Of a stretch of 64,000 nt of DNA, positions 1 to 64,000 are shown piece after piece. This DNA is from Saccharothrix carnea. GTDB lineage: Bacteria > Actinomycetota > Actinomycetes > Mycobacteriales > Pseudonocardiaceae. The position numbers and the translations under genes were made by a program. The stretch's first letter is position 1, and each line of letters opens with the position of its first letter. Location: the NCBI RefSeq assembly GCF_003014735.1, contig NZ_PYAX01000002.1, forward strand, positions 434,001 to 498,000, in the 5' to 3' direction. Under the pieces are notes generated by a model. It was not told the origin of the DNA and did no database searches. It saw only the letters and a list, made by a program, of their open reading frames with translations.

Positions 1-1326
1 ACGTCGACGGCCGCTGCGGGGTATGCGCTGGTCGTGGCGGCTGTCAGGTTCCGGTGGTCGGCGCTGTACGAGGTGGACCGGGCAGTGGCGGAGACGTCGG
101 CCCGGCTGATCTCCGGCAACGAGGTCCCGGTCGACGTGCTGCAGGGCGTGACCACGCTGGGCGGCACGCCCACGCTGGTGTGGCTGACCGGCGTCGGAGT
201 GGCGTGGTTGCTGGTGCGGCAGCAGCTCTGGTTGGCCCTCTACGTGGCTGTCACGGCCGGGGGCGCGATGATCCTCGGGGTGGTGATCGAGGAGCTGGTG
301 GCGGGGTTGCGACCGGTGGCGCAGCTGCCGGTACCGCTCGCGGCCGGCTCGGATTTCGCCGGCGGGCACGCGTTGGGTTCCGCAGTGACCTACGGCGTGG
401 TGGTCCTGGTGTTCCTGCCGGTGGTCCGTCGGTCGGCACAGTGGGTGCTGGTCGGGGTGGCCGCGCTGCTCGTGGTGGTCATCGGCGCGACCCGGATCGC
501 GCTCGGCGTGCACGGTCTGACCGATGTGCTGGGCGGGTGGATGCTGGGAGGATTGTGGCTGGCGCTGACCGGTGCGGTGTTCCGACGGTGGCGGACCGAG
601 GCTGGCGCGCGTGACGTGCCGTTGTCGCAGGGGATGGGACCGGAAGCGGCGGCGGATATCCGACCCGCGCCGGCCCAGGACGTCGTGTTGCCCCGTCCCT
701 GGAGAGGTGCGGTCGAGCTGCTGGCGGGATGGGGTCTGCTGGCCGGTGTGCTGCACGGTGCCGGTCGGCTGGTGGTGGGGGAGGACAGACGGGCGGCGGC
801 CTGGGAGTCGGCGGTGCTGCAATGGTGGGTCGATCGGCGTTCGCCGGAGTGGGACGCCGTGGTCCTGCCGCTGGGCAAGCTGGGTGACGTCGGTGTCGTG
901 CTGGCCTGCGCCGCGGTGGTCGCACCGCTGGCGCTGGCGTGGTGGCGCAGCTGGTCGCCGGTGGTGTTCCTGGCGTTGACGGCGGTGGGGGCGATCGGTC
1001 TGGCGCTGGTGACGGCGGAGGTGAACCCGCGTGCTGCAGCCGGAGTGCCGGGCTTTACCTCCGCGCACGTGGCCGCCACGTCGGCGCTCTGGGGTGCGAC
1101 GGCGGTGGTGGCGTGGTCGGGCAGGACGCGGTGGTGGCGGTGGCCGGTCCTGGTCGCAGGACTGCTGATTCCCACGCTCGTGGCGGTGCAGGGCCTCTAC
1201 GCCGGTGCCCACTACCCGACCGACGTGGCGGCCGGAATGCTGTCGGCTGCGGCGTGGACGGCACTTGTGTGGTGGGTGGTCCGCCCCGACCGCACCACAG
1301 GTGGGAAAGCCCGACCGCAGACGTGA
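1..1326 (+). CDS. Degenerate double-PAP2 membrane protein (5' end outside window)
   Basis: Integral membrane protein with two PAP2 (phosphatidate phosphatase type 2) halves, the same architecture as the intact paralogue at 16738-18195. The frame is open to the left edge, and the first internal start (GTG at 34) lies inside a segment that aligns with the paralogue's first membrane helix, so the true start is upstream. Catalytic motifs are eroded: the PSGH motif of half 1 reads FAGGH, the K of KxxxxxxRP is lost, and half 2 keeps only a GFTSAHVAA remnant of SFPSGH and no RxRPD. The third-motif histidines survive as GVHGLTD and GAHYPTD. Family membership is clear by comparison with the paralogue. 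Phosphatase activity is doubtful, so it may have a structural or lipid-binding role or be decaying. Confidence 0.85.
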   Translation, partial: TSTAAAGYALVVAAVRFRWSALYEVDRAVAETSARLISGNEVPVDVLQGVTTLGGTPTLVWLTGVGVAWLLVRQQLWLALYVAVTAGGAMILGVVIEELVAGLRPVAQLPVPLAAGSDFAGGHALGSAVTYGVVVLVFLPVVRRSAQWVLVGVAALLVVVIGATRIALGVHGLTDVLGGWMLGGLWLALTGAVFRRWRTEAGARDVPLSQGMGPEAAADIRPAPAQDVVLPRPWRGAVELLAGWGLLAGVLHGAGRLVVGEDRRAAAWESAVLQWWVDRRSPEWDAVVLPLGKLGDVGVVLACAAVVAPLALAWWRSWSPVVFLALTAVGAIGLALVTAEVNPRAAAGVPGFTSAHVAATSALWGATAVVAWSGRTRWWRWPVLVAGLLIPTLVAVQGLYAGAHYPTDVAAGMLSAAAWTALVWWVVRPDRTTGGKARPQT

Positions 1327-1343
1327 TCCCGACAGCGCCGCAC

Positions 1344-1402
1344 CCTTGCGGTTGCCTGACGACGCCCGGAGAGGCGTTGTCCCGAAGGCGCTCCGGGTAG
1401 CC
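1344..1402 (+). promoter_or_regulatory. Tandem 11-bp operator (reverse) plus GGGTAGCC element, site 1
   Basis: Read on the minus strand, GTCAGG starts at 1360 and GCAAGG at 1349, exactly 11 bp apart. On the plus strand GGGTAGCC begins at 1395, 51 bp after the start of CCTTGC. It lies 73 nt upstream of the SPW-repeat gene at 1475. It belongs to the class described in the findings, where the repeat points away from the gene. Confidence 0.7.
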
Positions 1403-1474
1403 ATCCGGTACGAACCCGCGTAGCCGCGCTTCCGGCCACTGGTGACGAGAGACACCGATCGTGAAGGAGCACGG

Positions 1475-2017
1475 ATGACTTCCCGCATGCCACAACAACC
1501 ACCTCCCGCACGGCGGACCGACGAGCTCGACCCCATGCCGGTCACCGCACACGGTCATCAGCCGGTGGTGCCCCAGTACGGTGCGGCCCCGCTCCAGGAC
1601 ATGGCTCCGCTCTACGGCGTGCGCGAGCCTGCCGCAGCGAGCGTTGCCAGCGGCGTGGCGTTCTTGGCCGGCGTGTGGTTGGCCCTGGCACCGTTCGCCC
1701 TGGACTACGCACCTGCGGAGCAGGGCTTCGAAGGCTACTGGCACGACATCGTCGTGGGAGGCACGATCGGGCTGCTGGCCCTGGTGCGCTCCTTGGCCCC
1801 CAGTCACGTGCCGTGGCTGAGCCTGGTCAACGTCGCGCTCGGTGCGTGGCTGGTGCTCTCGCCCGTGGTGCTCGGCTACGAGCCGTGGCCGGGTTCGACC
1901 ACCGCGGCGGTGAACAACATCGTGGTCGGCGGCGTGGTGACCGCCGTGGCGCTGGTCAGCGCGTGGACGACGTACCGGACCCGCTTTGAACACCGATCGC
2001 ACGAGGGAGGGCGCTGA
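1475..2017 (+). CDS. SPW-repeat membrane protein
   Basis: Small integral membrane protein of 180 residues with two SPW-repeat units, each two helices ending in a short LAP/LSP element. Repeat 1 carries GVWLALAPFALDY and repeat 2 carries GAWLVLSPVVLGY, separated by a VPWLSLVN linker. The first ~55 residues are Pro/Gln-rich and probably cytoplasmic. The ATG at 1475 was chosen because GAAGGAG stands five bases upstream; a start 11 codons earlier lacks this. The stop overlaps the next start (TGATG), so the two SPW genes are translationally coupled. Molecular function of SPW proteins is unknown. Three other SPW genes lie in the window (2017, 18456, 25719). Confidence 0.88.
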   Translation: MTSRMPQQPPPARRTDELDPMPVTAHGHQPVVPQYGAAPLQDMAPLYGVREPAAASVASGVAFLAGVWLALAPFALDYAPAEQGFEGYWHDIVVGGTIGLLALVRSLAPSHVPWLSLVNVALGAWLVLSPVVLGYEPWPGSTTAAVNNIVVGGVVTAVALVSAWTTYRTRFEHRSHEGGR

Positions 2018-2436
2018 TGGTAGGCCAACCGTCACAGCAGTGGGCCGGGCAGCCGGCCGACGACAAGCACATGCCGCCGGCTGCCAGCGCCGCGAGCGCG
2101 GTGACGCTCCTGGCCGGCATCTGGTTGCTGCTGGCACCCTCGGTGCTCGACTACCCGGCCGGCAGCTCCGCACGCGGGCACGACATCGTGATCGGCAGCG
2201 CTCTCGCGGTCCTCGCGGTCGTCCGGGTCGTGGCACCTCGCGACGTGCCGTGGTTCAGCGTCGTCAACGTCCTGTTGGGCGGGTGGCTCGTCATGGCGCC
2301 GTTCGTGCTCGACCACATCGCCGACATCGGTGTCGCGATGGCCAACGACGTCGTTGTGGGGTTGATCGTCGTGGTGTCGGCCGCGACGAGCGCTGCGACC
2401 ACGTTCGCCGGGCGACGGCGCGCGGGTGACTCCTAG
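2017..2436 (+). CDS. SPW-repeat membrane protein
   Basis: 139-residue paralogue of the preceding gene with two SPW units (GIWLLLAPSVLDY and GGWLVMAPFVLDH) joined by VPWFSVVN, giving four predicted membrane helices and a shorter hydrophilic N-terminus. Its ATG overlaps the upstream TGA by one base, so expression should be coupled. The lipoprotein gene at 2495 follows after 58 bp in the same direction and may share the transcript. Function unknown. Confidence 0.88.
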   Translation: MVGQPSQQWAGQPADDKHMPPAASAASAVTLLAGIWLLLAPSVLDYPAGSSARGHDIVIGSALAVLAVVRVVAPRDVPWFSVVNVLLGGWLVMAPFVLDHIADIGVAMANDVVVGLIVVVSAATSAATTFAGRRRAGDS

Positions 2437-2494
2437 AACCGCCCGCCGCGGAGTCACAGGCCTGCCGGTGCTGAGAGAACGAGAGGAGTTGGTC

Positions 2495-2962
2495 ATGTCC
2501 TTGCGTCATGAGACCCGTCGGAGTGTTCGCGCGCTATTGGTGGTCGGTGCGCTGGCTGCAGTGCCGTTCACCACGGCGGCCTGTGGTGACGACGAGACCG
2601 CCGCACCGGAAACGACCACGGAAGCGGCGCAGGACGACTACTTCGCCTCGGAGGAATTCCTGGGGCGGGAGGTCACCGTGAGCGCCGTCGTCACCGCCGT
2701 GCTCGGTGACAAGTCCTTCGTACTCGACGGCTCGGAGTACGGCGACGAATCCCTGCTCGTGCTGTCCGCCGAGGAGGCCGGCGGGATGGACCTCCAGGAG
2801 GGTGACATGGTGCAGGTGACCGGGACGGTGGAGGACTTCGCCTACGCCAACTACCGCGACCAATACGGACTGATCGACGACGGTGTCTACACCACCTACG
2901 GCGACGAGGAGTTCCTGGCCGCCCACAGCGTCGAGGCGAACGTGCCGACGGAATCGAAATAA
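2495..2962 (+). CDS. Secreted lipoprotein, OB-like YFA family (copy 1)
   Basis: 155-residue lipoprotein with a cationic N-terminus, a hydrophobic stretch and a TAAC lipobox, then an acidic Thr/Glu linker. The body has a motif order shared with two other lipoproteins in the window (11006, 13625): YFAS.EFLGREVTVSAVV, YGDESLLVLS, VTGTVEDFAYANY and DQYGLID. The alternating beta pattern with a VTGTV strand resembles an OB-fold or single-strand-DNA-binding-like lipoprotein domain; this fold call is inference. The ATG at 2495 is preceded by GAGAGGAG. No catalytic residues are recognisable. Presumably anchored on the outer face of the cytoplasmic membrane. Confidence 0.85.
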   Translation: MSLRHETRRSVRALLVVGALAAVPFTTAACGDDETAAPETTTEAAQDDYFASEEFLGREVTVSAVVTAVLGDKSFVLDGSEYGDESLLVLSAEEAGGMDLQEGDMVQVTGTVEDFAYANYRDQYGLIDDGVYTTYGDEEFLAAHSVEANVPTESK

Positions 2963-3030
2963 GCCGCAGTGCCGACCTGCGGTGACAATCCGGACAACAG
3001 GCCCGGCACGGGCCGGAACAGGTGGAAGCC

Positions 3031-3537
3031 ATGGCTCGGCACGTGAGGCTTGACGCCGAGGCTACGCGTGCGTACGCCATCGTGATGCAAACCGGGGACT
3101 CTGTGGTGGAGGAACTGCTCGCGTTCGCCCGCGAACGGCAACTCCGCACCACCTCCTTCACCGCGATCGGCGCATTCAGCCGGTGCACCCTGGCGTTCTA
3201 CGATCTGGACACGAAGGAGTACCTGGGCATCCCCGTCGAGGAACAGGCGGAAGTGGTCTCGCTCGTCGGTGATGTGGTCGGCACCGATGTCGGCGATTGG
3301 CAAGTGCACGCGCATGCCGTGCTCGGCCTGTGGGACGGCACCGCCAAAGCCGGTCACCTGCGCCACGCGGTCGTGCGGCCGACGTTGGAGGTGATGCTGA
3401 CCGAGTCACCACGCGGAATGACGCGACGCTTCGACCCGGACAGCGGACTGGCGCTCCTCGACCTCGACGCAGGCGAACCGGTGACCGACCCGGACCCGCT
3501 CCGGCACGGCTTGGCCCCGGCGACCGGCGAGCACTGA
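3031..3537 (+). CDS. PPC/DUF296-domain DNA-binding-like protein
   Basis: 168-residue protein spanning one PPC (plants and prokaryotes conserved, DUF296) domain. The hallmark metal-binding cluster is visible as VHAHAVLG, followed by GHL and a C-terminal GMTRRFDPDSG. Bacterial PPC proteins form trimers binding a metal through these histidines; their role is poorly known. The ATG at 3031 follows GGTGGA by five bases; a GTG at 3022 is the alternative. It stands alone between the lipoprotein and a GH15 relic. Confidence 0.85.
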   Translation: MARHVRLDAEATRAYAIVMQTGDSVVEELLAFARERQLRTTSFTAIGAFSRCTLAFYDLDTKEYLGIPVEEQAEVVSLVGDVVGTDVGDWQVHAHAVLGLWDGTAKAGHLRHAVVRPTLEVMLTESPRGMTRRFDPDSGLALLDLDAGEPVTDPDPLRHGLAPATGEH

Positions 3538-3619
3538 CGACCAAGCCTCAGCCTTCCGACGGATCACGGCCCGGATCGGAAACACGCGCGCCGAGGCCCG
3601 CGCTCGGCGCGAGTGGCAC

Positions 3620-4286
3620 GTGAGGGCGGTGGTAGGCGATCCGGCGAAGCTGCAGATCATGTACGGCATCGACGGCCACAGGCGGCTGCCCGAGCAGACC
3701 CCGCCCTGGTTGACCGGCTACGAGGGCCCGTCACCCGTTCGGGTGGGCAACGCCGCGGCCGACCAGTTCCAGCTCGACGTGTGGGGTGAGGTGCTCGACG
3801 GCCTGCACCTGACCCGCGAGGCAGGGCTGCACACCAGCGACACCGCGTGGGACCTGCAACGGGAGCTGCTGGACTACCTGGAGGGCCACTGGGAGGCCCC
3901 GGGACAACGGCCTGTGGGAGGTGCGCGGCCCGCGCCGGCACTTCGTGCACTCCAGGTCATGGCCTGGGTCGGACTGGACACCGCGCTGTTGCTCATCCCC
4001 AGGGTCGGGTTCCTGCCGTGGGAGAACCCGCGCGTGCTGCACCTTCTGGCTGGCCGACGCCCTTCACGGCACCGGCCGGGTCGACGAGGCTCGGGAACTG
4101 CTCGAACGGCTGCTCGACCTGCGCAACGACGTCGGCCTGCTCAGCGAGGAGCACGACACCACAACCGGCCGCCACATGGGCGACATCCCGCAGGCGTTCA
4201 GCATGGAAGGCCTGTTCAACACCGCCCACCAGCCCAGCGGCACCTCCACCCGCACCTCCGCCGGCAAGGAGGAGCAGGCGTTGTGA
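3620..4286 (+). pseudogene. Relic of GH15 (glucoamylase/trehalase-type) gene
   Basis: The translation matches the C-terminal half of GH15 enzymes but needs at least three frames. LQIMYGIDGHRRLPE, GNAAADQFQLDVWGE and LQRELLDYLEGHW lie in one frame; LWEVRGPRRHFVHS (from 3903) lies in the next; VMAWVGLDTA and GFLPWENPRV return to the first; FWLADALHG, GLLSEEHD and GDIPQAFSMEGL end in the second. The conserved block between GFLPWENPRV and FWLADALHG is deleted, and the N-terminal half of the enzyme is absent. Functional enzymes of the family are about 600 residues. This is a decayed gene, not a sequencing slip, because frameshifts, an internal deletion and truncation co-occur. Confidence 0.88.
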
Positions 4287-4522
4287 CGTCGCCCGTGTCC
4301 GAGAGCCGTTGCTCCCCGAGCTGATCGTAAGCCAAGCGTCAGGTCCATCGTCGCCGAACGCTGTCACGATCGGACAGGCCGCACGACGATGTGCGGCCGC
4401 CATCGGCATGCGGAGAGGGGAACGCTGTTGACGTCCGTGGGAACGCTGCCGTCCGTGGCACGTCGTGGTGCGGATCTGCGCACGCCCGGTCACCGGGCTC
4501 CCGGCGATTCCGTTCCTCGATC

Positions 4523-4708
4523 GTGACCGCCATCCCCAGCACGCAGGGCCCCGTCTCCACACTCCTGATCTGTGACAGCTGTGGCCGTGCCTACGACGGT
4601 GACACGAGCGTGCCCTGGATTGTCTTGTGGTCGGAGGCGACCGGCACGGGTTGGCAAGGCCGGGACCGCGCGATCGGACCCCACAGCTGCACCCACTGCC
4701 CGCCGTGA
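4523..4708 (+). CDS. Small zinc-ribbon-like protein
   Basis: About 61 residues with two CxxC knuckles, LLICDSCGRAYD near the middle and HSCTHC at the C-terminus, flanking a VPWIVLWSEATGTGWQGRD core. Comparable short proteins with two CxxC pairs occur in related actinomycetes; function unknown, metal binding inferred from the cysteines. The GTG at 4523 is used because the upstream translation is low-complexity and unlike protein; no good ribosome-binding site is seen, so the start is uncertain. Confidence 0.55.
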   Translation: MTAIPSTQGPVSTLLICDSCGRAYDGDTSVPWIVLWSEATGTGWQGRDRAIGPHSCTHCPP

Positions 4709-4736
4709 CCGGTTCGCCGGCGCCTGCTTCTCCTCC

Positions 4737-4778
4737 GCAAGACCATCGCAAGGTTGTGGGGTCTGGTGCCGGGTAACC
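4737..4778 (+). promoter_or_regulatory. Tandem 11-bp operator (forward) plus GGGTAACC element, site 2
   Basis: GCAAGA at 4737 and GCAAGG at 4748 are 11 bp apart, and GGGTAACC starts at 4771, 23 bp after the second half-site. The gene at 4815 follows. The repeat points toward the gene (forward class). Confidence 0.7.
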
Positions 4779-4814
4779 GCAGGGGCGGAGTCGGATCTAC
4801 GGAGGAAGGGCGAC

Positions 4815-5219
4815 ATGACGACGACGATGCCGATGCTGGAAACGTACCCCGCCGAGATCAACCTGGACCGGGCGAAGCTGGCCGCGACGATCGACGCGCT
4901 GATCGCGTGCGCGGAGGCGTGTACGGCGTGCGCGGACGCCTGCCTGAGCGAGGAGTCGGTCGCGGAGTTGACCAAGTGCGTGCGCACGAACATGGACTGC
5001 GCGGACATCTGCGGTACGACCGCGCGGGTGCTGTCCCGGCACACGGGGTACGACGCGAACATCAGCCGGGCGCTGCTGGAGGCGTGTGTGACGGTGTGCA
5101 AGTCGTGTGGTGACGAGTGCGGGTCGCACGCGGAGATGCACGAGCACTGCCGGATCTGCGCCGAGGCGTGCCGCGCGTGCGAGGCCGCTTGCCGGGACCT
5201 GTTGGCCACCATCAGCTGA
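4815..5219 (+). CDS. Four-helix-bundle Cys-rich copper-storage-like protein (DUF326)
   Basis: 134-residue cytosolic protein (no signal peptide) with regularly spaced cysteines on four helices: CAEACTACADAC, CVRTNMDCADICG, CVTVCKSCGDECG, and CRICAEACRACEAAC. This spacing is typical of the DUF326 / Csp family, whose members line the core of a four-helix bundle with thiols that bind many Cu(I) ions. The His in HAEMHEHC matches the ion entry end of the family. The ATG at 4815 follows GGAGGAAGG. It is preceded by the site-2 operator, so it is probably induced with the island. Copper storage is established for relatives and inferred here. Confidence 0.88.
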   Translation: MTTTMPMLETYPAEINLDRAKLAATIDALIACAEACTACADACLSEESVAELTKCVRTNMDCADICGTTARVLSRHTGYDANISRALLEACVTVCKSCGDECGSHAEMHEHCRICAEACRACEAACRDLLATIS

Positions 5220-5262
5220 CCGCCGCACGGTCCGAGTAGCCCCGGCACCTGCGGAATCGACT

Positions 5263-5499
5263 TCACCCGGGCTGCGGGCCGTCCTGCGTGGACAGTGGTG
5301 CCGACTCCGTGGTGGTGCTGGTGGTCGACGTGGCGGAGGTCGTGGAGTCGGGTCGCTGGGTGACTGTCGGGGTGGTCGCCGGGGTCACCGTGGGAGTGGT
5401 CAACGGTCGTGGTTCATTCTGCGTGGTGACGCCGCAGGCGGACAGCAGCAGAAGGGCGGACACGGAGCACGCGGCGAGCAGGAGGGCGGACATTTTCAC
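5263..5499 (-). CDS. Small Ser/Thr-rich lipoprotein of the two-component operon
   Basis: 78 residues: a lipobox LLSAC after a hydrophobic segment, then a low-complexity Thr/Ser/Pro tail without recognisable domain. The GTG at 5499 overlaps the histidine-kinase stop by four bases (GTGA) and follows GGAGG at a good distance, so it is coupled as the third cistron of the regulator-kinase operon. A lipoprotein beside a sensor kinase could modulate signal input, as CseA does in the cseABC system, but no sequence relation to CseA is claimed. Confidence 0.72.
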   Translation of the reverse strand: MKMSALLLAACSVSALLLLSACGVTTQNEPRPLTTPTVTPATTPTVTQRPDSTTSATSTTSTTTESAPLSTQDGPQPG

Positions 5500-6857
5500 G
5501 GACGTGCCTCCGGGATCTCCACGATGAAGCGGGCGCCACCGCCGGGACGGTCCTCGACCCACACCGAGCCGCCGTGGCGTTGGACGTGCTGGGCGACGAG
5601 GGCCAGACCCAGGCCGCTGCCGGTGTCGGTGCCGCGGCTGCCGGCGCGGTCGCCGCGGTCGAAGCGGTTGAAGATGCGGTCGCGCAGCTCGGGCGGCACA
5701 CCCGGTCCGGTGTCGTCGACCTCCAGTCTGGCGTGGCCGTCCCGGCTGAGGACCGCGACGCGCACCGCGCCGCCTGCGTGGCGTTCGGCGTTGTCGAGCA
5801 GGTTGTTCACCACCCGGTCGAGGCGGCGGCGGTCTCCCAGGACTTGGGGGCCGGGTGGTTGGGTGCGGACGGGGACCTCGGTGCCGGGGTGGGAGTCGAG
5901 GACGTTGTCGACGAGTGAGGCGAGGTCGATGGTCTCGAGGTCTGTGTTGTCGGCCTGCTGGTCGGCGCGGGAGATTTCCAGCAGGTCGACCACCATGTCG
6001 GCGAACCGGTCGACCTCGGAGGTGAGCAGGTCCAGGGCGCGGCCGGCGGTGCCGGGGATCTCGGCGCGGCGGCGACGCAGGACCGCGGCGGCGTTGACCA
6101 TGGTGGTCAGCGGTGAGCGCAGCTCGTGGCTGACGTCGCCTGCGAACCGGGCGTCACGTAGTACTCGCTGCTCCAGGGCGTCGGCGGTAGTGTTGAACGT
6201 GGTCGCCAGGTGCGCCAGGTCCGGGTCGGTCTGCGTGGGTAGCCTGGCCTTGAGGTCGCCGCCGGCGATGCGCGAGGCGGCGGCGGTCAGCGCGGTCAGG
6301 GGTCGCAGGGCACGTCTGCTGGCCCATGAGCCCAGTGCGACGCCGAGCAGGCCGCTGACCACGACGCCGGTGATCAGCAGGACGCTCAGGAACCGGAACG
6401 TCTGGTCCAGCTGCACCAGGGGCGCGAGTTCGACGTAGGCGCCGTCAGTGGAGCTGATCGGCAGGCTGACCGCCAGCACGGGGACGCCGTCTACGACGAG
6501 CCGCTGGGAAGCCGGTGTGTCGTGGCGGCCCAGTTCCACCAATTCGTCGGGTAGGACCTGGGGGTCGACTTGCCGGCCGCTGGTCAGCACCTGTCCAGGG
6601 CGGTAGAGCAGCACGGTGGAGTCGGGCCCGGTGGTGAGGCCGGTCAGCAGGTCCTCGAGTCCGTCGGAGCCGGTGGACAGTGCCTGGTCGACGAGGCGGG
6701 CGTTGACCTCTGCTTGGCGGGTGGCGCTCTGCTCGCGCTGGCGCAGCATGTAACCGGAGGTGAGGTTCCACACCAGTATCGCGAGCGCGCTGGTGAGCAG
6801 CAGCGAGCCGATGCCCAGTACCACCGCGACCCGCCAGCGCAGCGACAGCCGGGGCAT
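5496..6857 (-). CDS. Sensor histidine kinase (HisKA/HATPase, HAMP)
   Basis: 453-residue membrane kinase. Helix 1 spans about residues 10-30, an extracytoplasmic sensor region 31-155, helix 2 about 157-178, HAMP about 178-230, then the HisKA domain with phospho-acceptor His244 in DVSHELRSPL and an ATPase domain with the N-box (NNLLDNAERH, 351-360), DDTGPGVP and GSGLGLALV. All catalytic motifs are intact. The start overlaps the response-regulator stop (TGATG), so the pair is a coupled operon. The sensor region is not recognised. Similar in layout to MtrB/CseC-type kinases; the signal is likely envelope-related given the target genes. Confidence 0.93.
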   Translation of the reverse strand: MPRLSLRWRVAVVLGIGSLLLTSALAILVWNLTSGYMLRQREQSATRQAEVNARLVDQALSTGSDGLEDLLTGLTTGPDSTVLLYRPGQVLTSGRQVDPQVLPDELVELGRHDTPASQRLVVDGVPVLAVSLPISSTDGAYVELAPLVQLDQTFRFLSVLLITGVVVSGLLGVALGSWASRRALRPLTALTAAASRIAGGDLKARLPTQTDPDLAHLATTFNTTADALEQRVLRDARFAGDVSHELRSPLTTMVNAAAVLRRRRAEIPGTAGRALDLLTSEVDRFADMVVDLLEISRADQQADNTDLETIDLASLVDNVLDSHPGTEVPVRTQPPGPQVLGDRRRLDRVVNNLLDNAERHAGGAVRVAVLSRDGHARLEVDDTGPGVPPELRDRIFNRFDRGDRAGSRGTDTGSGLGLALVAQHVQRHGGSVWVEDRPGGGARFIVEIPEARP

Positions 6858-7528
6858 CAGGTGACCGCCCGGTAGCCGACCCCGCGCACGGTGAGGATCA
6901 GTTCGGGGTCGTCGGGATTTGGTTCGACCTTGCGGCGTAGGCGGCGGATGTGGACGTCGAGCAGGCGGGTGTCGCCGAAGTAGTCGTAGCCCCAGACGCG
7001 CTGCAGCAGTTGTTCGCGGCTGACCACCCGGCCCTCGGCCGAGGCGAGTTCCACCAGCAGCCGGAACTCGGTGCGGGTGAGGTGGACCTCCTCGCCCGCG
7101 CGCAGCACCGTGCTTGTCTGCGGCTGGATCTCGAGCTCACCGAGTCCGAGGACGTCGTCGTGGCGGCCGGTGCGGCGCAGCAGGGCGCGGATGCGGGCGG
7201 CCAGCACGCTGGCCATCAGGGGTTTGGTGACGTAGTCGTCGGCGCCGGCTTCCAGTCCGGCGATGACGTCGCTCGCGTCGGTGCGGGCGGTGACGATGAT
7301 GATGGGCAGGTCGCCCTGGGATCGCAGAGTGCGGCAGACCTCCAGGCCGTCCACGCCGGGCAGCATCAGGTCCAGCAGCACCACGTCGAACGTCGCGGTC
7401 TTCAGCAGCGCCAGCGCGTCCTCACCGGAGACGGCGTCGGTGACGGTGAAGCCCTCGTCGTCGAGCGCGAGTCCGAGAGCCTGCCTGATGTGCTCGTCGT
7501 CCTCGACCAGCAGCACGGAGAGGGTCAT
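6857..7528 (-). CDS. OmpR-family response regulator
   Basis: 223 residues: receiver domain with acidic pocket VEDDE, phospho-acceptor Asp53 in LLDLMLPG, Thr80 and Lys102 (TKP), then a winged-helix DNA-binding domain from about 130 ending in LLDVHIRRLRRKVE and VRGVGYRAV. The start is the ATG at 7528 just after GAGG; longer versions reach into non-conserved sequence. OmpR-type regulators bind tandem half-sites about one helical turn apart. Fifteen such 11-bp sites lie in the first 31 kb, including one upstream of this gene (7591-7607), which makes it the leading candidate regulator and autoregulator. Confidence 0.93.
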   Translation of the reverse strand: MTLSVLLVEDDEHIRQALGLALDDEGFTVTDAVSGEDALALLKTATFDVVLLDLMLPGVDGLEVCRTLRSQGDLPIIIVTARTDASDVIAGLEAGADDYVTKPLMASVLAARIRALLRRTGRHDDVLGLGELEIQPQTSTVLRAGEEVHLTRTEFRLLVELASAEGRVVSREQLLQRVWGYDYFGDTRLLDVHIRRLRRKVEPNPDDPELILTVRGVGYRAVT

Positions 7529-7590
7529 CACCTCATTCTCGGCCCGCGGGGCCGGGTCCGCCGCCCGGCGGGGCCTTTCGCCCGCGAGGT

Positions 7591-7607
7591 GCAAGCTGAT
7601 CGCAAGG
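7591..7607. promoter_or_regulatory. Tandem 11-bp operator upstream of the response regulator, site 3
   Basis: GCAAGC at 7591 and GCAAGG at 7602 on the plus strand, 11 bp apart, 63 nt upstream of the response-regulator start on the minus strand. No GGGTAGCC-type element is visible at the usual spacing, so it may act in feedback control. Confidence 0.6.
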
Positions 7608-7630
7608 TCGCTCACCGGGTTCGCCGTGCG

Positions 7631-7918
7631 TCAGTGCTTGTGGTTGACCGCGAAGCGGTAGCGGCCGTCGACGTCCATGCGGACGTCCAGCAGCTTGTCA
7701 CGAAGATATTTCGCTGCGGGTGGTGCGAGGAAGATCCGGCCGCCGGTCGGCGCGGTGATCACCTCGTCCTGCGCCGCGGGGCGGGCGGCGACAGTCAGGG
7801 TGATCGACCTCCGCCCGTCCCGCTCCGACCAGCCGATCCGCAGGCTGCCACGCCTTTCGCCCGCAGTCGGAGCCAACTCGCTGATCACTGCGCCGGCCGC
7901 GTGGGTGATGTCCAGCAC
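7631..7918 (-). CDS. Cys-less HesB/IscA-like protein
   Basis: 95 residues with the overall strand pattern of the HesB/IscA family: an N-terminal AAGAVISELA helix, GSLRIG, an LTV strand and GGRIFLAPPAAKYL. It lacks the three conserved cysteines of iron-sulphur scaffolds, so cluster binding is not expected. GTG at 7918 follows GAGGGG. It lies 10 bp behind a paralogue (7929-8216), so the two form a unit. Relatives in Pseudonocardiales are equally Cys-less; function unknown. Confidence 0.75.
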   Translation of the reverse strand: MLDITHAAGAVISELAPTAGERRGSLRIGWSERDGRRSITLTVAARPAAQDEVITAPTGGRIFLAPPAAKYLRDKLLDVRMDVDGRYRFAVNHKH

Positions 7919-7928
7919 GGGGATCCCC

Positions 7929-8216
7929 TCACGCCTGGGGGTAGACGCCGAAGTGGACGCGCCCGGCGTAGCGGCGGCGCACGTCGAGCACCTTGTCCGC
8001 CAACGCCTGCGCGGCGAGAGGGTCGAGGAAGACCCGGGCGTCGCCGTGCGCGACGATCACGTCGTCGACCTCGGGATGCGGCTCGATCGACAGGTCGAAG
8101 TCCTGGTCGTGGGGCTGGGTTGTCGCCGAGATCCGCAAACCGCCCTGACGTCCCACACCGGTGGCGGTGGTCAGTTCGTCGATGGCCTGCACGGCCGTGG
8201 TGTCGATGTCGAGCAC
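7929..8216 (-). CDS. Cys-less HesB/IscA-like protein
   Basis: 95-residue paralogue of the downstream gene, with GGLRISA, an acidic loop, ARVFLDPLAAQALADKVLD and a C-terminal GRVHFGV. No cysteines at the scaffold positions. The GTG at 8216 with AAGGGG upstream gives the family's normal length. An ATG at 8390 overlaps the upstream gene's stop (ATGA) and would add 58 unusual residues, so the start is not certain. Confidence 0.72.
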   Translation of the reverse strand: MLDIDTTAVQAIDELTTATGVGRQGGLRISATTQPHDQDFDLSIEPHPEVDDVIVAHGDARVFLDPLAAQALADKVLDVRRRYAGRVHFGVYPQA

Positions 8217-8343
8217 GATCTGTCCCCTTTTCCATCGTCCGGGTCCGGTCATCATCGAGACTAGGTCGCGACCCTCGTTCGCAGACGGATCGGCGTCGCT
8301 CCGCAAGGAGATCGTCAGAATGTGGCTCAACGAGGCCGGAATC

Positions 8344-8360
8344 GCAAGGTTGTCTTCAGG
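8344..8360. promoter_or_regulatory. Weak tandem 11-bp operator, site 4
   Basis: GCAAGG at 8344 and the degenerate TTCAGG at 8355, 11 bp apart, about 130 nt upstream of the GTG at 8216. No promoter-like element at the expected spacing. Kept as a weak member because of its position. Confidence 0.35.
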
Positions 8361-8386
8361 TGCGACCGACAGTCGTGGTGTCATCG

Positions 8387-8941
8387 TCATACCTCGGTAC
8401 GCAGCCGGTCCAAGCGGTGCCGTGCCAGGCTTTGCAACACCACGTCGACGGCTTCGTGGACGATCCTGCCCTCCAAGTCCCGGCGAGCCCTCAGTACGGT
8501 GTCCGTGACGACCCTTCTGGGCAGCACACCCTTGAACTCCGTAGTCAGCTTGCCGACCGCGGTCAGGCAGTACCGGTCGGGTCGGACGAGGACGATCCTC
8601 ATGTCGCGCTCCTGGAGGTCGATCGGTTTCCCAACTCTGGGGTGCCCCGGCCGCACGATGGTGATCTGACGAACCGCTGACGACACTTCCCTGTTCACTC
8701 GACCTCCTGCCGTGAGAGGACTTCGCGTCGGTGTGTTGCCATCGGCCTCATCGCGCGTGCAGGGATGCCACTGCCAACGCACAGCGAGCATCGCGGTCAC
8801 CGCCGCCCCGACCACGCCGTGGACCTGGTCGGGGCGGCGGTCCGCAGCAACGTACAACGAGCCACCTGGAACGCCTCGCTCGTCCAGTCGTGAGATCAAC
8901 TTCGTTGCCGAATGCCTGGCCTGATCGTCGGTAATCCGCAT
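8387..8941 (-). CDS. Hypothetical protein with C-terminal helical region
   Basis: Continuous frame of 184 residues from ATG 8941 (AGGAG six bases upstream). An internal GTG at 8698 with a strong GGAGG could instead start a 103-residue product. The C-terminal part (LPRRVVTDTVLRARRDLEG, VVLQSLARHRLDRLR) is helical and resembles three-helix dimerisation regions of small actinomycete proteins; the middle has ITIVRPGHPRVGKPIDL. No family is assigned with confidence. The divergent operator at 8986-9002 has a GGGCACCC element 24 bp away in this direction, supporting transcription from there through the two HesB-like genes. Confidence 0.55.
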   Translation of the reverse strand: MRITDDQARHSATKLISRLDERGVPGGSLYVAADRRPDQVHGVVGAAVTAMLAVRWQWHPCTRDEADGNTPTRSPLTAGGRVNREVSSAVRQITIVRPGHPRVGKPIDLQERDMRIVLVRPDRYCLTAVGKLTTEFKGVLPRRVVTDTVLRARRDLEGRIVHEAVDVVLQSLARHRLDRLRTEV

Positions 8942-8959
8942 GTCTGCTCCTACGTCTGA

Positions 8960-9044
8960 GGGTGCCCGCCGTCCGGAACGGTCGACCTTGCAATCGCCTG
9001 ACGACCGGCCGCCGCGTGCTCCGCTGTACGAGCCTCGGGTAGCC
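8960..9044. promoter_or_regulatory. Divergent tandem operator between 8941 and 9052 genes, site 5
   Basis: On the minus strand GTCAGG starts at 9002 and GCAAGG at 8991 (11 bp). On the plus strand GGGTAGCC begins at 9037, 51 bp from the start of CCTTGC at 8986, and ends seven bases before the ATG at 9052. On the minus strand GGGCACCC starts at 8967, 24 bp from GCAAGG. One operator thus appears to serve both directions. Confidence 0.7.
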
Positions 9045-9051
9045 GGAAGGC

Positions 9052-9597
9052 ATGAACAGGATCGGCACTCTGAGCATGGTCGCGTTCGCGGCGGTCGTGG
9101 TGTCGACGTCGTGCGGTGAGCCGCAGCAGGTGCACGGGAACGGCACCGTGGGCGCCAACGCCGAGGTCGGCGACGTGGTGCTGCGGAACGTGTTCGTGCG
9201 GGCACCCGGTGACGGCGCCTATCAGCGCGGCGAGGACGCCGTGGTCCGACTGGCGATGTTCAGCCGCTCAGACCGGCCGGACGCCCTGCTCGGCGTGCGC
9301 ACGCGGAGCGCGGACCAGGTCGAGTTGCGTTCCGACACTGACTGCGACGGCACCGCCGAGACCGTGCCACGCGTCGCCGTGCCCGCCGATCGCGCCGTGG
9401 ACAGACCCGGCAGCGTGGACCCGGCCTACCAGCTGCACGTAGTGGACTTCTCCGAGGAGGTCCGCGCGGGCACCACCGTCCCCCTGACGTTCATCTTCGA
9501 GGACGCCGGCGAGATCACGGTGGACGCACTGGTCGAAACCGAAGACGACGGCGACATGCCGCCCACCCACTGCCCGACGACGACCTGGAGCCAATGA
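9052..9597 (+). CDS. PCu(A)C-like (LpqE-type) lipoprotein
   Basis: 181-residue lipoprotein with a short signal and lipobox (VVSTSC). The beta-sandwich body ([53 protein letters not shown] as separated segments) resembles PCu(A)C copper-chaperone domains, but the HxnMx21HxM copper ligands are missing, so it is an LpqE-like relative of unknown ligand. The ATG lies six bases after TAGCCG, suggesting a leaderless transcript, though GGAAGG could also serve. It is followed after one base by the protease gene. A paralogue with an extra domain is at 24737. Confidence 0.8.
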   Translation: MNRIGTLSMVAFAAVVVSTSCGEPQQVHGNGTVGANAEVGDVVLRNVFVRAPGDGAYQRGEDAVVRLAMFSRSDRPDALLGVRTRSADQVELRSDTDCDGTAETVPRVAVPADRAVDRPGSVDPAYQLHVVDFSEEVRAGTTVPLTFIFEDAGEITVDALVETEDDGDMPPTHCPTTTWSQ

Positions 9598-9598
9598 C

Positions 9599-10603
9599 AT
9601 GAAAGTCCTTCGTACGGCGCTCCTCACGACGGCCGTTGTGACCGCTGCCGCGTGCACCGCCGGACCCACCGGCACCGTCGCGCAGCCGAGCAGCGCCCCG
9701 CCCGCCGCGACCGGGACGTCCTACGCCGACCTGGTGGAACGCACCGCGCCGCACGTGGTGACCATCCGCACCGACGGCGGGCTGGGCAGCGGCGTGGTCT
9801 TCCGCTCCGACGTGGTGGTGACCAACCAGCACGTCGTCGGCGAGCAACAGGACGTCGTGGTCGAGTACGCCGACGGGCAGCAGTCATCGGGCGAGGTGCT
9901 TGCCACCGACGTGGTCACCGATCTGGCGGTCGTGCGCACCGAGCGCAAGGACCTCCCGGTGCCCGAGTACCGGGAGGACCTTCCCCGACCGGGTGATCCG
10001 GTGCTGGCGCTGGGCAGCCCGCTGGGCTTCGAGAACACCGTGACCGCCGGCATCGTCTCCGGGCTGCACCGGGAGATCCCCGGCTCGGCGGCGCAGACCC
10101 GGGCGCTGGTGGACCTGATCCAGACCGACGCCCCGATCTCGCCGGGAAACTCCGGCGGCGCGCTGCTGGACACCGAGGGCCGGGTGGTCGGCATCAACGA
10201 GGCCTACATCCCGCCGGCCGCGGGCGCGGTGTCGCTGGGCTTCGCCATCCCGGCGGCCACGGCGGTCGACGTGGCCGAGCAGCTGCTGGACGACGGCTCC
10301 GCCACCCACCCCTACCTGGGCGTGTCACTGGGGCGGTTGACCGACGACATCCGGGAGCGGTTCGGCGTGACCGCCGACGAGGGAGTCCTCGTGCTCCGCC
10401 TGGATGATGGAGGCCCGGCTGCTGACGCCGGTGTGCGGGCCGGCGACGTGGTCGTGGAGCTGGCCGGGCAACAGGTGCGCGAGGTGGAGGACGTGCTCGG
10501 CGCGCTGCGCCGCACCGAGCCGGGAGAACAGGTCGACTTGGTCGTCGTGCGGGATGGACAACGGCAGGAGCTGTCAGTGCAGATCGCGGCGCGCGAGCGC
10601 TGA
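9599..10603 (+). CDS. HtrA/DegP-type trypsin-like serine protease with PDZ domain
   Basis: 334 residues: an N-terminal signal with possible lipobox ending at Cys19 (the -3 position is weak), a Pro/Ala linker, then a trypsin-like domain with catalytic His78 (TNQHV), Asp108 (TDLAVV) and Ser185 (SPGNSGGAL), and a PDZ domain from about 240 (HPYLGVSLG, GVRAGDVVVELAGQQV). All three catalytic residues are present. Likely an extracytoplasmic quality-control protease. It starts one base after the preceding lipoprotein stop, so the two are one operon and may work together at the cell surface. Confidence 0.93.
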   Translation: MKVLRTALLTTAVVTAAACTAGPTGTVAQPSSAPPAATGTSYADLVERTAPHVVTIRTDGGLGSGVVFRSDVVVTNQHVVGEQQDVVVEYADGQQSSGEVLATDVVTDLAVVRTERKDLPVPEYREDLPRPGDPVLALGSPLGFENTVTAGIVSGLHREIPGSAAQTRALVDLIQTDAPISPGNSGGALLDTEGRVVGINEAYIPPAAGAVSLGFAIPAATAVDVAEQLLDDGSATHPYLGVSLGRLTDDIRERFGVTADEGVLVLRLDDGGPAADAGVRAGDVVVELAGQQVREVEDVLGALRRTEPGEQVDLVVVRDGQRQELSVQIAARER

Positions 10604-10622
10604 GAGTGGTGGTGGCCGGTCG

Positions 10623-10885
10623 GTGCGGACGATGGTCGACATTGGACGGTTGTGTGGTGTTCGCGTGCGGGTGCACTGGGGTGCCCTGCTCGTCGGGGTT
10701 GACCCGGTGCCGGTCGCACCGCTGAACGGCGGCCGGCTGTGGCAGGCCGTGCTGTGGCCCCGGTGGGGCGACCGGAGCGGGCGATGGTGTTCGAACAGGG
10801 GCACTTGGTGGGCATCGTCTCGCCGAGCGACATCGGTCGGGCGGTCCTGCTGCACGGCCTCACGGTCACCGGAACCGCCGGCTGA
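10623..10885 (+). pseudogene. Relic of site-2 protease (RIP) with CBS domain
   Basis: Three non-contiguous pieces in different frames. DIGRLCGVRVRVHWGALLV matches the N-terminal helix start of actinomycete site-2 proteases. VAPLNGGRLWQAVLWPRWGDR matches the third catalytic motif region, where functional enzymes have a PLDGGR-type Asp. The downstream frame from 10784 (MVFEQGHLVGIVSPSDI) matches the end of a CBS domain and stops at 10885. The HExxH segment is deleted. Clearly a decayed gene. Confidence 0.82.
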
Positions 10886-10912
10886 CCACGTCCCAGCACT
10901 CGGCCGCCGGAC

Positions 10913-10954
10913 GCAAGCTCGCCGCAAGGTTCCGGGACCTGCCCGCGGGAAACC
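10913..10954 (+). promoter_or_regulatory. Tandem 11-bp operator (forward) plus GGGAAACC element, site 6
   Basis: GCAAGC at 10913 and GCAAGG at 10924 (11 bp), with GGGAAACC at 10947, 23 bp after the second half-site. It precedes the lipoprotein gene at 11006. Confidence 0.7.
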
Positions 10955-11005
10955 GGAAAGGGGACGAAACGCAAGCGCGGCAACGGATGACAGGAGCTTT
11001 CGATC

Positions 11006-11494
11006 ATGATTCGACGTGCGGACAAGGTGGTCGCGGTGAGCGCAGTGCTGGCTCTTGCCACTGGGCTGACCGGGTGCGGGGTCGACGACGACAACCCCAT
11101 CGCCGATGGCGGAGCGGCCACCACGACTGAGGAGACGATGACCGGGGAGACGACGACTTCATCCGCCCGGACGCAGTACTTCGCGGGAGCTGACCACGTC
11201 GGCGAGAAGGTCACGATCACCGTGCCGGTGGTGCAGGACCTGACCGAGGGCTCGGTCGTGCTCGACGCGGAGGCCTACGGCGACGACAGCCTGCTGGTGC
11301 TGTTCAAGGGCGGCGAGCGTGAGTTCGCCGAGGGCCAGTCGGTGACTGCCACCGGCACGGTCAGGCAATTCTCCTACGACGACTACGCCGACGATTACGG
11401 CCTGGCTGAGTCCGCGCTGTTCGACGTTTACGCCGACGAGGAGTTCCTCGCCGCCGACGACGTCACCGCGGAGTCGGCCACGCCGAGCAGCTGA
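11006..11494 (+). CDS. Secreted lipoprotein, OB-like YFA family (copy 2)
   Basis: 162 residues: signal with lipobox LTGC, a Thr/Glu-rich linker, then the family body YFAGADHVGEKVTIT, AYGDDSLLVL, VTATGTVRQFSYDDY and YADEEFLAADD. It shares the motif order with the lipoproteins at 2495 and 13625, especially the paired YGDDS and F(S/A)YDDYA segments. ATG preceded by AGGAG. Downstream DUF3040 and universal-stress genes follow at short distance and may be co-transcribed from site 6. Confidence 0.85.
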   Translation: MIRRADKVVAVSAVLALATGLTGCGVDDDNPIADGGAATTTEETMTGETTTSSARTQYFAGADHVGEKVTITVPVVQDLTEGSVVLDAEAYGDDSLLVLFKGGEREFAEGQSVTATGTVRQFSYDDYADDYGLAESALFDVYADEEFLAADDVTAESATPSS

Positions 11495-11538
11495 CGGGCG
11501 GTCCGACGGGCCGATTCGGGGAACGGAGGTGACACCAC

Positions 11539-11847
11539 GTGGACAGGAAGGCCGGCCACGACGACGAACGAGCACTGACCGAGATCGAGCGTGAGCTGAC
11601 CGCGGAGGACCCCGCGCTGGCTGCGGCTCTGGGCACCGTCTCCCCGGTGCGGCGACCCGCCCGGTGGATGGCGTTGACCGCCCTCGGAGGGCTGGTGCTG
11701 CTCGCCGGGTTCCTGGTGGACAGCCCGGTCACCACGGTGCTGGGCGCCGGTGGCGCGGTCGCCGGCTCCTTGATGCTGCTGTGGTCGACCCTCGACCAGG
11801 GCAGCGGGCCGGACCAGGGCGGGCGGATGCCGATGTGGCCGGTGTGA
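11539..11847 (+). CDS. DUF3040 small membrane protein
   Basis: 102 residues with an N-terminal acidic helix (DERALTEIERELTAEDPALAAAL) characteristic of DUF3040, then two membrane helices (about 43-58 and 65-83). GTG at 11539 follows GGAGG. Function unknown. It stands 44 bp after the lipoprotein, probably in its operon. Confidence 0.82.
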   Translation: MDRKAGHDDERALTEIERELTAEDPALAAALGTVSPVRRPARWMALTALGGLVLLAGFLVDSPVTTVLGAGGAVAGSLMLLWSTLDQGSGPDQGGRMPMWPV

Positions 11848-11963
11848 ACCACCGGGCAGCGGTTCTCGCGCGGGAGTTCGGTGACAAGTTGTTCGTGTTC
11901 GACGGCGGCGAGTGCGGGGTGAGTCTCTGCGGTGCTCGTTGCTGCTGGAGTTGGAGGAGAAGC

Positions 11964-12887
11964 GTGGACGTGACCAAGGACAATGCGGTGGTGGCCGGTG
12001 TCGACGGGACCGGACCGTCCGAGCGCGCGGCGCTGTGGGCGGCCCGGCAGGCGGTCGTCTTCGGCAAGCCGCTGGTGCTGGTGTACGGGATGCGGTGGCC
12101 GATGTACACGCAGGCGCACCTGCACGCGCCTGTCGGCATGGGTGTGGTCGAGCCTGGTCTTACCGAGGAGCCGATGCGGCGATGGGCCCGGGACATGCTC
12201 GACGGCCTCGCCGAGCGGTGCCGGGAGGTCACCGGTGCCGAAGTGGACAGCGACATCGTGTCAGGCGACCCCGTGGACGCGGTGGTCCTGGCCGCGGACC
12301 GGGTGGCCTTCGCGGTGGTCGGGCACTCCGAACAAGGCGGGGTGGCCGAGTTCCTGCTGGGCTCCACCGCGCAGCGGTTGACGAGGTCGTGCCCGTGGCC
12401 GGTCGTGGTCGTCCGCGACGAGGCCACTGTCGACGAGGTACGCGACGGCGGGCCGGTGGTGGTCGGCGTGGACGGCTCTCCGGTGAGTGGCCAGGCGCTG
12501 CGGTTCGCGTTCGGGTTCGCCGCCCGGCACGGCGCCGAGGTCGTGGTCGTGCACGCGTCGAGCGAGAGGACGACCGCGATGACCGAGCCGGTGCAGACGC
12601 GTGAGGAGGCCGCGTTGCGCGAGGAGTGGGGGCCGGTGGGCAGCGAACTGGCAGAGTGCGCGAGGCGGTACCCGGGTGTGTCGCACCGGCTGGTCGACGT
12701 CTTCGGCCCGCCGGTGGAAGCACTGCTCGCTGCCTCCGCCAACGCAGCAATGCTGGTGGTGGGCAGCCACGGCAAGGGCGCCGTGCGCCGGGCGCTGCTG
12801 GGGTCGGTCAGCCACGAGCTGGTCGGCAGCGCTCCGTGCCCCGTGGCGGTGCTGTCCCCTGACATCACAACGGCCGACCTGCGGTGA
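11964..12887 (+). CDS. Universal stress protein, two tandem Usp domains
   Basis: 307-residue cytosolic protein with two Usp domains (about 1-145 and 155-303). Each carries the nucleotide-binding signature G2xG9xG(S/T): VGHSEQGGVAEFLLGST in domain 1 and VGSHGKGAVRRALLGSVS in domain 2. GTG at 11964 follows GGAGGAG. Highly similar in layout to the Usp at 22229. Tandem Usps in actinomycetes are associated with hypoxia and dormancy; here it sits in the stress island, last of a likely lipoprotein-DUF3040-Usp unit. Confidence 0.92.
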   Translation: MDVTKDNAVVAGVDGTGPSERAALWAARQAVVFGKPLVLVYGMRWPMYTQAHLHAPVGMGVVEPGLTEEPMRRWARDMLDGLAERCREVTGAEVDSDIVSGDPVDAVVLAADRVAFAVVGHSEQGGVAEFLLGSTAQRLTRSCPWPVVVVRDEATVDEVRDGGPVVVGVDGSPVSGQALRFAFGFAARHGAEVVVVHASSERTTAMTEPVQTREEAALREEWGPVGSELAECARRYPGVSHRLVDVFGPPVEALLAASANAAMLVVGSHGKGAVRRALLGSVSHELVGSAPCPVAVLSPDITTADLR

Positions 12888-12928
12888 CCCCGAGCGCTTG
12901 AGCCGATCTCCGCTCACCCGGTGGAGTA

Positions 12929-13395
12929 CTACCGTTCGTCGTAGGCGCGCAACACCGCATCCGTGGACTCACCGACCAGCAGGAAGCGCCGACGGAGGTT
13001 TCGGCCAGGTCGTCGAGGGCCCCGCCGAGTGCCGCGCCCGCGAACCGGACAGCCGGATCGGCCGACGACGCCGCGTCGCGGGTCAGGCTGACGGCGAAGC
13101 CGAGCTTCCCGGACAGGGCAGCGGCGTCGTCACGGTCGCGGAAGTAGTAGGTCACCCCGTATCGGGTCAAGTCGACCCTGACTTGCGCGACGGCACCGAC
13201 GAGGTCGAACAGCACGCGGCGAGGCGCAGGACGGGCGAGGTGGGCACGATGTCGCCGAAAACCGAGGGTGGCGACGGCGACCAGTGACACGTAGAGGGCG
13301 TCCGGCACGTCGCTGCGGTGCGCGGGGTCCAGGGTCGGGCCGAAGGTGAACCCGTGGGGCATCCGGACGACGTAGACCGGCGTCCATCCCGGGTG
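12929..13395 (-). pseudogene. Relic of a two-helix K+ channel-type gene
   Basis: Read on the minus strand: MPHGFTFGPTLD and DALYVSLVAVATLGF in one frame, GDIVPTSPVLRLA in a second, then back to VRVDLTRYGVTYYFRDRDD and VRFAGAALGGALDDLAE, and a last shift to FLLVGESTDAVLRAYDER before the stop at 12929. Joined, this gives the selectivity-filter segment TLGFGDIVP of a K+ channel followed by the long cytoplasmic tail typical of actinomycete relatives. The region between filter and tail is shortened and the N-terminal helices are absent. At least three frameshifts make it non-functional. Confidence 0.82.
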
Positions 13396-13522
13396 TCCCT
13401 CGTCTGAGTTCCCGTAGTGCTGGCGTCGTTGCCAGGCGCTTCGTTCTCCGTGGTCGTCGCGTGCACTGCGCTGCCCTGCGGATGACCTGGCCTCCGCCGG
13501 GTGAACCCGTGTGGAACCTGTC

Positions 13523-13564
13523 GCAAGGTGTTCGCAAGGTTCTCGCGTCGGTGCACGGGAACCC
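13523..13564 (+). promoter_or_regulatory. Tandem 11-bp operator (forward) plus GGGAACCC element, site 7
   Basis: GCAAGG at 13523 and GCAAGG at 13534, two perfect half-sites 11 bp apart, with GGGAACCC at 13557 (23 bp). This is the best forward site in the window and precedes the lipoprotein at 13625. Confidence 0.75.
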
Positions 13565-13624
13565 GATCGGCGACGAGCACAGGCAGTGTGGACGGTGCGT
13601 CGGGATGTCGACATGGAGGAGCAC

Positions 13625-14113
13625 GTGTGCGCTCGATCCGTTGAGGACCGTTCGAGGAACCCGCTGCGCGCGGCCGTGATCGCGATGACCGCGGCGGCCG
13701 TCGTCACCGGTTGCGGTGGCGATCATGGGGAGGCCCCGGACGACCTTCCTGCTTCCGACGACGTGACGCCTTCTGCGGAGGTCGGGCAGGTGAACTACTT
13801 CGCCGGCGAAGCGCACTTGGGTGAGCAGGTGACGATCACCGCGACGGTGATCGACGAGCCGGCCGCGAGCGCTGCGGTGATCAACGCGGCTGCGTACGGC
13901 GACGACTCGGTGTTGGTGCTGGTGCCGCTGGAGGCGCGATCGCTGCTGGACGTCGAGGGCGAGATCACCGTCACCGGCACGATCGCGACGTTCTCCTACG
14001 ACGATTACGCGGAACGCTACGGCCTGGTCGACGCTGCCCGCTACGACGACTTCGAGCAGGAGGAGTTCCTGTTGGTCGATCACCTCGCGCGCGGCGCCGG
14101 TCCGACGCGCTGA
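13625..14113 (+). CDS. Secreted lipoprotein, OB-like YFA family (copy 3)
   Basis: 162 residues: signal with lipobox VTGC, a short acidic linker, and the body YFAGEAHLGEQVTIT, AYGDDSVLVL, ITVTGTIATFSYDDYAERYGL and QEEFLLVDH, matching the copies at 2495 and 11006. The GTG at 13625 is preferred because GGAGGAG lies just upstream; an ATG at 13613 is in frame but poorly placed. It is preceded by operator site 7. Confidence 0.83.
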   Translation: MCARSVEDRSRNPLRAAVIAMTAAAVVTGCGGDHGEAPDDLPASDDVTPSAEVGQVNYFAGEAHLGEQVTITATVIDEPAASAAVINAAAYGDDSVLVLVPLEARSLLDVEGEITVTGTIATFSYDDYAERYGLVDAARYDDFEQEEFLLVDHLARGAGPTR

Positions 14114-14238
14114 CCGGCGCTCGGGCCGTTGGGCGTCCACCACGCCGGCACCATCCCTGCCGTCGGCGAACTGGCTTGGCCATGGCCGACGTCATGAGCT
14201 CGACTTGAATTACCACAGCGGACCGCGGCAGGTCGCCG

Positions 14239-14272
14239 GGGTGACACGGCGTTGGTTGGCGCGGTGTCACCC
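14239..14272. terminator. Bidirectional hairpin terminator
   Basis: Perfect inverted repeat GGGTGACAC ... GTGTCACCC with a 16-base loop, placed between the convergent ends of the lipoprotein (14113) and the hydrolase (14279). No T-run, as usual in GC-rich actinomycetes. Confidence 0.65.
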
Positions 14273-14278
14273 TCGTGG

Positions 14279-15097
14279 TCAGGGAACATTCGGAGAACTC
14301 TGCTCCAGAGAGCGTGCGGTCCCACGACCGTGAAGGGTTCGGTCCAGGTCGGACACGGCCCCCGAGACTGTCTCGACGAGGTGCTCCGGTGCGGTATAGG
14401 GCAGGCTGTGGCCACCGCGAACCTCCACGTGTCGCCCGTCGCGGGCCAGACCGGCCAGGTGCGCCGCCCAGGTTCGGGAGAGCAGCGGGTCCTTGGTGCC
14501 ACGCACGACGAGGACCGGGCACCGGACCTGGGGCAACGCCGCTTCCAGTCGATAGGTGCACAGGTCGCGGAAAGCAGCCCACACCATGCGCGGTCCGCAC
14601 CGCAGCCCTTCCCGCAGAAGATCGCGAACCAGGGAAGGAGGTTCGTGCGCCATCGCCCACGTCCACCGGGCGATGATCGCCGAAGGTGCCCGCCGGTTCT
14701 GCGGAGGGCTCACCAGGACGAGGTACCGGATGAGGTCAGGGTTCCGAAGGGCCAGCTCGGTGGCGCTGTGGCACCCGCCCGAATGGGCGACCACGAAGGC
14801 AGGGCCGGCTCCGGCGGCCAGGACCCCGCCCAGCACCTCGGCATCGTCGTACATGGAGGCCGGCGGACCCGACCGCGGGGTGTTCCCGACGCCGGGCAGG
14901 TCGGGTGCGACCACTGCGCGATCTCGGGCGAGCCGGGCCATGGTGGGCGCCAGGTAGCGCGTGGACGCCACCATCCCGTGGACCAGCAGCACCGGTGTGC
15001 GCGAGCGGTCGGGGGAGTCCGTGTAGCGCACGGCCACTCTGTGCGTTCCTGCTCGGATGCGGACGGCGGATGGTACGCGGTCTGGCTGCATACCCAT
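14279..15097 (-). CDS. Alpha/beta-fold hydrolase
   Basis: 272-residue single-domain hydrolase without signal peptide. The oxyanion strand is LLVHGM, the nucleophile elbow AHSGGC places Ser at about 107, the acid is the Asp in GTKDPLL, and the His is in RGGHSLPY. The three catalytic residues are in the right order and spacing. Substrate unknown. ATG at 15097 follows AAGGAAC. A reverse-class operator lies about 150-200 bp upstream on its strand (site 8), tying it to the island regulon. Confidence 0.87.
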   Translation of the reverse strand: MGMQPDRVPSAVRIRAGTHRVAVRYTDSPDRSRTPVLLVHGMVASTRYLAPTMARLARDRAVVAPDLPGVGNTPRSGPPASMYDDAEVLGGVLAAGAGPAFVVAHSGGCHSATELALRNPDLIRYLVLVSPPQNRRAPSAIIARWTWAMAHEPPSLVRDLLREGLRCGPRMVWAAFRDLCTYRLEAALPQVRCPVLVVRGTKDPLLSRTWAAHLAGLARDGRHVEVRGGHSLPYTAPEHLVETVSGAVSDLDRTLHGRGTARSLEQSSPNVP

Positions 15098-15514
15098 GTC
15101 GTTCCTTTCTGGCGGTGGCAGGAGCGCTCAGCTCTGATGCTCCTCGTGCATGACAGTCAAGAAGTGCGTGTGGACAGATCCAGCCAGGACTTCGGCTCGA
15201 CGACGGCGCAGGACAGTGCGGGATCGAAGAGTGTCCCTCTTCGGACTACCCCCGTGGGCACGCCGAGCACGGGCGAAGCCGGGAACGCAAGCACAGCGCA
15301 AGGCCCGATTCCGGCGCGGTGGCCGCGTCGAGGCCGCTGTCGACGGTGGTACCGCGTCGCACCGGCTGCCGGATCTCCGCGGGGAGTCGACTCCCGCACG
15401 ACCTGCGGTGAGGAGTCGGAGGGCCGCGCTCGAATCGCCGAGATCATTGTCACCGGTCATCATCGTGTGACCGCGAGAGCGTGACGACAGTGACCAACGG
15501 ACGGTGATGCCGAC
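15098..15514. other. Divergent intergenic region
   Basis: 417 bp between the hydrolase and antiporter genes. No convincing protein-coding frame on either strand. It holds operator site 8 and a minus-strand GGGTAG element; nothing else recognised. Confidence 0.6.
15243..15303 (-). promoter_or_regulatory. Tandem 11-bp operator (reverse class, minus-strand gene), site 8
   Basis: Plus-strand GCAAGC at 15287 and GCAAGG at 15298, 11 bp apart. On the minus strand GGGTAG starts at 15251, exactly 52 bp from the start of CCTTGC at 15303, the spacing seen in the plus-strand reverse-class sites. It fits control of the hydrolase at 15097. Confidence 0.62.
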
Positions 15515-16732
15515 GTGGAGCGCCTCTACTTGGTGTGCGCCGTGGGCGGTCTCGCGGCCGCGGTTCTCGCCCTGGTCAGTCGCGCCATCCACCGGCTGCC
15601 GTTCAGCGGGCCGCTGGCCGCCCTGCTGCTCGGCATCGTCCTCGGGCCACAACTGCTGGGCCTGCTCGAGCTCGAGCCGGAACTGCGCGACACGCTGCTG
15701 CTGGAAGGAGCGCGACTGCTCTTGGCCGGCTCGGTGATGACCGCCGCGCTGCGCTTCCCGACCACCGCGTTGTCCGCGTTGGTGCGTCCCTTGGTGCTGC
15801 TGCTCGTCGTCGTGATGCCGTTGGCGGCGCTCGCAGCCGGCGCAGCGGCTCTTCTGCTGGGTCTGCCACTCGCGCTCGCCGCGCTGGTCGGCGCGTGCCT
15901 GTGTCCGACCGACCCCGTCCTGGCCGCCTCTGTGATCACCGGCGAACCGGCCGAGCGGGACCTGCCTGGCCGCATCCGCGCCCTGCTGACCGGCGAGAGC
16001 GGCGCGAACGACGGGTTGGCGTTGCCCCTGGTCGGCATCGCCCTGGCGGTCGTGCTACCCGCGACCCACCTCGGTGACGCGTTCGGGAAGGTGGCGTGGG
16101 AGGTGGCCGGTGGCGTGGTGATCGGTCTGCTCGCAGGACTGGCCGCCGGGTGGGCGCTACGCGCGGCCACCCGGCACCGGGACCTGGAGGAAGGGCCGAA
16201 GCTGGTGTTCCCGCTGCTGCTCGCCGTCTCTGTCCTGGGCATCGCGCGCTTGGCCGGGACCGGCGGCGTGCTGGCGGTGTTCGTGGCGGGCCTCGCCTAC
16301 AACCGGATGGTCGCCGAGAGCGACCGCGGCCCGCAGGACGCCGTGGACGAGGCGGTGAACCGCTATGCGGTGCTGCCGCTGTTCCTCGTGTTCGGCGCGG
16401 TGCTGCCCTGGCGGGATTGGATCGCCTTCGGTCCGGCGGCAATAGTCTTCGTCATCGCGATCCTGCTGGTGCGGCGCCTGCCGTTCATTCTCGTGCTGGC
16501 CCGCCCCCTGCGTCTCGCTCGCCGTGACGCGCTGTTCGCGGGCTGGTTCGGTCCCATCGGCGTCAGCGCCCTGTTCTACCTCGCCCACAGCGTCCACGAA
16601 GGGGCGATCGACCCGCGCCTGTTCGCCGCCGGGACGCTCGCCGTGGCGGCCCACACGGCCGTCTACGGCCTCACCGCCACCCTGGGCCGCAAGCTCTACG
16701 CGAAGTCGCGGTCCGCCGACCCGCCCCGCTGA
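15515..16732 (+). CDS. CPA1-family Na+/H+ antiporter-like transporter
   Basis: 405-residue protein with about 12 membrane helices. The CPA1 signature CPTDPVLAASV carries the transport Asp, followed by LTGESGANDGLALP, and later FGPIGVSALFY. No long cytoplasmic tail. GTG at 15515 with a weak GGTGA upstream. A second CPA1-type protein is encoded at 28395. Probably a cation/proton exchanger of the cytoplasmic membrane; ion specificity cannot be read from the sequence. Confidence 0.9.
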   Translation: MERLYLVCAVGGLAAAVLALVSRAIHRLPFSGPLAALLLGIVLGPQLLGLLELEPELRDTLLLEGARLLLAGSVMTAALRFPTTALSALVRPLVLLLVVVMPLAALAAGAAALLLGLPLALAALVGACLCPTDPVLAASVITGEPAERDLPGRIRALLTGESGANDGLALPLVGIALAVVLPATHLGDAFGKVAWEVAGGVVIGLLAGLAAGWALRAATRHRDLEEGPKLVFPLLLAVSVLGIARLAGTGGVLAVFVAGLAYNRMVAESDRGPQDAVDEAVNRYAVLPLFLVFGAVLPWRDWIAFGPAAIVFVIAILLVRRLPFILVLARPLRLARRDALFAGWFGPIGVSALFYLAHSVHEGAIDPRLFAAGTLAVAAHTAVYGLTATLGRKLYAKSRSADPPR

Positions 16733-16737
16733 CGACC

Positions 16738-18195
16738 TCACCGGCCTTCCGGGGCCGCCTTGACATCCGGTTCGACCCCTGGGTCGTCGCCGTGCGGCTT
16801 GACGACCCACCAGCACACCGCGACCCAGGACAGCGCCAGCACCAGGCTGCCCAGAACGTCGGTGGGGTGGTGCACGCCGTAGTACACCCGGGCAGCGGCC
16901 ACCGCGACGATCACCACGACCGCCGCGGCCGCGGCGAGCCACCGCCACCAACGGCGCGTCCCGGTGACCACCAGGAGCGCAGCGGCGGTGTACAGAGCGC
17001 AGGCGGCGGCGACGTGCCCGGAGGGGAAGCTGGAAGTGGGCGGCAGGTCGGGGGTGAGCTGCACGACGTCCGGACGGGCCCGGCCGACCGCTGACGAGGC
17101 CGCCAGGAACAGCGTGATCTCGCCGGCCATGACCACGACCAGGAACAGCACGGGACGCCAGTCACGGGTCAGGGCGAGCCAGAGCGGGCCGATCACCAGG
17201 GCTGCGGTGAGCACCCAGTGGGTGCTGCCGAAGCGGCCAGCGATTCCGCTGACGGTGTCCAGTAGGGGGCCGCGGTGTTCGACGACCCACTGCGTCAGGT
17301 CCCGGTCCCAGTCCAGCGCCGGCCGGTCGGGAGTCCCCGCGGTGACCAGCCGACCCACGCCGAAGAGCAGACCCAGGAGCGCCACCCACGCGGTGAGCAG
17401 TTCGGCCACTCCCCGCCAGGGGTGCGGCAGGACGTGCGCGTGGGTGCGCGACGCCGGTTCGAGCGCGGCAGCCGCCTCGGGCGCCAAACCCTCGCTCAAC
17501 GCGGGGCCGCGGTGCGGCGCGGACAGTCCCCAGCGGCGAAACGCAACCGTGGTGATCACCAGCCACACCAAACCGAGCAGCCACCCGGCCACGACGTCGG
17601 TGAGGTAGTGCACCCCCAGCGCCATACGGGTGAAGCCGATGGCCGCCACCACCAGCGCCACGACCGCGATCGCCGGCCGGCGCCCTGCGCGGGGCAGCAC
17701 CGGCAGGAAGATCAACAGCAACACCCCGTAGGACACCAGCGAACCCATCGCATGACCGCTGGGAAAACTCAGGCCCGGAGCTGCCGCGACCGGCGCGTTG
17801 ACCACCGGGCGCAGCCGCTCGACCAGTTCCTTGACTACCGAGTTGAGCGCGAGTGCACCCAGTGCGGTGACCACGGCGTAGACGGCGAGCAGGGGCTGGC
17901 GCCGGATGAGCAGCCAGGCCGTGCCCACGGTCACCAGCCACGCCAGCATCGCCGTCCCACCCAGGGCGGTCACCGCGTTCAGCGCGTTCACGACGACGTC
18001 GTTGCCGGCGACCGCGCTGTTGAGCCGGTCGGTCACGGCCCCGTCCAGTCGTTGTAGCGGTGGCCAGTGGGTGCGCACCAGGACCAGCAGCAGGCCGAAG
18101 CCCACGCCGAAGAGCGCCAACTCGGCCAGGCCGGTCGCGCTGCGCAGCGCGAAGCGTTCCGCTCGTACCACCGCACCCGACGACGTTGAGTGCAC
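16738..18195 (-). CDS. Double-PAP2 membrane phosphatase
   Basis: 485-residue membrane protein with two complete PAP2 domains. Half 1 has KELVERLRP, SFPSGHAMGS and GVHYLTDVVAGW. Half 2 has GRARPD, SSFPSGHVAA and GVHHPTDVLGS. All three catalytic motifs (KxxxxxxRP, or the RxRP variant in half 2, PSGH, and Rx5Hx3D) are thus kept, unlike the paralogue at the left edge. GTG at 18195 follows GGAAGGAA; a longer reading begins with unconserved residues. Expected to dephosphorylate lipid phosphates such as undecaprenyl or phosphatidyl phosphates; substrate not known. Its stop faces the antiporter stop with five bases between. Confidence 0.9.
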   Translation of the reverse strand: MHSTSSGAVVRAERFALRSATGLAELALFGVGFGLLLVLVRTHWPPLQRLDGAVTDRLNSAVAGNDVVVNALNAVTALGGTAMLAWLVTVGTAWLLIRRQPLLAVYAVVTALGALALNSVVKELVERLRPVVNAPVAAAPGLSFPSGHAMGSLVSYGVLLLIFLPVLPRAGRRPAIAVVALVVAAIGFTRMALGVHYLTDVVAGWLLGLVWLVITTVAFRRWGLSAPHRGPALSEGLAPEAAAALEPASRTHAHVLPHPWRGVAELLTAWVALLGLLFGVGRLVTAGTPDRPALDWDRDLTQWVVEHRGPLLDTVSGIAGRFGSTHWVLTAALVIGPLWLALTRDWRPVLFLVVVMAGEITLFLAASSAVGRARPDVVQLTPDLPPTSSFPSGHVAAACALYTAAALLVVTGTRRWWRWLAAAAAVVVIVAVAAARVYYGVHHPTDVLGSLVLALSWVAVCWWVVKPHGDDPGVEPDVKAAPEGR

Positions 18196-18455
18196 AGCCG
18201 AGTTCCTTCCCACAGAATTCTCCGCAAGCGGATGCCCCGCGGATCGTTGAGGGGTGCCCCGGACGGGACCGCTGTCGTGGCACCGGCTCATGTCGTGTCC
18301 GAGCCGTGACCGGAACAAAGCCCGCCCTTAACCCAAGGCTCCATCCGGTTGCGAAACCACTACGACGCAACGCTTCCGCTTCCGGCCGCGTTTGCGTGCC
18401 GGGATCGCGGCAACGCATGGGCCACAATGAACACAACTCTCCGAGGAGGCCGGCG

Positions 18456-18998
18456 ATGATCCGGTGGCATGCGCACACGGGGCGTGACCGTGGCAACGAT
18501 TCCGCGATTCCGCGGGAAAAGCGCGGCACGATTGCCCGAAGAGGAACCTCGGGTTACGGGTTCGGCTACCCGTACGGGGCACCGTCGGCCACGCCACGCT
18601 GGACACCGCCGGGTGCGCGTGCCGCCAGCGCCGTGGTTTTCCTGGCTGGGGTGTGGCTGCTGCTGGCACCGGTCATCCTGGACTACGCCCCGCACCCGGA
18701 AGGGCTGGGCGCCTACTGGAACGACCTGGTCGTCGGCGGGATGGTCGCGCTGCTCGCCCTGGTCCGCGTACTGGCACCGGAGCACTTGCCCTGGTTGAGC
18801 CTGGTCAACGCCGCACTCGGTGCCTGGCTGGTGGTGTCGCCGTTCGTGCTCGACTACGCGGTGCGGGCGTACGCGATGCGGGCGACGGGCAACGACGTCG
18901 CCGTGGGCGTGCTGATCCTGGTGGTGGCCGTGGCGAGCGCGGTGACGACCTACCAGCGCCGGAAGGCGGCGCGAGGGCCCGATGGAGCGTCGACATAG
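18456..18998 (+). CDS. SPW-repeat membrane protein
   Basis: 180 residues: a charged N-terminus of about 55 residues, then two SPW units (GVWLLLAPVILDYAP and GAWLVVSPFVLDYA) joined by LPWLSLVN, very close to the gene at 1475. ATG at 18456 follows GAGGAGG. No strong tandem operator was found in front; a degenerate GCAACG at 18367 was rejected. It stands between the PAP2 gene and the DsbA-like gene. Confidence 0.87.
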   Translation: MIRWHAHTGRDRGNDSAIPREKRGTIARRGTSGYGFGYPYGAPSATPRWTPPGARAASAVVFLAGVWLLLAPVILDYAPHPEGLGAYWNDLVVGGMVALLALVRVLAPEHLPWLSLVNAALGAWLVVSPFVLDYAVRAYAMRATGNDVAVGVLILVVAVASAVTTYQRRKAARGPDGAST

Positions 18999-19042
18999 TC
19001 GTCTGCTGGTGCGGGTCCGGTCGACCATGAGATGTGCTCTGC

Positions 19043-19816
19043 TCAACCGCCGGTCGACCCGCGACCCGCGGTTCCCCGCTCGGCAGCGAGAACCTCGTCG
19101 AGCCAGTCCCGGTCGGACAGGTCGACCGGTTCGCCGTCGACGGTTACGGCTGGTGTCCCGGTGAAGAAGTCGGTGTCCTGGAGTCGGGCGAGTTCGGCAC
19201 GGGCCTCGTCATCATGGGTGCCGTTGCGCACGCACCGCGCGAAGTCCCCGCTGATACCCAGCTCGGTACCGAGGTCGACCAACTCCTCGTCGATGTGGCC
19301 CGGGCCGCCCTCGCGCGGTTGCACGGCAAACAACGCCTGGTGGTACTGCCAGAACCGGTCCTGATCGGCCGCGCAGAGCGCCGCGTTGGCCGCGTCCAAC
19401 GAGTACCCCTCGGGCCGCGAGAGACGTACGAGCATGGGCAGCAGGTGATACCGAACCCGTAGTTCGCCCTCTTCGATTTCCTGCTTGATCCGAGGGCCGT
19501 GGGTCTGCTCGAACCGGCCGCACGCCGGGCACAGGAAGTCCTCGTAGACGTCGATGGTCGTCGGTGCGTCACCGCCGACGACGACCGTGCCGCCCTGACG
19601 CTTCACGGGCGCGTCGATGCCGGTCACGCCCGGCGGGGCAGCCAGCTCCCCGTCCCGGGACGAGCCGACCAGCAGCACCCCGCCCACGACGACGAGCGCG
19701 AGCACCGCGACGACGACCACACCGATGAGCACCGCTTTCCGCTCGCCGTGCGCACGACGCGCCCCGGCGACCGTCTTGGCGGCCGCACGCCGCCGCTTGC
19801 CCCTGTTGTCGTTCAC
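19043..19816 (-). CDS. Membrane-anchored DsbA-like thioredoxin-fold protein
   Basis: 257 residues: basic cytoplasmic N-terminus, one membrane helix (about 28-50), then an extracytoplasmic thioredoxin fold of the DsbA/DSBA_2 type with the redox motif CPAC at 96-99 (YEDFLCPACG), a helical insertion and a cis-Pro segment GTPAVTVDG. Likely a thiol-disulphide oxidoreductase for exported proteins. GTG at 19816 follows GGGAGG. Confidence 0.9.
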   Translation of the reverse strand: MNDNRGKRRRAAAKTVAGARRAHGERKAVLIGVVVVAVLALVVVGGVLLVGSSRDGELAAPPGVTGIDAPVKRQGGTVVVGGDAPTTIDVYEDFLCPACGRFEQTHGPRIKQEIEEGELRVRYHLLPMLVRLSRPEGYSLDAANAALCAADQDRFWQYHQALFAVQPREGGPGHIDEELVDLGTELGISGDFARCVRNGTHDDEARAELARLQDTDFFTGTPAVTVDGEPVDLSDRDWLDEVLAAERGTAGRGSTGG

Positions 19817-19966
19817 GCCGTACCTCCCACAGGCAGGGGTTCACCGATCGACGTGTCAGGCGTGCCCGGCTGTGCGGATGGAAAACCGCGATCGCCGAGC
19901 GACCACGGGCCTGTGTCCGATCCGTGACCCCGCTCCTGATCGAGCTCGGAGAGTCGGAGGTGGAAC

Positions 19967-20297
19967 ATGGATGAGGAACGCTACGTGCCGTGATCGACGC
20001 CCTGGTCGGGTTGGTCGAGGCGGCCGGTGCCGGCGTCATCGTCATGGGGCGCTGTGGGCGACGATCCGGTTCGTCGTCGACGGGATCCGGCATTGTGACG
20101 CCGCGGTGTTCACCCCGGTGCGCTTGTCACTGGGCCGGTTCTTCGTCCTGGGGCTGGAGTTCCAGTTGGCCGTTGACATCCTTCGCACAGCGGTGGCGCC
20201 TAGTTTCGAGGAGATCGGGCAGCTGGCCGCCATCGCCGCCATCCGGACCGCGTTGTGGACGAAGCTCGCCACCGCAGCGATCATCCCGGTCGTGTGA
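19967..20297 (+). pseudogene. Frameshifted DUF1622 membrane protein gene
   Basis: From the ATG at 19967 (behind GGAGGTGGAAC) the reading MDEERYVP runs into a stop. One missing G would continue into VIDALVGLVEAAGAGVIVMG, and a second missing base inside a G-run leads to ALWATIRFVVDGIRH and LSLGRFFVLGLEFQLAVDIL, the DUF1622 core. The last residues depart from the family after AAIRTAL. Two single-base deletions, one in a homopolymer, make it a recent pseudogene; a sequencing error is the alternative. Confidence 0.75.
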
Positions 20298-20342
20298 TGT
20301 TCTCCTGTCCTGCGGTACCGGCGTCGATGCCCGCGCGGAGCA

Positions 20343-20403
20343 CCTTGCGGTTGCCTGACGAGACACCACTGCACGGTCCTGCGGTGCACATCCCGGGGTA
20401 GCC
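20343..20403 (+). promoter_or_regulatory. Tandem 11-bp operator (reverse) plus GGGTAGCC element, site 9
   Basis: Minus-strand GTCAGG from 20359 and GCAAGG from 20348 (11 bp). GGGTAGCC begins at 20396, 53 bp from CCTTGC at 20343, and the TAGCCG hexamer ends six bases before the ATG at 20411. Confidence 0.72.
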
Positions 20404-20410
20404 GGGCGGT

Positions 20411-21757
20411 ATGAGGAAAGTCGGCGCAGTCGCCCGTCACAGCGCTCCCGCCCTGCTTCCAGGATCGGCCGCCCAGCGGCGACCGGCCCGGCGCGGGAAA
20501 ACGGTGTCGCGGAGGAAGGCGGTTGTCCGCCGACGTGTCCAGGCCTTGTCCGTGACCCTGCTCGCGTGCTCGGTACTCGTGTTCGTGCCTCGGGCGGACG
20601 CGGTGACGAGCCGCGATGTCCCGGACAGGTTCGCGCCGGCCGCCACCGCGTGGACGAGCCCGTCGTCGGGCTGGGTGGTGGGTGCCGCGCCCTGCGGATC
20701 GCGATCGTGCCCGGTGCTGGCGCGCACGGTCGACGGTGGTCGTTCGTGGTGGCGTACCACCGTGCCCGAACTCGCGGTACGTGCCGGTGAGGCCGTTCGG
20801 ATCGCCTTCGCGAACCCATCGGTCGGTGTGCTCACCGACGGAACGCGGCTGCACGTCACGCACGACGGTGGTCACACCTGGCAGGCGGCGGCCGTCGAGG
20901 GTGCCGTGCCGCCGGTCCGGTTCGGCGCCGTCGTCGCCGAACCGGACCGGTTGTACGCCGTGGTGGTGGGCTCGTCGCAGACCCGGTTGCACACCGCGTC
21001 ACCGGATGTCGCCCGGTTCACCCCGGCACCCGGTGTGCGGGTGCCCGGTGCGGCTGACGGTGAGGTCGCGGTCGCGGCCGACGGTCTCCACGTGGTGCTC
21101 GCCGCGGTGCACCGGGTCAACCGGCACTGGGTCGAGGTCGGACACCGCTGGGTGTCGACGGCCCCGCCGTGCCCGATGGGCGCCGCAACCGAGCTGGCGG
21201 CCACTGGATCGTCGCTGTTCGCCCTGTGCAGCAGCGATCCGGGCATGGGACGCATGACCAAAATGCTGAAGGTCTCCCAAGCCGGTGCGGCGTTCCGCTC
21301 GCTCGGTGAAGCCCCACGAGCCGGTATCACCACCGGCTTGGCCGCCGTGTCACCGTCCGCTGTGGCCGTGACCGCAGTGGGGCGTGGCGCGGCATGGCTG
21401 CACCTGGGTCGGGAGCACGGTACGCGATGGTCGTCGCCCCTGGTGCTGGGTGGGCCACCGCTGCGCGAGCCGCTGTTCACCAACCCCGGCCACGGCGCGC
21501 TGGTGCGCGGCGGCCCGGGATGGGCTACCGCCCGACTCCTGCTCACCTCTGACGGGGGAACCACGTGGCTGCCCGTCGACTTCTCCTCGGCGGCGACGGA
21601 CCCGGGGCACCAGACCCAGGGGTGGGTGCCGATGACGCCATCCACCTCCGATCGACAACCTCGTACCGAGAACACCAGGGGGCGACATGACCCGCGTCGA
21701 ACATGCCACCCGCCACCCGTGCAGACTGGCTGCACCTCGGCCTCGCCGTCGGCATGA
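20411..21757 (+). CDS. Exported Asp-box (BNR) beta-propeller protein
   Basis: 448 residues: basic N-terminus, one membrane or signal helix (about 44-62), then a propeller-like domain with repeated Asp-box motifs: TVDGGRSWW, THDGGHTWQ and SDGGTTWLP. Such domains occur in sialidase-like and Ycf48-like proteins and usually bind ligands; no hydrolase residues are recognised. The ATG follows TAGCCG by six bases, consistent with a leaderless transcript. The last 45 residues look unlike protein of this family and may reflect a late frameshift. Confidence 0.75.
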   Translation: MRKVGAVARHSAPALLPGSAAQRRPARRGKTVSRRKAVVRRRVQALSVTLLACSVLVFVPRADAVTSRDVPDRFAPAATAWTSPSSGWVVGAAPCGSRSCPVLARTVDGGRSWWRTTVPELAVRAGEAVRIAFANPSVGVLTDGTRLHVTHDGGHTWQAAAVEGAVPPVRFGAVVAEPDRLYAVVVGSSQTRLHTASPDVARFTPAPGVRVPGAADGEVAVAADGLHVVLAAVHRVNRHWVEVGHRWVSTAPPCPMGAATELAATGSSLFALCSSDPGMGRMTKMLKVSQAGAAFRSLGEAPRAGITTGLAAVSPSAVAVTAVGRGAAWLHLGREHGTRWSSPLVLGGPPLREPLFTNPGHGALVRGGPGWATARLLLTSDGGTTWLPVDFSSAATDPGHQTQGWVPMTPSTSDRQPRTENTRGRHDPRRTCHPPPVQTGCTSASPSA

Positions 21758-21807
21758 TCGCCCTGGGTCTCGTCCCGGGACCACGGCCGTCCCGGCGCCG
21801 CGCCTGA
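21703..21807 (+). CDS. Possible 34-residue single-helix membrane peptide
   Basis: ATG at 21703 opens MPPATRADWLHLGLAVGMIA and continues into a hydrophobic helix and a basic tail, ending with TGA at 21807. The composition is that of a real transmembrane peptide, and the overlapping other frame is Arg/Pro noise. It overlaps the end of the preceding gene. A ribosome-binding site is not well placed, so this is tentative. Confidence 0.35.
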   Translation: MPPATRADWLHLGLAVGMIALGLVPGPRPSRRRA

Positions 21808-22228
21808 GCCGTAGCGGTCGCCGGCGGGCCGCACGTCAAAACCGACCCACCGACCGCGTGATCCCCGAGCGTGGTGTCGAGCCCTTCAGTCGCGCTCGGC
21901 GGCCCGTCCGTGACTGCCTCCGGTCACGTCGGCACGAAGGGTTTTGCCGCAAAACCGGTTCGCCGGGCCCGCACGCCGGCCACGATGCCCGGCGACGCGG
22001 CGTCACGGCCACGACGGGGTGGCCGGTTCACCCACCCCAGCTCAGCGGCGTGGTAGCGGCGATGGGTGCCGTATTCAGGTGGGCCGCACCGGGTGACCGG
22101 TACCCGCTCACGGAAGCGGGTCGTGCGCCCTTGCGCTCTCCTGGCGGTGTGTTGCGACTCCGCGACCGGGCGGCACTTGCGGGTAGCCCTCGACCGACGC
22201 ACGAGGAGTCGGGAAGGAGTGGTCGGCG
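21808..22228. other. Intergenic region with A/T-rich hairpin and operator
   Basis: 421 bp without a credible gene. It contains a perfect inverted repeat at 21940-21956 (GGTTTTGC, one base, GCAAAACC), unusually A/T-rich for this DNA and possibly a terminator, and operator site 10. Confidence 0.55.
22129..22188 (+). promoter_or_regulatory. Tandem 11-bp operator (reverse) plus GGGTAGCC element, site 10
   Basis: Minus-strand GCCAGG from 22145 and GCAAGG from 22134 (11 bp); GGGTAGCC starts at 22181, 52 bp from CCTTGC at 22129. It precedes the universal stress gene at 22229. Confidence 0.68.
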
Positions 22229-23116
22229 GTGTTGAACGGTGATGTGGTGGTGGGTGTCGACGACACCGGGGTGTCGGAGCGTGCGGCCCGGTGGGCGGCC
22301 CGGCAGGCTGCGATCCTGGGGTGTGGGCTGGTGCTGGTGCACGTGGTGCGGTGGCCGCCTGGTCAACCGCTTGGCCTGCGCGTCCCGGTGGACACAGTCG
22401 AGGATCCGGTGGCGCAGCGGACCCGGGACGCGGTGGAAGGGCTCGCCGAGCGGTGCCGCGAGGCGACCGGAGTCGCGGTGCGCACCGAGATCCTGCCGGG
22501 TGACCCGGCGGAGGTGCTTGCCCGGGTCGCCGACCGGGCGGCGTTCGTCGTGGTCGGCCACTCGGATGGTGGCGGGTTCCTCCGGCTGCTGTCGGGCTCC
22601 ACCGCCGAGCGGCTGACCCGGACCTGCCCGTGGCCACTGGTGGTCGTCCGCGACGGGATCGCCGTCGACGACCGTGCCGGTGGATCGGTGGTGGCCGGTG
22701 TCGACGACTCCGCGGCCGGGGCTCGGGCGTTGCGGTTCGCGTTCGAGTTCGCCGCCCGGCAGGGCGGAGAGGTGGTCGTGGTGCACGCGACCGGTGCGGC
22801 GGCGATGACGATGCAGCCGGTGGAGACCAGCGTGCACGCCGTGCCGCACGAGGACCGCGGCGCCGTGGGGATCGCGTTGGCCGAGTGCGTCCGACGGCAC
22901 CCCGGAGTAGTGGGGGAGGTCGTCAACGCGGTGGGCTCGCCAGTGGATGCCCTGCTGGCCGCGTCCGCCAGAGCAGCGCTCCTGGTGGTCGGCAACCACG
23001 GCAAGGGGGTGGTGCGTCGGGCGTTGCTCGGCTCGGTCAGCCACCAGCTGGTCGACGAGGCACCTTGCCCGGTCGCGGTGCTCTCACCCGAGACAGCCGC
23101 GACCGATTCCGAATGA
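22229..23116 (+). CDS. Universal stress protein, two tandem Usp domains
   Basis: 295 residues with two Usp domains. Nucleotide motifs are VGHSDGGGFLRLLSGST in domain 1 and VGNHGKGVVRRALLGSVS in domain 2. Closely related to the Usp at 11964. GTG at 22229 with GGAAGGAG nine bases upstream. Monocistronic, behind operator site 10. Confidence 0.92.
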   Translation: MLNGDVVVGVDDTGVSERAARWAARQAAILGCGLVLVHVVRWPPGQPLGLRVPVDTVEDPVAQRTRDAVEGLAERCREATGVAVRTEILPGDPAEVLARVADRAAFVVVGHSDGGGFLRLLSGSTAERLTRTCPWPLVVVRDGIAVDDRAGGSVVAGVDDSAAGARALRFAFEFAARQGGEVVVVHATGAAAMTMQPVETSVHAVPHEDRGAVGIALAECVRRHPGVVGEVVNAVGSPVDALLAASARAALLVVGNHGKGVVRRALLGSVSHQLVDEAPCPVAVLSPETAATDSE

Positions 23117-23350
23117 CGTCGGTCCACCCCGGGGCCCTCAGGACACGGGCCTCGCGCAATCGCGGTCGCCCGACGGTCGCCGGCCGACACGGTGCCCAGG
23201 GGGGCGAGGCAGGTAGCCGACGAGCACGGCGTTGGGCTGGGGGACGTGGCCGGGACGACGGGAGCGGGAGCCGGCATCGTCGTGGCCGTGGTGAACTCCC
23301 TGCGGGCGGTGAAGCAGAGCGCTGAGCGAAGCGGTCGCGCCGTGCGTGGA

Positions 23351-23869
23351 TCAGTCGCGCGGCACGTCGGGCACGTTGTCGAGCGCGTCGAGGTCCCCGG
23401 CCGAGTTCAGGGGGATGACGCTGAAGGTGCCGTCGGTCTCCAGGACGACTGCGGCGACCTGGTCGAGCGCGCCTTGGCCTTGGGCGCGGACCGCTTGGAG
23501 CACTTCCGCGCGGCTGACGCGCTGGTCGCGCAGCGCCCGGTCGCGCAACCGCCCCTGCCACACCAGCAGAGTGGGGGTGGACTTCACCGCCCGGCGGACC
23601 AGTCCCAACCGCACCGAGGTCCAGGCGACGGCGAACTGCGCGCAGATCAGCAGCGCCAGCGCCAGCACGCCCTCGGCCAGCGCCACGTCGGAGGTGAGCA
23701 GCACGGTGGCCAGGGTCGAGCCCAGCGCGACCGTCACCACCATGTCGAAGGCGTTCATCTTGGCCAGCGTCCGCTTGCCCGACAGGCGCACCAGCGCCAC
23801 TAGCGCCGCGTAGGCGCACACGCCGACGACAACTACGCGCAGCAGCCCGTCCCAGGAGTCGAAGAACAT
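23351..23869 (-). CDS. DUF421 membrane protein (YetF/YcaP type)
   Basis: 172 residues: three membrane helices in the first 90 residues, then the conserved RLSGKRTLAKMNAFD loop, the TPTLLVWQGRLRDRALR segment and a small cytoplasmic alpha/beta domain with a DGTFSVI strand. Typical length and layout of DUF421. Function unknown; relatives are linked to spore envelope and stress. It starts 10 bp beyond the end of the permease relic. Confidence 0.87.
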   Translation of the reverse strand: MFFDSWDGLLRVVVVGVCAYAALVALVRLSGKRTLAKMNAFDMVVTVALGSTLATVLLTSDVALAEGVLALALLICAQFAVAWTSVRLGLVRRAVKSTPTLLVWQGRLRDRALRDQRVSRAEVLQAVRAQGQGALDQVAAVVLETDGTFSVIPLNSAGDLDALDNVPDVPRD

Positions 23870-23878
23870 GCCCCACGC

Positions 23879-24525
23879 CTACCCCGTGTGCCCGACGGCA
23901 CACGTCCGGCGCGGCGTCACGGCGTGTCGGAGCCGGGCGTCTGTGGAGGGGTCGGTGAGGAACGACCTGGCCGCCAGCACCAGCGGCACCGCGAACAGGG
24001 CACCGGTGATGCCTGCGAGCACGCCGTCGACGGCCACGGCGAGCACGACGGAGAGCGGGTGCAGGCGCACTACCCTGCCCAGCAGCAGCGGCTGGAAGAC
24101 GTTGCCCCCAGCTGCTGCACCAAGATCGCCACGCCCGCGACGATCAGCGCGGCGACCGGTCCATTGGCGAACAAGGCGGTCGCCCCCCGCGTCGGCGGCC
24201 GGGGACTCGGCGTGCCCCGCAGCCAGTCGGTGAGGTCGTCCACCCCAGCAGGGACAGCGCGCCGACCACGACCACGGCGACGGCCGGCCACCGCGGCAGG
24301 CCCGCGCGGTGCAGTCGGTCCACCAGCGGGTGCAGCAGCGCGGTGAGCAGCAGGGCCACGGCGACGGGATCACCACCGCGCTGAGCAGGCCACCAGCCGC
24401 AGCGCCAGCCGGCCCAGTACCAGCAGCACCAGCAGCACCAGTACCGAGGCCCCGGTCAGGCCGGCCGATCTGAGCCTGCGCGCTATGCGGCGGGAGTCGG
24501 GCGTGTTCGGGTCGTCGCTCGTCAC
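23879..24525 (-). pseudogene. Relic of AI-2E-family permease
   Basis: On the minus strand from GTG 24525: [20 protein letters not shown] and a hydrophobic helix; then [20 protein letters not shown] and [14 protein letters not shown] in another frame; [20 protein letters not shown] in a third; and [20 protein letters not shown] through [13 protein letters not shown] back in the first. Joined, these follow the AI-2E (PerM/YdiK) transporter order, but with frameshifts and about half of the 350-residue protein deleted. Non-functional. Confidence 0.83.
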
Positions 24526-24564
24526 CGTCCACGGTTGGCCCGGACCGGGGGGAGCGGCGCGTTC

Positions 24565-24604
24565 GCAACCTCAGCGCAAGGTTCCGCTCCGCTGTCGAGG
24601 GAAC
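24565..24604 (+). promoter_or_regulatory. Tandem 11-bp operator (forward) plus GGGAAC element, site 11
   Basis: GCAACC at 24565 and GCAAGG at 24576 (11 bp), GGGAAC at 24599 (23 bp). It lies upstream of site 12, both before the lipoprotein at 24737. Confidence 0.62.
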
Positions 24605-24669
24605 GTCGTCGGCAGGAACGGTGGGGGAGTGCCGGCTACCGGCACCGCGCACCGCCGGACGGGCAAGGA

Positions 24670-24729
24670 CCTTGCGATCGGCTGACGGCGGGCGCACGGC
24701 GTTCCGGTCGGGGTGGTCACCGGGTAGCC
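24670..24729 (+). promoter_or_regulatory. Tandem 11-bp operator (reverse) plus GGGTAGCC element, site 12
   Basis: Minus-strand GTCAGC from 24686 and GCAAGG from 24675 (11 bp); GGGTAGCC at 24722, 52 bp from CCTTGC. The half-site is also part of the palindrome GCAAGGACCTTGC (24663-24675). TAGCCG ends six bases before the ATG at 24737. Confidence 0.7.
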
Positions 24730-24736
24730 GCCGGAC

Positions 24737-25540
24737 ATGGACGGTTTGCGAACACCGGCGTTGTTGGGAGCGGTCCTGGTCGTAGTGGTGGGCTGTGCGC
24801 AACCCCGGGAGGAGTCGGGGAGCGGTACGACGGGCACCGACGGGCGAGTGGGCGAGGTGGTGCTGCACAACGCGGTGGTCGAAGCGCCGGCGGACGGCTC
24901 GTGGTGGCCCGGTGACGACGCCGTGGTGAGGCTGACGCTGCTCACCGGGGCCGACCGGCCGGACTGGCTGCTCGGCGTGCGCACCGACAGCGCGGCCCGG
25001 GTCGAGTTGATGGCCGACCGCGACTGCGACGGCACGAGCGAACGGGTCGACCACATCCGCCTGCCCGCCGGAGGTGCTGCGGCACCCGAGCCTGGCGGCG
25101 TCGACACGGCCCACCACCTGCGGATCGTCGACTTCACCCGCGAGGTGCCTGCGGGCACCACTGTCCCGCTGACCTTCACCTTCGCCGAGGCTGGGCAGAC
25201 GACGTTGGACGTGCCGGTGAAGACGGGCGGGGACGGTGACGTGTCGCCACCGGCCACCTGCACCCCCGGCCCGTCCCCGACAACCGGTACCACACCGGCG
25301 ACGTCATCGACCCGGCCCGCGACGGTGCTGCGTGGCCGGGTGGTGGACGGCGTGGAGCCCGGGTGCCTGGTGCTGTCCACCGACCGCGGCCAGTTCCTGT
25401 TGCTCGGTGGCGACGAGGAGGTCCTCCGGGCGGGTGCGGAGGTCGTCGTGGAAGGTACGGTCCGCCCCGGCCAGGCCACGACCTGCCAGCAGGGAACGCC
25501 GTTCGCCGTCGACGAAGCGCGAACCGCGCCGACCCGATGA
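24737..25540 (+). CDS. PCu(A)C-like lipoprotein with C-terminal OB-like domain
   Basis: 267 residues: lipobox VVGC, then an LpqE-like domain matching the protein at 9052 ([45 protein letters not shown]) and again lacking the His/Met copper ligands. After a Thr/Pro linker comes a second beta-rich module ([27 protein letters not shown]) of about 65 residues that resembles an OB-like domain. The ATG is six bases after TAGCCG, consistent with leaderless transcription. The C-terminal module distinguishes it from the copy at 9052. Confidence 0.8.
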
Positions 25541-25565
25541 GGCATGACCGGCGGTTCCGGCAGCC

Positions 25566-25607
25566 GCAAGGTGGCCGCAAGGTTCCTGCCCGGTGGCCCG
25601 GGAACCC
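25566..25607 (+). promoter_or_regulatory. Tandem 11-bp operator (forward) plus GGGAACCC element, site 13
   Basis: GCAAGG at 25566 and GCAAGG at 25577, both perfect and 11 bp apart; GGGAACCC at 25600 (23 bp). It precedes the SPW/penicillin-binding operon. Confidence 0.74.
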
Positions 25608-25718
25608 GGCTGACCATGACGAGCAGTGACAGCGCGGTGCAGGAGGCGGGTCCGATGGCGATATGCGGAAGCCCTGCGGCGGCCGTGCGGCCGGCGGCGG
25701 ATGCGGTCGGGTGACGTC

Positions 25719-26189
25719 ATGGGCCGATACCCGAGCGGTGAACCGGACTACCAGCGCGCCGCGCGGTTGACCGCCCGCCGGGGCGCACCGGGACCAGGTG
25801 CGGTGGTGGCGGCCGCAGGGGTGTGGCTGGTGCTCGCGCCCTCGGTCCTGGAGTACCCGGACGGCGGTGCGGTGATCAACGACGGTGTGGTCGGCGCCGT
25901 GGTTGCGATCGTCGCGATCACCGGCGCGGCGGTGCCCCGGGCCGCGTCGTGGTCGAGCGGGACGACCGCGCTGCTCGGCGTGTGGGAGGTGGCTTCGCCG
26001 TTCGTGCTCGGCCACGGCTCCGGCAGCTCGGTGGTGGCCAACCAGGTCGTGGTCGGCCTGGTTGTGGTCGTGCTGTCGCTGGCCGGTGTGGCGGTGTCGG
26101 TGGAGCGGTCGTGCTCGCGCAGCCCGATGCGGGCGAGGCCGTCCCGGTGGGAGCGGCGTCGTGCGCGGCCCCGCCGGGTGCGTCGGTGA
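25719..26189 (+). CDS. SPW-repeat-like membrane protein
   Basis: 156 residues with two SPW-like units: GVWLVLAPSVLEYPD and GVWEVASPFVLGHG, giving four helices, followed by an Arg-rich tail. Divergent from the other three copies; the linker between units reads RAASWSSGTTALL instead of PWLSLVN. ATG at 25719 was chosen since upstream residues are Arg-rich noise. The penicillin-binding gene starts 11 bp after its stop, making a two-gene operon. Confidence 0.78.
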   Translation: MGRYPSGEPDYQRAARLTARRGAPGPGAVVAAAGVWLVLAPSVLEYPDGGAVINDGVVGAVVAIVAITGAAVPRAASWSSGTTALLGVWEVASPFVLGHGSGSSVVANQVVVGLVVVVLSLAGVAVSVERSCSRSPMRARPSRWERRRARPRRVRR

Positions 26190-26200
26190 AGAGGGGAACG

Positions 26201-28324
26201 ATGACGCGTCTTGTGGGTCTGTGCTTGGTGGCGGGTGTGCTGTTGGCCGGGGTGCTGTTCCCGGTCGTGGGTGGGGCGGGGGTGCTGCTCGCTCGGACTG
26301 GTGATCACATCACGGGCCCGGTCGCGTTGCCCGCCGACGTCGAACCGCCGACGGTGACGACCTTGGTCGACGCCGACGGCGAGCCGTTCGCCCACCTCTA
26401 CGACCAGTACCGCGTGTTGGTGGCCTCTGACGAAATCTCCCCGGCGATGAAGGACGCCGTCGTGGCCGTGGAGGACCACCGGTTCTACGAGCACCACGGT
26501 GTGGACTGGGTGGCGACCGTGCGGGCCGCGCTGCGCAACTACGCCTCGGGTGGCGTGGTGCAGGGTGCGTCGACGCTGACCCAGCAGTACGTCAAGAACC
26601 ACTTGATCCACGTGGAGGCGCGGCACGACCCCCTGCGCCAAGCGCGGGCCCGGATGCGCACACCCGAGCGCAAGTTGCGGGAGATCCGCACGGCCGTGGC
26701 CTTGGAGAGGCGCCTGTCCAAGGACGAGATCCTGACCCGTTACCTCAACACGGTGCCGTTCGGGGCCGGGACCTACGGCGTCGCGGCGGCGGCCCGGACC
26801 TACTTCGGCACCACACCGGACCGCCTGACCGTGCCGCAGGCCGCACTGCTGGCCGCCTTGGTCAACAGCCCGGCGGCGCTGAACCCCGAGCACCACCCCG
26901 AGGCGGCCCTGCAACGCCGCAACGTCGTCATCGACCTCATGGCGCGGTACCGCATGCTGGTTCCGGAGGTGGCGGAGCAAGCCAAGCGGGAACCGCTGGG
27001 CGTGCGAACCCCGGTGCGGCCCCTGCCCAACGGGTGCGTGGGCGCCGACCCGGGACTCGGCTTCTTCTGCTCCTACGTGATCGACCACCTGCTCGCCAAG
27101 GGGCTCGACCCGGAGCGGTTGAAGACCGGCGGCTACACCGTCCGCACCACCCTGGACCGGGAGGTCAGCGCCGCCGTTGAACGGGCGGTGCGGGTGCAGG
27201 TCCCTCGCGACACCTCCGGTGTCGCCAACACGATGGCCGTGGTCGAGCCCGGCCGGGAGCGGCACGAGGTCACCGCGCTGGTGGCCAACCGCGACCACGG
27301 CCCAGACGCCGCGCAGTTCCAGACCATGCTCGACCTGCCGTCCGGGGTGTCCAACACGTTCGGCGCGGGTTCGGTCTTCAAGGTCTTCACCGCCGCCGCT
27401 GCCCTGGAGCACGGCTATGGCCCCGACTCGGTCGTCGACTCGCCCACCTCCTACACATCCCGGGTGTTCAAGGGCGGTGCGCAGGGTTGTCCGTCCACGG
27501 GTGAGCCGGACACGCGCTGGTACTGCCTGCGCAATCACAACGACGACTACCCGCCGCGCATGACGCTGCGCCAGGCCCTGGCCACCTCACCCAACACCGC
27601 CTTCGTGATCCTGGAGGAACGGGTCGGCCTGGACGCGGTGGTCGACGTGGCCCGAAGGCTGGGCATGCGCCGTACCCTGGCAAGCAATATCGCCGGTGAC
27701 GCGCCGGACCCGAACTCGCCGCGACCTGAGCTGCGGGTCGACCAGGCGGAGTTCTTCACCGGCCGGCAGAACGCCTCCTTCACCCTCGGCCCGGCCCCGT
27801 CGAGCACCCTGGAACTGGCCAACGTCGCCGCCACGATCGTCAGCGGTGGCACCTGGTGCGAACCGACACCGCTCGTCGAGGTGGTCGACCGGCACGGGCA
27901 GGTCGTGGACCTCCCGGCCTCACCGTGCGAGCAGGCCGTGCCCGAAGCGGTGGCCGACGCCCTGGCCACGGCGCTGAGCGACGACGAGGACCGCGGCACC
28001 GCCGCCCAGGCGGCCCGGCGGCACGGGTGGAGCCGGCCGATGATCGGCAAGACCGGCACCACCGAGGAGTACAAGTCCGCGGCGTTCCTCGGCGCGACGA
28101 TGGACCACGCAGGAGCGGTGCAGACGTTCAACGACAGCCCCGACCCCCGTCCCGTCTGTGTCGGGACGGGTGCGCCGAGGCTGTGCGCGAGCGGCAACCT
28201 CTACGGCGGCACCGTCCCTGCCCACACCTGGTTCGACGCCATGACGCAGATCCACGCCAACCTGCCCGCGACACCCCTCCCACCGCTCCCGCGCACCCAG
28301 CAAGCGAGCACCGGTGACGGATGA
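26201..28324 (+). CDS. Class A penicillin-binding protein (transglycosylase/transpeptidase)
   Basis: 707 residues: an N-terminal membrane anchor (about 4-30), a GT51 glycosyltransferase domain with VEDHRFYEHHGVDW and GASTLTQQYVKN, and a transpeptidase domain with the active-site Ser391 in GSVFK, the SPN motif at 463, and KTG at 617. It polymerises and cross-links peptidoglycan outside the membrane. Shorter than housekeeping PonA proteins and without PASTA repeats. ATG at 26201 follows GAGGGGAACG. The operon with an SPW protein under site 13 suggests stress-conditioned wall synthesis. Confidence 0.94.
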   Translation: MTRLVGLCLVAGVLLAGVLFPVVGGAGVLLARTGDHITGPVALPADVEPPTVTTLVDADGEPFAHLYDQYRVLVASDEISPAMKDAVVAVEDHRFYEHHGVDWVATVRAALRNYASGGVVQGASTLTQQYVKNHLIHVEARHDPLRQARARMRTPERKLREIRTAVALERRLSKDEILTRYLNTVPFGAGTYGVAAAARTYFGTTPDRLTVPQAALLAALVNSPAALNPEHHPEAALQRRNVVIDLMARYRMLVPEVAEQAKREPLGVRTPVRPLPNGCVGADPGLGFFCSYVIDHLLAKGLDPERLKTGGYTVRTTLDREVSAAVERAVRVQVPRDTSGVANTMAVVEPGRERHEVTALVANRDHGPDAAQFQTMLDLPSGVSNTFGAGSVFKVFTAAAALEHGYGPDSVVDSPTSYTSRVFKGGAQGCPSTGEPDTRWYCLRNHNDDYPPRMTLRQALATSPNTAFVILEERVGLDAVVDVARRLGMRRTLASNIAGDAPDPNSPRPELRVDQAEFFTGRQNASFTLGPAPSSTLELANVAATIVSGGTWCEPTPLVEVVDRHGQVVDLPASPCEQAVPEAVADALATALSDDEDRGTAAQAARRHGWSRPMIGKTGTTEEYKSAAFLGATMDHAGAVQTFNDSPDPRPVCVGTGAPRLCASGNLYGGTVPAHTWFDAMTQIHANLPATPLPPLPRTQQASTGDG

Positions 28325-28394
28325 GCCGCGACTCGCGGTCCCGTGGAGGCGGACATGCTCCACCAGAGGTGACTCGTGGGACGACCCGGGGATC

Positions 28395-29615
28395 TCAACC
28401 GGACGGGTTACGGCCGGTGTCGGGCTGGTCCGGCCCGCCGGTGGGCAGGTTGTCAGGCGGTTCGATGCGCAGGGCCTTGGCGACCGGCACGTCGGAGGAG
28501 GAGTGCAGGACGATCGACAGGGCGATGGTGACCGCGACCAGGTCGAACAGGTGTGCTGCTTCGGGCAGGCCGGATTGCAGGACCAGCAGGCCGTAGACGA
28601 CCGAGGCGAAGCCCTTGGGCCCGAACCAGGCCGCTGCGGCGCGTTCCCGCCGGGTCAGCCTGCTGCGCAGCAGCGAGACGGCCATGGACAGCGGACGGAC
28701 GAGCAGGATGGCCAGCACGGGCACCAGCCAGTCACCGAGGCTCAGATGGGACAACCGTTCGGGGGTGATCAAGGCGCCGAAGACGAGCAGCGCGGCGAAC
28801 TTGGTGGTCTCGGACAGCAGGTCGCCGAAGTGTTCGAACCGCTCGGCGGCACTGGGGGTGAGGGTGGCGATGGTGGAACCGGCGGCGAAGGCGGCCAGGT
28901 AGGGGTTGGCGTGGGTCAGGTCGGCCGCGGCGTAGACCACGATGCCCACCGACAGCGGTCCGAGGGCTTGCAGGCGGGGTTCGGCGCCCAGGACCGGCAG
29001 CCGCAGCGCCAGCGCCACCAGGCCGGGCACCGCGACGCCGAGGACCAGGCCGAGGACGAGTTCGAGGGCGATCTCGCCGGGGTGGGCGGTCTCGTGGGAG
29101 GCAGCGGCCAGGAAGAGCAGCACGAACGGCAGGGCCAGGCCGTCGTTGAGACCGGACTCGACGTTGAGCAGGCGCCGCAGCCGCAGCGGCACGTCCTCGC
29201 GGCCCACAATGGCGGAGGCGAACACCGGGTCGGTGGGGGACAGGATCGCGCCCAGCAGGAACGCGGTGGCCCAGTCCAGGCCGGCCAGGTAGTGGGCGGG
29301 CAGGGCGATGCCGATCATGGCCAGGGGCATGCCGATGCCCAGGGCCTTGCCCGAACTGCGCCATCCCTGGCGCAACGCGGGCAGCCCGGCCCGCTGGCCG
29401 TCGGTGAACAACACGGTGAACAGCGCCAGGTCGGCCAGCGCCGAGACGAACCCGCTTTCGGAGGGGATCTCGACCAGACCGAACCCGCCCTGCCCGAGCA
29501 GCGCGCCCGCGAGCAGCACCATCAGCGCCGTCGACAGCACCGTGCGCGCCGCCAGACCCGACAGCGCCACGCTGACCAGCATCACCACACCGAAGGCCAG
29601 GACCAAGGTCACCAC
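28395..29615 (-). CDS. CPA1-family cation/proton antiporter-like transporter
   Basis: 406 residues with about 12 membrane helices: LSPTDPVFASAIVG carries the ion-binding Asp, followed by LLNVESGLNDGLALPFV and later AWFGPKGFASVVYG. GTG at 29615 is behind GGGAGG; a GTG three bases on (29612) has better spacing from an inner GGAG. It is transcribed away from the lipoprotein at 29795 and shares the intervening operator (site 14), for which a GGGTACC element lies on its strand 35 bp away. Confidence 0.88.
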   Translation of the reverse strand: MVTLVLAFGVVMLVSVALSGLAARTVLSTALMVLLAGALLGQGGFGLVEIPSESGFVSALADLALFTVLFTDGQRAGLPALRQGWRSSGKALGIGMPLAMIGIALPAHYLAGLDWATAFLLGAILSPTDPVFASAIVGREDVPLRLRRLLNVESGLNDGLALPFVLLFLAAASHETAHPGEIALELVLGLVLGVAVPGLVALALRLPVLGAEPRLQALGPLSVGIVVYAAADLTHANPYLAAFAAGSTIATLTPSAAERFEHFGDLLSETTKFAALLVFGALITPERLSHLSLGDWLVPVLAILLVRPLSMAVSLLRSRLTRRERAAAAWFGPKGFASVVYGLLVLQSGLPEAAHLFDLVAVTIALSIVLHSSSDVPVAKALRIEPPDNLPTGGPDQPDTGRNPSG

Positions 29616-29709
29616 GGGCTCCAGTCCTCCCGGCACCCGGCCGGGGATCGCGCTGAACGGGGCACGAACCCCCGGTACCCGCCAGGTGGTCGGCCAACCG
29701 GCCGGACAA

Positions 29710-29758
29710 CCTTGCGATTGCCCGACGAGCCGCACCCAGGGCGACAGCGCGGGTAGCC
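29710..29758. promoter_or_regulatory. Tandem 11-bp operator in divergent promoter, site 14
   Basis: Minus-strand GTCGGG from 29726 and GCAAGG from 29715 (11 bp). On the plus strand GGGTAGCC begins at 29751, 41 bp from CCTTGC, one helical turn closer than in other reverse-class sites. On the minus strand GGGTACC lies 35 bp from GCAAGG. Confidence 0.62.
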
Positions 29759-29794
29759 AGGCTGTGCACCCGACCTCGAGAACAGGAGCCGTCG

Positions 29795-30388
29795 ATGTTC
29801 CACAAGACCACTCGAACGTGTGTCCTGGCCGCTGCGTCGTGCCTGGCCTTGACAGTGCTGGGCGGCTGCGGTTCCGGCACGGCCGACGAACCGGCCACCG
29901 TGCCGCCGACGTCGAACGCCCTGGGGGCGGACCCACCGCGCAGCCTCGGGGACGCCGAGCAGTGCCTGACCGCCGGGCTGCGCGTCCACCTCGGTCCCGG
30001 CAACAATGACATGCAGGGTGCCCACCTGCCCCTGCGGTTCACCAACACCGCCTCACAGCCGTGCACCCTCCAGGGCGCGCCGGGGGTCTCCTACGTCACC
30101 GGCGAGGGCGGGGAGCAGGTCGGCCTGCCGGCCGAGCGCGACACCGACGGCCCAGTGGTGACCCTGGCACCCGACGAGACCGCGTCCGCGCCTCTGCTGC
30201 TGTCCAGCGCGCCGCGGAAGACTCCCGACTGCGAGCAGGTCCAGGTCGGTGGGCTGCGGGTCTACCCGCCGAACAACACGGAACCGGTGTTCGTCGAGCA
30301 GGGTGCCACCGCATGCGCACCGCCGCTCGACGGCCCGTTCCTGGAGGTCGGCCCGGTCCGACCGGGAGCCGACAGCACCGGGACCTGA
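29795..30388 (+). CDS. DUF4232 lipoprotein
   Basis: 197 residues: lipobox LGGC, a Pro/Thr linker, then a DUF4232 beta-sandwich with LPLRFTNTASQPCTLQGAPG, VTLAPDETASAPLLLS and the paired cysteines typical of the family (CTLQG with a late C). ATG at 29795 follows AGGAG. Surface-anchored; function unknown. It stands behind site 14. Confidence 0.85.
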   Translation: MFHKTTRTCVLAAASCLALTVLGGCGSGTADEPATVPPTSNALGADPPRSLGDAEQCLTAGLRVHLGPGNNDMQGAHLPLRFTNTASQPCTLQGAPGVSYVTGEGGEQVGLPAERDTDGPVVTLAPDETASAPLLLSSAPRKTPDCEQVQVGGLRVYPPNNTEPVFVEQGATACAPPLDGPFLEVGPVRPGADSTGT

Positions 30389-30422
30389 CACCGGACCACA
30401 CGTCCGGCGTGGGCCGCATCGA

Positions 30423-30442
30423 GGCCGACCGCACGGTCGGCC
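30423..30442 (+). terminator. Terminator-like hairpin after DUF4232 lipoprotein
   Basis: Perfect 8-bp arms GGCCGACC and GGTCGGCC with the loop GCAC, 35 bp after the stop. Confidence 0.5.
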
Positions 30443-30653
30443 GTGCCGTCGGTGCCCAACGGGACGCGTGCCGTGCGGAGGCGCACAGTCGGTGGGGGTG
30501 CTTGTGGTGGTCGACAACGGGGGCGAGGCGTGGCTCCCTGTTCCGACTGATCCGAGGTGGTGCACGTCCGCAGGTGCGGTGGCCTGCTCACCGGCGCGGC
30601 GCAGCGCACCCCGGTGACGGTGGGATCGGAGAATCCGAACGGGGAGGAACCGT

Positions 30654-30670
30654 GCAAGGTGATCGTCAGG
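30654..30670 (+). promoter_or_regulatory. Tandem 11-bp operator, site 15
   Basis: GCAAGG at 30654 and GTCAGG at 30665, 11 bp apart, about 95 nt upstream of the ATPase gene. No GGGTAGCC-type element at +23. Confidence 0.45.
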
Positions 30671-30762
30671 TTCCGTGGACCGTGCCGGTGGCAGACTCGG
30701 ACCGTGGTTCGAGATCCTGCCGCCGCGTGCCCCGGCCACCCTGGGGCGGATGGGGGCCGACG

Positions 30763-31167
30763 ATGAGTGCCGGTCACGACGGCGCCGCCTTTGACGCCGG
30801 TTATGACACGGCTGTGCTGGTGGTCCGGGACGACGGGATCCTGTGGCGGAAGACGACCTGGCTGTGGCTGCGCGAACGCATGCACGGCTGGCCGGTCCAC
30901 GACGTGCTGCGGGTCGAACTGGTCGTCGCCGAACTGCTGGACAACGCGCAGCGCTACGGTCTCCCGCGTTACGTGGTGGAGCTCGTGCTGGACCGGCATG
31001 CCGAGATCCTCACGATCAGGGTTCGCAACCGCGCCCCGCGCAGCGGCGCCGGTTGGCCTCGGGCAGCCGGGTTGGCCATAGTCGAGGCGCTGAGCGAGCA
31101 GTGGGGCGTCGTGGCGATGGGGAACTCCACGACTGTGTGGGCGAAAATGCGGTTCGCCGCGGTGTGA
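30763..31167 (+). CDS. HATPase_c_2 protein (anti-sigma-factor-kinase-like)
   Basis: 134 residues with a GHKL ATP-binding core: an N-box ELLDNAQRYG, a strand VVELVLD, then AGLAIVEALSEQWGV and a C-terminal VWAKMRF. It resembles the short RsbW/SpoIIAB-like ATPases abundant in actinomycetes, which bind sigma or anti-anti-sigma factors; the G1 box is weak. ATG at 30763, with a GTG at 30727 as alternative. Cytosolic. Partner not in the window. Confidence 0.78.
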   Translation: MSAGHDGAAFDAGYDTAVLVVRDDGILWRKTTWLWLRERMHGWPVHDVLRVELVVAELLDNAQRYGLPRYVVELVLDRHAEILTIRVRNRAPRSGAGWPRAAGLAIVEALSEQWGVVAMGNSTTVWAKMRFAAV

Positions 31168-31346
31168 CGGCGGTCCCGGGTACGGCTCGGCACGCGTCAC
31201 TCCCGGCCCCGATCACGTGGTTCGTCGTGCCGGTGACGGGCGGCGGCGCACTGTCCTGCCCGAATCGTTCATCGGGAACATGGTGGGCGTCCGTGGTCGG
31301 TCACCGATGTTCATGGGAGGAGAGTCGTTCGTGGGATCGGCTGTTC

Positions 31347-31444
31347 GTGCGGGAGCCACGGAACTGGACGGTGCCGGTCTCGCTGGTGCTGCTCGCCGGT
31401 TGCACGGCCGGTCCTGCCTCGAACGCCGTTTCGTCGCCGGATGC
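31347..31444 (+). pseudogene. Truncated lipoprotein signal region
   Basis: GTG at 31347 opens VREPRNWTVPVSLVLLAGC, a typical lipoprotein signal with lipobox LLAGC, and continues for a few Ser/Ala-rich residues. At about 31441 the sequence switches to recombinase sequence. It is the 5' stub of a lost lipoprotein gene. Confidence 0.6.
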
Positions 31445-31801
31445 AGGAGCACGTGTTCACCGGTCTGGACGGAGGACTGCTACGCCGGTCGAACTTCCGG
31501 CGGCGGGTCTGGCTGCCCCTCGTCAACGGCGATCCGAGCCGGGGATGGGCGCCGATCCATCCTGGTCTGCACTTCCATGACCTACGTCATACACAAGAGG
31601 TGGCTCATTGAAGACGGCGTGCCGGAGATCCTCCAGTGCAAGCGCCTCGGACACCGGATGGCGGGGGTTCGGGGCATCTACTCGCATGTGACGCAGGTCA
31701 TGGTGGACGCGATGCCCGACGGGCTGCAGCGTCGCTGGGAGCGTTCGCTGAGGACGCTTCAAATCTTTTCGAGCCCTGACTCCGAGTACACCAGAGCCTG
31801 A
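31441..31801 (+). pseudogene. Relic of phage-type tyrosine recombinase (integrase) C-terminus
   Basis: From 31441 the frame reads VFTGLDGGLLRRSNFRRRVW and LHFHDLRHTQEV with the conserved HxLRH box, then hits a stop. In the shifted frame follows WLIEDGVPEILQCKRLGHR and YSHVTQVMVDAM with the late RLGH and Y region. The catalytic Tyr is in IYSHVT. Only the last ~110 residues survive and they are frameshifted. It marks the right border of the stress island. Confidence 0.85.
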
Positions 31802-34800
31802 TCCGGCGACAGCGTGGCGCCGTGCGCGAAGTGCTCACCGAACGCCACCGGACCCAAGACCTCCATGACACGGGCAGTGATCCGGTCGACGTCGGCGCGT
31901 TCGCCGGCAGGCAGGGGGGCGTTGCGGGATCGTCGGGCCGCATCCGCCGCGCCCAGCAAGGTCGCGGCGGCGGCCGGGTCGCACGTGGCGCCGGCCAGGC
32001 CCTCCAGAGCCAACGCCAGCGCACGCGGGTCGCCCGTGCCGAGGGCGGCCGCGTAGCTCTCCCGGTGGCGGGCGGCGGCGGTTGTCGGGTCGGCGCGCAG
32101 TTCGGCGATGAAGCCCAGTTCGGCCAGCACCAACGCGTTCGCGCCGGACAGGCCGACCTCGTCGTGCCAGGCCAGCACGGTGTGCAGCAGTTGCTCCGCG
32201 GTGTCCAGGTCGCCCGCGCGGCGTGCGCCCAGCGCCAGGCCGAGTCGAGCGTTGACCTCACCGGCTCGGAAACCGTGCTCCGCGGCCAGGTTCAGCGCAC
32301 GTTCGTGGTGCTCGCGCGCCCGCTCGTGATCACCGGCGAGCAGGGCGATGCGTCCCAGGCCGGCGGTCAGGTCGGACACCTCCGGCCACAGCCCGAGCTG
32401 TTCGGCCAACCGCAGGCCGGCGCGCAGCCGCTCCGCCGCCTCGTCGTAGTCGCCGAACACCTCGGCCACCGCGGCGAGCGGCCGGGTGCCGCGCAGCCTG
32501 CCCCACGTGTCACCGAGGTCGTGGAACAGCGCGACGCTGCGCTCACCGTCCCGTGCCGCCGCCTCCAGGTCGCCGCGCAGGAGTCCCTGGAGCGCGCGGT
32601 CGCTGAGTGCCGCGGCCGTGCCCCACCGGTCGCCGGTCGCGGTGAAGGCGGTCAGCGCCCGCTCGGTCAGGTCTTCCGCCGAGGTGACGTCGCCGATCTC
32701 GCACAGGGCGTGGCCGAGGAACCAGAACGCGTGCGGTTCCGGGCACGACCGCAGCGCGGCCTCGATCCGCGCGTCCCGGTCCGCGCCCTGACCGGTCAGG
32801 ATGCCGATGCCGGCGTGCCAGGCCGTGGTGGCGCCGGTCCGGCCCACCGCGTGGACGGTCTCGAACGCACGCCGTGCCTCACCCAACCTGCCGCGCAGCA
32901 CCCAGTACCACGCCAGGGCGTCCACCAGGCGCAACGCCTGCGCGGTCAACCCCAGCCGCACGGCGTGGTCCAGCGCCACGCGCAGGTTCGCCGAGTCCGC
33001 GTCCAGCCGCCGCAACCACTCGTGCTGCTCCGGCCCGCGCAACCGGGCCCGCTCGGCGAGGTCGGTGTAGTACTCGACGTGCCGCGCCCGCACGTCCTCC
33101 AGCTCGCCCGCCTCGGCCAACCGTTCCACGCAGTACGCCGCGACCGACTCCAGCAGCCGGTACCGGTGGCCGCCCGCGCCCTCCACCGCGACCACCAGCG
33201 ACCGGTCCACCAACCCGGTCAGCACCTCCAGCACGTCGCCGCCGCCGCACACCGCCTCGGCCGCCTCGAACGTGCAGCCCTCGTGGTGCACGGCCAGCCG
33301 GCGCAGCACCACCCGCGCCGCGTCATCCAGCAGCTCCCAGCTCCAGTCGATCATCGCGCGCAGGGTCCGCTGGCGCGGCGGCGCGTCCCGGTACCCGCCC
33401 GCCAGCACGCGGAACCGGTCGTCCAGCCGGGACAGCACGCCGGTCACGCCCAGCGCCCGCACCTTCGTCGCGGCCAGCTCCAGCGCCAGCGGCAGGCCGT
33501 CCAACCGGCGGCAGATCGCCACCACCGCGTCGGCGTCCAGGGCGGATCCGGGCGCCGCGGCGGTGGCGCGGGCGACGAACAGCTCCACCGCGTCCGCGAC
33601 GGCCAGCGGCGTCACGGGGTGGCGCACCTCGCCCGCGACGGCCAGCGGCTCCTGGCTGGTCGCCAGCACGCGCAGGTGCGGCGCGGTCCGCAGCACGTGC
33701 GCGGTCAACGCGGCCACCTCGGGGATCATCGGCTCGCAGTTGTCCAGCACGAGCAGCATCCGCTTGTCCCGCAACGCCATCCCCAGCCGGTCGACCGTGT
33801 CGACGTGCTCGCCGCCCCACGTGCCGTCGTCGCGGATGCCCAGCACCGCCGCGACCACGTCGGGCAGCGAGCACGGCGCGGACACCTCGACGATCCGCAC
33901 ACCGTCGGCGAACCCGTCCACCAGCCGCCGGGCGGCCTCCACCGCGAGCCTGGTCTTGCCGACCCCGCCCGGACCGGTCAACGTCACCAGCCGGTGCTCG
34001 CCCAGCAGCCGCCGCACCTCGGCCACGTCGTGCTCCCGGCCGACGAGCGGGGTGAGCGGGTTCGGCAGGTTCGCGGCCGGACGCACCGGCGGCGCGAGGT
34101 CGGCGTCCTGGTCCAGCATCGCCCGGTGCAGCGCGGCCAGCTCGGGGCTCGGGTCCACGCCCAGCTCGTCGGCCAGCCGCCGGCGCAGGTCGTCGTAGCC
34201 CGCCAACGCCTCGTGCTGCCGCCCCGACCGGTAGAGGGCACGCAGGTGGATCGCGCGCAGGCGTTCCCGCAACGGGTGCTCGGAGACGACGTCCGCCAGC
34301 TCGGCCACCACCGCCGCGTGCTCGCCCAGCTCCAGCCGGGCCTGCGCCAGGTCCTCCACGGCGACCAGCCGCTGCTCGTCGAGCCGGGTGACCGCCGACC
34401 GGGTGAAGTCGTGATCGGCGAAGTCCGCGAACGCCGATCCGCGCCACAGGTCCAGCGCGTCGGCCAGCACCGCCGCCCGTGCCGCCGGGTCGACCACCTC
34501 GTGGGCCCGCGCGGTCAGCTCGGCGAACCGGTCGGCGTCCACGTCGCCGGCGTGCAGGAGGTAGCCGGGCGAACGGGACTCGACCAGGTCCCGGCCACCG
34601 GGCTCGGCCTCCTCCAGCGCACGGCGCAGCTGCGACACCTTCGCGTGCAGCGCGCGCAGCGGGTTGGCGGGCCCGTCGTCGCCCCACAGGTCGGCGACCA
34701 GCCGGTCCGCCGACACCGGACGGCCGCGGTGGGCCAGCAGGTCGGCGAGCAGCACGCGCACCTTGCGCTCGGGCACCCGCACCGGCGTGCCGTCCCCGGT

Positions 34801-34836
34801 CCGGACGTCCAGCGGACCCAGCACCCCGAAACGCAT
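31759..34836 (-). CDS. BTAD/NB-ARC/TPR transcriptional regulator (AfsR/SARP-like)
   Basis: 1,025 residues: an OmpR-type winged helix (about 1-90, VRVLLADLLAHRGRPVSADRLV), a BTAD domain (about 95-240, LRERLRAIHLRALYRSGRQ), an NB-ARC ATPase (P-loop GPGGVGKTRL, LLVLDNCE) and a C-terminal TPR-rich region. This is the architecture of large AfsR-type regulators. Clustered Arg/Gly/Ala residues are normal for this GC. ATG at 34836; it is divergent from the oxidoreductase at 34939 across 102 bp, so that gene is a likely target. Its stop overlaps the end of the recombinase relic. Confidence 0.92.
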   Translation of the reverse strand: MRFGVLGPLDVRTGDGTPVRVPERKVRVLLADLLAHRGRPVSADRLVADLWGDDGPANPLRALHAKVSQLRRALEEAEPGGRDLVESRSPGYLLHAGDVDADRFAELTARAHEVVDPAARAAVLADALDLWRGSAFADFADHDFTRSAVTRLDEQRLVAVEDLAQARLELGEHAAVVAELADVVSEHPLRERLRAIHLRALYRSGRQHEALAGYDDLRRRLADELGVDPSPELAALHRAMLDQDADLAPPVRPAANLPNPLTPLVGREHDVAEVRRLLGEHRLVTLTGPGGVGKTRLAVEAARRLVDGFADGVRIVEVSAPCSLPDVVAAVLGIRDDGTWGGEHVDTVDRLGMALRDKRMLLVLDNCEPMIPEVAALTAHVLRTAPHLRVLATSQEPLAVAGEVRHPVTPLAVADAVELFVARATAAAPGSALDADAVVAICRRLDGLPLALELAATKVRALGVTGVLSRLDDRFRVLAGGYRDAPPRQRTLRAMIDWSWELLDDAARVVLRRLAVHHEGCTFEAAEAVCGGGDVLEVLTGLVDRSLVVAVEGAGGHRYRLLESVAAYCVERLAEAGELEDVRARHVEYYTDLAERARLRGPEQHEWLRRLDADSANLRVALDHAVRLGLTAQALRLVDALAWYWVLRGRLGEARRAFETVHAVGRTGATTAWHAGIGILTGQGADRDARIEAALRSCPEPHAFWFLGHALCEIGDVTSAEDLTERALTAFTATGDRWGTAAALSDRALQGLLRGDLEAAARDGERSVALFHDLGDTWGRLRGTRPLAAVAEVFGDYDEAAERLRAGLRLAEQLGLWPEVSDLTAGLGRIALLAGDHERAREHHERALNLAAEHGFRAGEVNARLGLALGARRAGDLDTAEQLLHTVLAWHDEVGLSGANALVLAELGFIAELRADPTTAAARHRESYAAALGTGDPRALALALEGLAGATCDPAAAATLLGAADAARRSRNAPLPAGERADVDRITARVMEVLGPVAFGEHFAHGATLSPDQALVYSESGLEKI

Positions 34837-34938
34837 GGTCACCACCGTAGTCGAGGCGACCCGAACAAGATCGGAGCAGAACCCGAACACCCCACCGGCA
34901 CCGTGGTCCTCGAAGCACAACCCGCACGGAGGAACACC

Positions 34939-35946
34939 ATGTCGAACACCACCCGCGAGATCCGCCTCGCCGCACGCCCGGTCGGCGAGCCCGGTCCGGA
35001 GAACTTCACCCTGGCCACCGTCGACCTGCCGGAGCTGAACGACGGGCAGGTGCTCGTGCGCAACACGTGGATGTCGGTCGACCCGTACATGCGCGGCCGG
35101 ATGGACGAGGGCGAGTCGTACATCCCGCCGTTCCGGGTCGGCGCGGCGCTGGACGGCGGCGCGATCGGCGAGGTCGTCGCGTCCCGGGCGGAGGCGGTGC
35201 CGGTCGGCGCGACCGTGTCCCACTTCCTCGGCTGGCGCGAGCACGCCGTGGTGGACGCCTCGGCGGTGACCGTGGTGGACACCGCGCTCGCGCCGCCGCA
35301 GGCGTACCTGGGCGTCCTGGGCACGCCGGGGCTCACCGCGTACGTGAGCCTGACCGAGATCGCGCCCGTGCGACCCGGTGACGTGGTGTTCGTGTCGGCC
35401 GCCGCGGGCGCGGTCGGCAGCGTCGCCGGGCAGATCGCCAAGCAGTTGGGCGCGTCCCGGGTGATCGGTTCGGCGGGCGGCCCGGTGAAGGCGGAGAAGC
35501 TGGCGGACTTCGGCTTCGACGCGGCGCTGGACTACCGGTCCGGGCCGATCGGCGAGCAGCTGGCGTCGGCCGCGCCCGTGGGCATCGACGTCTACCTCGA
35601 CCACGTCGGCGGTGACCACCTGGAGGCCGCCATCGGCGCGCTGCGGCCCGGCGGTCGGGTCGCGCTGGTGGGCGCGATCAGCCAGTACAACGCGACCGGG
35701 CCGGTGCCGGGGCCGAACCTCTACCCGGCCGCGGTCAAGCAGCTCAGCCTGCGCGGCATGGTCGTCAGCTCGTACCTGGACCGGTTCCCCGAGTACGTCG
35801 GGCGTGCCGCCGGGTGGCTGGCGGAGGGCGTGCTGCGGACCGAGGAGACGGTGTTCGACGGGCTGGAGCGGGCGCCGGAGGCGTTCCTCGGTGTGCTGAG
35901 CGGTGCCAACACCGGCAAGATGCTCGTCCGGCTGGACGCCCGGTGA
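34939..35946 (+). CDS. NADP-dependent MDR-family oxidoreductase (2-alkenal/quinone reductase type)
   Basis: 335 residues of the zinc-free medium-chain reductase family: SVDPYMRGRM near residue 45, GTPGLTAYVSL, then a Rossmann fold with AAAGAVGSVAGQIAK and a C-terminal LVRLDAR. It closely follows the YncB/CurA-like NADPH reductases acting on alkenals or quinones. ATG at 34939 after GGAGGAAC. It shares a four-base overlap with the next gene. Confidence 0.9.
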   Translation: MSNTTREIRLAARPVGEPGPENFTLATVDLPELNDGQVLVRNTWMSVDPYMRGRMDEGESYIPPFRVGAALDGGAIGEVVASRAEAVPVGATVSHFLGWREHAVVDASAVTVVDTALAPPQAYLGVLGTPGLTAYVSLTEIAPVRPGDVVFVSAAAGAVGSVAGQIAKQLGASRVIGSAGGPVKAEKLADFGFDAALDYRSGPIGEQLASAAPVGIDVYLDHVGGDHLEAAIGALRPGGRVALVGAISQYNATGPVPGPNLYPAAVKQLSLRGMVVSSYLDRFPEYVGRAAGWLAEGVLRTEETVFDGLERAPEAFLGVLSGANTGKMLVRLDAR

Positions 35947-36527
35947 AGGCGCTGCTGGTGGTGGCCCACCCGCGCACCGACTCGCTCACCGCGCGGGTGG
36001 CGGCCCGGCTGGGGGAGCACCTGACCGCGCACGGCGTCGAGGTCGACGTGCTGGACCTGCACGCCGAGGGCTTCGACCCGCGCATGACACCGGAGGACGA
36101 GCCGGACTGGGCCGACCGCGACAAGGTCTACTCGGCGCAGGTGCGGGCGCACATGGACCGGATCTCCGCGGCGGACCTGCTGGTGGTGGTGTTCCCGGTC
36201 TGGTGGTTCGCGCCGCCCGCAGTCCTCAAGGGCTGGATCGACCGGGTCTGGAACCACGGCTTCGCCTACGGGCGTAGCCAACCGCGCCTGGCGGGCAAGC
36301 GGATGTGGTGGATCGGACTGGCGGGGGAGTCGGCGGAGACGTTCGCCGAGCACGGCATGGCCGAGGTGCTGGACCGGCAGCTCCGGGTGGGCGTATCGAA
36401 CTACTGCGGCATCACCGACGCGTCGGTGACCCTGCTGCACGGCACGCTGGCCGGCGAGGACCACGTCCGGGCGCTGCTGGCGGGCGTCACCGACCTGGTC
36501 GACGTCGGCGGTCGCGTCGGGAGTTGA
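35943..36527 (+). CDS. NAD(P)H:quinone oxidoreductase (flavodoxin-fold)
   Basis: 194 residues with a flavodoxin-2 fold: VVAHPRTDSLTARVA (phosphate loop), VVFPVWWFAPPAVLKGWIDRV (flavin and active-site loop) and GYxxG-type late segments. Similar to MdaB/NQO-type and Kef-associated reductases. The GTG at 35943 overlaps the upstream TGA (GTGA), so the reductase pair is coupled. Confidence 0.9.
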   Translation: MKALLVVAHPRTDSLTARVAARLGEHLTAHGVEVDVLDLHAEGFDPRMTPEDEPDWADRDKVYSAQVRAHMDRISAADLLVVVFPVWWFAPPAVLKGWIDRVWNHGFAYGRSQPRLAGKRMWWIGLAGESAETFAEHGMAEVLDRQLRVGVSNYCGITDASVTLLHGTLAGEDHVRALLAGVTDLVDVGGRVGS

Positions 36528-36706
36528 GGGGTCGGCGCGGCGGTCGCCTCTCGGCGAGTGGCTCGACGCGGCTCCAGCCGAACGGTATTCCGCGAAGGCG
36601 CTAGGTGAGGCCCGGGGACACGGACCGCACCGACCGAGTGTTCCAACGGTTCGCGGGCGGCTGGTGTTCCCGGCCGGCCGTGGCGTGTGTCACGGACTCT
36701 CAGTTT

Positions 36707-36724
36707 CCGTACGCTACCGTACGG
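36707..36724. promoter_or_regulatory. Perfect palindromic operator before DUF3995 gene
   Basis: CCGTACG, four bases, CGTACGG: perfect 7-bp arms. A further half-site GCGTACGG lies at 36742-36749, next to the ribosome-binding site. The form suits a TetR-type repressor; no such regulator is encoded nearby. Confidence 0.6.
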
Positions 36725-36758
36725 CCAGCGACCATACGCAGGCGTACGGAGGTGTCGG

Positions 36759-37175
36759 ATGGCGGTGTTGGCCCTGTTCACGGCAGGTGTTCTGGTGCTG
36801 GTGGGTGCGCTGCACGTGCTGTGGATCTTCTCGCCGTGGCCCCTGCGGTCACGCGAGGAGTTCGCGCGGCGGGTGGTGGACGTGCCACCGGAGAAGCTGC
36901 CGTCGCCCGGCCTGACGCTGGCCGTGGCCCTGGCGCTCGGGCTGGCGGCCTCCCTGGTGGTGGGCCGGGCGGGGTTGGTCGGCCTGCCGGGCCCGTCGTG
37001 GGTGCCGTTCGTCGGTACGGCGGGCGTGGCGGCGGTCTTGCTGCTGCGCGGTGCGAGCGGGCTCGTCGTGTCGTCGCGCAAGTCGACCGAGTTCGCCCGG
37101 CTCGACCGGCGCGTCTACTCGCCGCTGTGCCTGGCGCTGGCGACGTCCTGCGCGGTGGTCGCGTTCGGCGCGTGA
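36759..37175 (+). CDS. DUF3995 membrane protein
   Basis: 138 residues with four helices, an N-terminal LHVLWIFSPWPLRS motif typical of DUF3995, and a conserved RKSTEFARLDRRVYSPLC loop before the last helix. ATG at 36759 follows GGAGG. The promoter has a perfect palindrome. Function unknown. Confidence 0.85.
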   Translation: MAVLALFTAGVLVLVGALHVLWIFSPWPLRSREEFARRVVDVPPEKLPSPGLTLAVALALGLAASLVVGRAGLVGLPGPSWVPFVGTAGVAAVLLLRGASGLVVSSRKSTEFARLDRRVYSPLCLALATSCAVVAFGA

Positions 37176-37181
37176 CGTGGA

Positions 37182-37222
37182 ATCGGCCCCCGCCCGGACT
37201 CCGAGGTCCGAACGGGGGCCGA
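37182..37222. terminator. Bidirectional terminator hairpin
   Basis: TCGGCCCCCG and CGGGGGCCGA arms around a 21-base loop, lying between the convergent DUF3995 and xylanase genes. Confidence 0.7.
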
Positions 37223-37239
37223 CGGCTTGCGTGGTGTGA

Positions 37240-38406
37240 CTACTTGGCGCAGCCCGGCAGGTGCGGGTGGCGCTCGCCGCGCTCGACGGACTCCTTGGCG
37301 AGCGTGCACTGCATGACGTCGTAGGCCGGCTTGCGGGTGAAGTCGTCCCACATGACCGTCGCGGCGCCCTCGCCCTGGAAGAACACCGGCACCCAGGAGT
37401 ACTTGTCGGTGAAGCCCCAGATCGTGAAGGAGTCACAGCCTTCGACGTTGAGGCACGCGACCAGCGTGCGGTTGTAGTAGTCGGCCTGCTTGGCCAGCAT
37501 CTCCGCGGTCGGCACGCCGTCCGCGGGCAGGTCCATCCGCACGTCCAGCTCGGTGATGGCGGTGCCGAGACCGAGGTCGGCGAACCGCTTGAGGTTCGTC
37601 TCCAGGTCACCGGGGAAGCCGTACCGGGTGCTGAGGTGCGACTGGGCGGAGAAGCCGTGCACCGGCACGCCCTGCGCCAACAGGTCCTTGATCAACGCGT
37701 AGTAGGCGTTGCTCTTGGCGTTGACGCTCTCCACGTTGTAGTCGTTGAAGTACAGCTCGGCCTTGGGGTCGGCCTCGTGCGCCCAGCGGAACGCGTCCGC
37801 GATGATGCCGGGGCCCAGCTCGCGGATCCAGATGTTGTCGGTGGTGCGCAGCGCGCCCGACTCGTTGAAGATCTCGTTGGCCACGTCCCACTGCTGGATC
37901 TTGCCCTTGTACCGGCCGACCACCGTGGTGATGTGCTCGCGCAGGATCTCGCGCAGCTCCTCGGCGGTGAAGTCGCCCTGCTCCAGCCACGCCGGGTTCT
38001 GGCTGTGCCACAACAGCGTGTGCCCGCGGACGACCTGCCGGTTCTTCTGCGCGAACTTCACGATGGCGTCGGCCATGCCGAAGTTGTAGCGGTCGCGCTC
38101 CGGGTGGATGTACTCCCACTTCATCTGGTTCTCGGCGGACACCGAGCTGAACTCCTTGGCCAGCACGGAGCGGTACTCGAGGTCCTTGGTGAACGGGTCG
38201 GGGTAGGGCTGGCTCTCGTGGTGGCCGCCACCGGCTGCGGCGGTGCCGATGTAGAACCCCTTGGGCGCCACCCAGCGGAGGGTGTCCTTCTTCGCGTGGC
38301 CCGGTGCGAGGTCACCCGTGTCGGGTGAGGCCGCGGCGACCAGGGCCAGGGGCGAGGTCAACGCCATCGCGGCGAGCGCGGCGGTGACGAGGCGGATCGA
38401 CTTCAT
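37240..38406 (-). CDS. GH10 endo-1,4-beta-xylanase
   Basis: 388 residues: a Sec signal peptide (about 1-26), then one GH10 barrel. Acid/base Glu178 is in WDVANEIFNE and nucleophile Glu286 in AITELDVR; RGHTLLWHSQ and the WGFTDKYSW subsite residues are present. No carbohydrate-binding module, so it is a small secreted xylanase. A CGAAA-C-TTTCG palindrome lies in its promoter. Neighbouring LPMO and pectate lyases support a plant-wall role. Confidence 0.95.
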   Translation of the reverse strand: MKSIRLVTAALAAMALTSPLALVAAASPDTGDLAPGHAKKDTLRWVAPKGFYIGTAAAGGGHHESQPYPDPFTKDLEYRSVLAKEFSSVSAENQMKWEYIHPERDRYNFGMADAIVKFAQKNRQVVRGHTLLWHSQNPAWLEQGDFTAEELREILREHITTVVGRYKGKIQQWDVANEIFNESGALRTTDNIWIRELGPGIIADAFRWAHEADPKAELYFNDYNVESVNAKSNAYYALIKDLLAQGVPVHGFSAQSHLSTRYGFPGDLETNLKRFADLGLGTAITELDVRMDLPADGVPTAEMLAKQADYYNRTLVACLNVEGCDSFTIWGFTDKYSWVPVFFQGEGAATVMWDDFTRKPAYDVMQCTLAKESVERGERHPHLPGCAK

Positions 38407-38446
38407 GGCGGTCTTCGCTTTCTCGGACGACTACGACGGCGGCGTT

Positions 38447-38457
38447 CGAAAGTTTCG
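38447..38457. promoter_or_regulatory. CGAAA-type palindrome upstream of xylanase
   Basis: Perfect 11-bp palindrome with arms CGAAA and TTTCG around one base, 40 nt upstream of the xylanase ATG. Such short CGAAAC-type palindromes are known in some actinomycete xylanase promoters. Confidence 0.5.
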
Positions 38458-38856
38458 TCATTGATCCGGCAATTTTCGAGATGCCGGACCTTAAGACGGC
38501 CGCCGGGCGATCGTCAAGACCCAAATGAGACGGTGTCCGCGCTGGTGGGGGTACCGGTGGTGGTCCGGGTGGAGCAATCGCCGCGCCGCCCCTCGATCTC
38601 CCGATCGCGCCGGCCCGTCCCGGGTTTCGGCGACTACGCGGTCCGGCCGGGGTGTGAGGATCACCGCGAGGCGACGTCCATTGTGGACTGTAGTAACCGC
38701 TGCCCGCGAGTCGGTCGAGCCGGGAGTTCCGCCGAAACGCCCTTCCCGTGGTCGCGGGGGCGGTGTTTTGTCGAATTGCGGTCGAATGCGCGTCGAATGC
38801 GAACCTGTTGTCCGACAACACTTCCCATCTCCGTGCACGGCTCGTTACAGTGCGAT

Positions 38857-38872
38857 TTGGGAGCGCTCCCAA
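38857..38872. promoter_or_regulatory. CebR-type operator of the LPMO gene
   Basis: Perfect 16-bp palindrome TTGGGAGCGCTCCCAA, containing the 14-bp core TGGGAGCGCTCCCA recognised by the cellobiose-responsive repressor CebR in streptomycetes. About 48 bp before the LPMO start. Confidence 0.85.
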
Positions 38873-38919
38873 CCCATGGTCAATACCGGAACGTGGTCAT
38901 CCTCAACGAGGAGGAGAGA

Positions 38920-39591
38920 GTGGCGCTCAGATCAATACCGGCGAACAAGGGCCTGCTCGGCAGGGCCTTCGCGACGCTCGTGGTCGTCGGCGGACTCATG
39001 GCGAGCGTGCTGACCGGTGTCGCCCAGGCACACGGGTCGACCGTCGACCCGCCGTCGCGGAACTACGGCTGCTGGCAGCGCTGGGGCAGCGATTTCCAGA
39101 ACCCGACGATGGCACAGCAGGACCCGATGTGCTGGCAGGCCTGGCAGGCCGACACCACCGCGATGTGGAACTGGAACGGCCTGTACCGCGAAGGCGTGGC
39201 GGGCAACCACCAGGGTGCCATCCCCAACGGCCAGCTGTGCAGCGGCGGCCGTACCGGCGGCATGCGGTACGCGGCGCTGGACAACCCGGGTCAGTGGAAG
39301 GCGGTGACCAAGCCGCGGCAGTTCACCCTCGACATCTGGGACCAGGCCCGGCACGGCGCGGACTACCTCCGGGTGTACGTGACCAAGCAGGGCTTCAACG
39401 CGACGACGACGGCGTTGGGCTGGAACCACCTCGACCTGGTCGCGACGACGGGCCGTTACGCGCCGTCCGACCACTACAAGGTCGCGGTGAACGCGGGCAG
39501 CCGCACCGGTCGGCACGTGGTCTACGTGATCTGGCAGGCCAGTCACTCGGACCAGTCGTACTACTTCTGCAGCGACGTCATCTTCCAGTGA
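38920..39591 (+). CDS. AA10 lytic polysaccharide monooxygenase
   Basis: 223 residues: signal peptide 1-37 cleaved in AQA before His38, which becomes the copper-binding N-terminal His of the mature enzyme (HGSTVDPPSRNYGCW). The second ligand His is in GWNHLDLV. Four to six cysteines match AA10 disulphides. No carbohydrate-binding module. It oxidatively cleaves cellulose or chitin; which one is not certain, but the CebR palindrome upstream argues for cellulose. GTG at 38920 follows GAGGAGGAGAGA. Confidence 0.93.
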   Translation: MALRSIPANKGLLGRAFATLVVVGGLMASVLTGVAQAHGSTVDPPSRNYGCWQRWGSDFQNPTMAQQDPMCWQAWQADTTAMWNWNGLYREGVAGNHQGAIPNGQLCSGGRTGGMRYAALDNPGQWKAVTKPRQFTLDIWDQARHGADYLRVYVTKQGFNATTTALGWNHLDLVATTGRYAPSDHYKVAVNAGSRTGRHVVYVIWQASHSDQSYYFCSDVIFQ

Positions 39592-39605
39592 GTCCTGCCT
39601 GACGC

Positions 39606-39643
39606 GGATCCGGGCCCCCGCCACACCGGCGAGGGCCCGGATC
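39606..39643. terminator. Bidirectional terminator hairpin
   Basis: Arms GGATCCGGGCCC and GGGCCCGGATC around a short loop, between the LPMO and the last pectate lyase. Confidence 0.65.
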
Positions 39644-39652
39644 TCGCGCTCG

Positions 39653-40633
39653 TCACACCCGGCCGACACCGGCGCCGGCGGTGACCAGGCGCGGCACGGA
39701 CGCGGGGTCGTCCACGGTGTAGCTGTAGTAGGTGCGCGGTTCGACCACGGTGCCGAGCGTCTCCGGGGCACCGGACCCGGCGTAGATGTTGTTGCGCTCG
39801 ACCACTCGTCCCGGTCCGCTCTTGTCGTAGCCGGACAGGATCGGGTGGGCGACGTTCTCGAAGTAGTTCCCCTCGACCACGACGCCCGCGTCCATGGTGG
39901 ACGCGACGCCGTAGAGCGAGTTGCCGCGGTAGTAGTTGTTGTAGACGTGCACCGGCTCGCCGAAGCGGACGCGCGGGTGGCGTTGGTCGGTGCCGTCGAA
40001 GAAGTTGTGGTGGTAGGTGACGCGCAGCTTGCCGCGGTCGGTGGTGTAGGTGTCGGAGTGCCCGAGCAGGGCGGCCTTGCTGTGGTGGTGGAAGTGGTTC
40101 CACGACACGGTGACGTAGTCGGAGTTGCGCTTGACGTCGAGCAGGCCGTCGTAGCCGTTCGACAGGTCGCAGTGGTCGATCCACACGTGGTGCGCGGAGT
40201 TGGTGACGCTGATCGAGTCGTCCGCGGCGTCGGTGAACCGCAGGTTGCGGATGATGACGTTGTTGCCGGGGCGGGTGGTGGAGCCGAGTTGCAGCCCGCC
40301 GCCGGTGATCTCGGCGGTGGAGCCGACGCCGACGATCGTCTTGTTCGCCACGACGGTCAGCATCTCGTCGCCGACCTGGATGCGGCCGGACACGGAGATG
40401 ACGTAGGGCTCCTTGCGGCCCACGTAGTCGGCGAGGGCGGCGGCCGTGGTGACGGTGACGGCCTGGCCACCCGCGCCGCCGGTGGTGCCGTTCTGGCCCA
40501 GGGCGTTGACGCCGGCGAACCCGTCGGCGACGTTGAGCGCGCCGACACCGGCCCACGCCGGGCGTGGCACGGTGGCGACGACCGCGGCGAGCGCCGTGCC
40601 GGTGAGCAGCCTGCGGCGGTTGAGTGGGCTCAT
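39653..40633 (-). CDS. PL1 pectate lyase (third in operon)
   Basis: 326 residues: twin-arginine-type signal (NRRRLLTGTALAAVV), then a right-handed beta-helix of PL1. Calcium and substrate motifs: HHVWIDHCDLSNGYDGLLDVK, WNHFHHHSKAALLGHSD and the RHPRVRFGEPVHVYNNYY region with catalytic Arg in the PRVRFG segment. The ATG lies after AGGAGG. Secreted; 16 bp behind the middle lyase, in one operon. Confidence 0.93.
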   Translation of the reverse strand: MSPLNRRRLLTGTALAAVVATVPRPAWAGVGALNVADGFAGVNALGQNGTTGGAGGQAVTVTTAAALADYVGRKEPYVISVSGRIQVGDEMLTVVANKTIVGVGSTAEITGGGLQLGSTTRPGNNVIIRNLRFTDAADDSISVTNSAHHVWIDHCDLSNGYDGLLDVKRNSDYVTVSWNHFHHHSKAALLGHSDTYTTDRGKLRVTYHHNFFDGTDQRHPRVRFGEPVHVYNNYYRGNSLYGVASTMDAGVVVEGNYFENVAHPILSGYDKSGPGRVVERNNIYAGSGAPETLGTVVEPRTYYSYTVDDPASVPRLVTAGAGVGRV

Positions 40634-40649
40634 GCGTGGCCTCCTGGGG

Positions 40650-41639
40650 TCAGATCCGGCCGACGCCGACACCGGCGGGGACGGTCGTGGGCAGCGTGGA
40701 CGGGTTGTCGGGGGTGTAGGCGTAGTAGGTGCGCGGCTCGACGACCGTGCCGAGGGTCTGCGGCGTGCCGGAGTTGACGAAGATGTTGTTGCGCTGCACC
40801 ACCCGGCCGGGTCCGCTCTCGTCGTAGCCGGAGTAGATCGGGTGCGGCACGTTCTCGAAGTAGTTGGCCTCGACCAGCACACCGGCGTTCTCGGTCGAGG
40901 CGACGCCGTAGAGGCGGTTGTTGCGGAAGTAGTTGTTGTAGACGTGGATCGGTTCGCCGAAGCGGACCCGCGGGTGCCGCTGCTCGGTGGCGTTGAAGTA
41001 GTTGTGGTGGAACGTGACGCGGAGCTTGCCGGTGTCCTGGCCCGCGTTGGAGTCGGAGTGGCCGAGCAGCGCGGTCTTGCTGTGGTCGTGGAAGTCGTTC
41101 CACGACACGGTGATGAAGTCCGCGCCCCGGACGATGTCGATCAGGCCGTCCGCGCCTCCGCTGAAGTCGCAGTGGTCGATCCAGATGTGGTGCGAGGACT
41201 GCTGGATGCTGATCGCGTCGTCGTCCGCGCCGGTGAACTTCAGGTTGCGGATGATCACGTTCTGCCTGCGGTACATGTCCAGGCCGCCGCCGCGGATCTC
41301 GGCGCCCGGCAGGCCGATCACGGTCTTGTTGGAGCGCAGGCCCTGCTTGCTGCTGAACGTCATGATCCCGTCGACCTGGATCACGTACGGCTCGTTGCGG
41401 TCGCAGTAGTCCAGGAACGTGTCGGTGTCCCGCACGGTGACCACCGGGCCGCCGACGCCGCCGGTGGTGCCGTTCTGGCCGAGGGTGTTCGTGCCGGCGA
41501 AACCGTCGGCGGTCTGGAACGGCGCCGCCCACACCGGGTTCGTGGTGACCGGGCTCGCGGTCGCGGCACGGGCGGTGACGGCGGTGAGGGCCGTCGCGGC
41601 GGCGCCGGCCAGGAGGCTGCGCCTGCTGATGTCGCTCAT
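40650..41639 (-). CDS. PL1 pectate lyase (second in operon)
   Basis: 329 residues with a Tat-like signal (SRRSLLAGAAATALTAV) and the same PL1 beta-helix: HHIWIDHCDFSGGADGLIDI, WNDFHDHSKTALLGHSD and RHPRVRFGEPIHVYNNYF. Distinct from its neighbours at about half of positions, so these are old duplicates, probably with different pectin preferences. AGGAG upstream. Confidence 0.93.
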   Translation of the reverse strand: MSDISRRSLLAGAAATALTAVTARAATASPVTTNPVWAAPFQTADGFAGTNTLGQNGTTGGVGGPVVTVRDTDTFLDYCDRNEPYVIQVDGIMTFSSKQGLRSNKTVIGLPGAEIRGGGLDMYRRQNVIIRNLKFTGADDDAISIQQSSHHIWIDHCDFSGGADGLIDIVRGADFITVSWNDFHDHSKTALLGHSDSNAGQDTGKLRVTFHHNYFNATEQRHPRVRFGEPIHVYNNYFRNNRLYGVASTENAGVLVEANYFENVPHPIYSGYDESGPGRVVQRNNIFVNSGTPQTLGTVVEPRTYYAYTPDNPSTLPTTVPAGVGVGRI

Positions 41640-41656
41640 CGGTCTCGGTGCTCCTG

Positions 41657-42688
41657 TCAGATGCGGCCGGTGCCCGCACCGGCGGGCACGATCGTCGGGA
41701 CTTCGGCGGCGCGGTTGAGGGTGTAGGCGTAGTACGTGCGCGGCTCGACCACGGAACCGCGGAGCTCGATCTCGTGGTTGCACTCGACGAGGATGTTGTC
41801 GCGGGCGACGATGCGGCCCAGGTCGCCGCTGAAGTCGACCCGGCCGGGGTTGTTCACGCTGTAGAAGTAGTTGCCCTCCATCACCACGCCCGCGTTCATC
41901 GCCGAGGCGACGCCGTAGCTGTTGTCGCGGTAGTAGTTGTTGTAGACGTGCACCGACTCGCCGAAGCGGACCCGCGGGTTGCGCTGGTCGGAGCCGTCGA
42001 AGTAGTTGTGGTGGTAGGTGACCCGCAACCGGCCGATGTCCTGCGCGCCGTTGTCGTCGTCGTGGCCGAGCAGCAGCGTCTTGTCGTGGTCGTGGAACCT
42101 GTTCCACGAGACGGTGACGAAATCGCTGCCCCGCTTGATGTCGACCGCGCCGTCGTCGCCGTTGGAGAAGTCGTTGTGGTCGATCCAGATGTGGTGGCTG
42201 AACATCTGCACGTTGATCAGGTCGTCGGTGGCGCCGGTCAGTGCGAGGTTGCGGATGATGATGTTGTGCACGGCGTTGGCCGGGGGAGAGGTGACGTCGT
42301 CGTCCACCGGCAGGCCGATGTTCAGCCCGCCGCCGACCAGGCGGGCGTCGGTGCCCAAGCCGATGATCGTCTTGTCCGAGGCGACGTTGTGCATGCCGTC
42401 CGTGGTGCCGGTGGGGAGCGTGATCGTGCCCTTGACCTGCACGACCAGCGGTTCGGACCGGGCGATGTAGTCCAGGAACTGGGCGGTGGTGGTGGCGGTG
42501 ACGACGGCGCCGCCCGCGCCGCCGGTCGTGCCGTTCTGTCCCAACGCGTTCACCGAGGCGAAGCCGTCCGCGGTGGTGGCCGCGAGCGCCGGTGCGGCGC
42601 CGGGCAGGACCACCGCGGTGGTGGCGAGCGCGGCGGCGGCCACGGCGACCTTGAGCAGGGCGTGCCGGGTCCCGGAAGATGTGGGCAT
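41657..42688 (-). CDS. PL1 pectate lyase (first in operon)
   Basis: 343 residues: Sec-type signal ending PALA, then PL1 with HHIWIDHNDFSNGDDGAVDIK, WNRFHDHDKTLLLGHDD and RNPRVRFGESVHVYNNYY. The conserved Cys of the WIDHC segment is replaced by Asn here. Promoter-proximal gene of the three-gene operon; GGGAGAGG upstream of the ATG. Confidence 0.93.
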   Translation of the reverse strand: MPTSSGTRHALLKVAVAAAALATTAVVLPGAAPALAATTADGFASVNALGQNGTTGGAGGAVVTATTTAQFLDYIARSEPLVVQVKGTITLPTGTTDGMHNVASDKTIIGLGTDARLVGGGLNIGLPVDDDVTSPPANAVHNIIIRNLALTGATDDLINVQMFSHHIWIDHNDFSNGDDGAVDIKRGSDFVTVSWNRFHDHDKTLLLGHDDDNGAQDIGRLRVTYHHNYFDGSDQRNPRVRFGESVHVYNNYYRDNSYGVASAMNAGVVMEGNYFYSVNNPGRVDFSGDLGRIVARDNILVECNHEIELRGSVVEPRTYYAYTLNRAAEVPTIVPAGAGTGRI

Positions 42689-42732
42689 GGCGATTTCCTC
42701 TCCCGTATGAGGGGTGAGTGCGGGGAGTTATC

Positions 42733-42746
42733 GGGAAAGCGCTCTC
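42733..42746. promoter_or_regulatory. LacI-type operator-like sequence in pectate lyase promoter
   Basis: GGGAAAGCGCTCTC with an AGCGCT core, about 45 nt upstream of the first lyase. Compatible with a LacI-family repressor. Confidence 0.5.
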
Positions 42747-42806
42747 TGTTCGCACCGTAGCGCATGTTTCCGACGTGTCAACGGCCGGTGGCGGCTCGTG
42801 TTCGAG

Positions 42807-42854
42807 GTTCACATATGTGGCCGGTCTATTCGACGGACCGGTTCACATACGTGG
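42807..42854. promoter_or_regulatory. Direct repeat of a CACATA-YGTG operator
   Basis: GTTCACATATGTGG at 42807-42820 and GTTCACATACGTGG at 42841-42854, spaced 34 bp. Each contains a near-perfect CACATA/TATGTG palindrome. Placed upstream of the pectate lyase operon; binding protein unknown. Confidence 0.6.
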
Positions 42855-42990
42855 TGGCGAACGGCCATTCCGGCTAGCCGGGAATGCTCCGCGCGGCTAT
42901 TCCCGGCGGCCGTGGCGCTGGTCTGGAACCGCCGACCGCACCCCGCCGGGCTCGTCCCGTCGAGTCGCGGTGGCACAGGGGTTCCAGCGG

Positions 42991-43064
42991 TGCCCCCACC
43001 AGGAGTCGAACCTGGGACCTCGCCGTTCGTAGCGGCGCGCTCTGTCCTGCTGAGCTATGGGGAC
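42991..43064 (-). tRNA. tRNA-Arg (anticodon ACG)
   Basis: Minus-strand cloverleaf of 74 nt: acceptor GTCCCCA pairs with TGGGGGC, D-arm GCTC/GAGC, anticodon stem CGCCG/CGGCG with loop CTACGAA (anticodon ACG, C32 T33), T-arm CCAGG/CCTGG with TTCGACT loop, discriminator A. CCA is not encoded. Reads CGU/CGC/CGA. Confidence 0.95.
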
Positions 43065-43378
43065 TGGTCGTGCGGCAATTCCACCGGTTTCGCCGTGCGG
43101 TGGCGTCCCGGCCATCCGACGCTCTTTTCCGGTGTGCCGGAAAAGAGCAAGCCGCCCTGGTCGGTTTCCCGACGGGCGGCTCCCTTGACCGGACCTTTCA
43201 ACAGGTCACGGTGGGGAGCACGGGCTGCCGGAACGGCGTCGACGTGTGGTGTCCATGTCCGCTCCTCGGCTCGGTGTGCGCACATCGTGCCGACCGGCCG
43301 GTGACACCGTCAAACCATTTCCGGAACCATTCCGCGAAACCGGTGGCGGCCGGTCCGCCCGGTGACGACAATCCCGCC
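43065..43378. other. Intergenic region between tRNA-Arg and HEAT-repeat gene
   Basis: 314 bp with no recognised gene or strong signal; a frame open on the plus strand reads through the tRNA and is not protein-like. Confidence 0.5.
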
Positions 43379-46300
43379 GTGACCACCGCGCGAAGCTTGC
43401 TCAAGGCCCTCGACCCGCTGCCGTACGGCGCGCGTCAGCGCCTCCTCGCCCGCACCGCCCGCGAGCTGACCGGCTCCGCCGGGTTGGCCGAGCTGCTGGG
43501 CGAGCTGGACGGTCGGGGCGAGTTCGAACGGCGGCTGGCGTTGCACCTGGCGCACGCGGCCGGCCACCGCGAGTACGTCGTGCGGTGCCTGTCGGCCACG
43601 CAGACCTCGGTGGTCCGGCGGGCGGTCGGCGTGGCGGTCCGGCTGGACCTGCCCGCCGAGGTGTTCCTGGCCCGGCTGCCGCACCTGGCGACGGCGCTGC
43701 GGCAGGCCCTCTACACCGCCGTGCGCCGCCACCGGCGCCGCGCGTTGGCCGAACGGCTGCTGCCGGTGGTGCGCGAGGCGTTCGGCGACCACGAGGCTGT
43801 CGGCCTGCTCCCGGTGTGCTCGTCGGACGTGGTCGCCGCGGCGTTGCCCGACCTGGAGCACGCGGTGGTCAACTGGGCCTCGTTGGGCCGCCGCCACCCG
43901 GCGGTGCTGCTCGACTTCGTGACCGCCGAACTGGACGCCACGCCGCCGGTGGGGTGGCCGCAGGTGTGGTACCGCCTCGGTGCCGTCGTGGCCCTGGCGG
44001 CGCCCGCCGAGCCGGACCGGGTGCTCGACCTGCTGGCCCGGGTGCTGCCGCACGCGCCGCTGCCGTGGCAGCTCGACGGCGTGATCGGCGGCCTCGCCCG
44101 GCACGCGCCCGGACGCGTGGCGCGCCTGCTGGCCGACCCGCGCCGCACCGGGCGGCTGCCCGAGCGGCGGTCCCTGTGGCGTGCCGTGTCGGTGACCGGC
44201 GACGAGGACCTGATCGCGCTGGCCCGCCTGCTCGACGGCCCGCGGGTGTCCCGGTTGCTGCACGCGATCGCCCCGTCGCGGCGGGCGGCGGTGTTCACCG
44301 GCGTGTTCGGCGACCGCCCGGACGTGCCCCTGGCCGCCGTGGACGAACTGCCCTCCGCCGCACGGGCGGTCGTCGCCCGCCGGCTGTTGTCCCTGCGCCG
44401 CGTGGCCGACGACCCGGCCCGCAGGCTCGCCGTCACCGCCCGCCTGGACTGGGCGGACGCCCGTGACACCCTGGTCGCCGCGACCCGCCGCGCCACCGCG
44501 GGCGAACGCGCCGAGGCCTACCCGCTGTACCTGGCCGCAGCCGCCGCCACCCGCGACCCCGAGGTGGTCGGCGGCGTGGTGGCCGGCCTGACCAGGCTCA
44601 CCAACGAGCAGGACCCGGTGCGGTCGGTCGCGCTCGCCGCGCTGGCCAAGGTGCCGTCGTGGCTGTTCCGCCCGGCCGAGGCCGACGCGCTGACGAAGCT
44701 GATGGTCGACGCGACCCAGGCCCGCGACTGCTCGTGGCAGACCCGCGACGCGGTGCGCGCGCTGGCGGAAGCGGTGATCCGCGAGGGCGCGGTATCCCGC
44801 CACCCCGAGCTGGTCGACGCGGGCCTGGCCGGGGTCGAGCACCTGGGCGGCAACCTGCCGTGGATCAACCTGCACGGGCTGGACCGGTCGCTGCCGCGCG
44901 GCGCCGAGCACCGGGTGTACGAGGCGCTGCGCTCCCGGCTCGTCGCCGACGCCCGGCGCGGCCGGTTCGAGGTGCTGCTCGGGCTCGCAGCGGGCCTGGA
45001 CCGGCGGGCGTGGGGCGTGGCCGGTGTGCAGGAGTTGCTGGACCGGGCGCGGTCGGCGAAGGACGACGGCGTGGTGCGGCGGGCGGTGGAGCTGTGGCTG
45101 GCACCACCGGAACACCGCGACGAACGGGTGGAACGGGTGTTCGCCGCCGACCCGTCCACCGTCACGTTGCCCGCCGTGTGGCGGGCGATCTCGTCGCGCC
45201 GCACGGACCTGCTGGACCGGGTGATCGGCCGGTCGACGCACGGCCGGTTCCAGAAGCGCGGTGTGCGCTTCCTGCCGGTGTTCGGGCTGCGCCCCGACCG
45301 CTGGCTGCCGCGCCAGGTCGCCGCGTTCGCCGCCGAGCTGGCCGACCTCGGCACCTCCCCGCGCGCCAACACCTACGAGCGCACCGCCGCCGTGCGCGCG
45401 CTCGGACGGCTGCCGGGCACGGTCGAGCTGGTGCGGGAGTTCGTCGGCGATGACGACCTGCCGGTGGTGGAGGCGGCGCTGGCCGCGTTGGCGTGGACCG
45501 ACGAACCCGGTGACGTGCTGCCGGACCTGCTCGCCCACGTCGACACCCACCGCGCGCGGGTCGCGGTGTACGCGGTGGCCCGCTGTGCCCGGTTCACCTC
45601 GCCCGAGCGGCTCGGCACGCTGTTGACGCCCCTGCTCGAAGCTCCGAAGGTGACCGCGCGCAAGGAAGCCGTGCGGCTGATGGCGCAGCACCGCGTGCCG
45701 GGTTCGGTGGCGGTGTCGACCCGGGCGTGGGAGAACGGGCACCGGGACGTGCGGCGTGCGCTGGTGTCCGCGACGCGGTGGTTCCTCGACGACAAGGCCG
45801 CGTGGAACCTGCTGTCCCGTGCCGTCGCCGACGAGCGGGCGGTGGCGGGCGAGGTCGTCCAGTGGCCCGACGCCGTTCCCCGGCGGCACCGGGGCCGGTA
45901 CGCGGCGCTCGTGCGCGCGCTCGCGGACTCGCCCGACCCGGACACGGCCCGGCTCGGACTGGACGCGTCACCGTCCTGGACGCGCTGGTCCGATGGCGGC
46001 ACGGCGCTGCTCGTCCGCCGCGTGACCGACCTCGCCGACACGGCGACCTGGCGGCACGCGCTGACCGCCGTGGTGCGCCTGGCCGCCGCGACGGAGGACG
46101 TGACGCCCCTGCGCGAGGTGGTCACGGCGCTGGTCGCCGTCGACGGCGGGTTCGACGCGGAGGAAGACCGGGACCTGCCCGCGCGCCAGCGGATCGCGGC
46201 GCTCGTGCGCGAGCTCGCCGACGCGCGTGACACCGACCCATCGCGTGCAGCGGCCAAGGCTCTGGTCGGTGACCTCGCGGCGGCCGGGTACCGGTCGTGG

Positions 46301-46651
46301 GCCGTCAAGCTCGCGGTCGTCGCCGTCGAGTGGGAGCGAGAGGGCTCGGAACTCGACGGACTGCGCGCCGTGGCAAGCCTCGCGGTGGGGCCGGCGGTGG
46401 CGCGGCAGGCGGCCGACGAGGTGGCACGAGTGCTCCCGCACGTGCTGCCCCGGGTTGCCCGGCCACAGCTGCTCGACGTGGTCACGGCGCTGGCCGACGA
46501 CGCGGCACCGCTCGCGCTGGCGATCGTGACCACCGCCGGTCGTGACGCCGGGTGGTCCGCGCCGTGGCGCGAGCTGCTGCGCGGACTGCGCCGCCACGAC
46601 GACCCGGACGTGCGCGAGGCGGCGCTGGACGTGTTCACCAGTCAGGAGTGA
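43379..46651 (+). CDS. Large HEAT-repeat protein
   Basis: 1,090 residues, all helical, made of degenerate HEAT-like repeats; examples include RKEAVRLMAQHRVPGS, DVRRALVSATRWFLDDKAAWNLL and DPDVREAALDVFTS. No enzymatic motif, signal or membrane helix. HEAT solenoids serve as protein-binding scaffolds. GTG at 43379 has only a distant GGTGA. Conserved large HEAT proteins of this kind exist in actinomycetes without known role. Confident that it is a gene because codon bias and helical periodicity persist along the length; a long antisense frame is a shadow. Confidence 0.85.
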   Translation: MTTARSLLKALDPLPYGARQRLLARTARELTGSAGLAELLGELDGRGEFERRLALHLAHAAGHREYVVRCLSATQTSVVRRAVGVAVRLDLPAEVFLARLPHLATALRQALYTAVRRHRRRALAERLLPVVREAFGDHEAVGLLPVCSSDVVAAALPDLEHAVVNWASLGRRHPAVLLDFVTAELDATPPVGWPQVWYRLGAVVALAAPAEPDRVLDLLARVLPHAPLPWQLDGVIGGLARHAPGRVARLLADPRRTGRLPERRSLWRAVSVTGDEDLIALARLLDGPRVSRLLHAIAPSRRAAVFTGVFGDRPDVPLAAVDELPSAARAVVARRLLSLRRVADDPARRLAVTARLDWADARDTLVAATRRATAGERAEAYPLYLAAAAATRDPEVVGGVVAGLTRLTNEQDPVRSVALAALAKVPSWLFRPAEADALTKLMVDATQARDCSWQTRDAVRALAEAVIREGAVSRHPELVDAGLAGVEHLGGNLPWINLHGLDRSLPRGAEHRVYEALRSRLVADARRGRFEVLLGLAAGLDRRAWGVAGVQELLDRARSAKDDGVVRRAVELWLAPPEHRDERVERVFAADPSTVTLPAVWRAISSRRTDLLDRVIGRSTHGRFQKRGVRFLPVFGLRPDRWLPRQVAAFAAELADLGTSPRANTYERTAAVRALGRLPGTVELVREFVGDDDLPVVEAALAALAWTDEPGDVLPDLLAHVDTHRARVAVYAVARCARFTSPERLGTLLTPLLEAPKVTARKEAVRLMAQHRVPGSVAVSTRAWENGHRDVRRALVSATRWFLDDKAAWNLLSRAVADERAVAGEVVQWPDAVPRRHRGRYAALVRALADSPDPDTARLGLDASPSWTRWSDGGTALLVRRVTDLADTATWRHALTAVVRLAAATEDVTPLREVVTALVAVDGGFDAEEDRDLPARQRIAALVRELADARDTDPSRAAAKALVGDLAAAGYRSWAVKLAVVAVEWEREGSELDGLRAVASLAVGPAVARQAADEVARVLPHVLPRVARPQLLDVVTALADDAAPLALAIVTTAGRDAGWSAPWRELLRGLRRHDDPDVREAALDVFTSQE

Positions 46652-46658
46652 CCCGCTG

Positions 46659-46795
46659 TCACGTCCGCGCGGCGGCGATCGTGGCGGTGTCGGCGATCTG
46701 TTCGAAGTGGTGGACGAGGCCGTTCGCGACCCGCCACACGTGCGTGCACCGCGCGGTGATCGACCGGACCCGCGCCCGCACCCCGCTCACGTGGT
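46659..46795 (-). pseudogene. 3' fragment of SnoaL-like (NTF2-fold) gene
   Basis: Minus-strand residues RCTHVWRVANGLVHHFEQIADTATIAA match the last strand and helix of SnoaL-like polyketide-cyclase/NTF2-fold proteins (normally about 120-130 residues). Only about 45 residues remain and no start is visible, so it is a truncated remnant next to the dehydrogenase stop. Confidence 0.6.
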
Positions 46796-48279
46796 CACGC
46801 CCGGTCGACCGCGCCGAAGCGCGGTGGCGCCAGGTCGCCGACCGCCACGTGCACCGCCCGCAGGTCGCTGTAGAAGTCGATGCTGTGCGCGCCGCCCTCC
46901 CGGCCGACCCCGCTGGCCTTGATCCCGCCGAACGGCGTGCGCAGGTCCCGGACGTTGTGCGAGTTCACCCAGACCATCCCGGACTGCACCGCCCGCGCCA
47001 CCCGGTGCCCGCGCGCCAGGTCCGCCGTCCACACGTACGCCGCCAGCCCGTACCGGGTCGCGTTGGCCAGCGCCACCGCCTCCTCCTCGGTGTCGAACGG
47101 CGTCACGCACACCACCGGCCCGAAGATCTCCTCCTGGAACACCCGCGCGTCCACCGGCACGTCCGCGAACACCGTCGGCGCCAGGAAGTTCCCGGTCGGC
47201 AGGTGGGCGGGCCGACCGCCGCCGGCGACCAGTCGTGCCTCCCGCTTGCCGACCTCCACGTACTCCAGCACCCGCGCGTGGTGCTCGGGGTGGATCAACG
47301 CGCCGACCTCCGTCTCCGGGTCCGAGGGCAACCCGACCCGCACCGCCGCCGCCCGTGCCGCCAACGCCGACACGAACGCGTCGTACACCTCCCGCTGCAC
47401 CAACACCCGGGACGACGCCGTGCACCGCTCGCCGTTGAGCGAGAACACCCCGAACACCGCCGCGTCCACGGCCCGGTCGAAGTCGGCGTCGGCGAACACC
47501 ACGCACGGCGACTTGCCGCCCAGCTCCATCGACACCTCCTTGAGGTGCTGCGCGGCCGTGCGCATGATGATCTGCCCGGTGCCGCTCTCGCCGGTGAACG
47601 ACAGCCGCGGCACGTCCGGGTGCGCCACCAGCGCCGCCCCGGCTTCCTCGCCGATGCCGTGGACCAGGTTGAACACCCCGTCCGGCACGCCCGCCTCGGC
47701 CATGATCCCGGGCAGCAGGCTCGCCGACAGCGGCGACCACTCGGCGGGCTTGAGCACCACCGCGCACCCGGCCGCCAGGCTCGGCGCGAGCTTCCACGTC
47801 TCCAGCATGAACGGCGTGTTCCACGGCGTGATCAGGCCCGCCACCCCGGCCGGCTGCCGGATCGCGTAGTTGACCTGCCGGTCGCCGACCAGGAACGCGT
47901 CCTCGTGGCCCGCCACGATCACGTCGGCGAAGTACCGGAAGTTCTCCGCCGCGCGGTGCGCCTGGCCCTTGGCCTGGGTGATCGGCAGCCCGGTGTCGAA
48001 CGTCTCCAGCTCCGCCAGCCGGTCGGACCTCGCCTCGATGGCGTCCGCGATGCGCACCAGCACCCGAGCACGCTCACGCAGCGAGAGCCGGGGCCACGGT
48101 CCCTCGGTGAACGCCCGCCGTGCGGCGGCGACGGCGAGGTCTACGTCGGCGGCGTCACCGGCGGCGACCCGGCCGTACTCGGTGTCGGTGACCGGGTCGG
48201 ACACGCCGAACGTCGCCCCGGACGCGCTGGGCACGTCCTTGCCGTCGATGTGGTGCAGCAGCTCGGTGGGGATGTTCAT
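46795..48279 (-). CDS. hpaE: Aldehyde dehydrogenase, HpaE-like
   Basis: 494 residues of the NAD-dependent aldehyde dehydrogenase family: catalytic Cys286 in LNGERCTASS, general-base Glu252 in SMELGGKSP, and the NAD motif SFTGESGTG. Context and the FALE/AKGQAH segments match 5-carboxymethyl-2-hydroxymuconate semialdehyde dehydrogenase of the homoprotocatechuate path. Last gene of the operon; ATGA overlap with the aldolase gene. The assignment rests on neighbours with hpaD and the FAH protein. Confidence 0.8.
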   Translation of the reverse strand: MNIPTELLHHIDGKDVPSASGATFGVSDPVTDTEYGRVAAGDAADVDLAVAAARRAFTEGPWPRLSLRERARVLVRIADAIEARSDRLAELETFDTGLPITQAKGQAHRAAENFRYFADVIVAGHEDAFLVGDRQVNYAIRQPAGVAGLITPWNTPFMLETWKLAPSLAAGCAVVLKPAEWSPLSASLLPGIMAEAGVPDGVFNLVHGIGEEAGAALVAHPDVPRLSFTGESGTGQIIMRTAAQHLKEVSMELGGKSPCVVFADADFDRAVDAAVFGVFSLNGERCTASSRVLVQREVYDAFVSALAARAAAVRVGLPSDPETEVGALIHPEHHARVLEYVEVGKREARLVAGGGRPAHLPTGNFLAPTVFADVPVDARVFQEEIFGPVVCVTPFDTEEEAVALANATRYGLAAYVWTADLARGHRVARAVQSGMVWVNSHNVRDLRTPFGGIKASGVGREGGAHSIDFYSDLRAVHVAVGDLAPPRFGAVDRA

Positions 48280-49208
48280 GCGGTGACTCCTGAAGGGACG
48301 AGCAGGTCGGCGGCCTCGGCGCGCAGCGCGGCGATCCGCGCCAGCCCGGCCGGTGTCGGCGGCACCAGCGGCGGCCGGACGTGCCCGCTGGCGAGGTGGC
48401 CCAGGTCGGCCAGGACGTGCTTGGCGGGCGCCGGGTTCGTCTCCACGAACAGCAGCTCCACCAACGGGTGCAGCCGGTAGTGCAGGTCGATCGCCCCCGC
48501 GTGGTCACCGGCGACGTACAGCTCGTACATGCGCGCCACGGCGGCGGGCGCGAGGTTGGCCAGCGCGCTGACGAACCCGCTGCCGCCGATGGCCAGCAGC
48601 GGCAGGCACAGCAGCTCGATGCCCGACCACATCAGGAAGTCGCGCCCGCACCGGTGCAGCACGTGCGAGAAGTGCTCGAAGTCCTTGGTGGTCTCCTTGA
48701 TGCCCACCACGTTGTCGTGCGCGCGGCGCAACCGGGCCACGGTCTCCGGCGCGATGTCCACCGCCGTGCGCGACGGCACGTTGTAGACCACGATCGGCAG
48801 GTCCGGGAACTCACGCGCGATCCGGTCGTACCAGGCGAACAGGCCCTCCTGCGTCGGCCTGCTGTAGTACGGCGTGATCACCAGGGCGACGTCCGCGCCC
48901 AGCGACCGCGCGTGGTCGGTCAGCTCCAGCGTCTGCGCCAGCGTCGCCGCGCCGGTGCCGGGCAGGAACGGCACCCGGTCGGCCGTCTCCTCGGCCACCA
49001 CCCGCATCGCGGTGACGCGTTCGGCGATCGACTGCGCGCCGGGCTCGCCGGTCGAGCCGCCGATGGACACGCCGTGCGAACCGGACGCGAGTTGCAGGCG
49101 CACCAGCGCGCGCAGGCTCTCGGTGTCCAGCTCGCCTCCGGCGGTGAACGGGGTGACGACGGGCGCGATGGAGCCGCGGATGGCCGCCGGGTCGGAACGG
49201 AACCTCAT
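48276..49208 (-). CDS. DapA/DHDPS-family lyase or aldolase
   Basis: 310 residues, TIM barrel of the dihydrodipicolinate synthase/N-acetylneuraminate lyase family: Schiff-base Lys171 in VVGIKETTK, Tyr142 in IVVYNVPSRT and GGSTGEPG near residue 50. It is not the housekeeping dapA because it lies in the catabolic operon and has ATGA overlaps on both sides. It may cleave a pathway intermediate, as pyruvate- or oxo-acid-cleaving members do, or fill the HpaI-like step; this is inference. Confidence 0.82.
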   Translation of the reverse strand: MRFRSDPAAIRGSIAPVVTPFTAGGELDTESLRALVRLQLASGSHGVSIGGSTGEPGAQSIAERVTAMRVVAEETADRVPFLPGTGAATLAQTLELTDHARSLGADVALVITPYYSRPTQEGLFAWYDRIAREFPDLPIVVYNVPSRTAVDIAPETVARLRRAHDNVVGIKETTKDFEHFSHVLHRCGRDFLMWSGIELLCLPLLAIGGSGFVSALANLAPAAVARMYELYVAGDHAGAIDLHYRLHPLVELLFVETNPAPAKHVLADLGHLASGHVRPPLVPPTPAGLARIAALRAEAADLLVPSGVTA

Positions 49209-49876
49209 GTCGGCAACTCCCCTGGGAGCGGGGCCGCGGACCTGGCGTCCACGGCCCGGAGGGTGGTGAGCTTGTGCTCGCGGGCGAAGGCCTCCACCAC
49301 GTCGGCCGGCGCGCCCGCGCGCAGCAGGTGCAGCAGCTCGGCGTGCTCGGCCACGGACTGCCTGGCCCGGCCGGGCACCAGGCTGAACGTGGTGCGCCTG
49401 CTGTGGTCCAGCCGCGCCCACTCCTTGCCGATCAGCTCCCGCAGCCGCGGGTTCGGCGTGGCGTCGCACAGCAGCAGGTGGAACTCGCGGTTGAGCCGGG
49501 TGAAGCCGAGCGGGTCGAACCCGTCCAGCGACGCGGCCATCAGGTCGTTGAGCCGCTCGGCGCGGTCCAGCCGGTCGGCGGTCATCCGGCCGGTGGCCAC
49601 GGCGTGCCCTTCCAGCAGCGCCAGCGCCTCCATGGTGTGCCGGAACTCGTCCTGGTCGATGCCCGCGACCCGGGCGCCGACGTTGGGCTCGAACACCACC
49701 CAGCCCTCGGCCTGCAACCGCCGCACGGCCTCGCGCACCGGCACCGGGCTCACGCCCAGCTCCCGGGCCAGCCGGTCGAACACCAGCCGTGCGCCTGGAC
49801 CGTACGTGCCGGCCACGATCCGCTCGCGCAACGTGTCGTAGGCGTACTGGGTCTTGGACCGCGTCGGAGCGCTCAT
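49205..49876 (-). CDS. GntR-family regulator (FadR/FCD type) of the operon
   Basis: 223 residues: N-terminal GntR winged helix (LRERIVAGTYGPGARL, ELGVSPVPVREAVRRLQAEGWV) and an all-helical FCD ligand-binding domain (EFHLLLCDATPNPRLREL, SVAEHAELLHLL with metal-site His). The ATG overlaps the FAH gene stop (ATGA). It likely binds the CGGATCG palindrome upstream of hpaD (52178-52195) and senses an aromatic acid. Confidence 0.88.
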   Translation of the reverse strand: MSAPTRSKTQYAYDTLRERIVAGTYGPGARLVFDRLARELGVSPVPVREAVRRLQAEGWVVFEPNVGARVAGIDQDEFRHTMEALALLEGHAVATGRMTADRLDRAERLNDLMAASLDGFDPLGFTRLNREFHLLLCDATPNPRLRELIGKEWARLDHSRRTTFSLVPGRARQSVAEHAELLHLLRAGAPADVVEAFAREHKLTTLRAVDARSAAPLPGELPT

Positions 49877-51273
49877 CGCCCGGCCCACCGCTCGTACTCG
49901 GCGCGCCGGTCCGGACCCAGCGGGTACAGGCCGTCCACCGACTCGCCCGCGTCCACCCTGGCCAGCACGAACCGCTCCTCGCGCTCCTGTTCCAGCGCGT
50001 CGGCCGCGACCTCGTCGACCAGGTCCGGCGGGATGAGCAGCACGCCTTCCGCGTCGCCCACCAGCACGTCGCCGGGCCGCACCAGCACGCCCGCGCACGC
50101 CACGTCCACGCCGACCTCCCACGGCACGTGCCGACGACCGAGGACCGCCGCGTGCGCGCCCGCGCTGTACGACGGCAGGTCCAGTTCGGCGAACGCGGGG
50201 CTGTCCCGCAGGCAGCCGTCCGTGACGACGCCCGCCGCGCCGCGCCTCAGCGCCCGCAGCGCGAGGATGTCGCCGAGCGTGCCCGCGCCGTGGTCCTCCC
50301 GCGCGTCGATGACCAGCACCTGACCCGGCCCGATCGACTCGACCGCGCGCTTCTGCGCGTTCATCCCGCCGCCGCGTTCGGCGAACTGGTCCTCGCGCAA
50401 CGGCAGGAACCGCAGCGTGTGCGCGGTGCCGACCATCCGCAGGTCCGGGCGGGACGGCCGCAGACCGGTCAGGAACGTGTGGTGCAGGCCCCGCTTGCGC
50501 AGTTGGGCGGACAGCGTGGCCGTCGAGACCTCGCGCAGCGCCTTCCCGGTGGCCGGGCTGACAGCCGGGGGAGACCCGCCCACCGCGGCGGCGCGCTCGG
50601 TCGGCGTGACGCGCGGCCGTGCGCCGGGAGCGGGCAGCTCGTCACCTTCGCGGACGGTGTTGCGCAGCGGCTCGTGGTCGTCCAGCGCCACCTCGACCAC
50701 GTCACCGGGCTCGACGACGGTCGCGCCGGTCGGGGTGCCGGTGAGGATGATGTCGCCCGGCTCCAGGGTGACGCTGCGGCTCAGGTCCGCGATCAGGTAC
50801 GCGAAGTCGAACAGCAGGTCGGCGGTGGTGGCGTCCTGCACGAGCTCGCCGTTGACCCACGTGCGCAGGCGCAGGTCCGCCAGGTCGACCGCGCGCGGGT
50901 CCAGCAGCGTCGGGCCGACCGGCGTGTAGCCGTCCGCGCCCTTGCTGCGCAGGTTCGAGCCCCGGTCGGCGTGCCGGAGGTCGTGCACGCCGAAGTCGTT
51001 GGCCGCCGTGACGCCGCGAATGTGTGCGTGCGCGTCCTCTCGCGACACCCGGTGCGCCCGCGTGCCGATGACGACCGCGACCTCGCCCTCGAACGCCGAC
51101 AACTCCGTGCCGCGCGGCCGGACCAGGTCGCGGCCCGACCACGACAGCGACGACGGCGGCTTGAGGAAGTAGGACGGCTCGTCGGGGTACCGGCCGCGTT
51201 CGGCGGCCCGGCCGCGGAAGTTCAGGTGCACCGCGATGATCTTCGACGGGCTCAGGCCCAGCGGGTGGCTCAT
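49873..51273 (-). CDS. FAH-domain hydrolase fused to RraA-like domain
   Basis: 466 residues. The first ~240 form an FAH (fumarylacetoacetate hydrolase/HpaG-like) domain with the metal-site acidic residues in FEGEVAVVIG, GSNLRSKGADGYTPVGP and ILTGTPTGA. From about 270 an RraA/dimethylmenaquinone methyltransferase-like domain follows (ARE-DHGAGTLGDILALRALRRGAAGVVTDG, GDVLVGDAEGVLLIP). The fusion may combine decarboxylation or isomerisation of an oxo-acid with lyase chemistry. RraA-like proteins include oxaloacetate or HMG aldolases, so the C-terminal half may act downstream in the same path. Confidence 0.88.
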   Translation of the reverse strand: MSHPLGLSPSKIIAVHLNFRGRAAERGRYPDEPSYFLKPPSSLSWSGRDLVRPRGTELSAFEGEVAVVIGTRAHRVSREDAHAHIRGVTAANDFGVHDLRHADRGSNLRSKGADGYTPVGPTLLDPRAVDLADLRLRTWVNGELVQDATTADLLFDFAYLIADLSRSVTLEPGDIILTGTPTGATVVEPGDVVEVALDDHEPLRNTVREGDELPAPGARPRVTPTERAAAVGGSPPAVSPATGKALREVSTATLSAQLRKRGLHHTFLTGLRPSRPDLRMVGTAHTLRFLPLREDQFAERGGGMNAQKRAVESIGPGQVLVIDAREDHGAGTLGDILALRALRRGAAGVVTDGCLRDSPAFAELDLPSYSAGAHAAVLGRRHVPWEVGVDVACAGVLVRPGDVLVGDAEGVLLIPPDLVDEVAADALEQEREERFVLARVDAGESVDGLYPLGPDRRAEYERWAGR

Positions 51274-52136
51274 GCGCGCAGCCGGTCCGGGATGGGGAAG
51301 TCCACGATGACCTGGCCCGTGCCGCTGCTCGGGAAGTAGTCGCACAGCTGCTCGCCGTGCCCGGTGTAGGAGTCCCAGCCCAGGATCCCGAACAGCATCG
51401 CGGTGTCCGCCATCGCCGCCTCGCCGGTGAACCGCTCGTTGTAGTCGGGCAGCGCGGCCAGGAACTCCGGGATGCGGCCGGTACGCCACTGGTCGAGCAC
51501 CAGCCGGTCGGCCTGCTCGTTGATCGGGTGGCTGATCCGGTCCAGGAACTGCGACGACACCTCGTTGGGCGGGAACTGGTGCGACAGCGAACCGCTGGCC
51601 AGGAACGCCACCTTGCGGTCGCTGCGCAGCACGGCCCGCGCGATCGCCTCGCCGACGTGCCGGTTCTCCTCGATCGTGGAGTGGATGTTGCAGCCGACCG
51701 GCACCACCGCCAGCGGGTCGGCGGTGTCGCGGTTCATGAAGTGCATCGGCACCAAGGTCGCGTACTCCAGGCCGAGGTCCTTGACGTCGTGCACCATCGC
51801 CTTCTGGCCGCCCGCGACGATCTCCTCGCCGATCAGCGTCGCCAGCCCCGGCTCGCCCGGGTAGTCGTACTCCAGGTCGCGGATGAAGTGCGGCAGCTCG
51901 TGCGACGCGTAGCTGCCGCGGTGGCGGGACTTGCCGTTGACGTGGAAGCCCATGCTGTTCATCCAGTGCGAGTCGGCCACCACGAAGGTGTCCGCGCCGC
52001 GGTCCCGGGCCCGCCTGCCGACCTCGGCCAGGCCCAGTTCGGCGGGACGGCGGATGCCGTGGTGCTTGCCGGGGTTGATCGACAGCCAGATCGACGGCAC
52101 ATGCGTGATCTTGGCGGCCAGCACGACCTCACCCAT
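51270..52136 (-). CDS. hpaD: Homoprotocatechuate (3,4-dihydroxyphenylacetate) 2,3-dioxygenase-like enzyme
   Basis: 288 residues of the class III extradiol (LigB) family. Iron ligands are His in ITHVPS near residue 12, His57 in VVADSHWM and a later Glu; THVPSIWLS, NPGKHHGIRRPA and SGSLSHQFPPNE match the HpaD/CarB subgroup. It cleaves homoprotocatechuate next to the hydroxyls. First gene of the operon. ATG at 52136 follows GGAGGTGACC. The assignment is supported by the downstream FAH and HpaE homologues. Confidence 0.85.
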   Translation of the reverse strand: MGEVVLAAKITHVPSIWLSINPGKHHGIRRPAELGLAEVGRRARDRGADTFVVADSHWMNSMGFHVNGKSRHRGSYASHELPHFIRDLEYDYPGEPGLATLIGEEIVAGGQKAMVHDVKDLGLEYATLVPMHFMNRDTADPLAVVPVGCNIHSTIEENRHVGEAIARAVLRSDRKVAFLASGSLSHQFPPNEVSSQFLDRISHPINEQADRLVLDQWRTGRIPEFLAALPDYNERFTGEAAMADTAMLFGILGWDSYTGHGEQLCDYFPSSGTGQVIVDFPIPDRLRA

Positions 52137-52150
52137 GGTCACCTCCGCGT

Positions 52151-52195
52151 CTCGGATCGTGTGCTCGGATCGTGTAGCGGATCGAATACGATCCG
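52151..52195. promoter_or_regulatory. Operators of the hpa-like operon
   Basis: CTCGGATCGTGT occurs twice, at 52151-52162 and 52164-52175, with a 13-bp period. Next to it is a perfect palindrome CGGATCG-AATA-CGATCCG at 52178-52195. Both contain the half-site CGGATCG, suggesting a dimeric regulator (GntR at 49205) and a possible second protein. Confidence 0.7.
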
Positions 52196-52387
52196 TGCGC
52201 GGCCGGTCGTGCCGGCGACGCCTCCGTAGGTCTAACAGGGGTGTCGGGGTCGGCTCTTGACTCGCCGCGCACTGCGGTTGACGCGGGGCGCACCGGCCGG
52301 TCGCGCCGCCGTCCCCCTCTTGACGCGCGGGGCGTGCCGGGGCGAGGGTGCTCGTCACCCAGGGTCACCGGGGTGAGGAGGGCGACG

Positions 52388-53359
52388 ATGTCCTACGCGC
52401 TGAGCACGGTCGGCGTGCCCGAGGCACAGCAGTTCGACCTGTGGCAGTCGGCGGTGTCCCAGGCGTTCGTGCCGCTGGAGGCGTCCGCCGGCGGCACGGC
52501 GGGCCGCGGGTTCCGGGGCCGGTTGCGCGGGCAGAGCCTCGGCAGCGTCGCGGTGTACGAGGCGTCGGCCGACGCGCACACCGTGCGCCGGACCGCCCGC
52601 GCCATCTCCCGCGCCGCGCCCGAGTACTACAAGCTGAGCCTGCAGCTGCACGGCACGGCGCGGTTGAGCCAGGACGGCAGGCACGCCTCGCTGCGGCCGG
52701 GCGACTTCGCCCTCTACGACACGACCAGGCCGTACTCGCTGGCCTTCGAGGACGTCTCCTCGACGTTGGTGCTGATGTTCCCGCGCGACATGCTGGTGCT
52801 GCCCAGCGGGCACGTGGCGGCGCTGACCGCGGTGCGGTTCGCCGGCGGCACGGGCGTGAGCGGGATCGTCAGCGGCACGCTGGTGCAGCTGGCGCGCAAC
52901 ATCGACGACCCGGCCGTGCACGGCAGCGTCCGGCTGGCGCGCAACGTGGTCGACCTGCTCGGCACGGCGCTGGCGGACCGGCTGGACTACGCCGACGTGC
53001 CGGTCGAGTCCAGCCGGGCGGCGCTGCTGGTGAAGATCAGGTCCTATGTGGAGGCACACCTGGAGGACGCGGAGCTGTCGCCGGGCGACATCGCCGCCGC
53101 GCACCACATCTCCACCCGGTACCTGCACAAGCTGTTCAGCGAGGCGGGCACGACGGTGTCGGGGTACCTGCGGCGACGGCGGCTGGAGCGGTGCGGGCAG
53201 GACCTGGCCGACCCGGCGAAGCACCGGCTGTCCATCGGCGTGATCGGCGCGCGGTGGGGCCTGGTGGACGCGTCCTACCTGAGCCGGGCGTTCAAGACGG
53301 AGTTCGGCCTGTCGCCCTCGGAGTACCGGCGCCGGTCCGTCGAGCACCGGGCGCGCTGA
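52388..53359 (+). CDS. AraC-family regulator, FeaR-like
   Basis: 323 residues: an N-terminal AraC-binding-like domain (FeaR type) with a Y-Y-KLSLQLHGTARLSQDG segment and LRPGDFALYDTTRPY, then the double helix-turn-helix (IAAAHHISTRYLHKLFSEAG, VIGARWGLVDASYLSRAFKTEFG). The ATG at 52388 follows GAGGAGG. It is divergent from hpaD and followed by an aldehyde dehydrogenase, the arrangement of feaR/feaB controlling aromatic-amine catabolism. Confidence 0.87.
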   Translation: MSYALSTVGVPEAQQFDLWQSAVSQAFVPLEASAGGTAGRGFRGRLRGQSLGSVAVYEASADAHTVRRTARAISRAAPEYYKLSLQLHGTARLSQDGRHASLRPGDFALYDTTRPYSLAFEDVSSTLVLMFPRDMLVLPSGHVAALTAVRFAGGTGVSGIVSGTLVQLARNIDDPAVHGSVRLARNVVDLLGTALADRLDYADVPVESSRAALLVKIRSYVEAHLEDAELSPGDIAAAHHISTRYLHKLFSEAGTTVSGYLRRRRLERCGQDLADPAKHRLSIGVIGARWGLVDASYLSRAFKTEFGLSPSEYRRRSVEHRAR

Positions 53360-53421
53360 CGGTCAACGGCTGTACGCCCGCGGACAAGAGGGCGCGGCGG
53401 CCCGGCGCACATCCTCTTGGC

Positions 53422-54846
53422 ATGCGCACCACGGGGCTGTTCATCGGCGGCGAGTGGGTTGACCCGGCCGCGTCGTTCACCACCACCGACCCGGCGACCG
53501 GCGACGTGCTCGCGGCCTGCGCGTCGGCTTCTCCTGCCGACGTTGACGCGGCCGTCGAGTCGGCGCGCCGGGCGTTGCCGTCCTGGGCACGGGAGCCCGC
53601 CGCGAACCGGGCGCTGCTGTTGTGGCGGCTGGCCGACCTGGTCGAGGCGGCGTCCGAGGAGTTGGCGTCGCTGGAGACCCGTGACCAGGGCCAGCCGCTG
53701 GGAGTGGCGCGGTCGGTCAGCGTGGCCGGCGCGGCGGCGCACCTGCGCTACTTCGCCGGGTGGGCCGACAAGCTGGACGGCGCGGTGCGGTCGGTGTCGT
53801 TCCCGGAAACGCTGCAGTACGACCGGCGCGTGCCGGTGGGCGTGTGCGCGCTGATCGCACCGTGGAACTTCCCGTTGATGATCATGGTGTGGAAGCTGGC
53901 GCCCGCGTTGGCGTGCGGCAACGCGGTGGTGCTGAAACCGGCCGAGCAGACGCCGCTGACCACCGTGCGGCTGGTGGAGCTGTGCGCGGAGGCCGGTGTC
54001 CCGCCGGGGGTGGTGAACCTGGTGACCGGTGGGCCGTCCGTGGGGCAGGCGCTCGTGCGGCACCCCGGCGTGGACAAGGTGTCGTTCACCGGGTCGACCG
54101 AGGTGGGGCGCTCGATCGTGGCCGCGGCCGCGGCGGACCTCAAGCGGGTGACGCTGGAACTGGGCGGGAAGACGCCGACCGTGGTGGCGCGTGACGCGGA
54201 CGTCGACACCGCCGTGGCGGGCACGGTCGCCGGAGGGCTGCTCAACAGCGGCCAGGTCTGCGCCGCCTACGCCCGCGTGTACGTCGACTCGGCCCGCCGG
54301 GACGAGTTCGCCGACAAGCTCGCCAAGGCCGTCTCCACCCTCCGCCTCGGCCCCGGCCACGCCAGTTCCACCGACCTGGGCCCGCTGGTCAGCGCCGAGC
54401 ACCTGGCCCGGGTGACCGCGCACGTGCGCGGCGCCGTCGCGGCCGGTGCGTCCCTGCTGACCGGCGGCTCGTCACCGGACGGGCCGGGCCACTTCCACCG
54501 GCCGACCGTCTTCGCCGACGTCACCGACGACATGGCGATCGCCCATGAGGAGATCTTCGGCCCGGTGCTGGCCGTCCTCGACTACGACGACGAGGACGAA
54601 CTCCTGCACCGCGTCAACGACTCCCCGTACGGCCTGGCGGCCGCCGTGTGGACCGACGACCTGCGCACCGCCCACCGCCTGGCGGACGGCATCCGGGCCG
54701 GCGCGGTCTACGTGAACATGCCGTGCGTCCCGGACCCCGCCGCACCCTGGGGCGGCTTCCGCGCCAGCGGCTGGGGCCGTGAGATGGGCCCGTACGCCAT
54801 TGACGCCTACACCGAGGTCAAGGGCATCTGGATGCACCACGGCTGA
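53422..54846 (+). CDS. Aldehyde dehydrogenase, FeaB/phenylacetaldehyde type
   Basis: 474 residues: FTGSTEVGR NAD motif, Glu247 in LELGGKTP and Cys280 in NSGQVCAAYAR. Closely resembles phenylacetaldehyde and betaine-type dehydrogenases. ATG at 53422 lies 62 bp after the FeaR-like stop; likely the same transcript. Acting before HpaD, it could make (4-hydroxy)phenylacetate from its aldehyde. Confidence 0.83.
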   Translation: MRTTGLFIGGEWVDPAASFTTTDPATGDVLAACASASPADVDAAVESARRALPSWAREPAANRALLLWRLADLVEAASEELASLETRDQGQPLGVARSVSVAGAAAHLRYFAGWADKLDGAVRSVSFPETLQYDRRVPVGVCALIAPWNFPLMIMVWKLAPALACGNAVVLKPAEQTPLTTVRLVELCAEAGVPPGVVNLVTGGPSVGQALVRHPGVDKVSFTGSTEVGRSIVAAAAADLKRVTLELGGKTPTVVARDADVDTAVAGTVAGGLLNSGQVCAAYARVYVDSARRDEFADKLAKAVSTLRLGPGHASSTDLGPLVSAEHLARVTAHVRGAVAAGASLLTGGSSPDGPGHFHRPTVFADVTDDMAIAHEEIFGPVLAVLDYDDEDELLHRVNDSPYGLAAAVWTDDLRTAHRLADGIRAGAVYVNMPCVPDPAAPWGGFRASGWGREMGPYAIDAYTEVKGIWMHHG

Positions 54847-54858
54847 CCGCCGTGCAGG

Positions 54859-56121
54859 TCAGCGGCGCGGGGTGAGGTGGTGCCGGGAGATGTGGTCGCC
54901 GACCGCCTTGCCGAGCGTGGTGCCGTCGACGTCCGCGGAGCGGAAGTGGATGCCCGCCCAGATCCGCGCCTCGACCACCTCGGCGGTCGCCTGCGAGAAA
55001 CTGTCGAAGTGCCGCGTGGAGCCGCTGTCGACGCTGAACGCGCTGAAGGGCACGTCGTCGCGGCCGAAGAAGTGCGTGTACGCGGTCATCTGCGCGGCGG
55101 TGCGGCAGGTGTGGCCGGACGGGTAGTCGGGGTTCGGCGGGGTGACCACGAGCGGGGTCCAGTCGGGGTCGGCCGTGGTGGCGGGGTTGCCGTCGGTGTC
55201 GGCGGCCCGGATGGCGGTGACCGGCCGCCAGAAGTGCCAGAACTCCTTGTCGTTCGCGCAGGCGATCGCGCCGTCCGTGCCGGTGAAGTCCGCCAGCGCG
55301 TAGAAGCGCGCGGTCTCCAGCACGTCGAGCCGCCGGGTGACGGCCAGGTCGCGCTTCATCCCCCAGCTGACCGAACGCCGGTCGTGCCACCACAGCGCCG
55401 CGTCGGTCTGGTCCGCGGTGCGGGCGGTGCTCGTCGCCGAGCCGAGCCGCTCGACCTCGTCGACATCGCGGGCGTAGGCCCGGCTGGTGACCGCGGGCGG
55501 CCCGGGGGTGCGGAACATCGTCGCGTCCGGGATGGCGAACGGCTTGAGGAAACCGACCCACGCGCCCGTGTTCGCGAAGTCCGGCGGGGTGGGCCGGTAC
55601 TGGCCGGGCCCGGTGCCCACGGTCCAGGGCCGGGGGTCGAACGCGCCGTCGCCCTGCCGTGCCGTGATCATCGCGGCGGCGGCCTGGGCGCCGACCCGGA
55701 CCCCGCCGCGCTTCGCCGGTCCGTCCGGGACGCCGGCCAGCCACCGGTCGTACTGCGCGCGCAGCCTTTCCCGCTGTGCCGGGAAGATGGCGTCCAGCAC
55801 CCGGTAGGCGGCCGTGCCCACGGCGGCGTCGGTCGACTCGCGGCCGTTGGCCCGCGGTGCGAGGAGGTAGGGCCGGTACGGCGTGCCCTCGATCGCGTTC
55901 ACCGCGTCGTAGACCGCGCCGCTGACCATCGCGAAACCGCGTCCGGCGACCTGCGGCGGCGCCTGCTGCGCGATGTCCCAGATCGCGGTCTGGGCGTTGA
56001 GGTCCCAGACGACGACCGCGTTCGGTGACATGGCCGGAGCGGTGGCTGCCGGTGGCGCGAGCGTGAGCGGCGCTGCCAGTGCGAGAGCCGCGAGCACCAC
56101 CGTGCGGCGTGTCCTGATCAT
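54859..56121 (-). CDS. Vanadium-dependent haloperoxidase-like (PAP2-fold) secreted protein
   Basis: 420 residues: signal peptide (about 1-28), then a PAP2/haloperoxidase helical domain. The vanadate-binding motifs are FWRPVTAIR, YPSGHTCRTAA and ARIWAGIHFRSAD with the axial His. Compared with fungal and streptomycete enzymes the active residues are kept. Substrate unknown; may be a chloro- or bromoperoxidase or a phosphatase. Confidence 0.88.
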   Translation of the reverse strand: MIRTRRTVVLAALALAAPLTLAPPAATAPAMSPNAVVVWDLNAQTAIWDIAQQAPPQVAGRGFAMVSGAVYDAVNAIEGTPYRPYLLAPRANGRESTDAAVGTAAYRVLDAIFPAQRERLRAQYDRWLAGVPDGPAKRGGVRVGAQAAAAMITARQGDGAFDPRPWTVGTGPGQYRPTPPDFANTGAWVGFLKPFAIPDATMFRTPGPPAVTSRAYARDVDEVERLGSATSTARTADQTDAALWWHDRRSVSWGMKRDLAVTRRLDVLETARFYALADFTGTDGAIACANDKEFWHFWRPVTAIRAADTDGNPATTADPDWTPLVVTPPNPDYPSGHTCRTAAQMTAYTHFFGRDDVPFSAFSVDSGSTRHFDSFSQATAEVVEARIWAGIHFRSADVDGTTLGKAVGDHISRHHLTPRR

Positions 56122-56214
56122 CGTCCACCCCGGGGGATATCGGAACGTGTCGACACCGCTACCGAACGTATCCCTGAGTGTTCGACCTGTCCAATACCGC
56201 CCGCGCCGGAACGC

Positions 56215-57234
56215 TCAGCCCCAGTGCGGGTCGGTGCCGCGGGTCAGTCGGCCCAGTTCGCCCAGTCCCGTGGTGGAGGGGCGGATGTACCCGGCCCTGG
56301 CCGCGACGCCCGCGGCCTCGCCCCGGGACTGGCAGTCGAGCTTGGTGAGCAGGCGTTCGACGTAGGTCTCCACGGTGCGCCGGCTGACCACCAGGGCCTC
56401 GGCGATCGCCTGGTTGCTCAGCCCCGCCACCAGGCCGGTGGCGATGTCCAGTTCCCGCGCGGTCAAGGACGGGGTGTTCTCGAACGCGGTGCAGGCCGCG
56501 ATCACGCCGCGGCGGGGGCCGTCCACGACGCGCAGCAGCCGCACCCGGTGCCAGCCGTCCTTACCCGGCCACAGGAACGGCACGGTGCGGATGCCCAGCG
56601 CGGCGAACCGCTCCGCCACCGCGCGCAGCGTCGGGTCGTGCGTCAGCGGTGCGGGGGAGCGGCCGGTCACCGCCGCCTGGACGGGCAGGACCCAGCTCGC
56701 CGACCACTCGGAACCGAACCAGGCGTCGAACTTCGGGTGGTACAGCGGGTCCACGCGGCGCGCCAACGCCGTGCCCACCTCGGCGATGAACCCGCGGGTC
56801 TGTTCGCCGAACGCCGAACGCTCCGGCGCGTTCAGGTGCAGCACCCCGACCACCTGCCGCGGCCCGAGCTTGAGCGTCGCTGACAGCCCGTCCTCGAACC
56901 CCGCGGGCCGCAGCTGCTCCTGGTAGTGCGGCGAGTCGCGGAAGTTGTGCGGCATGTCGTCCATCAGCAGCGGCACGGGGGAGTCGAACAGCTGGCCGCC
57001 CCACTTCGTCCTGGGCAGCTCGTGCGCCAGTTCCTGGCTGATGGCCCTGTTGTAGCCGTGCTCGGCCATGATCACGAACCGCCGCGCCACCGGGTCCCAC
57101 CCGGTCACCTGCACCGCGCACATCAGCGGCACGGCGTGGCGCAGACCGGCGAACACCTCGTCCCACTCGACGTCCGCCGCGCTGCCGAGCGCGGCTCCGA
57201 TGCGCAGCGCCGAGGTCACCTGGGTGGTGTCCAT
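56215..57234 (-). CDS. LuxR-type regulator with N-terminal GAF-like domain
   Basis: 339 residues: an N-terminal domain (about 20-160) of GAF-like layout with MAEHGYNRAISQELAHELPRT, and a C-terminal LuxR helix-turn-helix (LTARELDIATGLVAGLSNQAIAEALVVSRRTVETYV with TKLDC). ATG at 57234 follows AAGGAGG. It is divergent from the flavin monooxygenase gene at 57450, a likely target. Confidence 0.86.
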   Translation of the reverse strand: MDTTQVTSALRIGAALGSAADVEWDEVFAGLRHAVPLMCAVQVTGWDPVARRFVIMAEHGYNRAISQELAHELPRTKWGGQLFDSPVPLLMDDMPHNFRDSPHYQEQLRPAGFEDGLSATLKLGPRQVVGVLHLNAPERSAFGEQTRGFIAEVGTALARRVDPLYHPKFDAWFGSEWSASWVLPVQAAVTGRSPAPLTHDPTLRAVAERFAALGIRTVPFLWPGKDGWHRVRLLRVVDGPRRGVIAACTAFENTPSLTARELDIATGLVAGLSNQAIAEALVVSRRTVETYVERLLTKLDCQSRGEAAGVAARAGYIRPSTTGLGELGRLTRGTDPHWG

Positions 57235-57449
57235 CGCGCCTCCTTGGTGAGCGGGTCGAGCGGCGTAGGCGGACAACCTACGCGGACGGAGTGGTCCGGA
57301 CAACCGCACCGGCCGACCCCGTGCGCCGCAGGTCAACGAGGGTTCCTCGGCTGTCGACGGCATCCGGATGACGGTACTGGGCACCGCGCCGGCCGGGCGG
57401 GATGATGGACTGGACGGACGCGCCGGTCAGCGGGGGGGAGCAGCGGCCG

Positions 57450-58931
57450 ATGAAGGTGTGCGTGATCGGGGCGGGTCCCGGTGGGATCGTCGCCGCCAAG
57501 GTGTTGCTGGAGCACGGCTTCGAGGTCACGGTCGTCGACAAGTACCGGCGGGTCGGCGGGATCTGGTCGCCCGGTGGCTGCTACGACGGTCTGGCGAACC
57601 AGTCGGCGCTGCGCCTCTTCGAGTTCGCGGACCTGCCCAACCGCCTGCGCTTCGCCAGTGCGGTGGACACCCAGCGCTACCTGGAGCGTTACGCGGAGAC
57701 CTTCGGCGTGCTGGACCGCGTCCGACCGGGTACCGAGGTGGTCTCCGTCCGGCCGGTGGACGGACCGGGCCGGGTGGGCGCTTCGGGCTGGGTGGTCGAC
57801 TCCCGGCCGGTCGACGACCGGACCGCGCCGGTGCGCCGCGAGACGTTCGACCACGTCGTCGTCGCCAGCGGGGCGCACCACCACCCCCGAGTACCCGACC
57901 TGCCCGGACGTGCGTCGTTCGGCGGGACCGTGCTGCACTCCAACGACGTCCGTGCCGGGACGTTCACCGGTCGGCGCGTGGTCGTGGTGGGTGGCGGCAA
58001 GTCGGCGTTGGACCTGGCCACCCGCGCCGCGCGCGAAGCCGCCTCGGCCACGCTCGTGCAGCGCAAGGTGAACTGGATGATCCCCGAACGGCTGCTGTTC
58101 GGCACGGTCGGTTATCGGTGGATCCTGTTCACCCGCCTCGGCGAGGCGCTCCTGCCCCGCTACCACGACCCGGCGTGCGTCCGCCCGATCGACCGGCTCC
58201 ACGACCGGGTCAAGCGGGTGCTGTGGTGGCTCGTCACGCAGGACATGCTGCTCTCCGCGGGGTTCCTCCGGCTGCCCGAGCGGCTGCGACCCGCCCAGCC
58301 GCTGCCCTTCCACCTGGCACACGCGGGCGTGATGCCGCGGGGTTACGTGAGCGCGCTGCGCCGAGGACTGCTCGCCGCCGAGGTCAGCGCCGTCGAGGCG
58401 TTCACCGACAAGGGGCTCCGGCTGGCGAGCGGCCGGGAGGTGGCGGCGGACGTCGTCGTGTTCGCCACCGGCCACCACCGGGTCTTCCCGTTCCTGGACC
58501 TGCCGGTGCACGACGAGGCCGGCCGGCTGCGGCTGTACCGGGGCATCGTGCCGCCGGGCGTGGACCGGTTGGGGTTCGTCGGGTTCCGCCAGGTCTTCAA
58601 CAACGTGATGGGCGTGGAGCTGACCGCGCACTGGCTGGTCCGCCACTTCCTGGGCACCCTGCGCGTCAAGCCGGACGAGGAGGGGATGCGCCGGGCCGTC
58701 GACGCCCGCCTCGACTGGCAGGAGCGGGTGCTCCCCGGCACCGGCGGCTACGACTTCGGCCCCTACGACATCCACTGCGCGGACGAGCTCATGCACGACA
58801 TGGGCCTGCCGTCGCTGCGCACCGGCAACCCGCTGGCCGAGTACCTGCTCCCCGGCGGTGTCGCCCACCGCTACCGGGGCCTGAGCCGGGAGGGCGTGCC
58901 GTCCCCCGTGAACGGCACGCCACAGCCCTAG
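57450..58931 (+). CDS. Flavin-dependent monooxygenase (FMO/Baeyer-Villiger type)
   Basis: 493 residues: an FAD fingerprint GAGPGGIVAAK near the N-terminus, NADPH fingerprint GGGKSALDLA, and the FATGHH motif typical of FMO-like proteins. Class B monooxygenases oxidise nucleophilic N or S atoms or ketones; substrate unknown. The ATG at 57450 follows GGGGGGGAG; an ATG at 57402 is possible but lacks a ribosome-binding site. It converges with the aldo/keto reductase, the stops overlapping by CTAG. Confidence 0.9.
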   Translation: MKVCVIGAGPGGIVAAKVLLEHGFEVTVVDKYRRVGGIWSPGGCYDGLANQSALRLFEFADLPNRLRFASAVDTQRYLERYAETFGVLDRVRPGTEVVSVRPVDGPGRVGASGWVVDSRPVDDRTAPVRRETFDHVVVASGAHHHPRVPDLPGRASFGGTVLHSNDVRAGTFTGRRVVVVGGGKSALDLATRAAREAASATLVQRKVNWMIPERLLFGTVGYRWILFTRLGEALLPRYHDPACVRPIDRLHDRVKRVLWWLVTQDMLLSAGFLRLPERLRPAQPLPFHLAHAGVMPRGYVSALRRGLLAAEVSAVEAFTDKGLRLASGREVAADVVVFATGHHRVFPFLDLPVHDEAGRLRLYRGIVPPGVDRLGFVGFRQVFNNVMGVELTAHWLVRHFLGTLRVKPDEEGMRRAVDARLDWQERVLPGTGGYDFGPYDIHCADELMHDMGLPSLRTGNPLAEYLLPGGVAHRYRGLSREGVPSPVNGTPQP

Positions 58932-59896
58932 CGCCCGGTCGGGTCGACCAGGTCCCGGTCCAGCCACAGCCCGTCCACGGCCTTGCGCAGCTCCAGGCCG
59001 CGCTCCTCCGCCAGCCGCACGGCCGCCAGGTTCTCCTCCAGCTGCGCCACCCGGCTCGCGCCGAACAGCACGGTCGTCACGGTGGGGTCGGCCAGGCAGA
59101 ACGCGATCGCCACCTGCGCCGGGGTGGCGTCGAACCCGGCGGCGACGGCGGCGAGCTCACGTGCCGCGTCCGAGATCCCGGCCCGGATACCGCCCGGGTC
59201 CTTGCCGATCACCCGGTCGGGGGTCAGGTTGCCCGCCAGCATCCCGCCCTCCAGCACGTCGGACGCCTGGATCGTCAGCCCCAGCTCCTCCACCAGGCCG
59301 CGGAACGGCGCCCCGTCCGGGATCGACCGCCGCACCACGCTGTACTTCAGCTGCGCCATGGTCGGCCCCGGCACGCCCTGCGCCACCGCCGCCGCGTGCG
59401 CGGCCCGGATGTGGTCGACCGACCAGTTGTTGACGCCCCACCCGCCGAGCCTGCCCGCCGCGACCAGCTCGCCGAGCTGCGCGGTCAGCAGGCCCAGGTC
59501 GGGTTCGAGCCCGAACAGGTCGCCCAGGATCGCGTAGTCCGCCCGGTCCGTGCCGACCCGGAACAGCAGCCGGTCCAGCTGCTCGCCCATCGACTGCGCG
59601 GGGAAGTGGTTGACCCACAGCTTCGCCGACAGCTGGTAGGAGTCCCGGCGCACGCCCGCGGCCTGCGCGATCCGGCCGAACAGCACGTCGGTGTACGACT
59701 CGGGCACCGGCTTGCCGTCGATGCCGAACCCGCCGTAGTAGCCGACGTCGAACAGCGTCACGCCCGCGTCCACGGCCCGCCGCACCATGGCCACGGCGTC
59801 GTGGAACGGCATCCGGTCGTAGGTGTGCCACGAGCCGAGCGCGAGCACACCGACAGATGGCCCGTCACGGCCGATCCGGCGCTGGGGGATGGTCAT
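58928..59896 (-). CDS. Aldo/keto reductase
   Basis: 322 residues of the AKR barrel: YGGF and DVGYYGG near residue 55, KLWVNHF, VGVNNWS and FGASRVAQLEENL. The catalytic Tyr/Lys segment is altered from the canonical type, resembling the voltage-gated K+ channel beta/AKR11-type subgroup. ATG at 59896 with a four-base overlap with the esterase gene; last in the minus operon. Confidence 0.87.
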   Translation of the reverse strand: MTIPQRRIGRDGPSVGVLALGSWHTYDRMPFHDAVAMVRRAVDAGVTLFDVGYYGGFGIDGKPVPESYTDVLFGRIAQAAGVRRDSYQLSAKLWVNHFPAQSMGEQLDRLLFRVGTDRADYAILGDLFGLEPDLGLLTAQLGELVAAGRLGGWGVNNWSVDHIRAAHAAAVAQGVPGPTMAQLKYSVVRRSIPDGAPFRGLVEELGLTIQASDVLEGGMLAGNLTPDRVIGKDPGGIRAGISDAARELAAVAAGFDATPAQVAIAFCLADPTVTTVLFGASRVAQLEENLAAVRLAEERGLELRKAVDGLWLDRDLVDPTGR

Positions 59897-60831
59897 CGTG
59901 CCTCCACGACGGTGAAAGCGGCGCGCAACGCGGCGGCCGCACGGGCGTGGGCGTCGGCGGACACCGACAGCCGGTCGACGAGCAGGGCGAAGAACCCGTG
60001 GATCTGGCCGGGGTACCGGACGAGCGTGACCTGCACGCCGTCGTCCAGCAGCCGGTGCGCGTACTCCTCGCCCTCGTCGCGCAACGGGTCGTACTCGGCG
60101 GTCATCACCAGCGCGGGCGGCAGGCCGGTCAGGTGCTCGGCCGCCAGCGGCGCCAGGTACGGGTCGGTCAGGTCCTCGGGCGAGCGCGGGTACTGCCGGA
60201 AGAACCACTCCATGCTCTCCCGGCTGAGGAAGTGCCCGGTCCCGTAGTCCACATAGGACCCGCGATCGCTCGGCGGCGCGGTCACGGGCGCGGCGAGCAC
60301 CTGCAACGCGATCGGCGGACCGTCGTGGTCGCGCGCCATCAGGCACGCCACCGCGGCCAGGTTGCCGCCCGCGCTCTCACCGCCCACGGCCAGCCGCGCG
60401 CCGTCCGCGCCGATCTCGGCACCGCACGACGCCACCCACCGCACCGCCGCGTACGCGTCCTCGGCCGCCGCCGGGTAGCGGTGCTCCGGCGCGAGCCGGT
60501 AGTCCACCGACACCACCACCATGCCGACCGCGTTGCACAACGCCCGGCAGGTGGCCTCGTTCTCGTCCAGCGACCCGATCACCCAGCCACCGCCGTGGAA
60601 CCACACCAGCACCGGGAACGGCCCGGAGCCGAACGGCGTGTACACGCGCACCGGCAGCGGCCCACCCGGGCCGGGGATCGTCCGGTCGACCACGGCGGCG
60701 ACCGGTTCGGGATCGGGGGAGGGCCGCCACGACTCGGCGAAGGCCGCCCGCATCTCGGCGGCCGACAGGGTGACCGGGACCAGCTCGTCGACGGCGTCGA
60801 TCACCGCCCTGGCCTCAGGGTGCAACGGCAT
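59893..60831 (-). CDS. Hormone-sensitive-lipase-family esterase
   Basis: 312 residues: an HGGG oxyanion motif (WFHGGGWVIG), nucleophile Ser in GGESAGGN, and Asp/His in AEYDPLRDE and GQIHGFF. All catalytic residues are kept. No signal peptide. Its start overlaps the preceding gene by 17 bases, its stop the next gene by four, so it is tightly coupled. Confidence 0.92.
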   Translation of the reverse strand: MPLHPEARAVIDAVDELVPVTLSAAEMRAAFAESWRPSPDPEPVAAVVDRTIPGPGGPLPVRVYTPFGSGPFPVLVWFHGGGWVIGSLDENEATCRALCNAVGMVVVSVDYRLAPEHRYPAAAEDAYAAVRWVASCGAEIGADGARLAVGGESAGGNLAAVACLMARDHDGPPIALQVLAAPVTAPPSDRGSYVDYGTGHFLSRESMEWFFRQYPRSPEDLTDPYLAPLAAEHLTGLPPALVMTAEYDPLRDEGEEYAHRLLDDGVQVTLVRYPGQIHGFFALLVDRLSVSADAHARAAAALRAAFTVVEAR

Positions 60832-62974
60832 CGGTGCTCTCCTCGTGGTCCGGTCCCGCCCCGAACCGCCGCAGCACGGCGGCCGTGAGGCGGGAGACGT
60901 CGTTGTCGTCCTTGTCGTGCGAGAGCGCGCCGCACCAGCCGATGGAGCCGGTGGCGAACACCTCGCCACCACCGGGTGCGCGCAGCAGGGTGAGGTCCGC
61001 GCGGCGGCGGTCCACCGGGTCGCCGAGCGGGTGCGGTACCGCGGGACCGGTGTCGCCGGACACGTACGTGTCGCCGAGCATCGCCCGGCCCAGCAGCACG
61101 GTCCCCGGCGGACTGCCCAGCAACGGGTCGACGCCGTCCGTCTCGAACGACGCCGCACCGCCCAGCACCGCGCCGAACGCGCCCAGCGGGCGGTCCCGGT
61201 CCAGGCCCGCCAGCAGCGGGTGGTCACCCACCAGCTGGTACGACCCGCCGGTCCGCATCCCGGCTGCGGTCGTGCCGATCCCGAACAGCCGGTGCGGCGC
61301 GCGACCGCGTTCCTGCCACAGGCCACCCGGCTCGCCCGTGGCCGCCAGCACCAGCTCGCCGGGCTCGCTCTCCCACGTCCGCACGCCCGCGTAACCGCGC
61401 CTCAGCTCGGCCACGTGCGGCTGCCGCGGATCGATCCCGGTCACCCAGTACGCGCCGTTGCCGCCGAGGTAGCCCAGGTTGCCGCCACCGTCGAGGTAGG
61501 CGCCGACCGCGTCCAGCATCGCGCCGGTCCAGTACTCCGGGTGGGATCCGGTGACGACGGCCGCGTACCCCTCGATCGCGGCCACGCCGTCGCCGTGCAG
61601 GTCGTGGTCGGTCAGCACGTCGAACGCGAACCCCTGCCGCCGCAGCCAGCCGACCAGGTGCAGGTCCTCGCTGTGCTGGTGCGGCGAACGCGTGTACCGG
61701 AACACGTGGTCGTCCCGCATGCCCAGCAGCGGGCGGCGCAGCGACGCGATGGCCACGCCGCTGCCATCGGTGTGCCGGTCGTACAGGCTGTGCAGCGTGT
61801 TGTCCCGCGCGAACGGCGCGGCGACCTCGGCCGGGTCCTCCGCCGCGAACGGCTGGTGCAGGTGGTCCAGCGCGTAGGCGAGGTAGCTCAACGTCGGCAC
61901 GAGGAACGCCAGCCGCGCGCTGCGCGCGACCGGCCGCACGAAGAACGGCAGCCGGTCCACGCCCTCGGCCGTGGCCAGCTCGACCGCGTAGCAGCCGCCG
62001 GGCAGGTCGTCGGGCAGCGGCACGGTCAGCACCGGGTCCCAGCCGCAGTCGGCCAGGTCGTCGGAGTGGAAGTGCACCGCCGCGTACCCGGCGTCGGCGT
62101 GCCGCCAGTCCAGCACGTCGCCCGACCAGTCGTGCCCGGTCACGCCGCGCAGCGGGTGGTTGACCAGCGTGCCGTGCCGACCGTCGACCACGTCGAGCAA
62201 CCGGTCGCCGCCGATGTCGCGGGACAGGTCCCAGTGCGCCCGCGCGCCGAGCTGCCAGGCAGGTGACGACGCGGCCAGCGCGTCCACGTCCGGCGGCACG
62301 TCGGTGAACACGGACGGCCCGTCGAGCTTGCCGTCGAAGTGCCCGACCCGCTCGCCGTCCACCCGACGTGCGGCGAACAGCAGCGGCACGTCACCGGCGA
62401 GCAGCGGACCGGCCGACACGGTCGTCGTCACCGTGGCCGCGTCCTCGTCGGCGAGCCTGGACAGGGGCCGCACCTCCAGCCGCGCGCCGTCCGGCCCGTA
62501 CCCGCCGACGAGCAGGTACCAGCGGCGCAGGCGCAGCACCGGACCCGGCACGCGCACCACGCCGTTGCCGGTGCGCACGGCGAACTCCACCGTGCCGTCC
62601 GCGAGCAACGCCAGCTCCGCGTGCGGCCCCGAGGCCGCGTCACCCTGGCTGAGCAGGCCCGCGCGGTCCGGTGGCAGGGCAGTCGGCCACACCCACGCGG
62701 TGAACGTCACGGCCGTCCGCAGCGCGGGCGGGCGCGGCACGGCGCCGTACGAGCCGCGGTCGAAGTCCTGGTGCGGCACGGAGACCCGGTCCGGCACGTC
62801 GACGTCGACCGGTGTGCGGACGGGCGCCACGCCGTCGTGGTCGATGCGCAGCACCCGCACGCGGGCGTCGGGCGTCGTCGCGCTGGCGTGCACGGTGATC
62901 CGCTCGCCCGGCCGCGCGGACAACCGGTCGGTGTAGCCCACGACCGGGGCGTGCGTGTGGTCGACTGGCGCCAT
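60815..62974 (-). CDS. N,N-dimethylformamidase large-subunit-like protein
   Basis: 719 residues. N-terminal half with a concanavalin-like jelly roll (AELALLADGTVEFAVRTGNG, HFDGKLDGPSVFTDVP); C-terminal half with a glutamine-amidotransferase-like fold (LTDHDLHGDG, VVTGSHPEYWT, GGGNLGYLGGNGAYW). It resembles the beta (large) subunit of N,N-dimethylformamidase, a metal-dependent amidohydrolase, but no small-subunit gene was found here. ATG at 62974. Substrate may be an amide or cyclic imide of a different kind. Confidence 0.82.
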   Translation of the reverse strand: MAPVDHTHAPVVGYTDRLSARPGERITVHASATTPDARVRVLRIDHDGVAPVRTPVDVDVPDRVSVPHQDFDRGSYGAVPRPPALRTAVTFTAWVWPTALPPDRAGLLSQGDAASGPHAELALLADGTVEFAVRTGNGVVRVPGPVLRLRRWYLLVGGYGPDGARLEVRPLSRLADEDAATVTTTVSAGPLLAGDVPLLFAARRVDGERVGHFDGKLDGPSVFTDVPPDVDALAASSPAWQLGARAHWDLSRDIGGDRLLDVVDGRHGTLVNHPLRGVTGHDWSGDVLDWRHADAGYAAVHFHSDDLADCGWDPVLTVPLPDDLPGGCYAVELATAEGVDRLPFFVRPVARSARLAFLVPTLSYLAYALDHLHQPFAAEDPAEVAAPFARDNTLHSLYDRHTDGSGVAIASLRRPLLGMRDDHVFRYTRSPHQHSEDLHLVGWLRRQGFAFDVLTDHDLHGDGVAAIEGYAAVVTGSHPEYWTGAMLDAVGAYLDGGGNLGYLGGNGAYWVTGIDPRQPHVAELRRGYAGVRTWESEPGELVLAATGEPGGLWQERGRAPHRLFGIGTTAAGMRTGGSYQLVGDHPLLAGLDRDRPLGAFGAVLGGAASFETDGVDPLLGSPPGTVLLGRAMLGDTYVSGDTGPAVPHPLGDPVDRRRADLTLLRAPGGGEVFATGSIGWCGALSHDKDDNDVSRLTAAVLRRFGAGPDHEESTDAVAP

Positions 62975-62975
62975 C

Positions 62976-63710
62976 TCAGCTCCCCAGCAGTTGGCCGCCG
63001 TCGACCGGCAGCACGGTTCCGGTGACGTGCGCGGCCTGGTCCGACGCAAGCAGCAGCACCAGGGGCGCCAGGTCGTCGGTGGTGGCGATGCGGCGCAACG
63101 GGATCCGCGCCACCCACGGCGCGCGGACCGCCGGATCGGCCAGCACACCCGCGGTCAGCGGCGTCTCCACCGGACCGGGCGCGACCGCGTTGACCCGGAT
63201 GCCGTGCGGCGCGAGTTCCAGCGCGGCCGACCTGGTCAGCGCGTTCAGCGCGGCCTTGCTCGCCTCGTAGTGGCCCAGGCCCACGGTCGGCTGGAACGAC
63301 CCGGCCGAGCTGATGTGCACGATCGACCCGCCACGCCCGGCGTCCGCCATCACCTCGCCGACCGCCTGCGTGACCAGGAACGTGCCGCGCACGTTCACCG
63401 CCAGCACCGCGTCGAACGCGTCCAGCGGGAGCGTGAGCAGCGGACCGGCGCCACCGACCACGCCCGCCGCGTGCACCAGCACCCCGATCGGCCCCAGCTC
63501 GCCGACCGCTTTGCCGACCGCGCCGCGCACCGAGTCGTGGTCGCGCACGTCCATCTCCACGGCCAGCCCGCCGATCGCGTCGGCGACCCGTGCGGCGGCG
63601 GCGAAGTCCAGGTCCGCCACCACCACCCGGTCACCGCGCGCCGCCAGGGCGGTAGCGATCGCACCGCCGATGCCGCCACCGCCGCCGGTCACCACCGCGA
63701 CCTGGCCCAT
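62976..63710 (-). CDS. Short-chain dehydrogenase/reductase
   Basis: 244 residues: TGGGGGIGGAIA cofactor motif, the catalytic Ser in SIVHISSAGS, and YEASK. D38-type acid (VADLDF) suggests NAD preference. ATG at 63710 overlaps the upstream stop (TGATG), and the next gene begins one base after its stop; same operon. Confidence 0.92.
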   Translation of the reverse strand: MGQVAVVTGGGGGIGGAIATALAARGDRVVVADLDFAAAARVADAIGGLAVEMDVRDHDSVRGAVGKAVGELGPIGVLVHAAGVVGGAGPLLTLPLDAFDAVLAVNVRGTFLVTQAVGEVMADAGRGGSIVHISSAGSFQPTVGLGHYEASKAALNALTRSAALELAPHGIRVNAVAPGPVETPLTAGVLADPAVRAPWVARIPLRRIATTDDLAPLVLLLASDQAAHVTGTVLPVDGGQLLGS

Positions 63711-64000
63711 CACACGGCCTCCGCGATCACGACGCGCGGGCTGCCCGGCAGGGGACGGGTCTCCAGCACCTTCCAGCCGGTGTCGGCCAGCCACCCGTGC
63801 ACCTCGTCCTCCGGGTAGACCACCGTCCCGTCGATGACCAGGTACTCGCCGGCCAGCACGGGGTCGAGCCGCCGCGCGTCCTCGGCCAGGAGCAGGAAGT
63901 CCAGCACCAACAGCCGCCCACCGGGGTCGACGACGTCCCGTGCGGCGCGCAGGAACGCCTTGTTCCGCTCGGGGTCGAACCGGTGGATCACGTGCTCCAG
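63710..64000 (-). CDS. O-methyltransferase-like protein (5' end outside window)
   Basis: C-terminal ~96 residues visible. LEHVIHRFDPERN, DPGGRLLVLDFLL and a C-terminal YPEDEVHGWLADTGWKVLE match the end of SAM-dependent O-methyltransferases (acetylserotonin-type fold), where HVIHxxxDE carries the catalytic His. The rest lies beyond the right edge. It is first in the visible part of the coupled operon. Confidence 0.8.
   Translation of the reverse strand: MEHVIHRFDPERNKAFLRAARDVVDPGGRLLVLDFLLLAEDARRLDPVLAGEYLVIDGTVVYPEDEVHGWLADTGWKVLETRPLPGSPRVVIAEAV

What the first reader, a model, noticed from the sequence alone, without database searches (positions are those of the whole stretch)
1344..30670. 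A repeated tandem-operator promoter architecture defines an island-wide regulon
Fifteen pairs of half-sites (best form GCAAGG) occur in the first 31 kb, each pair exactly 11 bp apart, the period OmpR-family regulators bind. They lie before the SPW, lipoprotein, Usp, copper-storage, hydrolase, beta-propeller, PBP and antiporter transcription units. Five forward-pointing sites have GGGAACCC/GGGTAACC 23 bp from the second half-site (4748 to 4771, 10924 to 10947, 13534 to 13557, 24576 to 24599, 25577 to 25600), and a sixth on the minus strand at 8991 has GGGCACCC 24 bp away. Six reverse-pointing sites have GGGTAG(CC) 51-53 bp away, including one on the minus strand (15303 to 15251). By eye I found no such pair in 31-64 kb. 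I know of no described regulon with this layout.
Basis: partly seen in the sequence, partly recalled or inferred. Interest (0 to 1): 0.92.

Follow-up and report, generated by a model that had tools for sequence, protein, structure and literature searches.

The report
Regulon with orientation-coded activator sites
An actinobacterium carries a roughly 45-kb gene cluster in which many genes have the same two-part DNA switch in front of them, very probably read by one two-component regulator that also controls its own gene, and the switch follows spacing and direction rules much like those measured for a distant regulator in Salmonella.

Summary
The 11-bp direct repeat GCAAGG/GTCAGG is about 15-fold denser in C2:414.0-465.5 kb than in 400 kb of random own-genome DNA, and only at period 11. 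The cluster starts ~15 kb before the window; no such site lies in 31.5-64 kb. The 23-bp and 51-53-bp elements are -10 octamers (GGGWANCC). Both spacings recur in G152, an island fetched afterwards (9 of its 16 sites), but in none of 19 sites from three other genomes. In 11 of 16 reverse promoters a start codon follows the octamer after exactly 7 nt, so they look leaderless. The regulator is well supported: 31 of 51 homologues of the 6857-7528 response regulator carry the pair before their own gene, all 31 reversed; in the genus all 23 genomes with it have the stringent site, the 2 without it have none. The layout has a precedent: Salmonella PhoP works by an orientation/distance code (reverse 27/37/48, direct 12/23/33 nt); here reverse 27-28/36-39, forward 20-21 and, more rarely, 32 or 42-43. 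So: a new regulator, operator and regulon using a known OmpR-family grammar, in an island rich in copper and envelope-stress genes. No binding or expression data.

The parts
6857..7528 (-). OmpR-family response regulator (receiver + Trans_reg_C), proposed regulator of the island
   Evidence: Pfam PF00072 and PF00486; 31 of 51 homologues examined carry the pair upstream of their own start
5496..6857 (-). Cognate sensor histidine kinase (HAMP, HisKA, HATPase_c)
   Evidence: Pfam; adjoining gene; regulator and kinase side by side also in G152, G161, G159, G162, G051 and G088
7591..7607 (+). Operator in front of the regulator gene (reverse relative to it)
   Evidence: same place and orientation in G143 and G154; no clear -10 here
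1344..1360 (-). Operator, reverse class, before SPW gene 1442-2017
1395..1402 (+). GGGTAGCC, -10 octamer of the 1344 promoter
4327..4343 (+). Weaker operator (10 of 12), forward class, before the 61-aa Cys-rich protein gene; -10 CACGAT 4365-4370
   Evidence: counterpart in G088 (L053:11210)
4523..4708 (+). 61-aa Cys-rich (CxxC...HxCxxC) protein; in 25 of 29 distinct homologues in fetched loci the operator lies upstream
   Evidence: no Pfam family at E 0.05
4737..4753 (+). Operator, forward class, before copper-storage-like (DUF326) gene 4815-5219
4771..4778 (+). GGGTAACC, -10 octamer
8303..8319 (+). Operator, reverse class, before minus-strand genes 8219-7631; -10 TAGTCT on the minus strand at 8263-8258
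   Evidence: same -10 and offset in G088, similar in G143, G162, G159
8986..9002 (-). Operator, reverse class, before PCuAC lipoprotein 9052-9597 (and the next gene 9599-10603)
9037..9044 (+). GGGTAGCC, -10 octamer; ATG 7 nt later (leaderless)
10913..10929 (+). Operator, forward class, before lipoprotein 11006-11494; GGGAAACC 10947-10954
13523..13539 (+). Operator, forward class, before lipoprotein ending 14113; GGGAACCC 13557-13564
15287..15303 (+).
20343..20359 (-). Operator, reverse class, before weakly Ycf48-like gene 20411-21757; GGGTAGCC 20396-20403, ATG 7 nt later
22129..22145 (-). Operator, reverse class, before Usp 22229-23116; GGGTAGCC 22181-22188
24565..24581 (+). Weaker operator, forward class; GGGAACGT 24599-24606
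24670..24686 (-). Operator, reverse class, before PCuAC lipoprotein 24737-25540; GGGTAGCC 24722-24729, ATG 7 nt later
25566..25582 (+). Operator, forward class, before SPW 25719-26189 and PBP 26201-28324; GGGAACCC 25600-25607
   Evidence: same arrangement in G088
29710..29726 (-). Operator with two candidate promoters: reverse (one turn closer) to DUF4232 lipoprotein 29795-30388, forward to the minus-strand antiporter (start codon not established)
   Evidence: the two offsets (24 and 29 to GGGTA) recur before the homologues in G051, another genus, there at two separate sites
30654..30670 (+). Operator, forward class, before HATPase-fold protein 30763-31167; CAGACT 30692-30697 as -10

Best explanation
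The repeats are the operator of the two-component system encoded at 5496-7528. The phosphorylated OmpR-family regulator (step inferred) binds as a head-to-tail dimer to two half-sites 11 bp apart, commonest form ATCGCAAGGTGATCGCAAGGTT with GTCAGG as the alternative half-site, controls its own gene, and activates a stress/copper-handling regulon packed into about 45 kb. Promoters come in a few geometries: pair pointing to the gene with the -10 20-21 nt away (centre about -41, class II-like), or pair pointing away with the -10 27-28 or 36-39 nt away (centre about -49 or -59, class I-like). Many island promoters have a GGGWANCC -10 and no conserved -35, so they probably depend on the activator; many transcripts would start on the start codon. 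Shown: operators, geometry, conservation, link with the regulator gene. Inferred: binding, phosphorylation, activation rather than repression, copper or envelope stress as the signal.
For: Period-specific, about 15-fold concentration. Pair upstream of the regulator's own gene in 31 of 51 homologues (60% identity or more) whose loci were at hand, all 31 in one orientation; shuffles of the first 32 upstreams reach that score in 2 of 640. Genus scan: 23 of 23 genomes with a homologue of 75% identity or more have the stringent site, 2 of 2 without have none; own genome 7 hits, 6 in the island and 1 before the 82%-identical paralogue. Re-ordered 28-kb island in G152 keeps both geometries: forward 17 in 2 and reverse 33-35 in 7 of 16 sites. 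Pooled, 10 of 76 sites have GGGWA at forward 17 (0.08 expected) and 16 of 76 at reverse 33-36 (0.32 expected). Start codon exactly 7 nt after the octamer in 11 of 16 reverse promoters. A -10-like hexamer at 28 nt in 12 of 22 regulator promoters (0.43 expected). Similar orientation/distance code measured for Salmonella PhoP. Copper genes: DUF326 copper-storage-like protein, two PCuAC lipoproteins, CsoR-like and HMA genes behind a solitary site in relatives.
Against: No binding, expression or start-site data. 20 of 51 regulator homologues lack a pair of 11 or more within 250 bp (one had only 19 bp upstream); L062, a 91% relative, scores only 8. The 19 sites of G161, G159 and G162 show GGGWA at neither offset, and 50 of the 76 pooled sites do not. 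The window's own regulator promoter has no recognisable -10 at 28 nt. The strict reverse composite was found in no genome but the own one of 150. The G127 forward match has no pair of 11 or more and no island homologue in the 60 kb fetched around it. In G143 and G154 the sites lie about 115-120 kb from the window-type regulator gene. Reversed-pattern controls average about 1 per genome (27 in 25), so 0 in the two genomes without the regulator is weak by itself. PhoP gave little expression with a reversed box at 28 nt, the commonest distance in regulator promoters here. Orthologous promoters are not independent. A paralogue may read the same sites. Copper rests on gene content only.
Confidence: 0.8

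Rival explanations
1. The operator is read mainly by another OmpR-type protein: the C11 paralogue (82% identical) or a shared pool of both, with the island regulator a recent copy.
For: The C11 paralogue has an exact pair in front of it. 18 of the 23 genus genomes have only homologues below 89% identity, and in 14 of these 18 the locus examined carries the pair. G088 has island sites although its island regulator is short and its own site decayed.
Against: The clusters of own, G152, G161 and G159 contain a regulator gene of this subfamily, and the window-type regulators of own, G143 and G154 keep the pair.
Confidence: 0.25
2. The forward composite (GCAAGG, 17 bp, GGGWANCC) is simply a -35/-10 promoter of an alternative sigma factor; no dedicated activator is needed.
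For: 17 bp is a normal -35 to -10 spacing, and a GGGWA -10 resembles the sigma-B/F type (both recalled, not from a call).
Against: The pair also occurs reversed and 36-39 nt from the -10, two half-sites at exactly 11 bp are what is enriched, and it sits in front of an OmpR-family regulator with a different -10 type.
Confidence: 0.04
3. The regulator represses rather than activates these promoters.
For: Forward sites overlap the -35 region, where binding could block polymerase (geometry; the blocking is inference).
Against: Reverse sites lie at about -59, upstream of the usual polymerase contacts; no strong -35 is seen; most distances are near activating positions of PhoP. Mixed action is possible.
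Confidence: 0.12
4. The repeats are dispersed copies of a mobile or low-complexity element and have no regulatory role.
For: Gene families in the island are duplicated (SPW, Usp and lipoprotein genes), so some promoters may be copies.
Against: Operator and -10 are alike while the sequence between them is not; the operators stay before re-ordered genes in G152.
Confidence: 0.02

Closest known systems
Salmonella PhoP regulon (PMC3335776; sections 8 and 11 read, other passages seen)
   Same: OmpR-family activator (family recalled); box of two hexamers in 17 nt; works in direct or reverse orientation at discrete distances from the -10 (direct 12, 23, 33; reverse 27, 37, 48), each place in one orientation; half-site variants correlate with architecture, as here (first half GCAAGG-type in 10 of 10 forward, GTCAGG-type in 12 of 15 typed reverse promoters)
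   Different: Half-site (T/G)GTTTA there, GCAAGG/GTCAGG here; sigma-70 -10 there, often GGGWANCC here; forward 20-21 here against 21-23; reverse 28 is common here but gave little expression there; forward 42-43 here was not among the places that worked there; targets clustered in one island; different phylum
MtrA of actinobacteria (PMC5650626, passages seen)
   Same: Closest solved and curated relative of the regulator (PDB 2gwr; NCBIfam MtrA 260.9 bits); two direct repeats of five to six bases separated by five
   Different: Below the MtrA equivalog cut-off of 300 bits; half-sites G/T-T-G/A-A-C-C and G-T-G/T-A-C-N there
SARP operators such as PimR (PMC3367932, passages seen)
   Same: Heptamer repeats CGGCAAG with 4-bp spacers, 11-bp period, similar CAAG core; OmpR-type DNA-binding domain (recalled)
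   Different: SARP proteins, not receiver-domain response regulators; antibiotic cluster; three repeats in PimR
CutRS and CssRS of Streptomyces (PMC12802291, passages seen)
   Same: Two-component stress systems that control HtrA-type proteases
   Different: CutR binds TAWATAAA, not this repeat

Membership tests
OmpR/PhoB-family response regulator | Receiver domain plus winged-helix Trans_reg_C | tested here: met
   PF00072 108.4 bits, PF00486 108.7 bits
OmpR/PhoB-family response regulator | Binds a direct-repeat operator with 10-11 bp period | tested here: inconclusive
   Only gap 11 is enriched among gaps 8-15 and the pair sits before the regulator gene, but binding was not tested
MtrA | NCBIfam equivalog score of 300 bits or more | tested here: not met
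   260.9 bits; separate homologues of about 49% identity are listed for many genus genomes, not identified further
CseB | NCBIfam equivalog score of 350 bits or more | tested here: not met
   241.5 bits
Heavy-metal (Cop/Czc/Sil) two-component systems | NCBIfam TIGR01387 and TIGR01386 cut-offs | tested here: not met
   181.5 of 279.2 and 184.4 of 292.55 bits
PhoP-type promoter grammar | Orientation-specific, discrete distances to the -10 | tested here: met
   Forward 20-21 and reverse 27-28, 36-39 nt against PhoP direct 21-23 and reverse 27, 37; agreement within 1-2 nt, not exact
Sigma-B/F-type promoter | GGGWA -10 | tested here: met
   16 reverse and 10 forward promoters of 76 sites; that this is the sigma-B/F motif is recalled
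Sigma-B/F-type promoter | GTTT-like -35 (recalled) | tested here: not met
   In 16 reverse promoters no column in the 33 nt before the octamer exceeds 0.66 bits
SARP regulon | Regulator without a receiver domain | tested here: not met
   Receiver present

The most novel reading that the evidence does not exclude
OmpR-family activators share one orientation-by-distance code across phyla: forward sites at one helical register and reverse sites about half a turn out of register, with half-site variants matched to orientation. This actinobacterial family evolved such promoters on a non-housekeeping GGGWANCC -10, often leaderless, and keeps its regulon as a re-orderable island in which genes move with their own operator-promoter cassettes around the regulator and a small Cys-rich protein that may sense or modulate copper.
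Probability: 0.3. Interest if true: 0.75.

Novelty: new variant of a known kind. Interest (0 to 1): 0.62.

Why it matters
It gives an apparently uncharacterised actinobacterial two-component system a predicted operator, an autoregulatory site, a regulon and testable promoter geometry, from sequence alone. It would also be an independent test, in another phylum and perhaps with another sigma factor, of the orientation/distance rules measured for Salmonella PhoP. The recurrent small Cys-rich partner and the copper genes point to a signal that can be tested directly.

Tried and rejected
Sigma-factor-only reading of the forward composite: rejected because reversed sites and the strict 11-bp period are unexplained. 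ECF -35 reading of GGGAACC: no CGTC-like -10 seen by eye in the forward sites. MprA: the search (four terms) held no paper; the Corynebacterium motif TKTTAAGAAM differs (passages). CrsR of Actinosynnema: NarL family, no motif known (passages). Literature on this operator: the eight searches listed no paper that, by title and start of abstract, describes it; I opened six papers (passages, and two sections of PMC3335776). Two of the searches listed 20 of 70 and 20 of 42 papers, and only open-licence PMC papers are covered. Outside the family, 7 relatives (58-66% identity) score at most 10 of 12 upstream, with GTCACG-type halves in L115, L117 and L118; one had only 66 bp upstream. So the operator is not claimed there. 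One search fetched 80 named loci; I used only its listing.

One search was a mistake: the pattern had a 12-bp period. It gave 9 hits in the own genome, none in the island, and serves as a spacing control.

An item on degraded genes in the island was dropped because no call examined it.


Full report
CHECK OF THE OBSERVATION. The window is G000:C2:434001-498000 of an 8.92-Mb genome. The pair GCAAGG-N5-GCAAGG (2 mismatches or fewer) has 16 matches in the window, 14 of them before 31 kb; dinucleotide shuffles give 5.4 on average for the whole window, never more than 13 in 100. With either half-site form and at least 11 of 12 letters, C2:414001-465500 has 22 sites in 51.5 kb; 20 random own-genome stretches (400 kb) have 11, and 72.5 kb of flanks (window 31.5-64 kb included) have none. 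That is about 15-fold over the random stretches. The excess exists only at gap 11: at gaps 8-10 and 12-15 the island has 1 to 4. Over the genome as a whole the loose pair is not enriched (702 matches against 1617 for the reversed pattern); it is the clustering that counts. In this genome the strict forward composite occurs 4 times and the strict reverse composite 3 times, all in the island, with no control match here. Of 150 family genomes (own counted) the forward composite was found in 5, with 2 control matches in all, and the reverse in 1, the own genome, with none. The cluster extends about 15 kb upstream of the window (7 sites in L032).

WHAT THE SECOND ELEMENT IS. In 16 reverse promoters from own, G143 and G152, the octamer GGGWANCC (one has GGGTAGTC) is followed after exactly 7 nt by ATG or GTG in 11. 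If transcripts start on that codon, T and A of the octamer fall at -12 and -11, the usual place of a -10 element. No strong -35 is seen in them: no column in the 33 nt before the octamer exceeds 0.66 bits. In 76 sites from eight genomes, 10 have GGGWA 17 nt after the pair in forward direction (0.08 expected) and 16 have it at 33-36 nt in reverse direction (0.32 expected). Related promoters are not independent, so these numbers are guides. The islands of G152, G161, G159 and G162 were fetched after the geometry had been defined. G152 repeats it: forward 17 in 2 and reverse 33-35 in 7 of 16 sites. The 19 sites of the other three do not show GGGWA at either offset. Some promoters carry a housekeeping-like nAnnnT -10 instead, for example TAGTCT 39 nt after the reversed pair before the 8219-7631 genes, kept in G088 and similar in G143, G162 and G159.

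THE REGULATOR. The 6857-7528 gene is an OmpR-family response regulator, nearest in solved structures to MtrA and RegX3 but below the MtrA and CseB curated cut-offs. Searches listed more homologues than they gave loci for; of the 51 with at least 60% identity and a locus at hand, 31 carry a pair of 11 or more within 250 bp of their own start, all 31 pointing away from the gene; 39 reach 10, and 20 fail the 11 threshold. The two loci below 60% identity score 9. Shuffled upstreams of the first 32 loci reach 11 in 2 of 640. An 82%-identical paralogue on contig 11 of this genome has an exact pair in front of it. Of 25 genus genomes (own counted) 23 have a homologue of at least 75% identity; G166 and G167 do not. 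A stringent pattern finds 80 sites in the 23 and 0 in those two, against 27 reversed-pattern controls in all 25. As controls run at about one per genome, the two zeros alone are weak; the placing of the hits is stronger. In the own genome the 7 hits are 6 in the island and 1 at the paralogue. In G143 and G154 six hits each form a cluster, but about 115-120 kb from the window-type regulator gene.

THE RECURRENT PARTNER. A 61-aa Cys-rich protein (window 4523-4708, no Pfam family) stands behind the same operator. In 25 of 29 distinct homologues found in the fetched loci a pair of 11 or more lies upstream in forward orientation; shuffles reach this in 1 of 580. Many of these loci were fetched because of a site or a regulator, so the set is not random, and where the gene is divergent from the regulator one operator is counted for both. 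Its promoters have an nAnnnT hexamer 42-43 nt after the pair in 21 of 25 and another at 21 nt in 14 of 25; regulator promoters have one at 28 nt in 12 of 22. In L180 and L188 a CsoR-type gene lies after it, and in L188 an HMA gene follows.

THE REGULON. Genes behind operators in the window: SPW membrane proteins, a DUF326 copper-storage-like protein (below the Csp1 cut-off of NCBIfam), two PCuAC copper-chaperone lipoproteins, Usp, other lipoproteins, a weakly Ycf48-like propeller, a penicillin-binding protein, a Na+/H+ exchanger, a DUF4232 lipoprotein and a HATPase-fold protein. G152 has homologues of 17 of 32 island proteins queried, re-ordered, with regulator and kinase, in about 28 kb. Re-ordered genes that keep operator and spacing are the strongest sign of a working regulon.

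MECHANISM. Distances from pair to -10 are 20-21 nt (forward), 27-28 and 36-39 nt (reverse), with 32 and 42-43 nt forward in special cases. Salmonella PhoP drives transcription in direct orientation at 12, 23 and 33 nt and reverse at 27, 37 and 48 nt, each place in one orientation only, and its box variants go with architecture (PMC3335776, sections 8 and 11 and a passage). The match is close, not exact: PhoP at direct 21-22 gave about a quarter of full expression and at reverse 28 little, and 42-43 forward was not among its working places. Here too the first half-site goes with orientation: GCAAGG-type in 10 of 10 forward promoters, GTCAGG-type in 12 of 15 typed reverse promoters, one more being a tie (Fisher 1e-4). 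I therefore read the sites as activator sites, class II-like forward and class I-like reverse. Activation, phosphorylation and the signal are inferred. Copper or envelope stress is my best guess for the signal, from gene content alone.

VERDICT. What is new, as far as the searches under Tried and rejected show, is the regulator-operator pair, the island regulon, the leaderless GGGWANCC promoters and the small Cys-rich partner.

Noticed in passing
window 4523-4708; L032:17193-17372; L180:4145, L186:4115, L188:4224: A 61-aa Cys-rich protein family without a Pfam match is usually behind this operator (25 of 29), divergent from the regulator in several genomes, and followed by CsoR-type or HMA genes in L180 and L188.
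   Followed up: partly
upstream regions of the Cys-rich protein genes: A recurrent stretch, an nAnnAT hexamer often followed by GGGTGCA, lies about 42-60 nt after the operator; probably -10 and start region, but an RNA element was not excluded.
   Followed up: no
G088:C1:7453339-7453880 (L053): The island regulator aligns at only 64% and in a shorter frame while its kinase is 92% identical, and its own operator is decayed (GCGAGC/GCGAGG); it may be losing function.
   Followed up: no
window 7631-8219: Two adjoining similar proteins of about 95 aa; the first has no Pfam or NCBIfam match; homologues of both lie in the fetched islands of G088, G143, G159 and G162.
   Followed up: no
L115, L117, L118, L119 upstream of regulator homologues outside the family: GTCACG/GTCATG-type or mixed 11-bp repeats in the same reverse orientation (9-10 of 12), hinting that the autoregulatory layout is older than the GCAAGG half-site.
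   Followed up: partly
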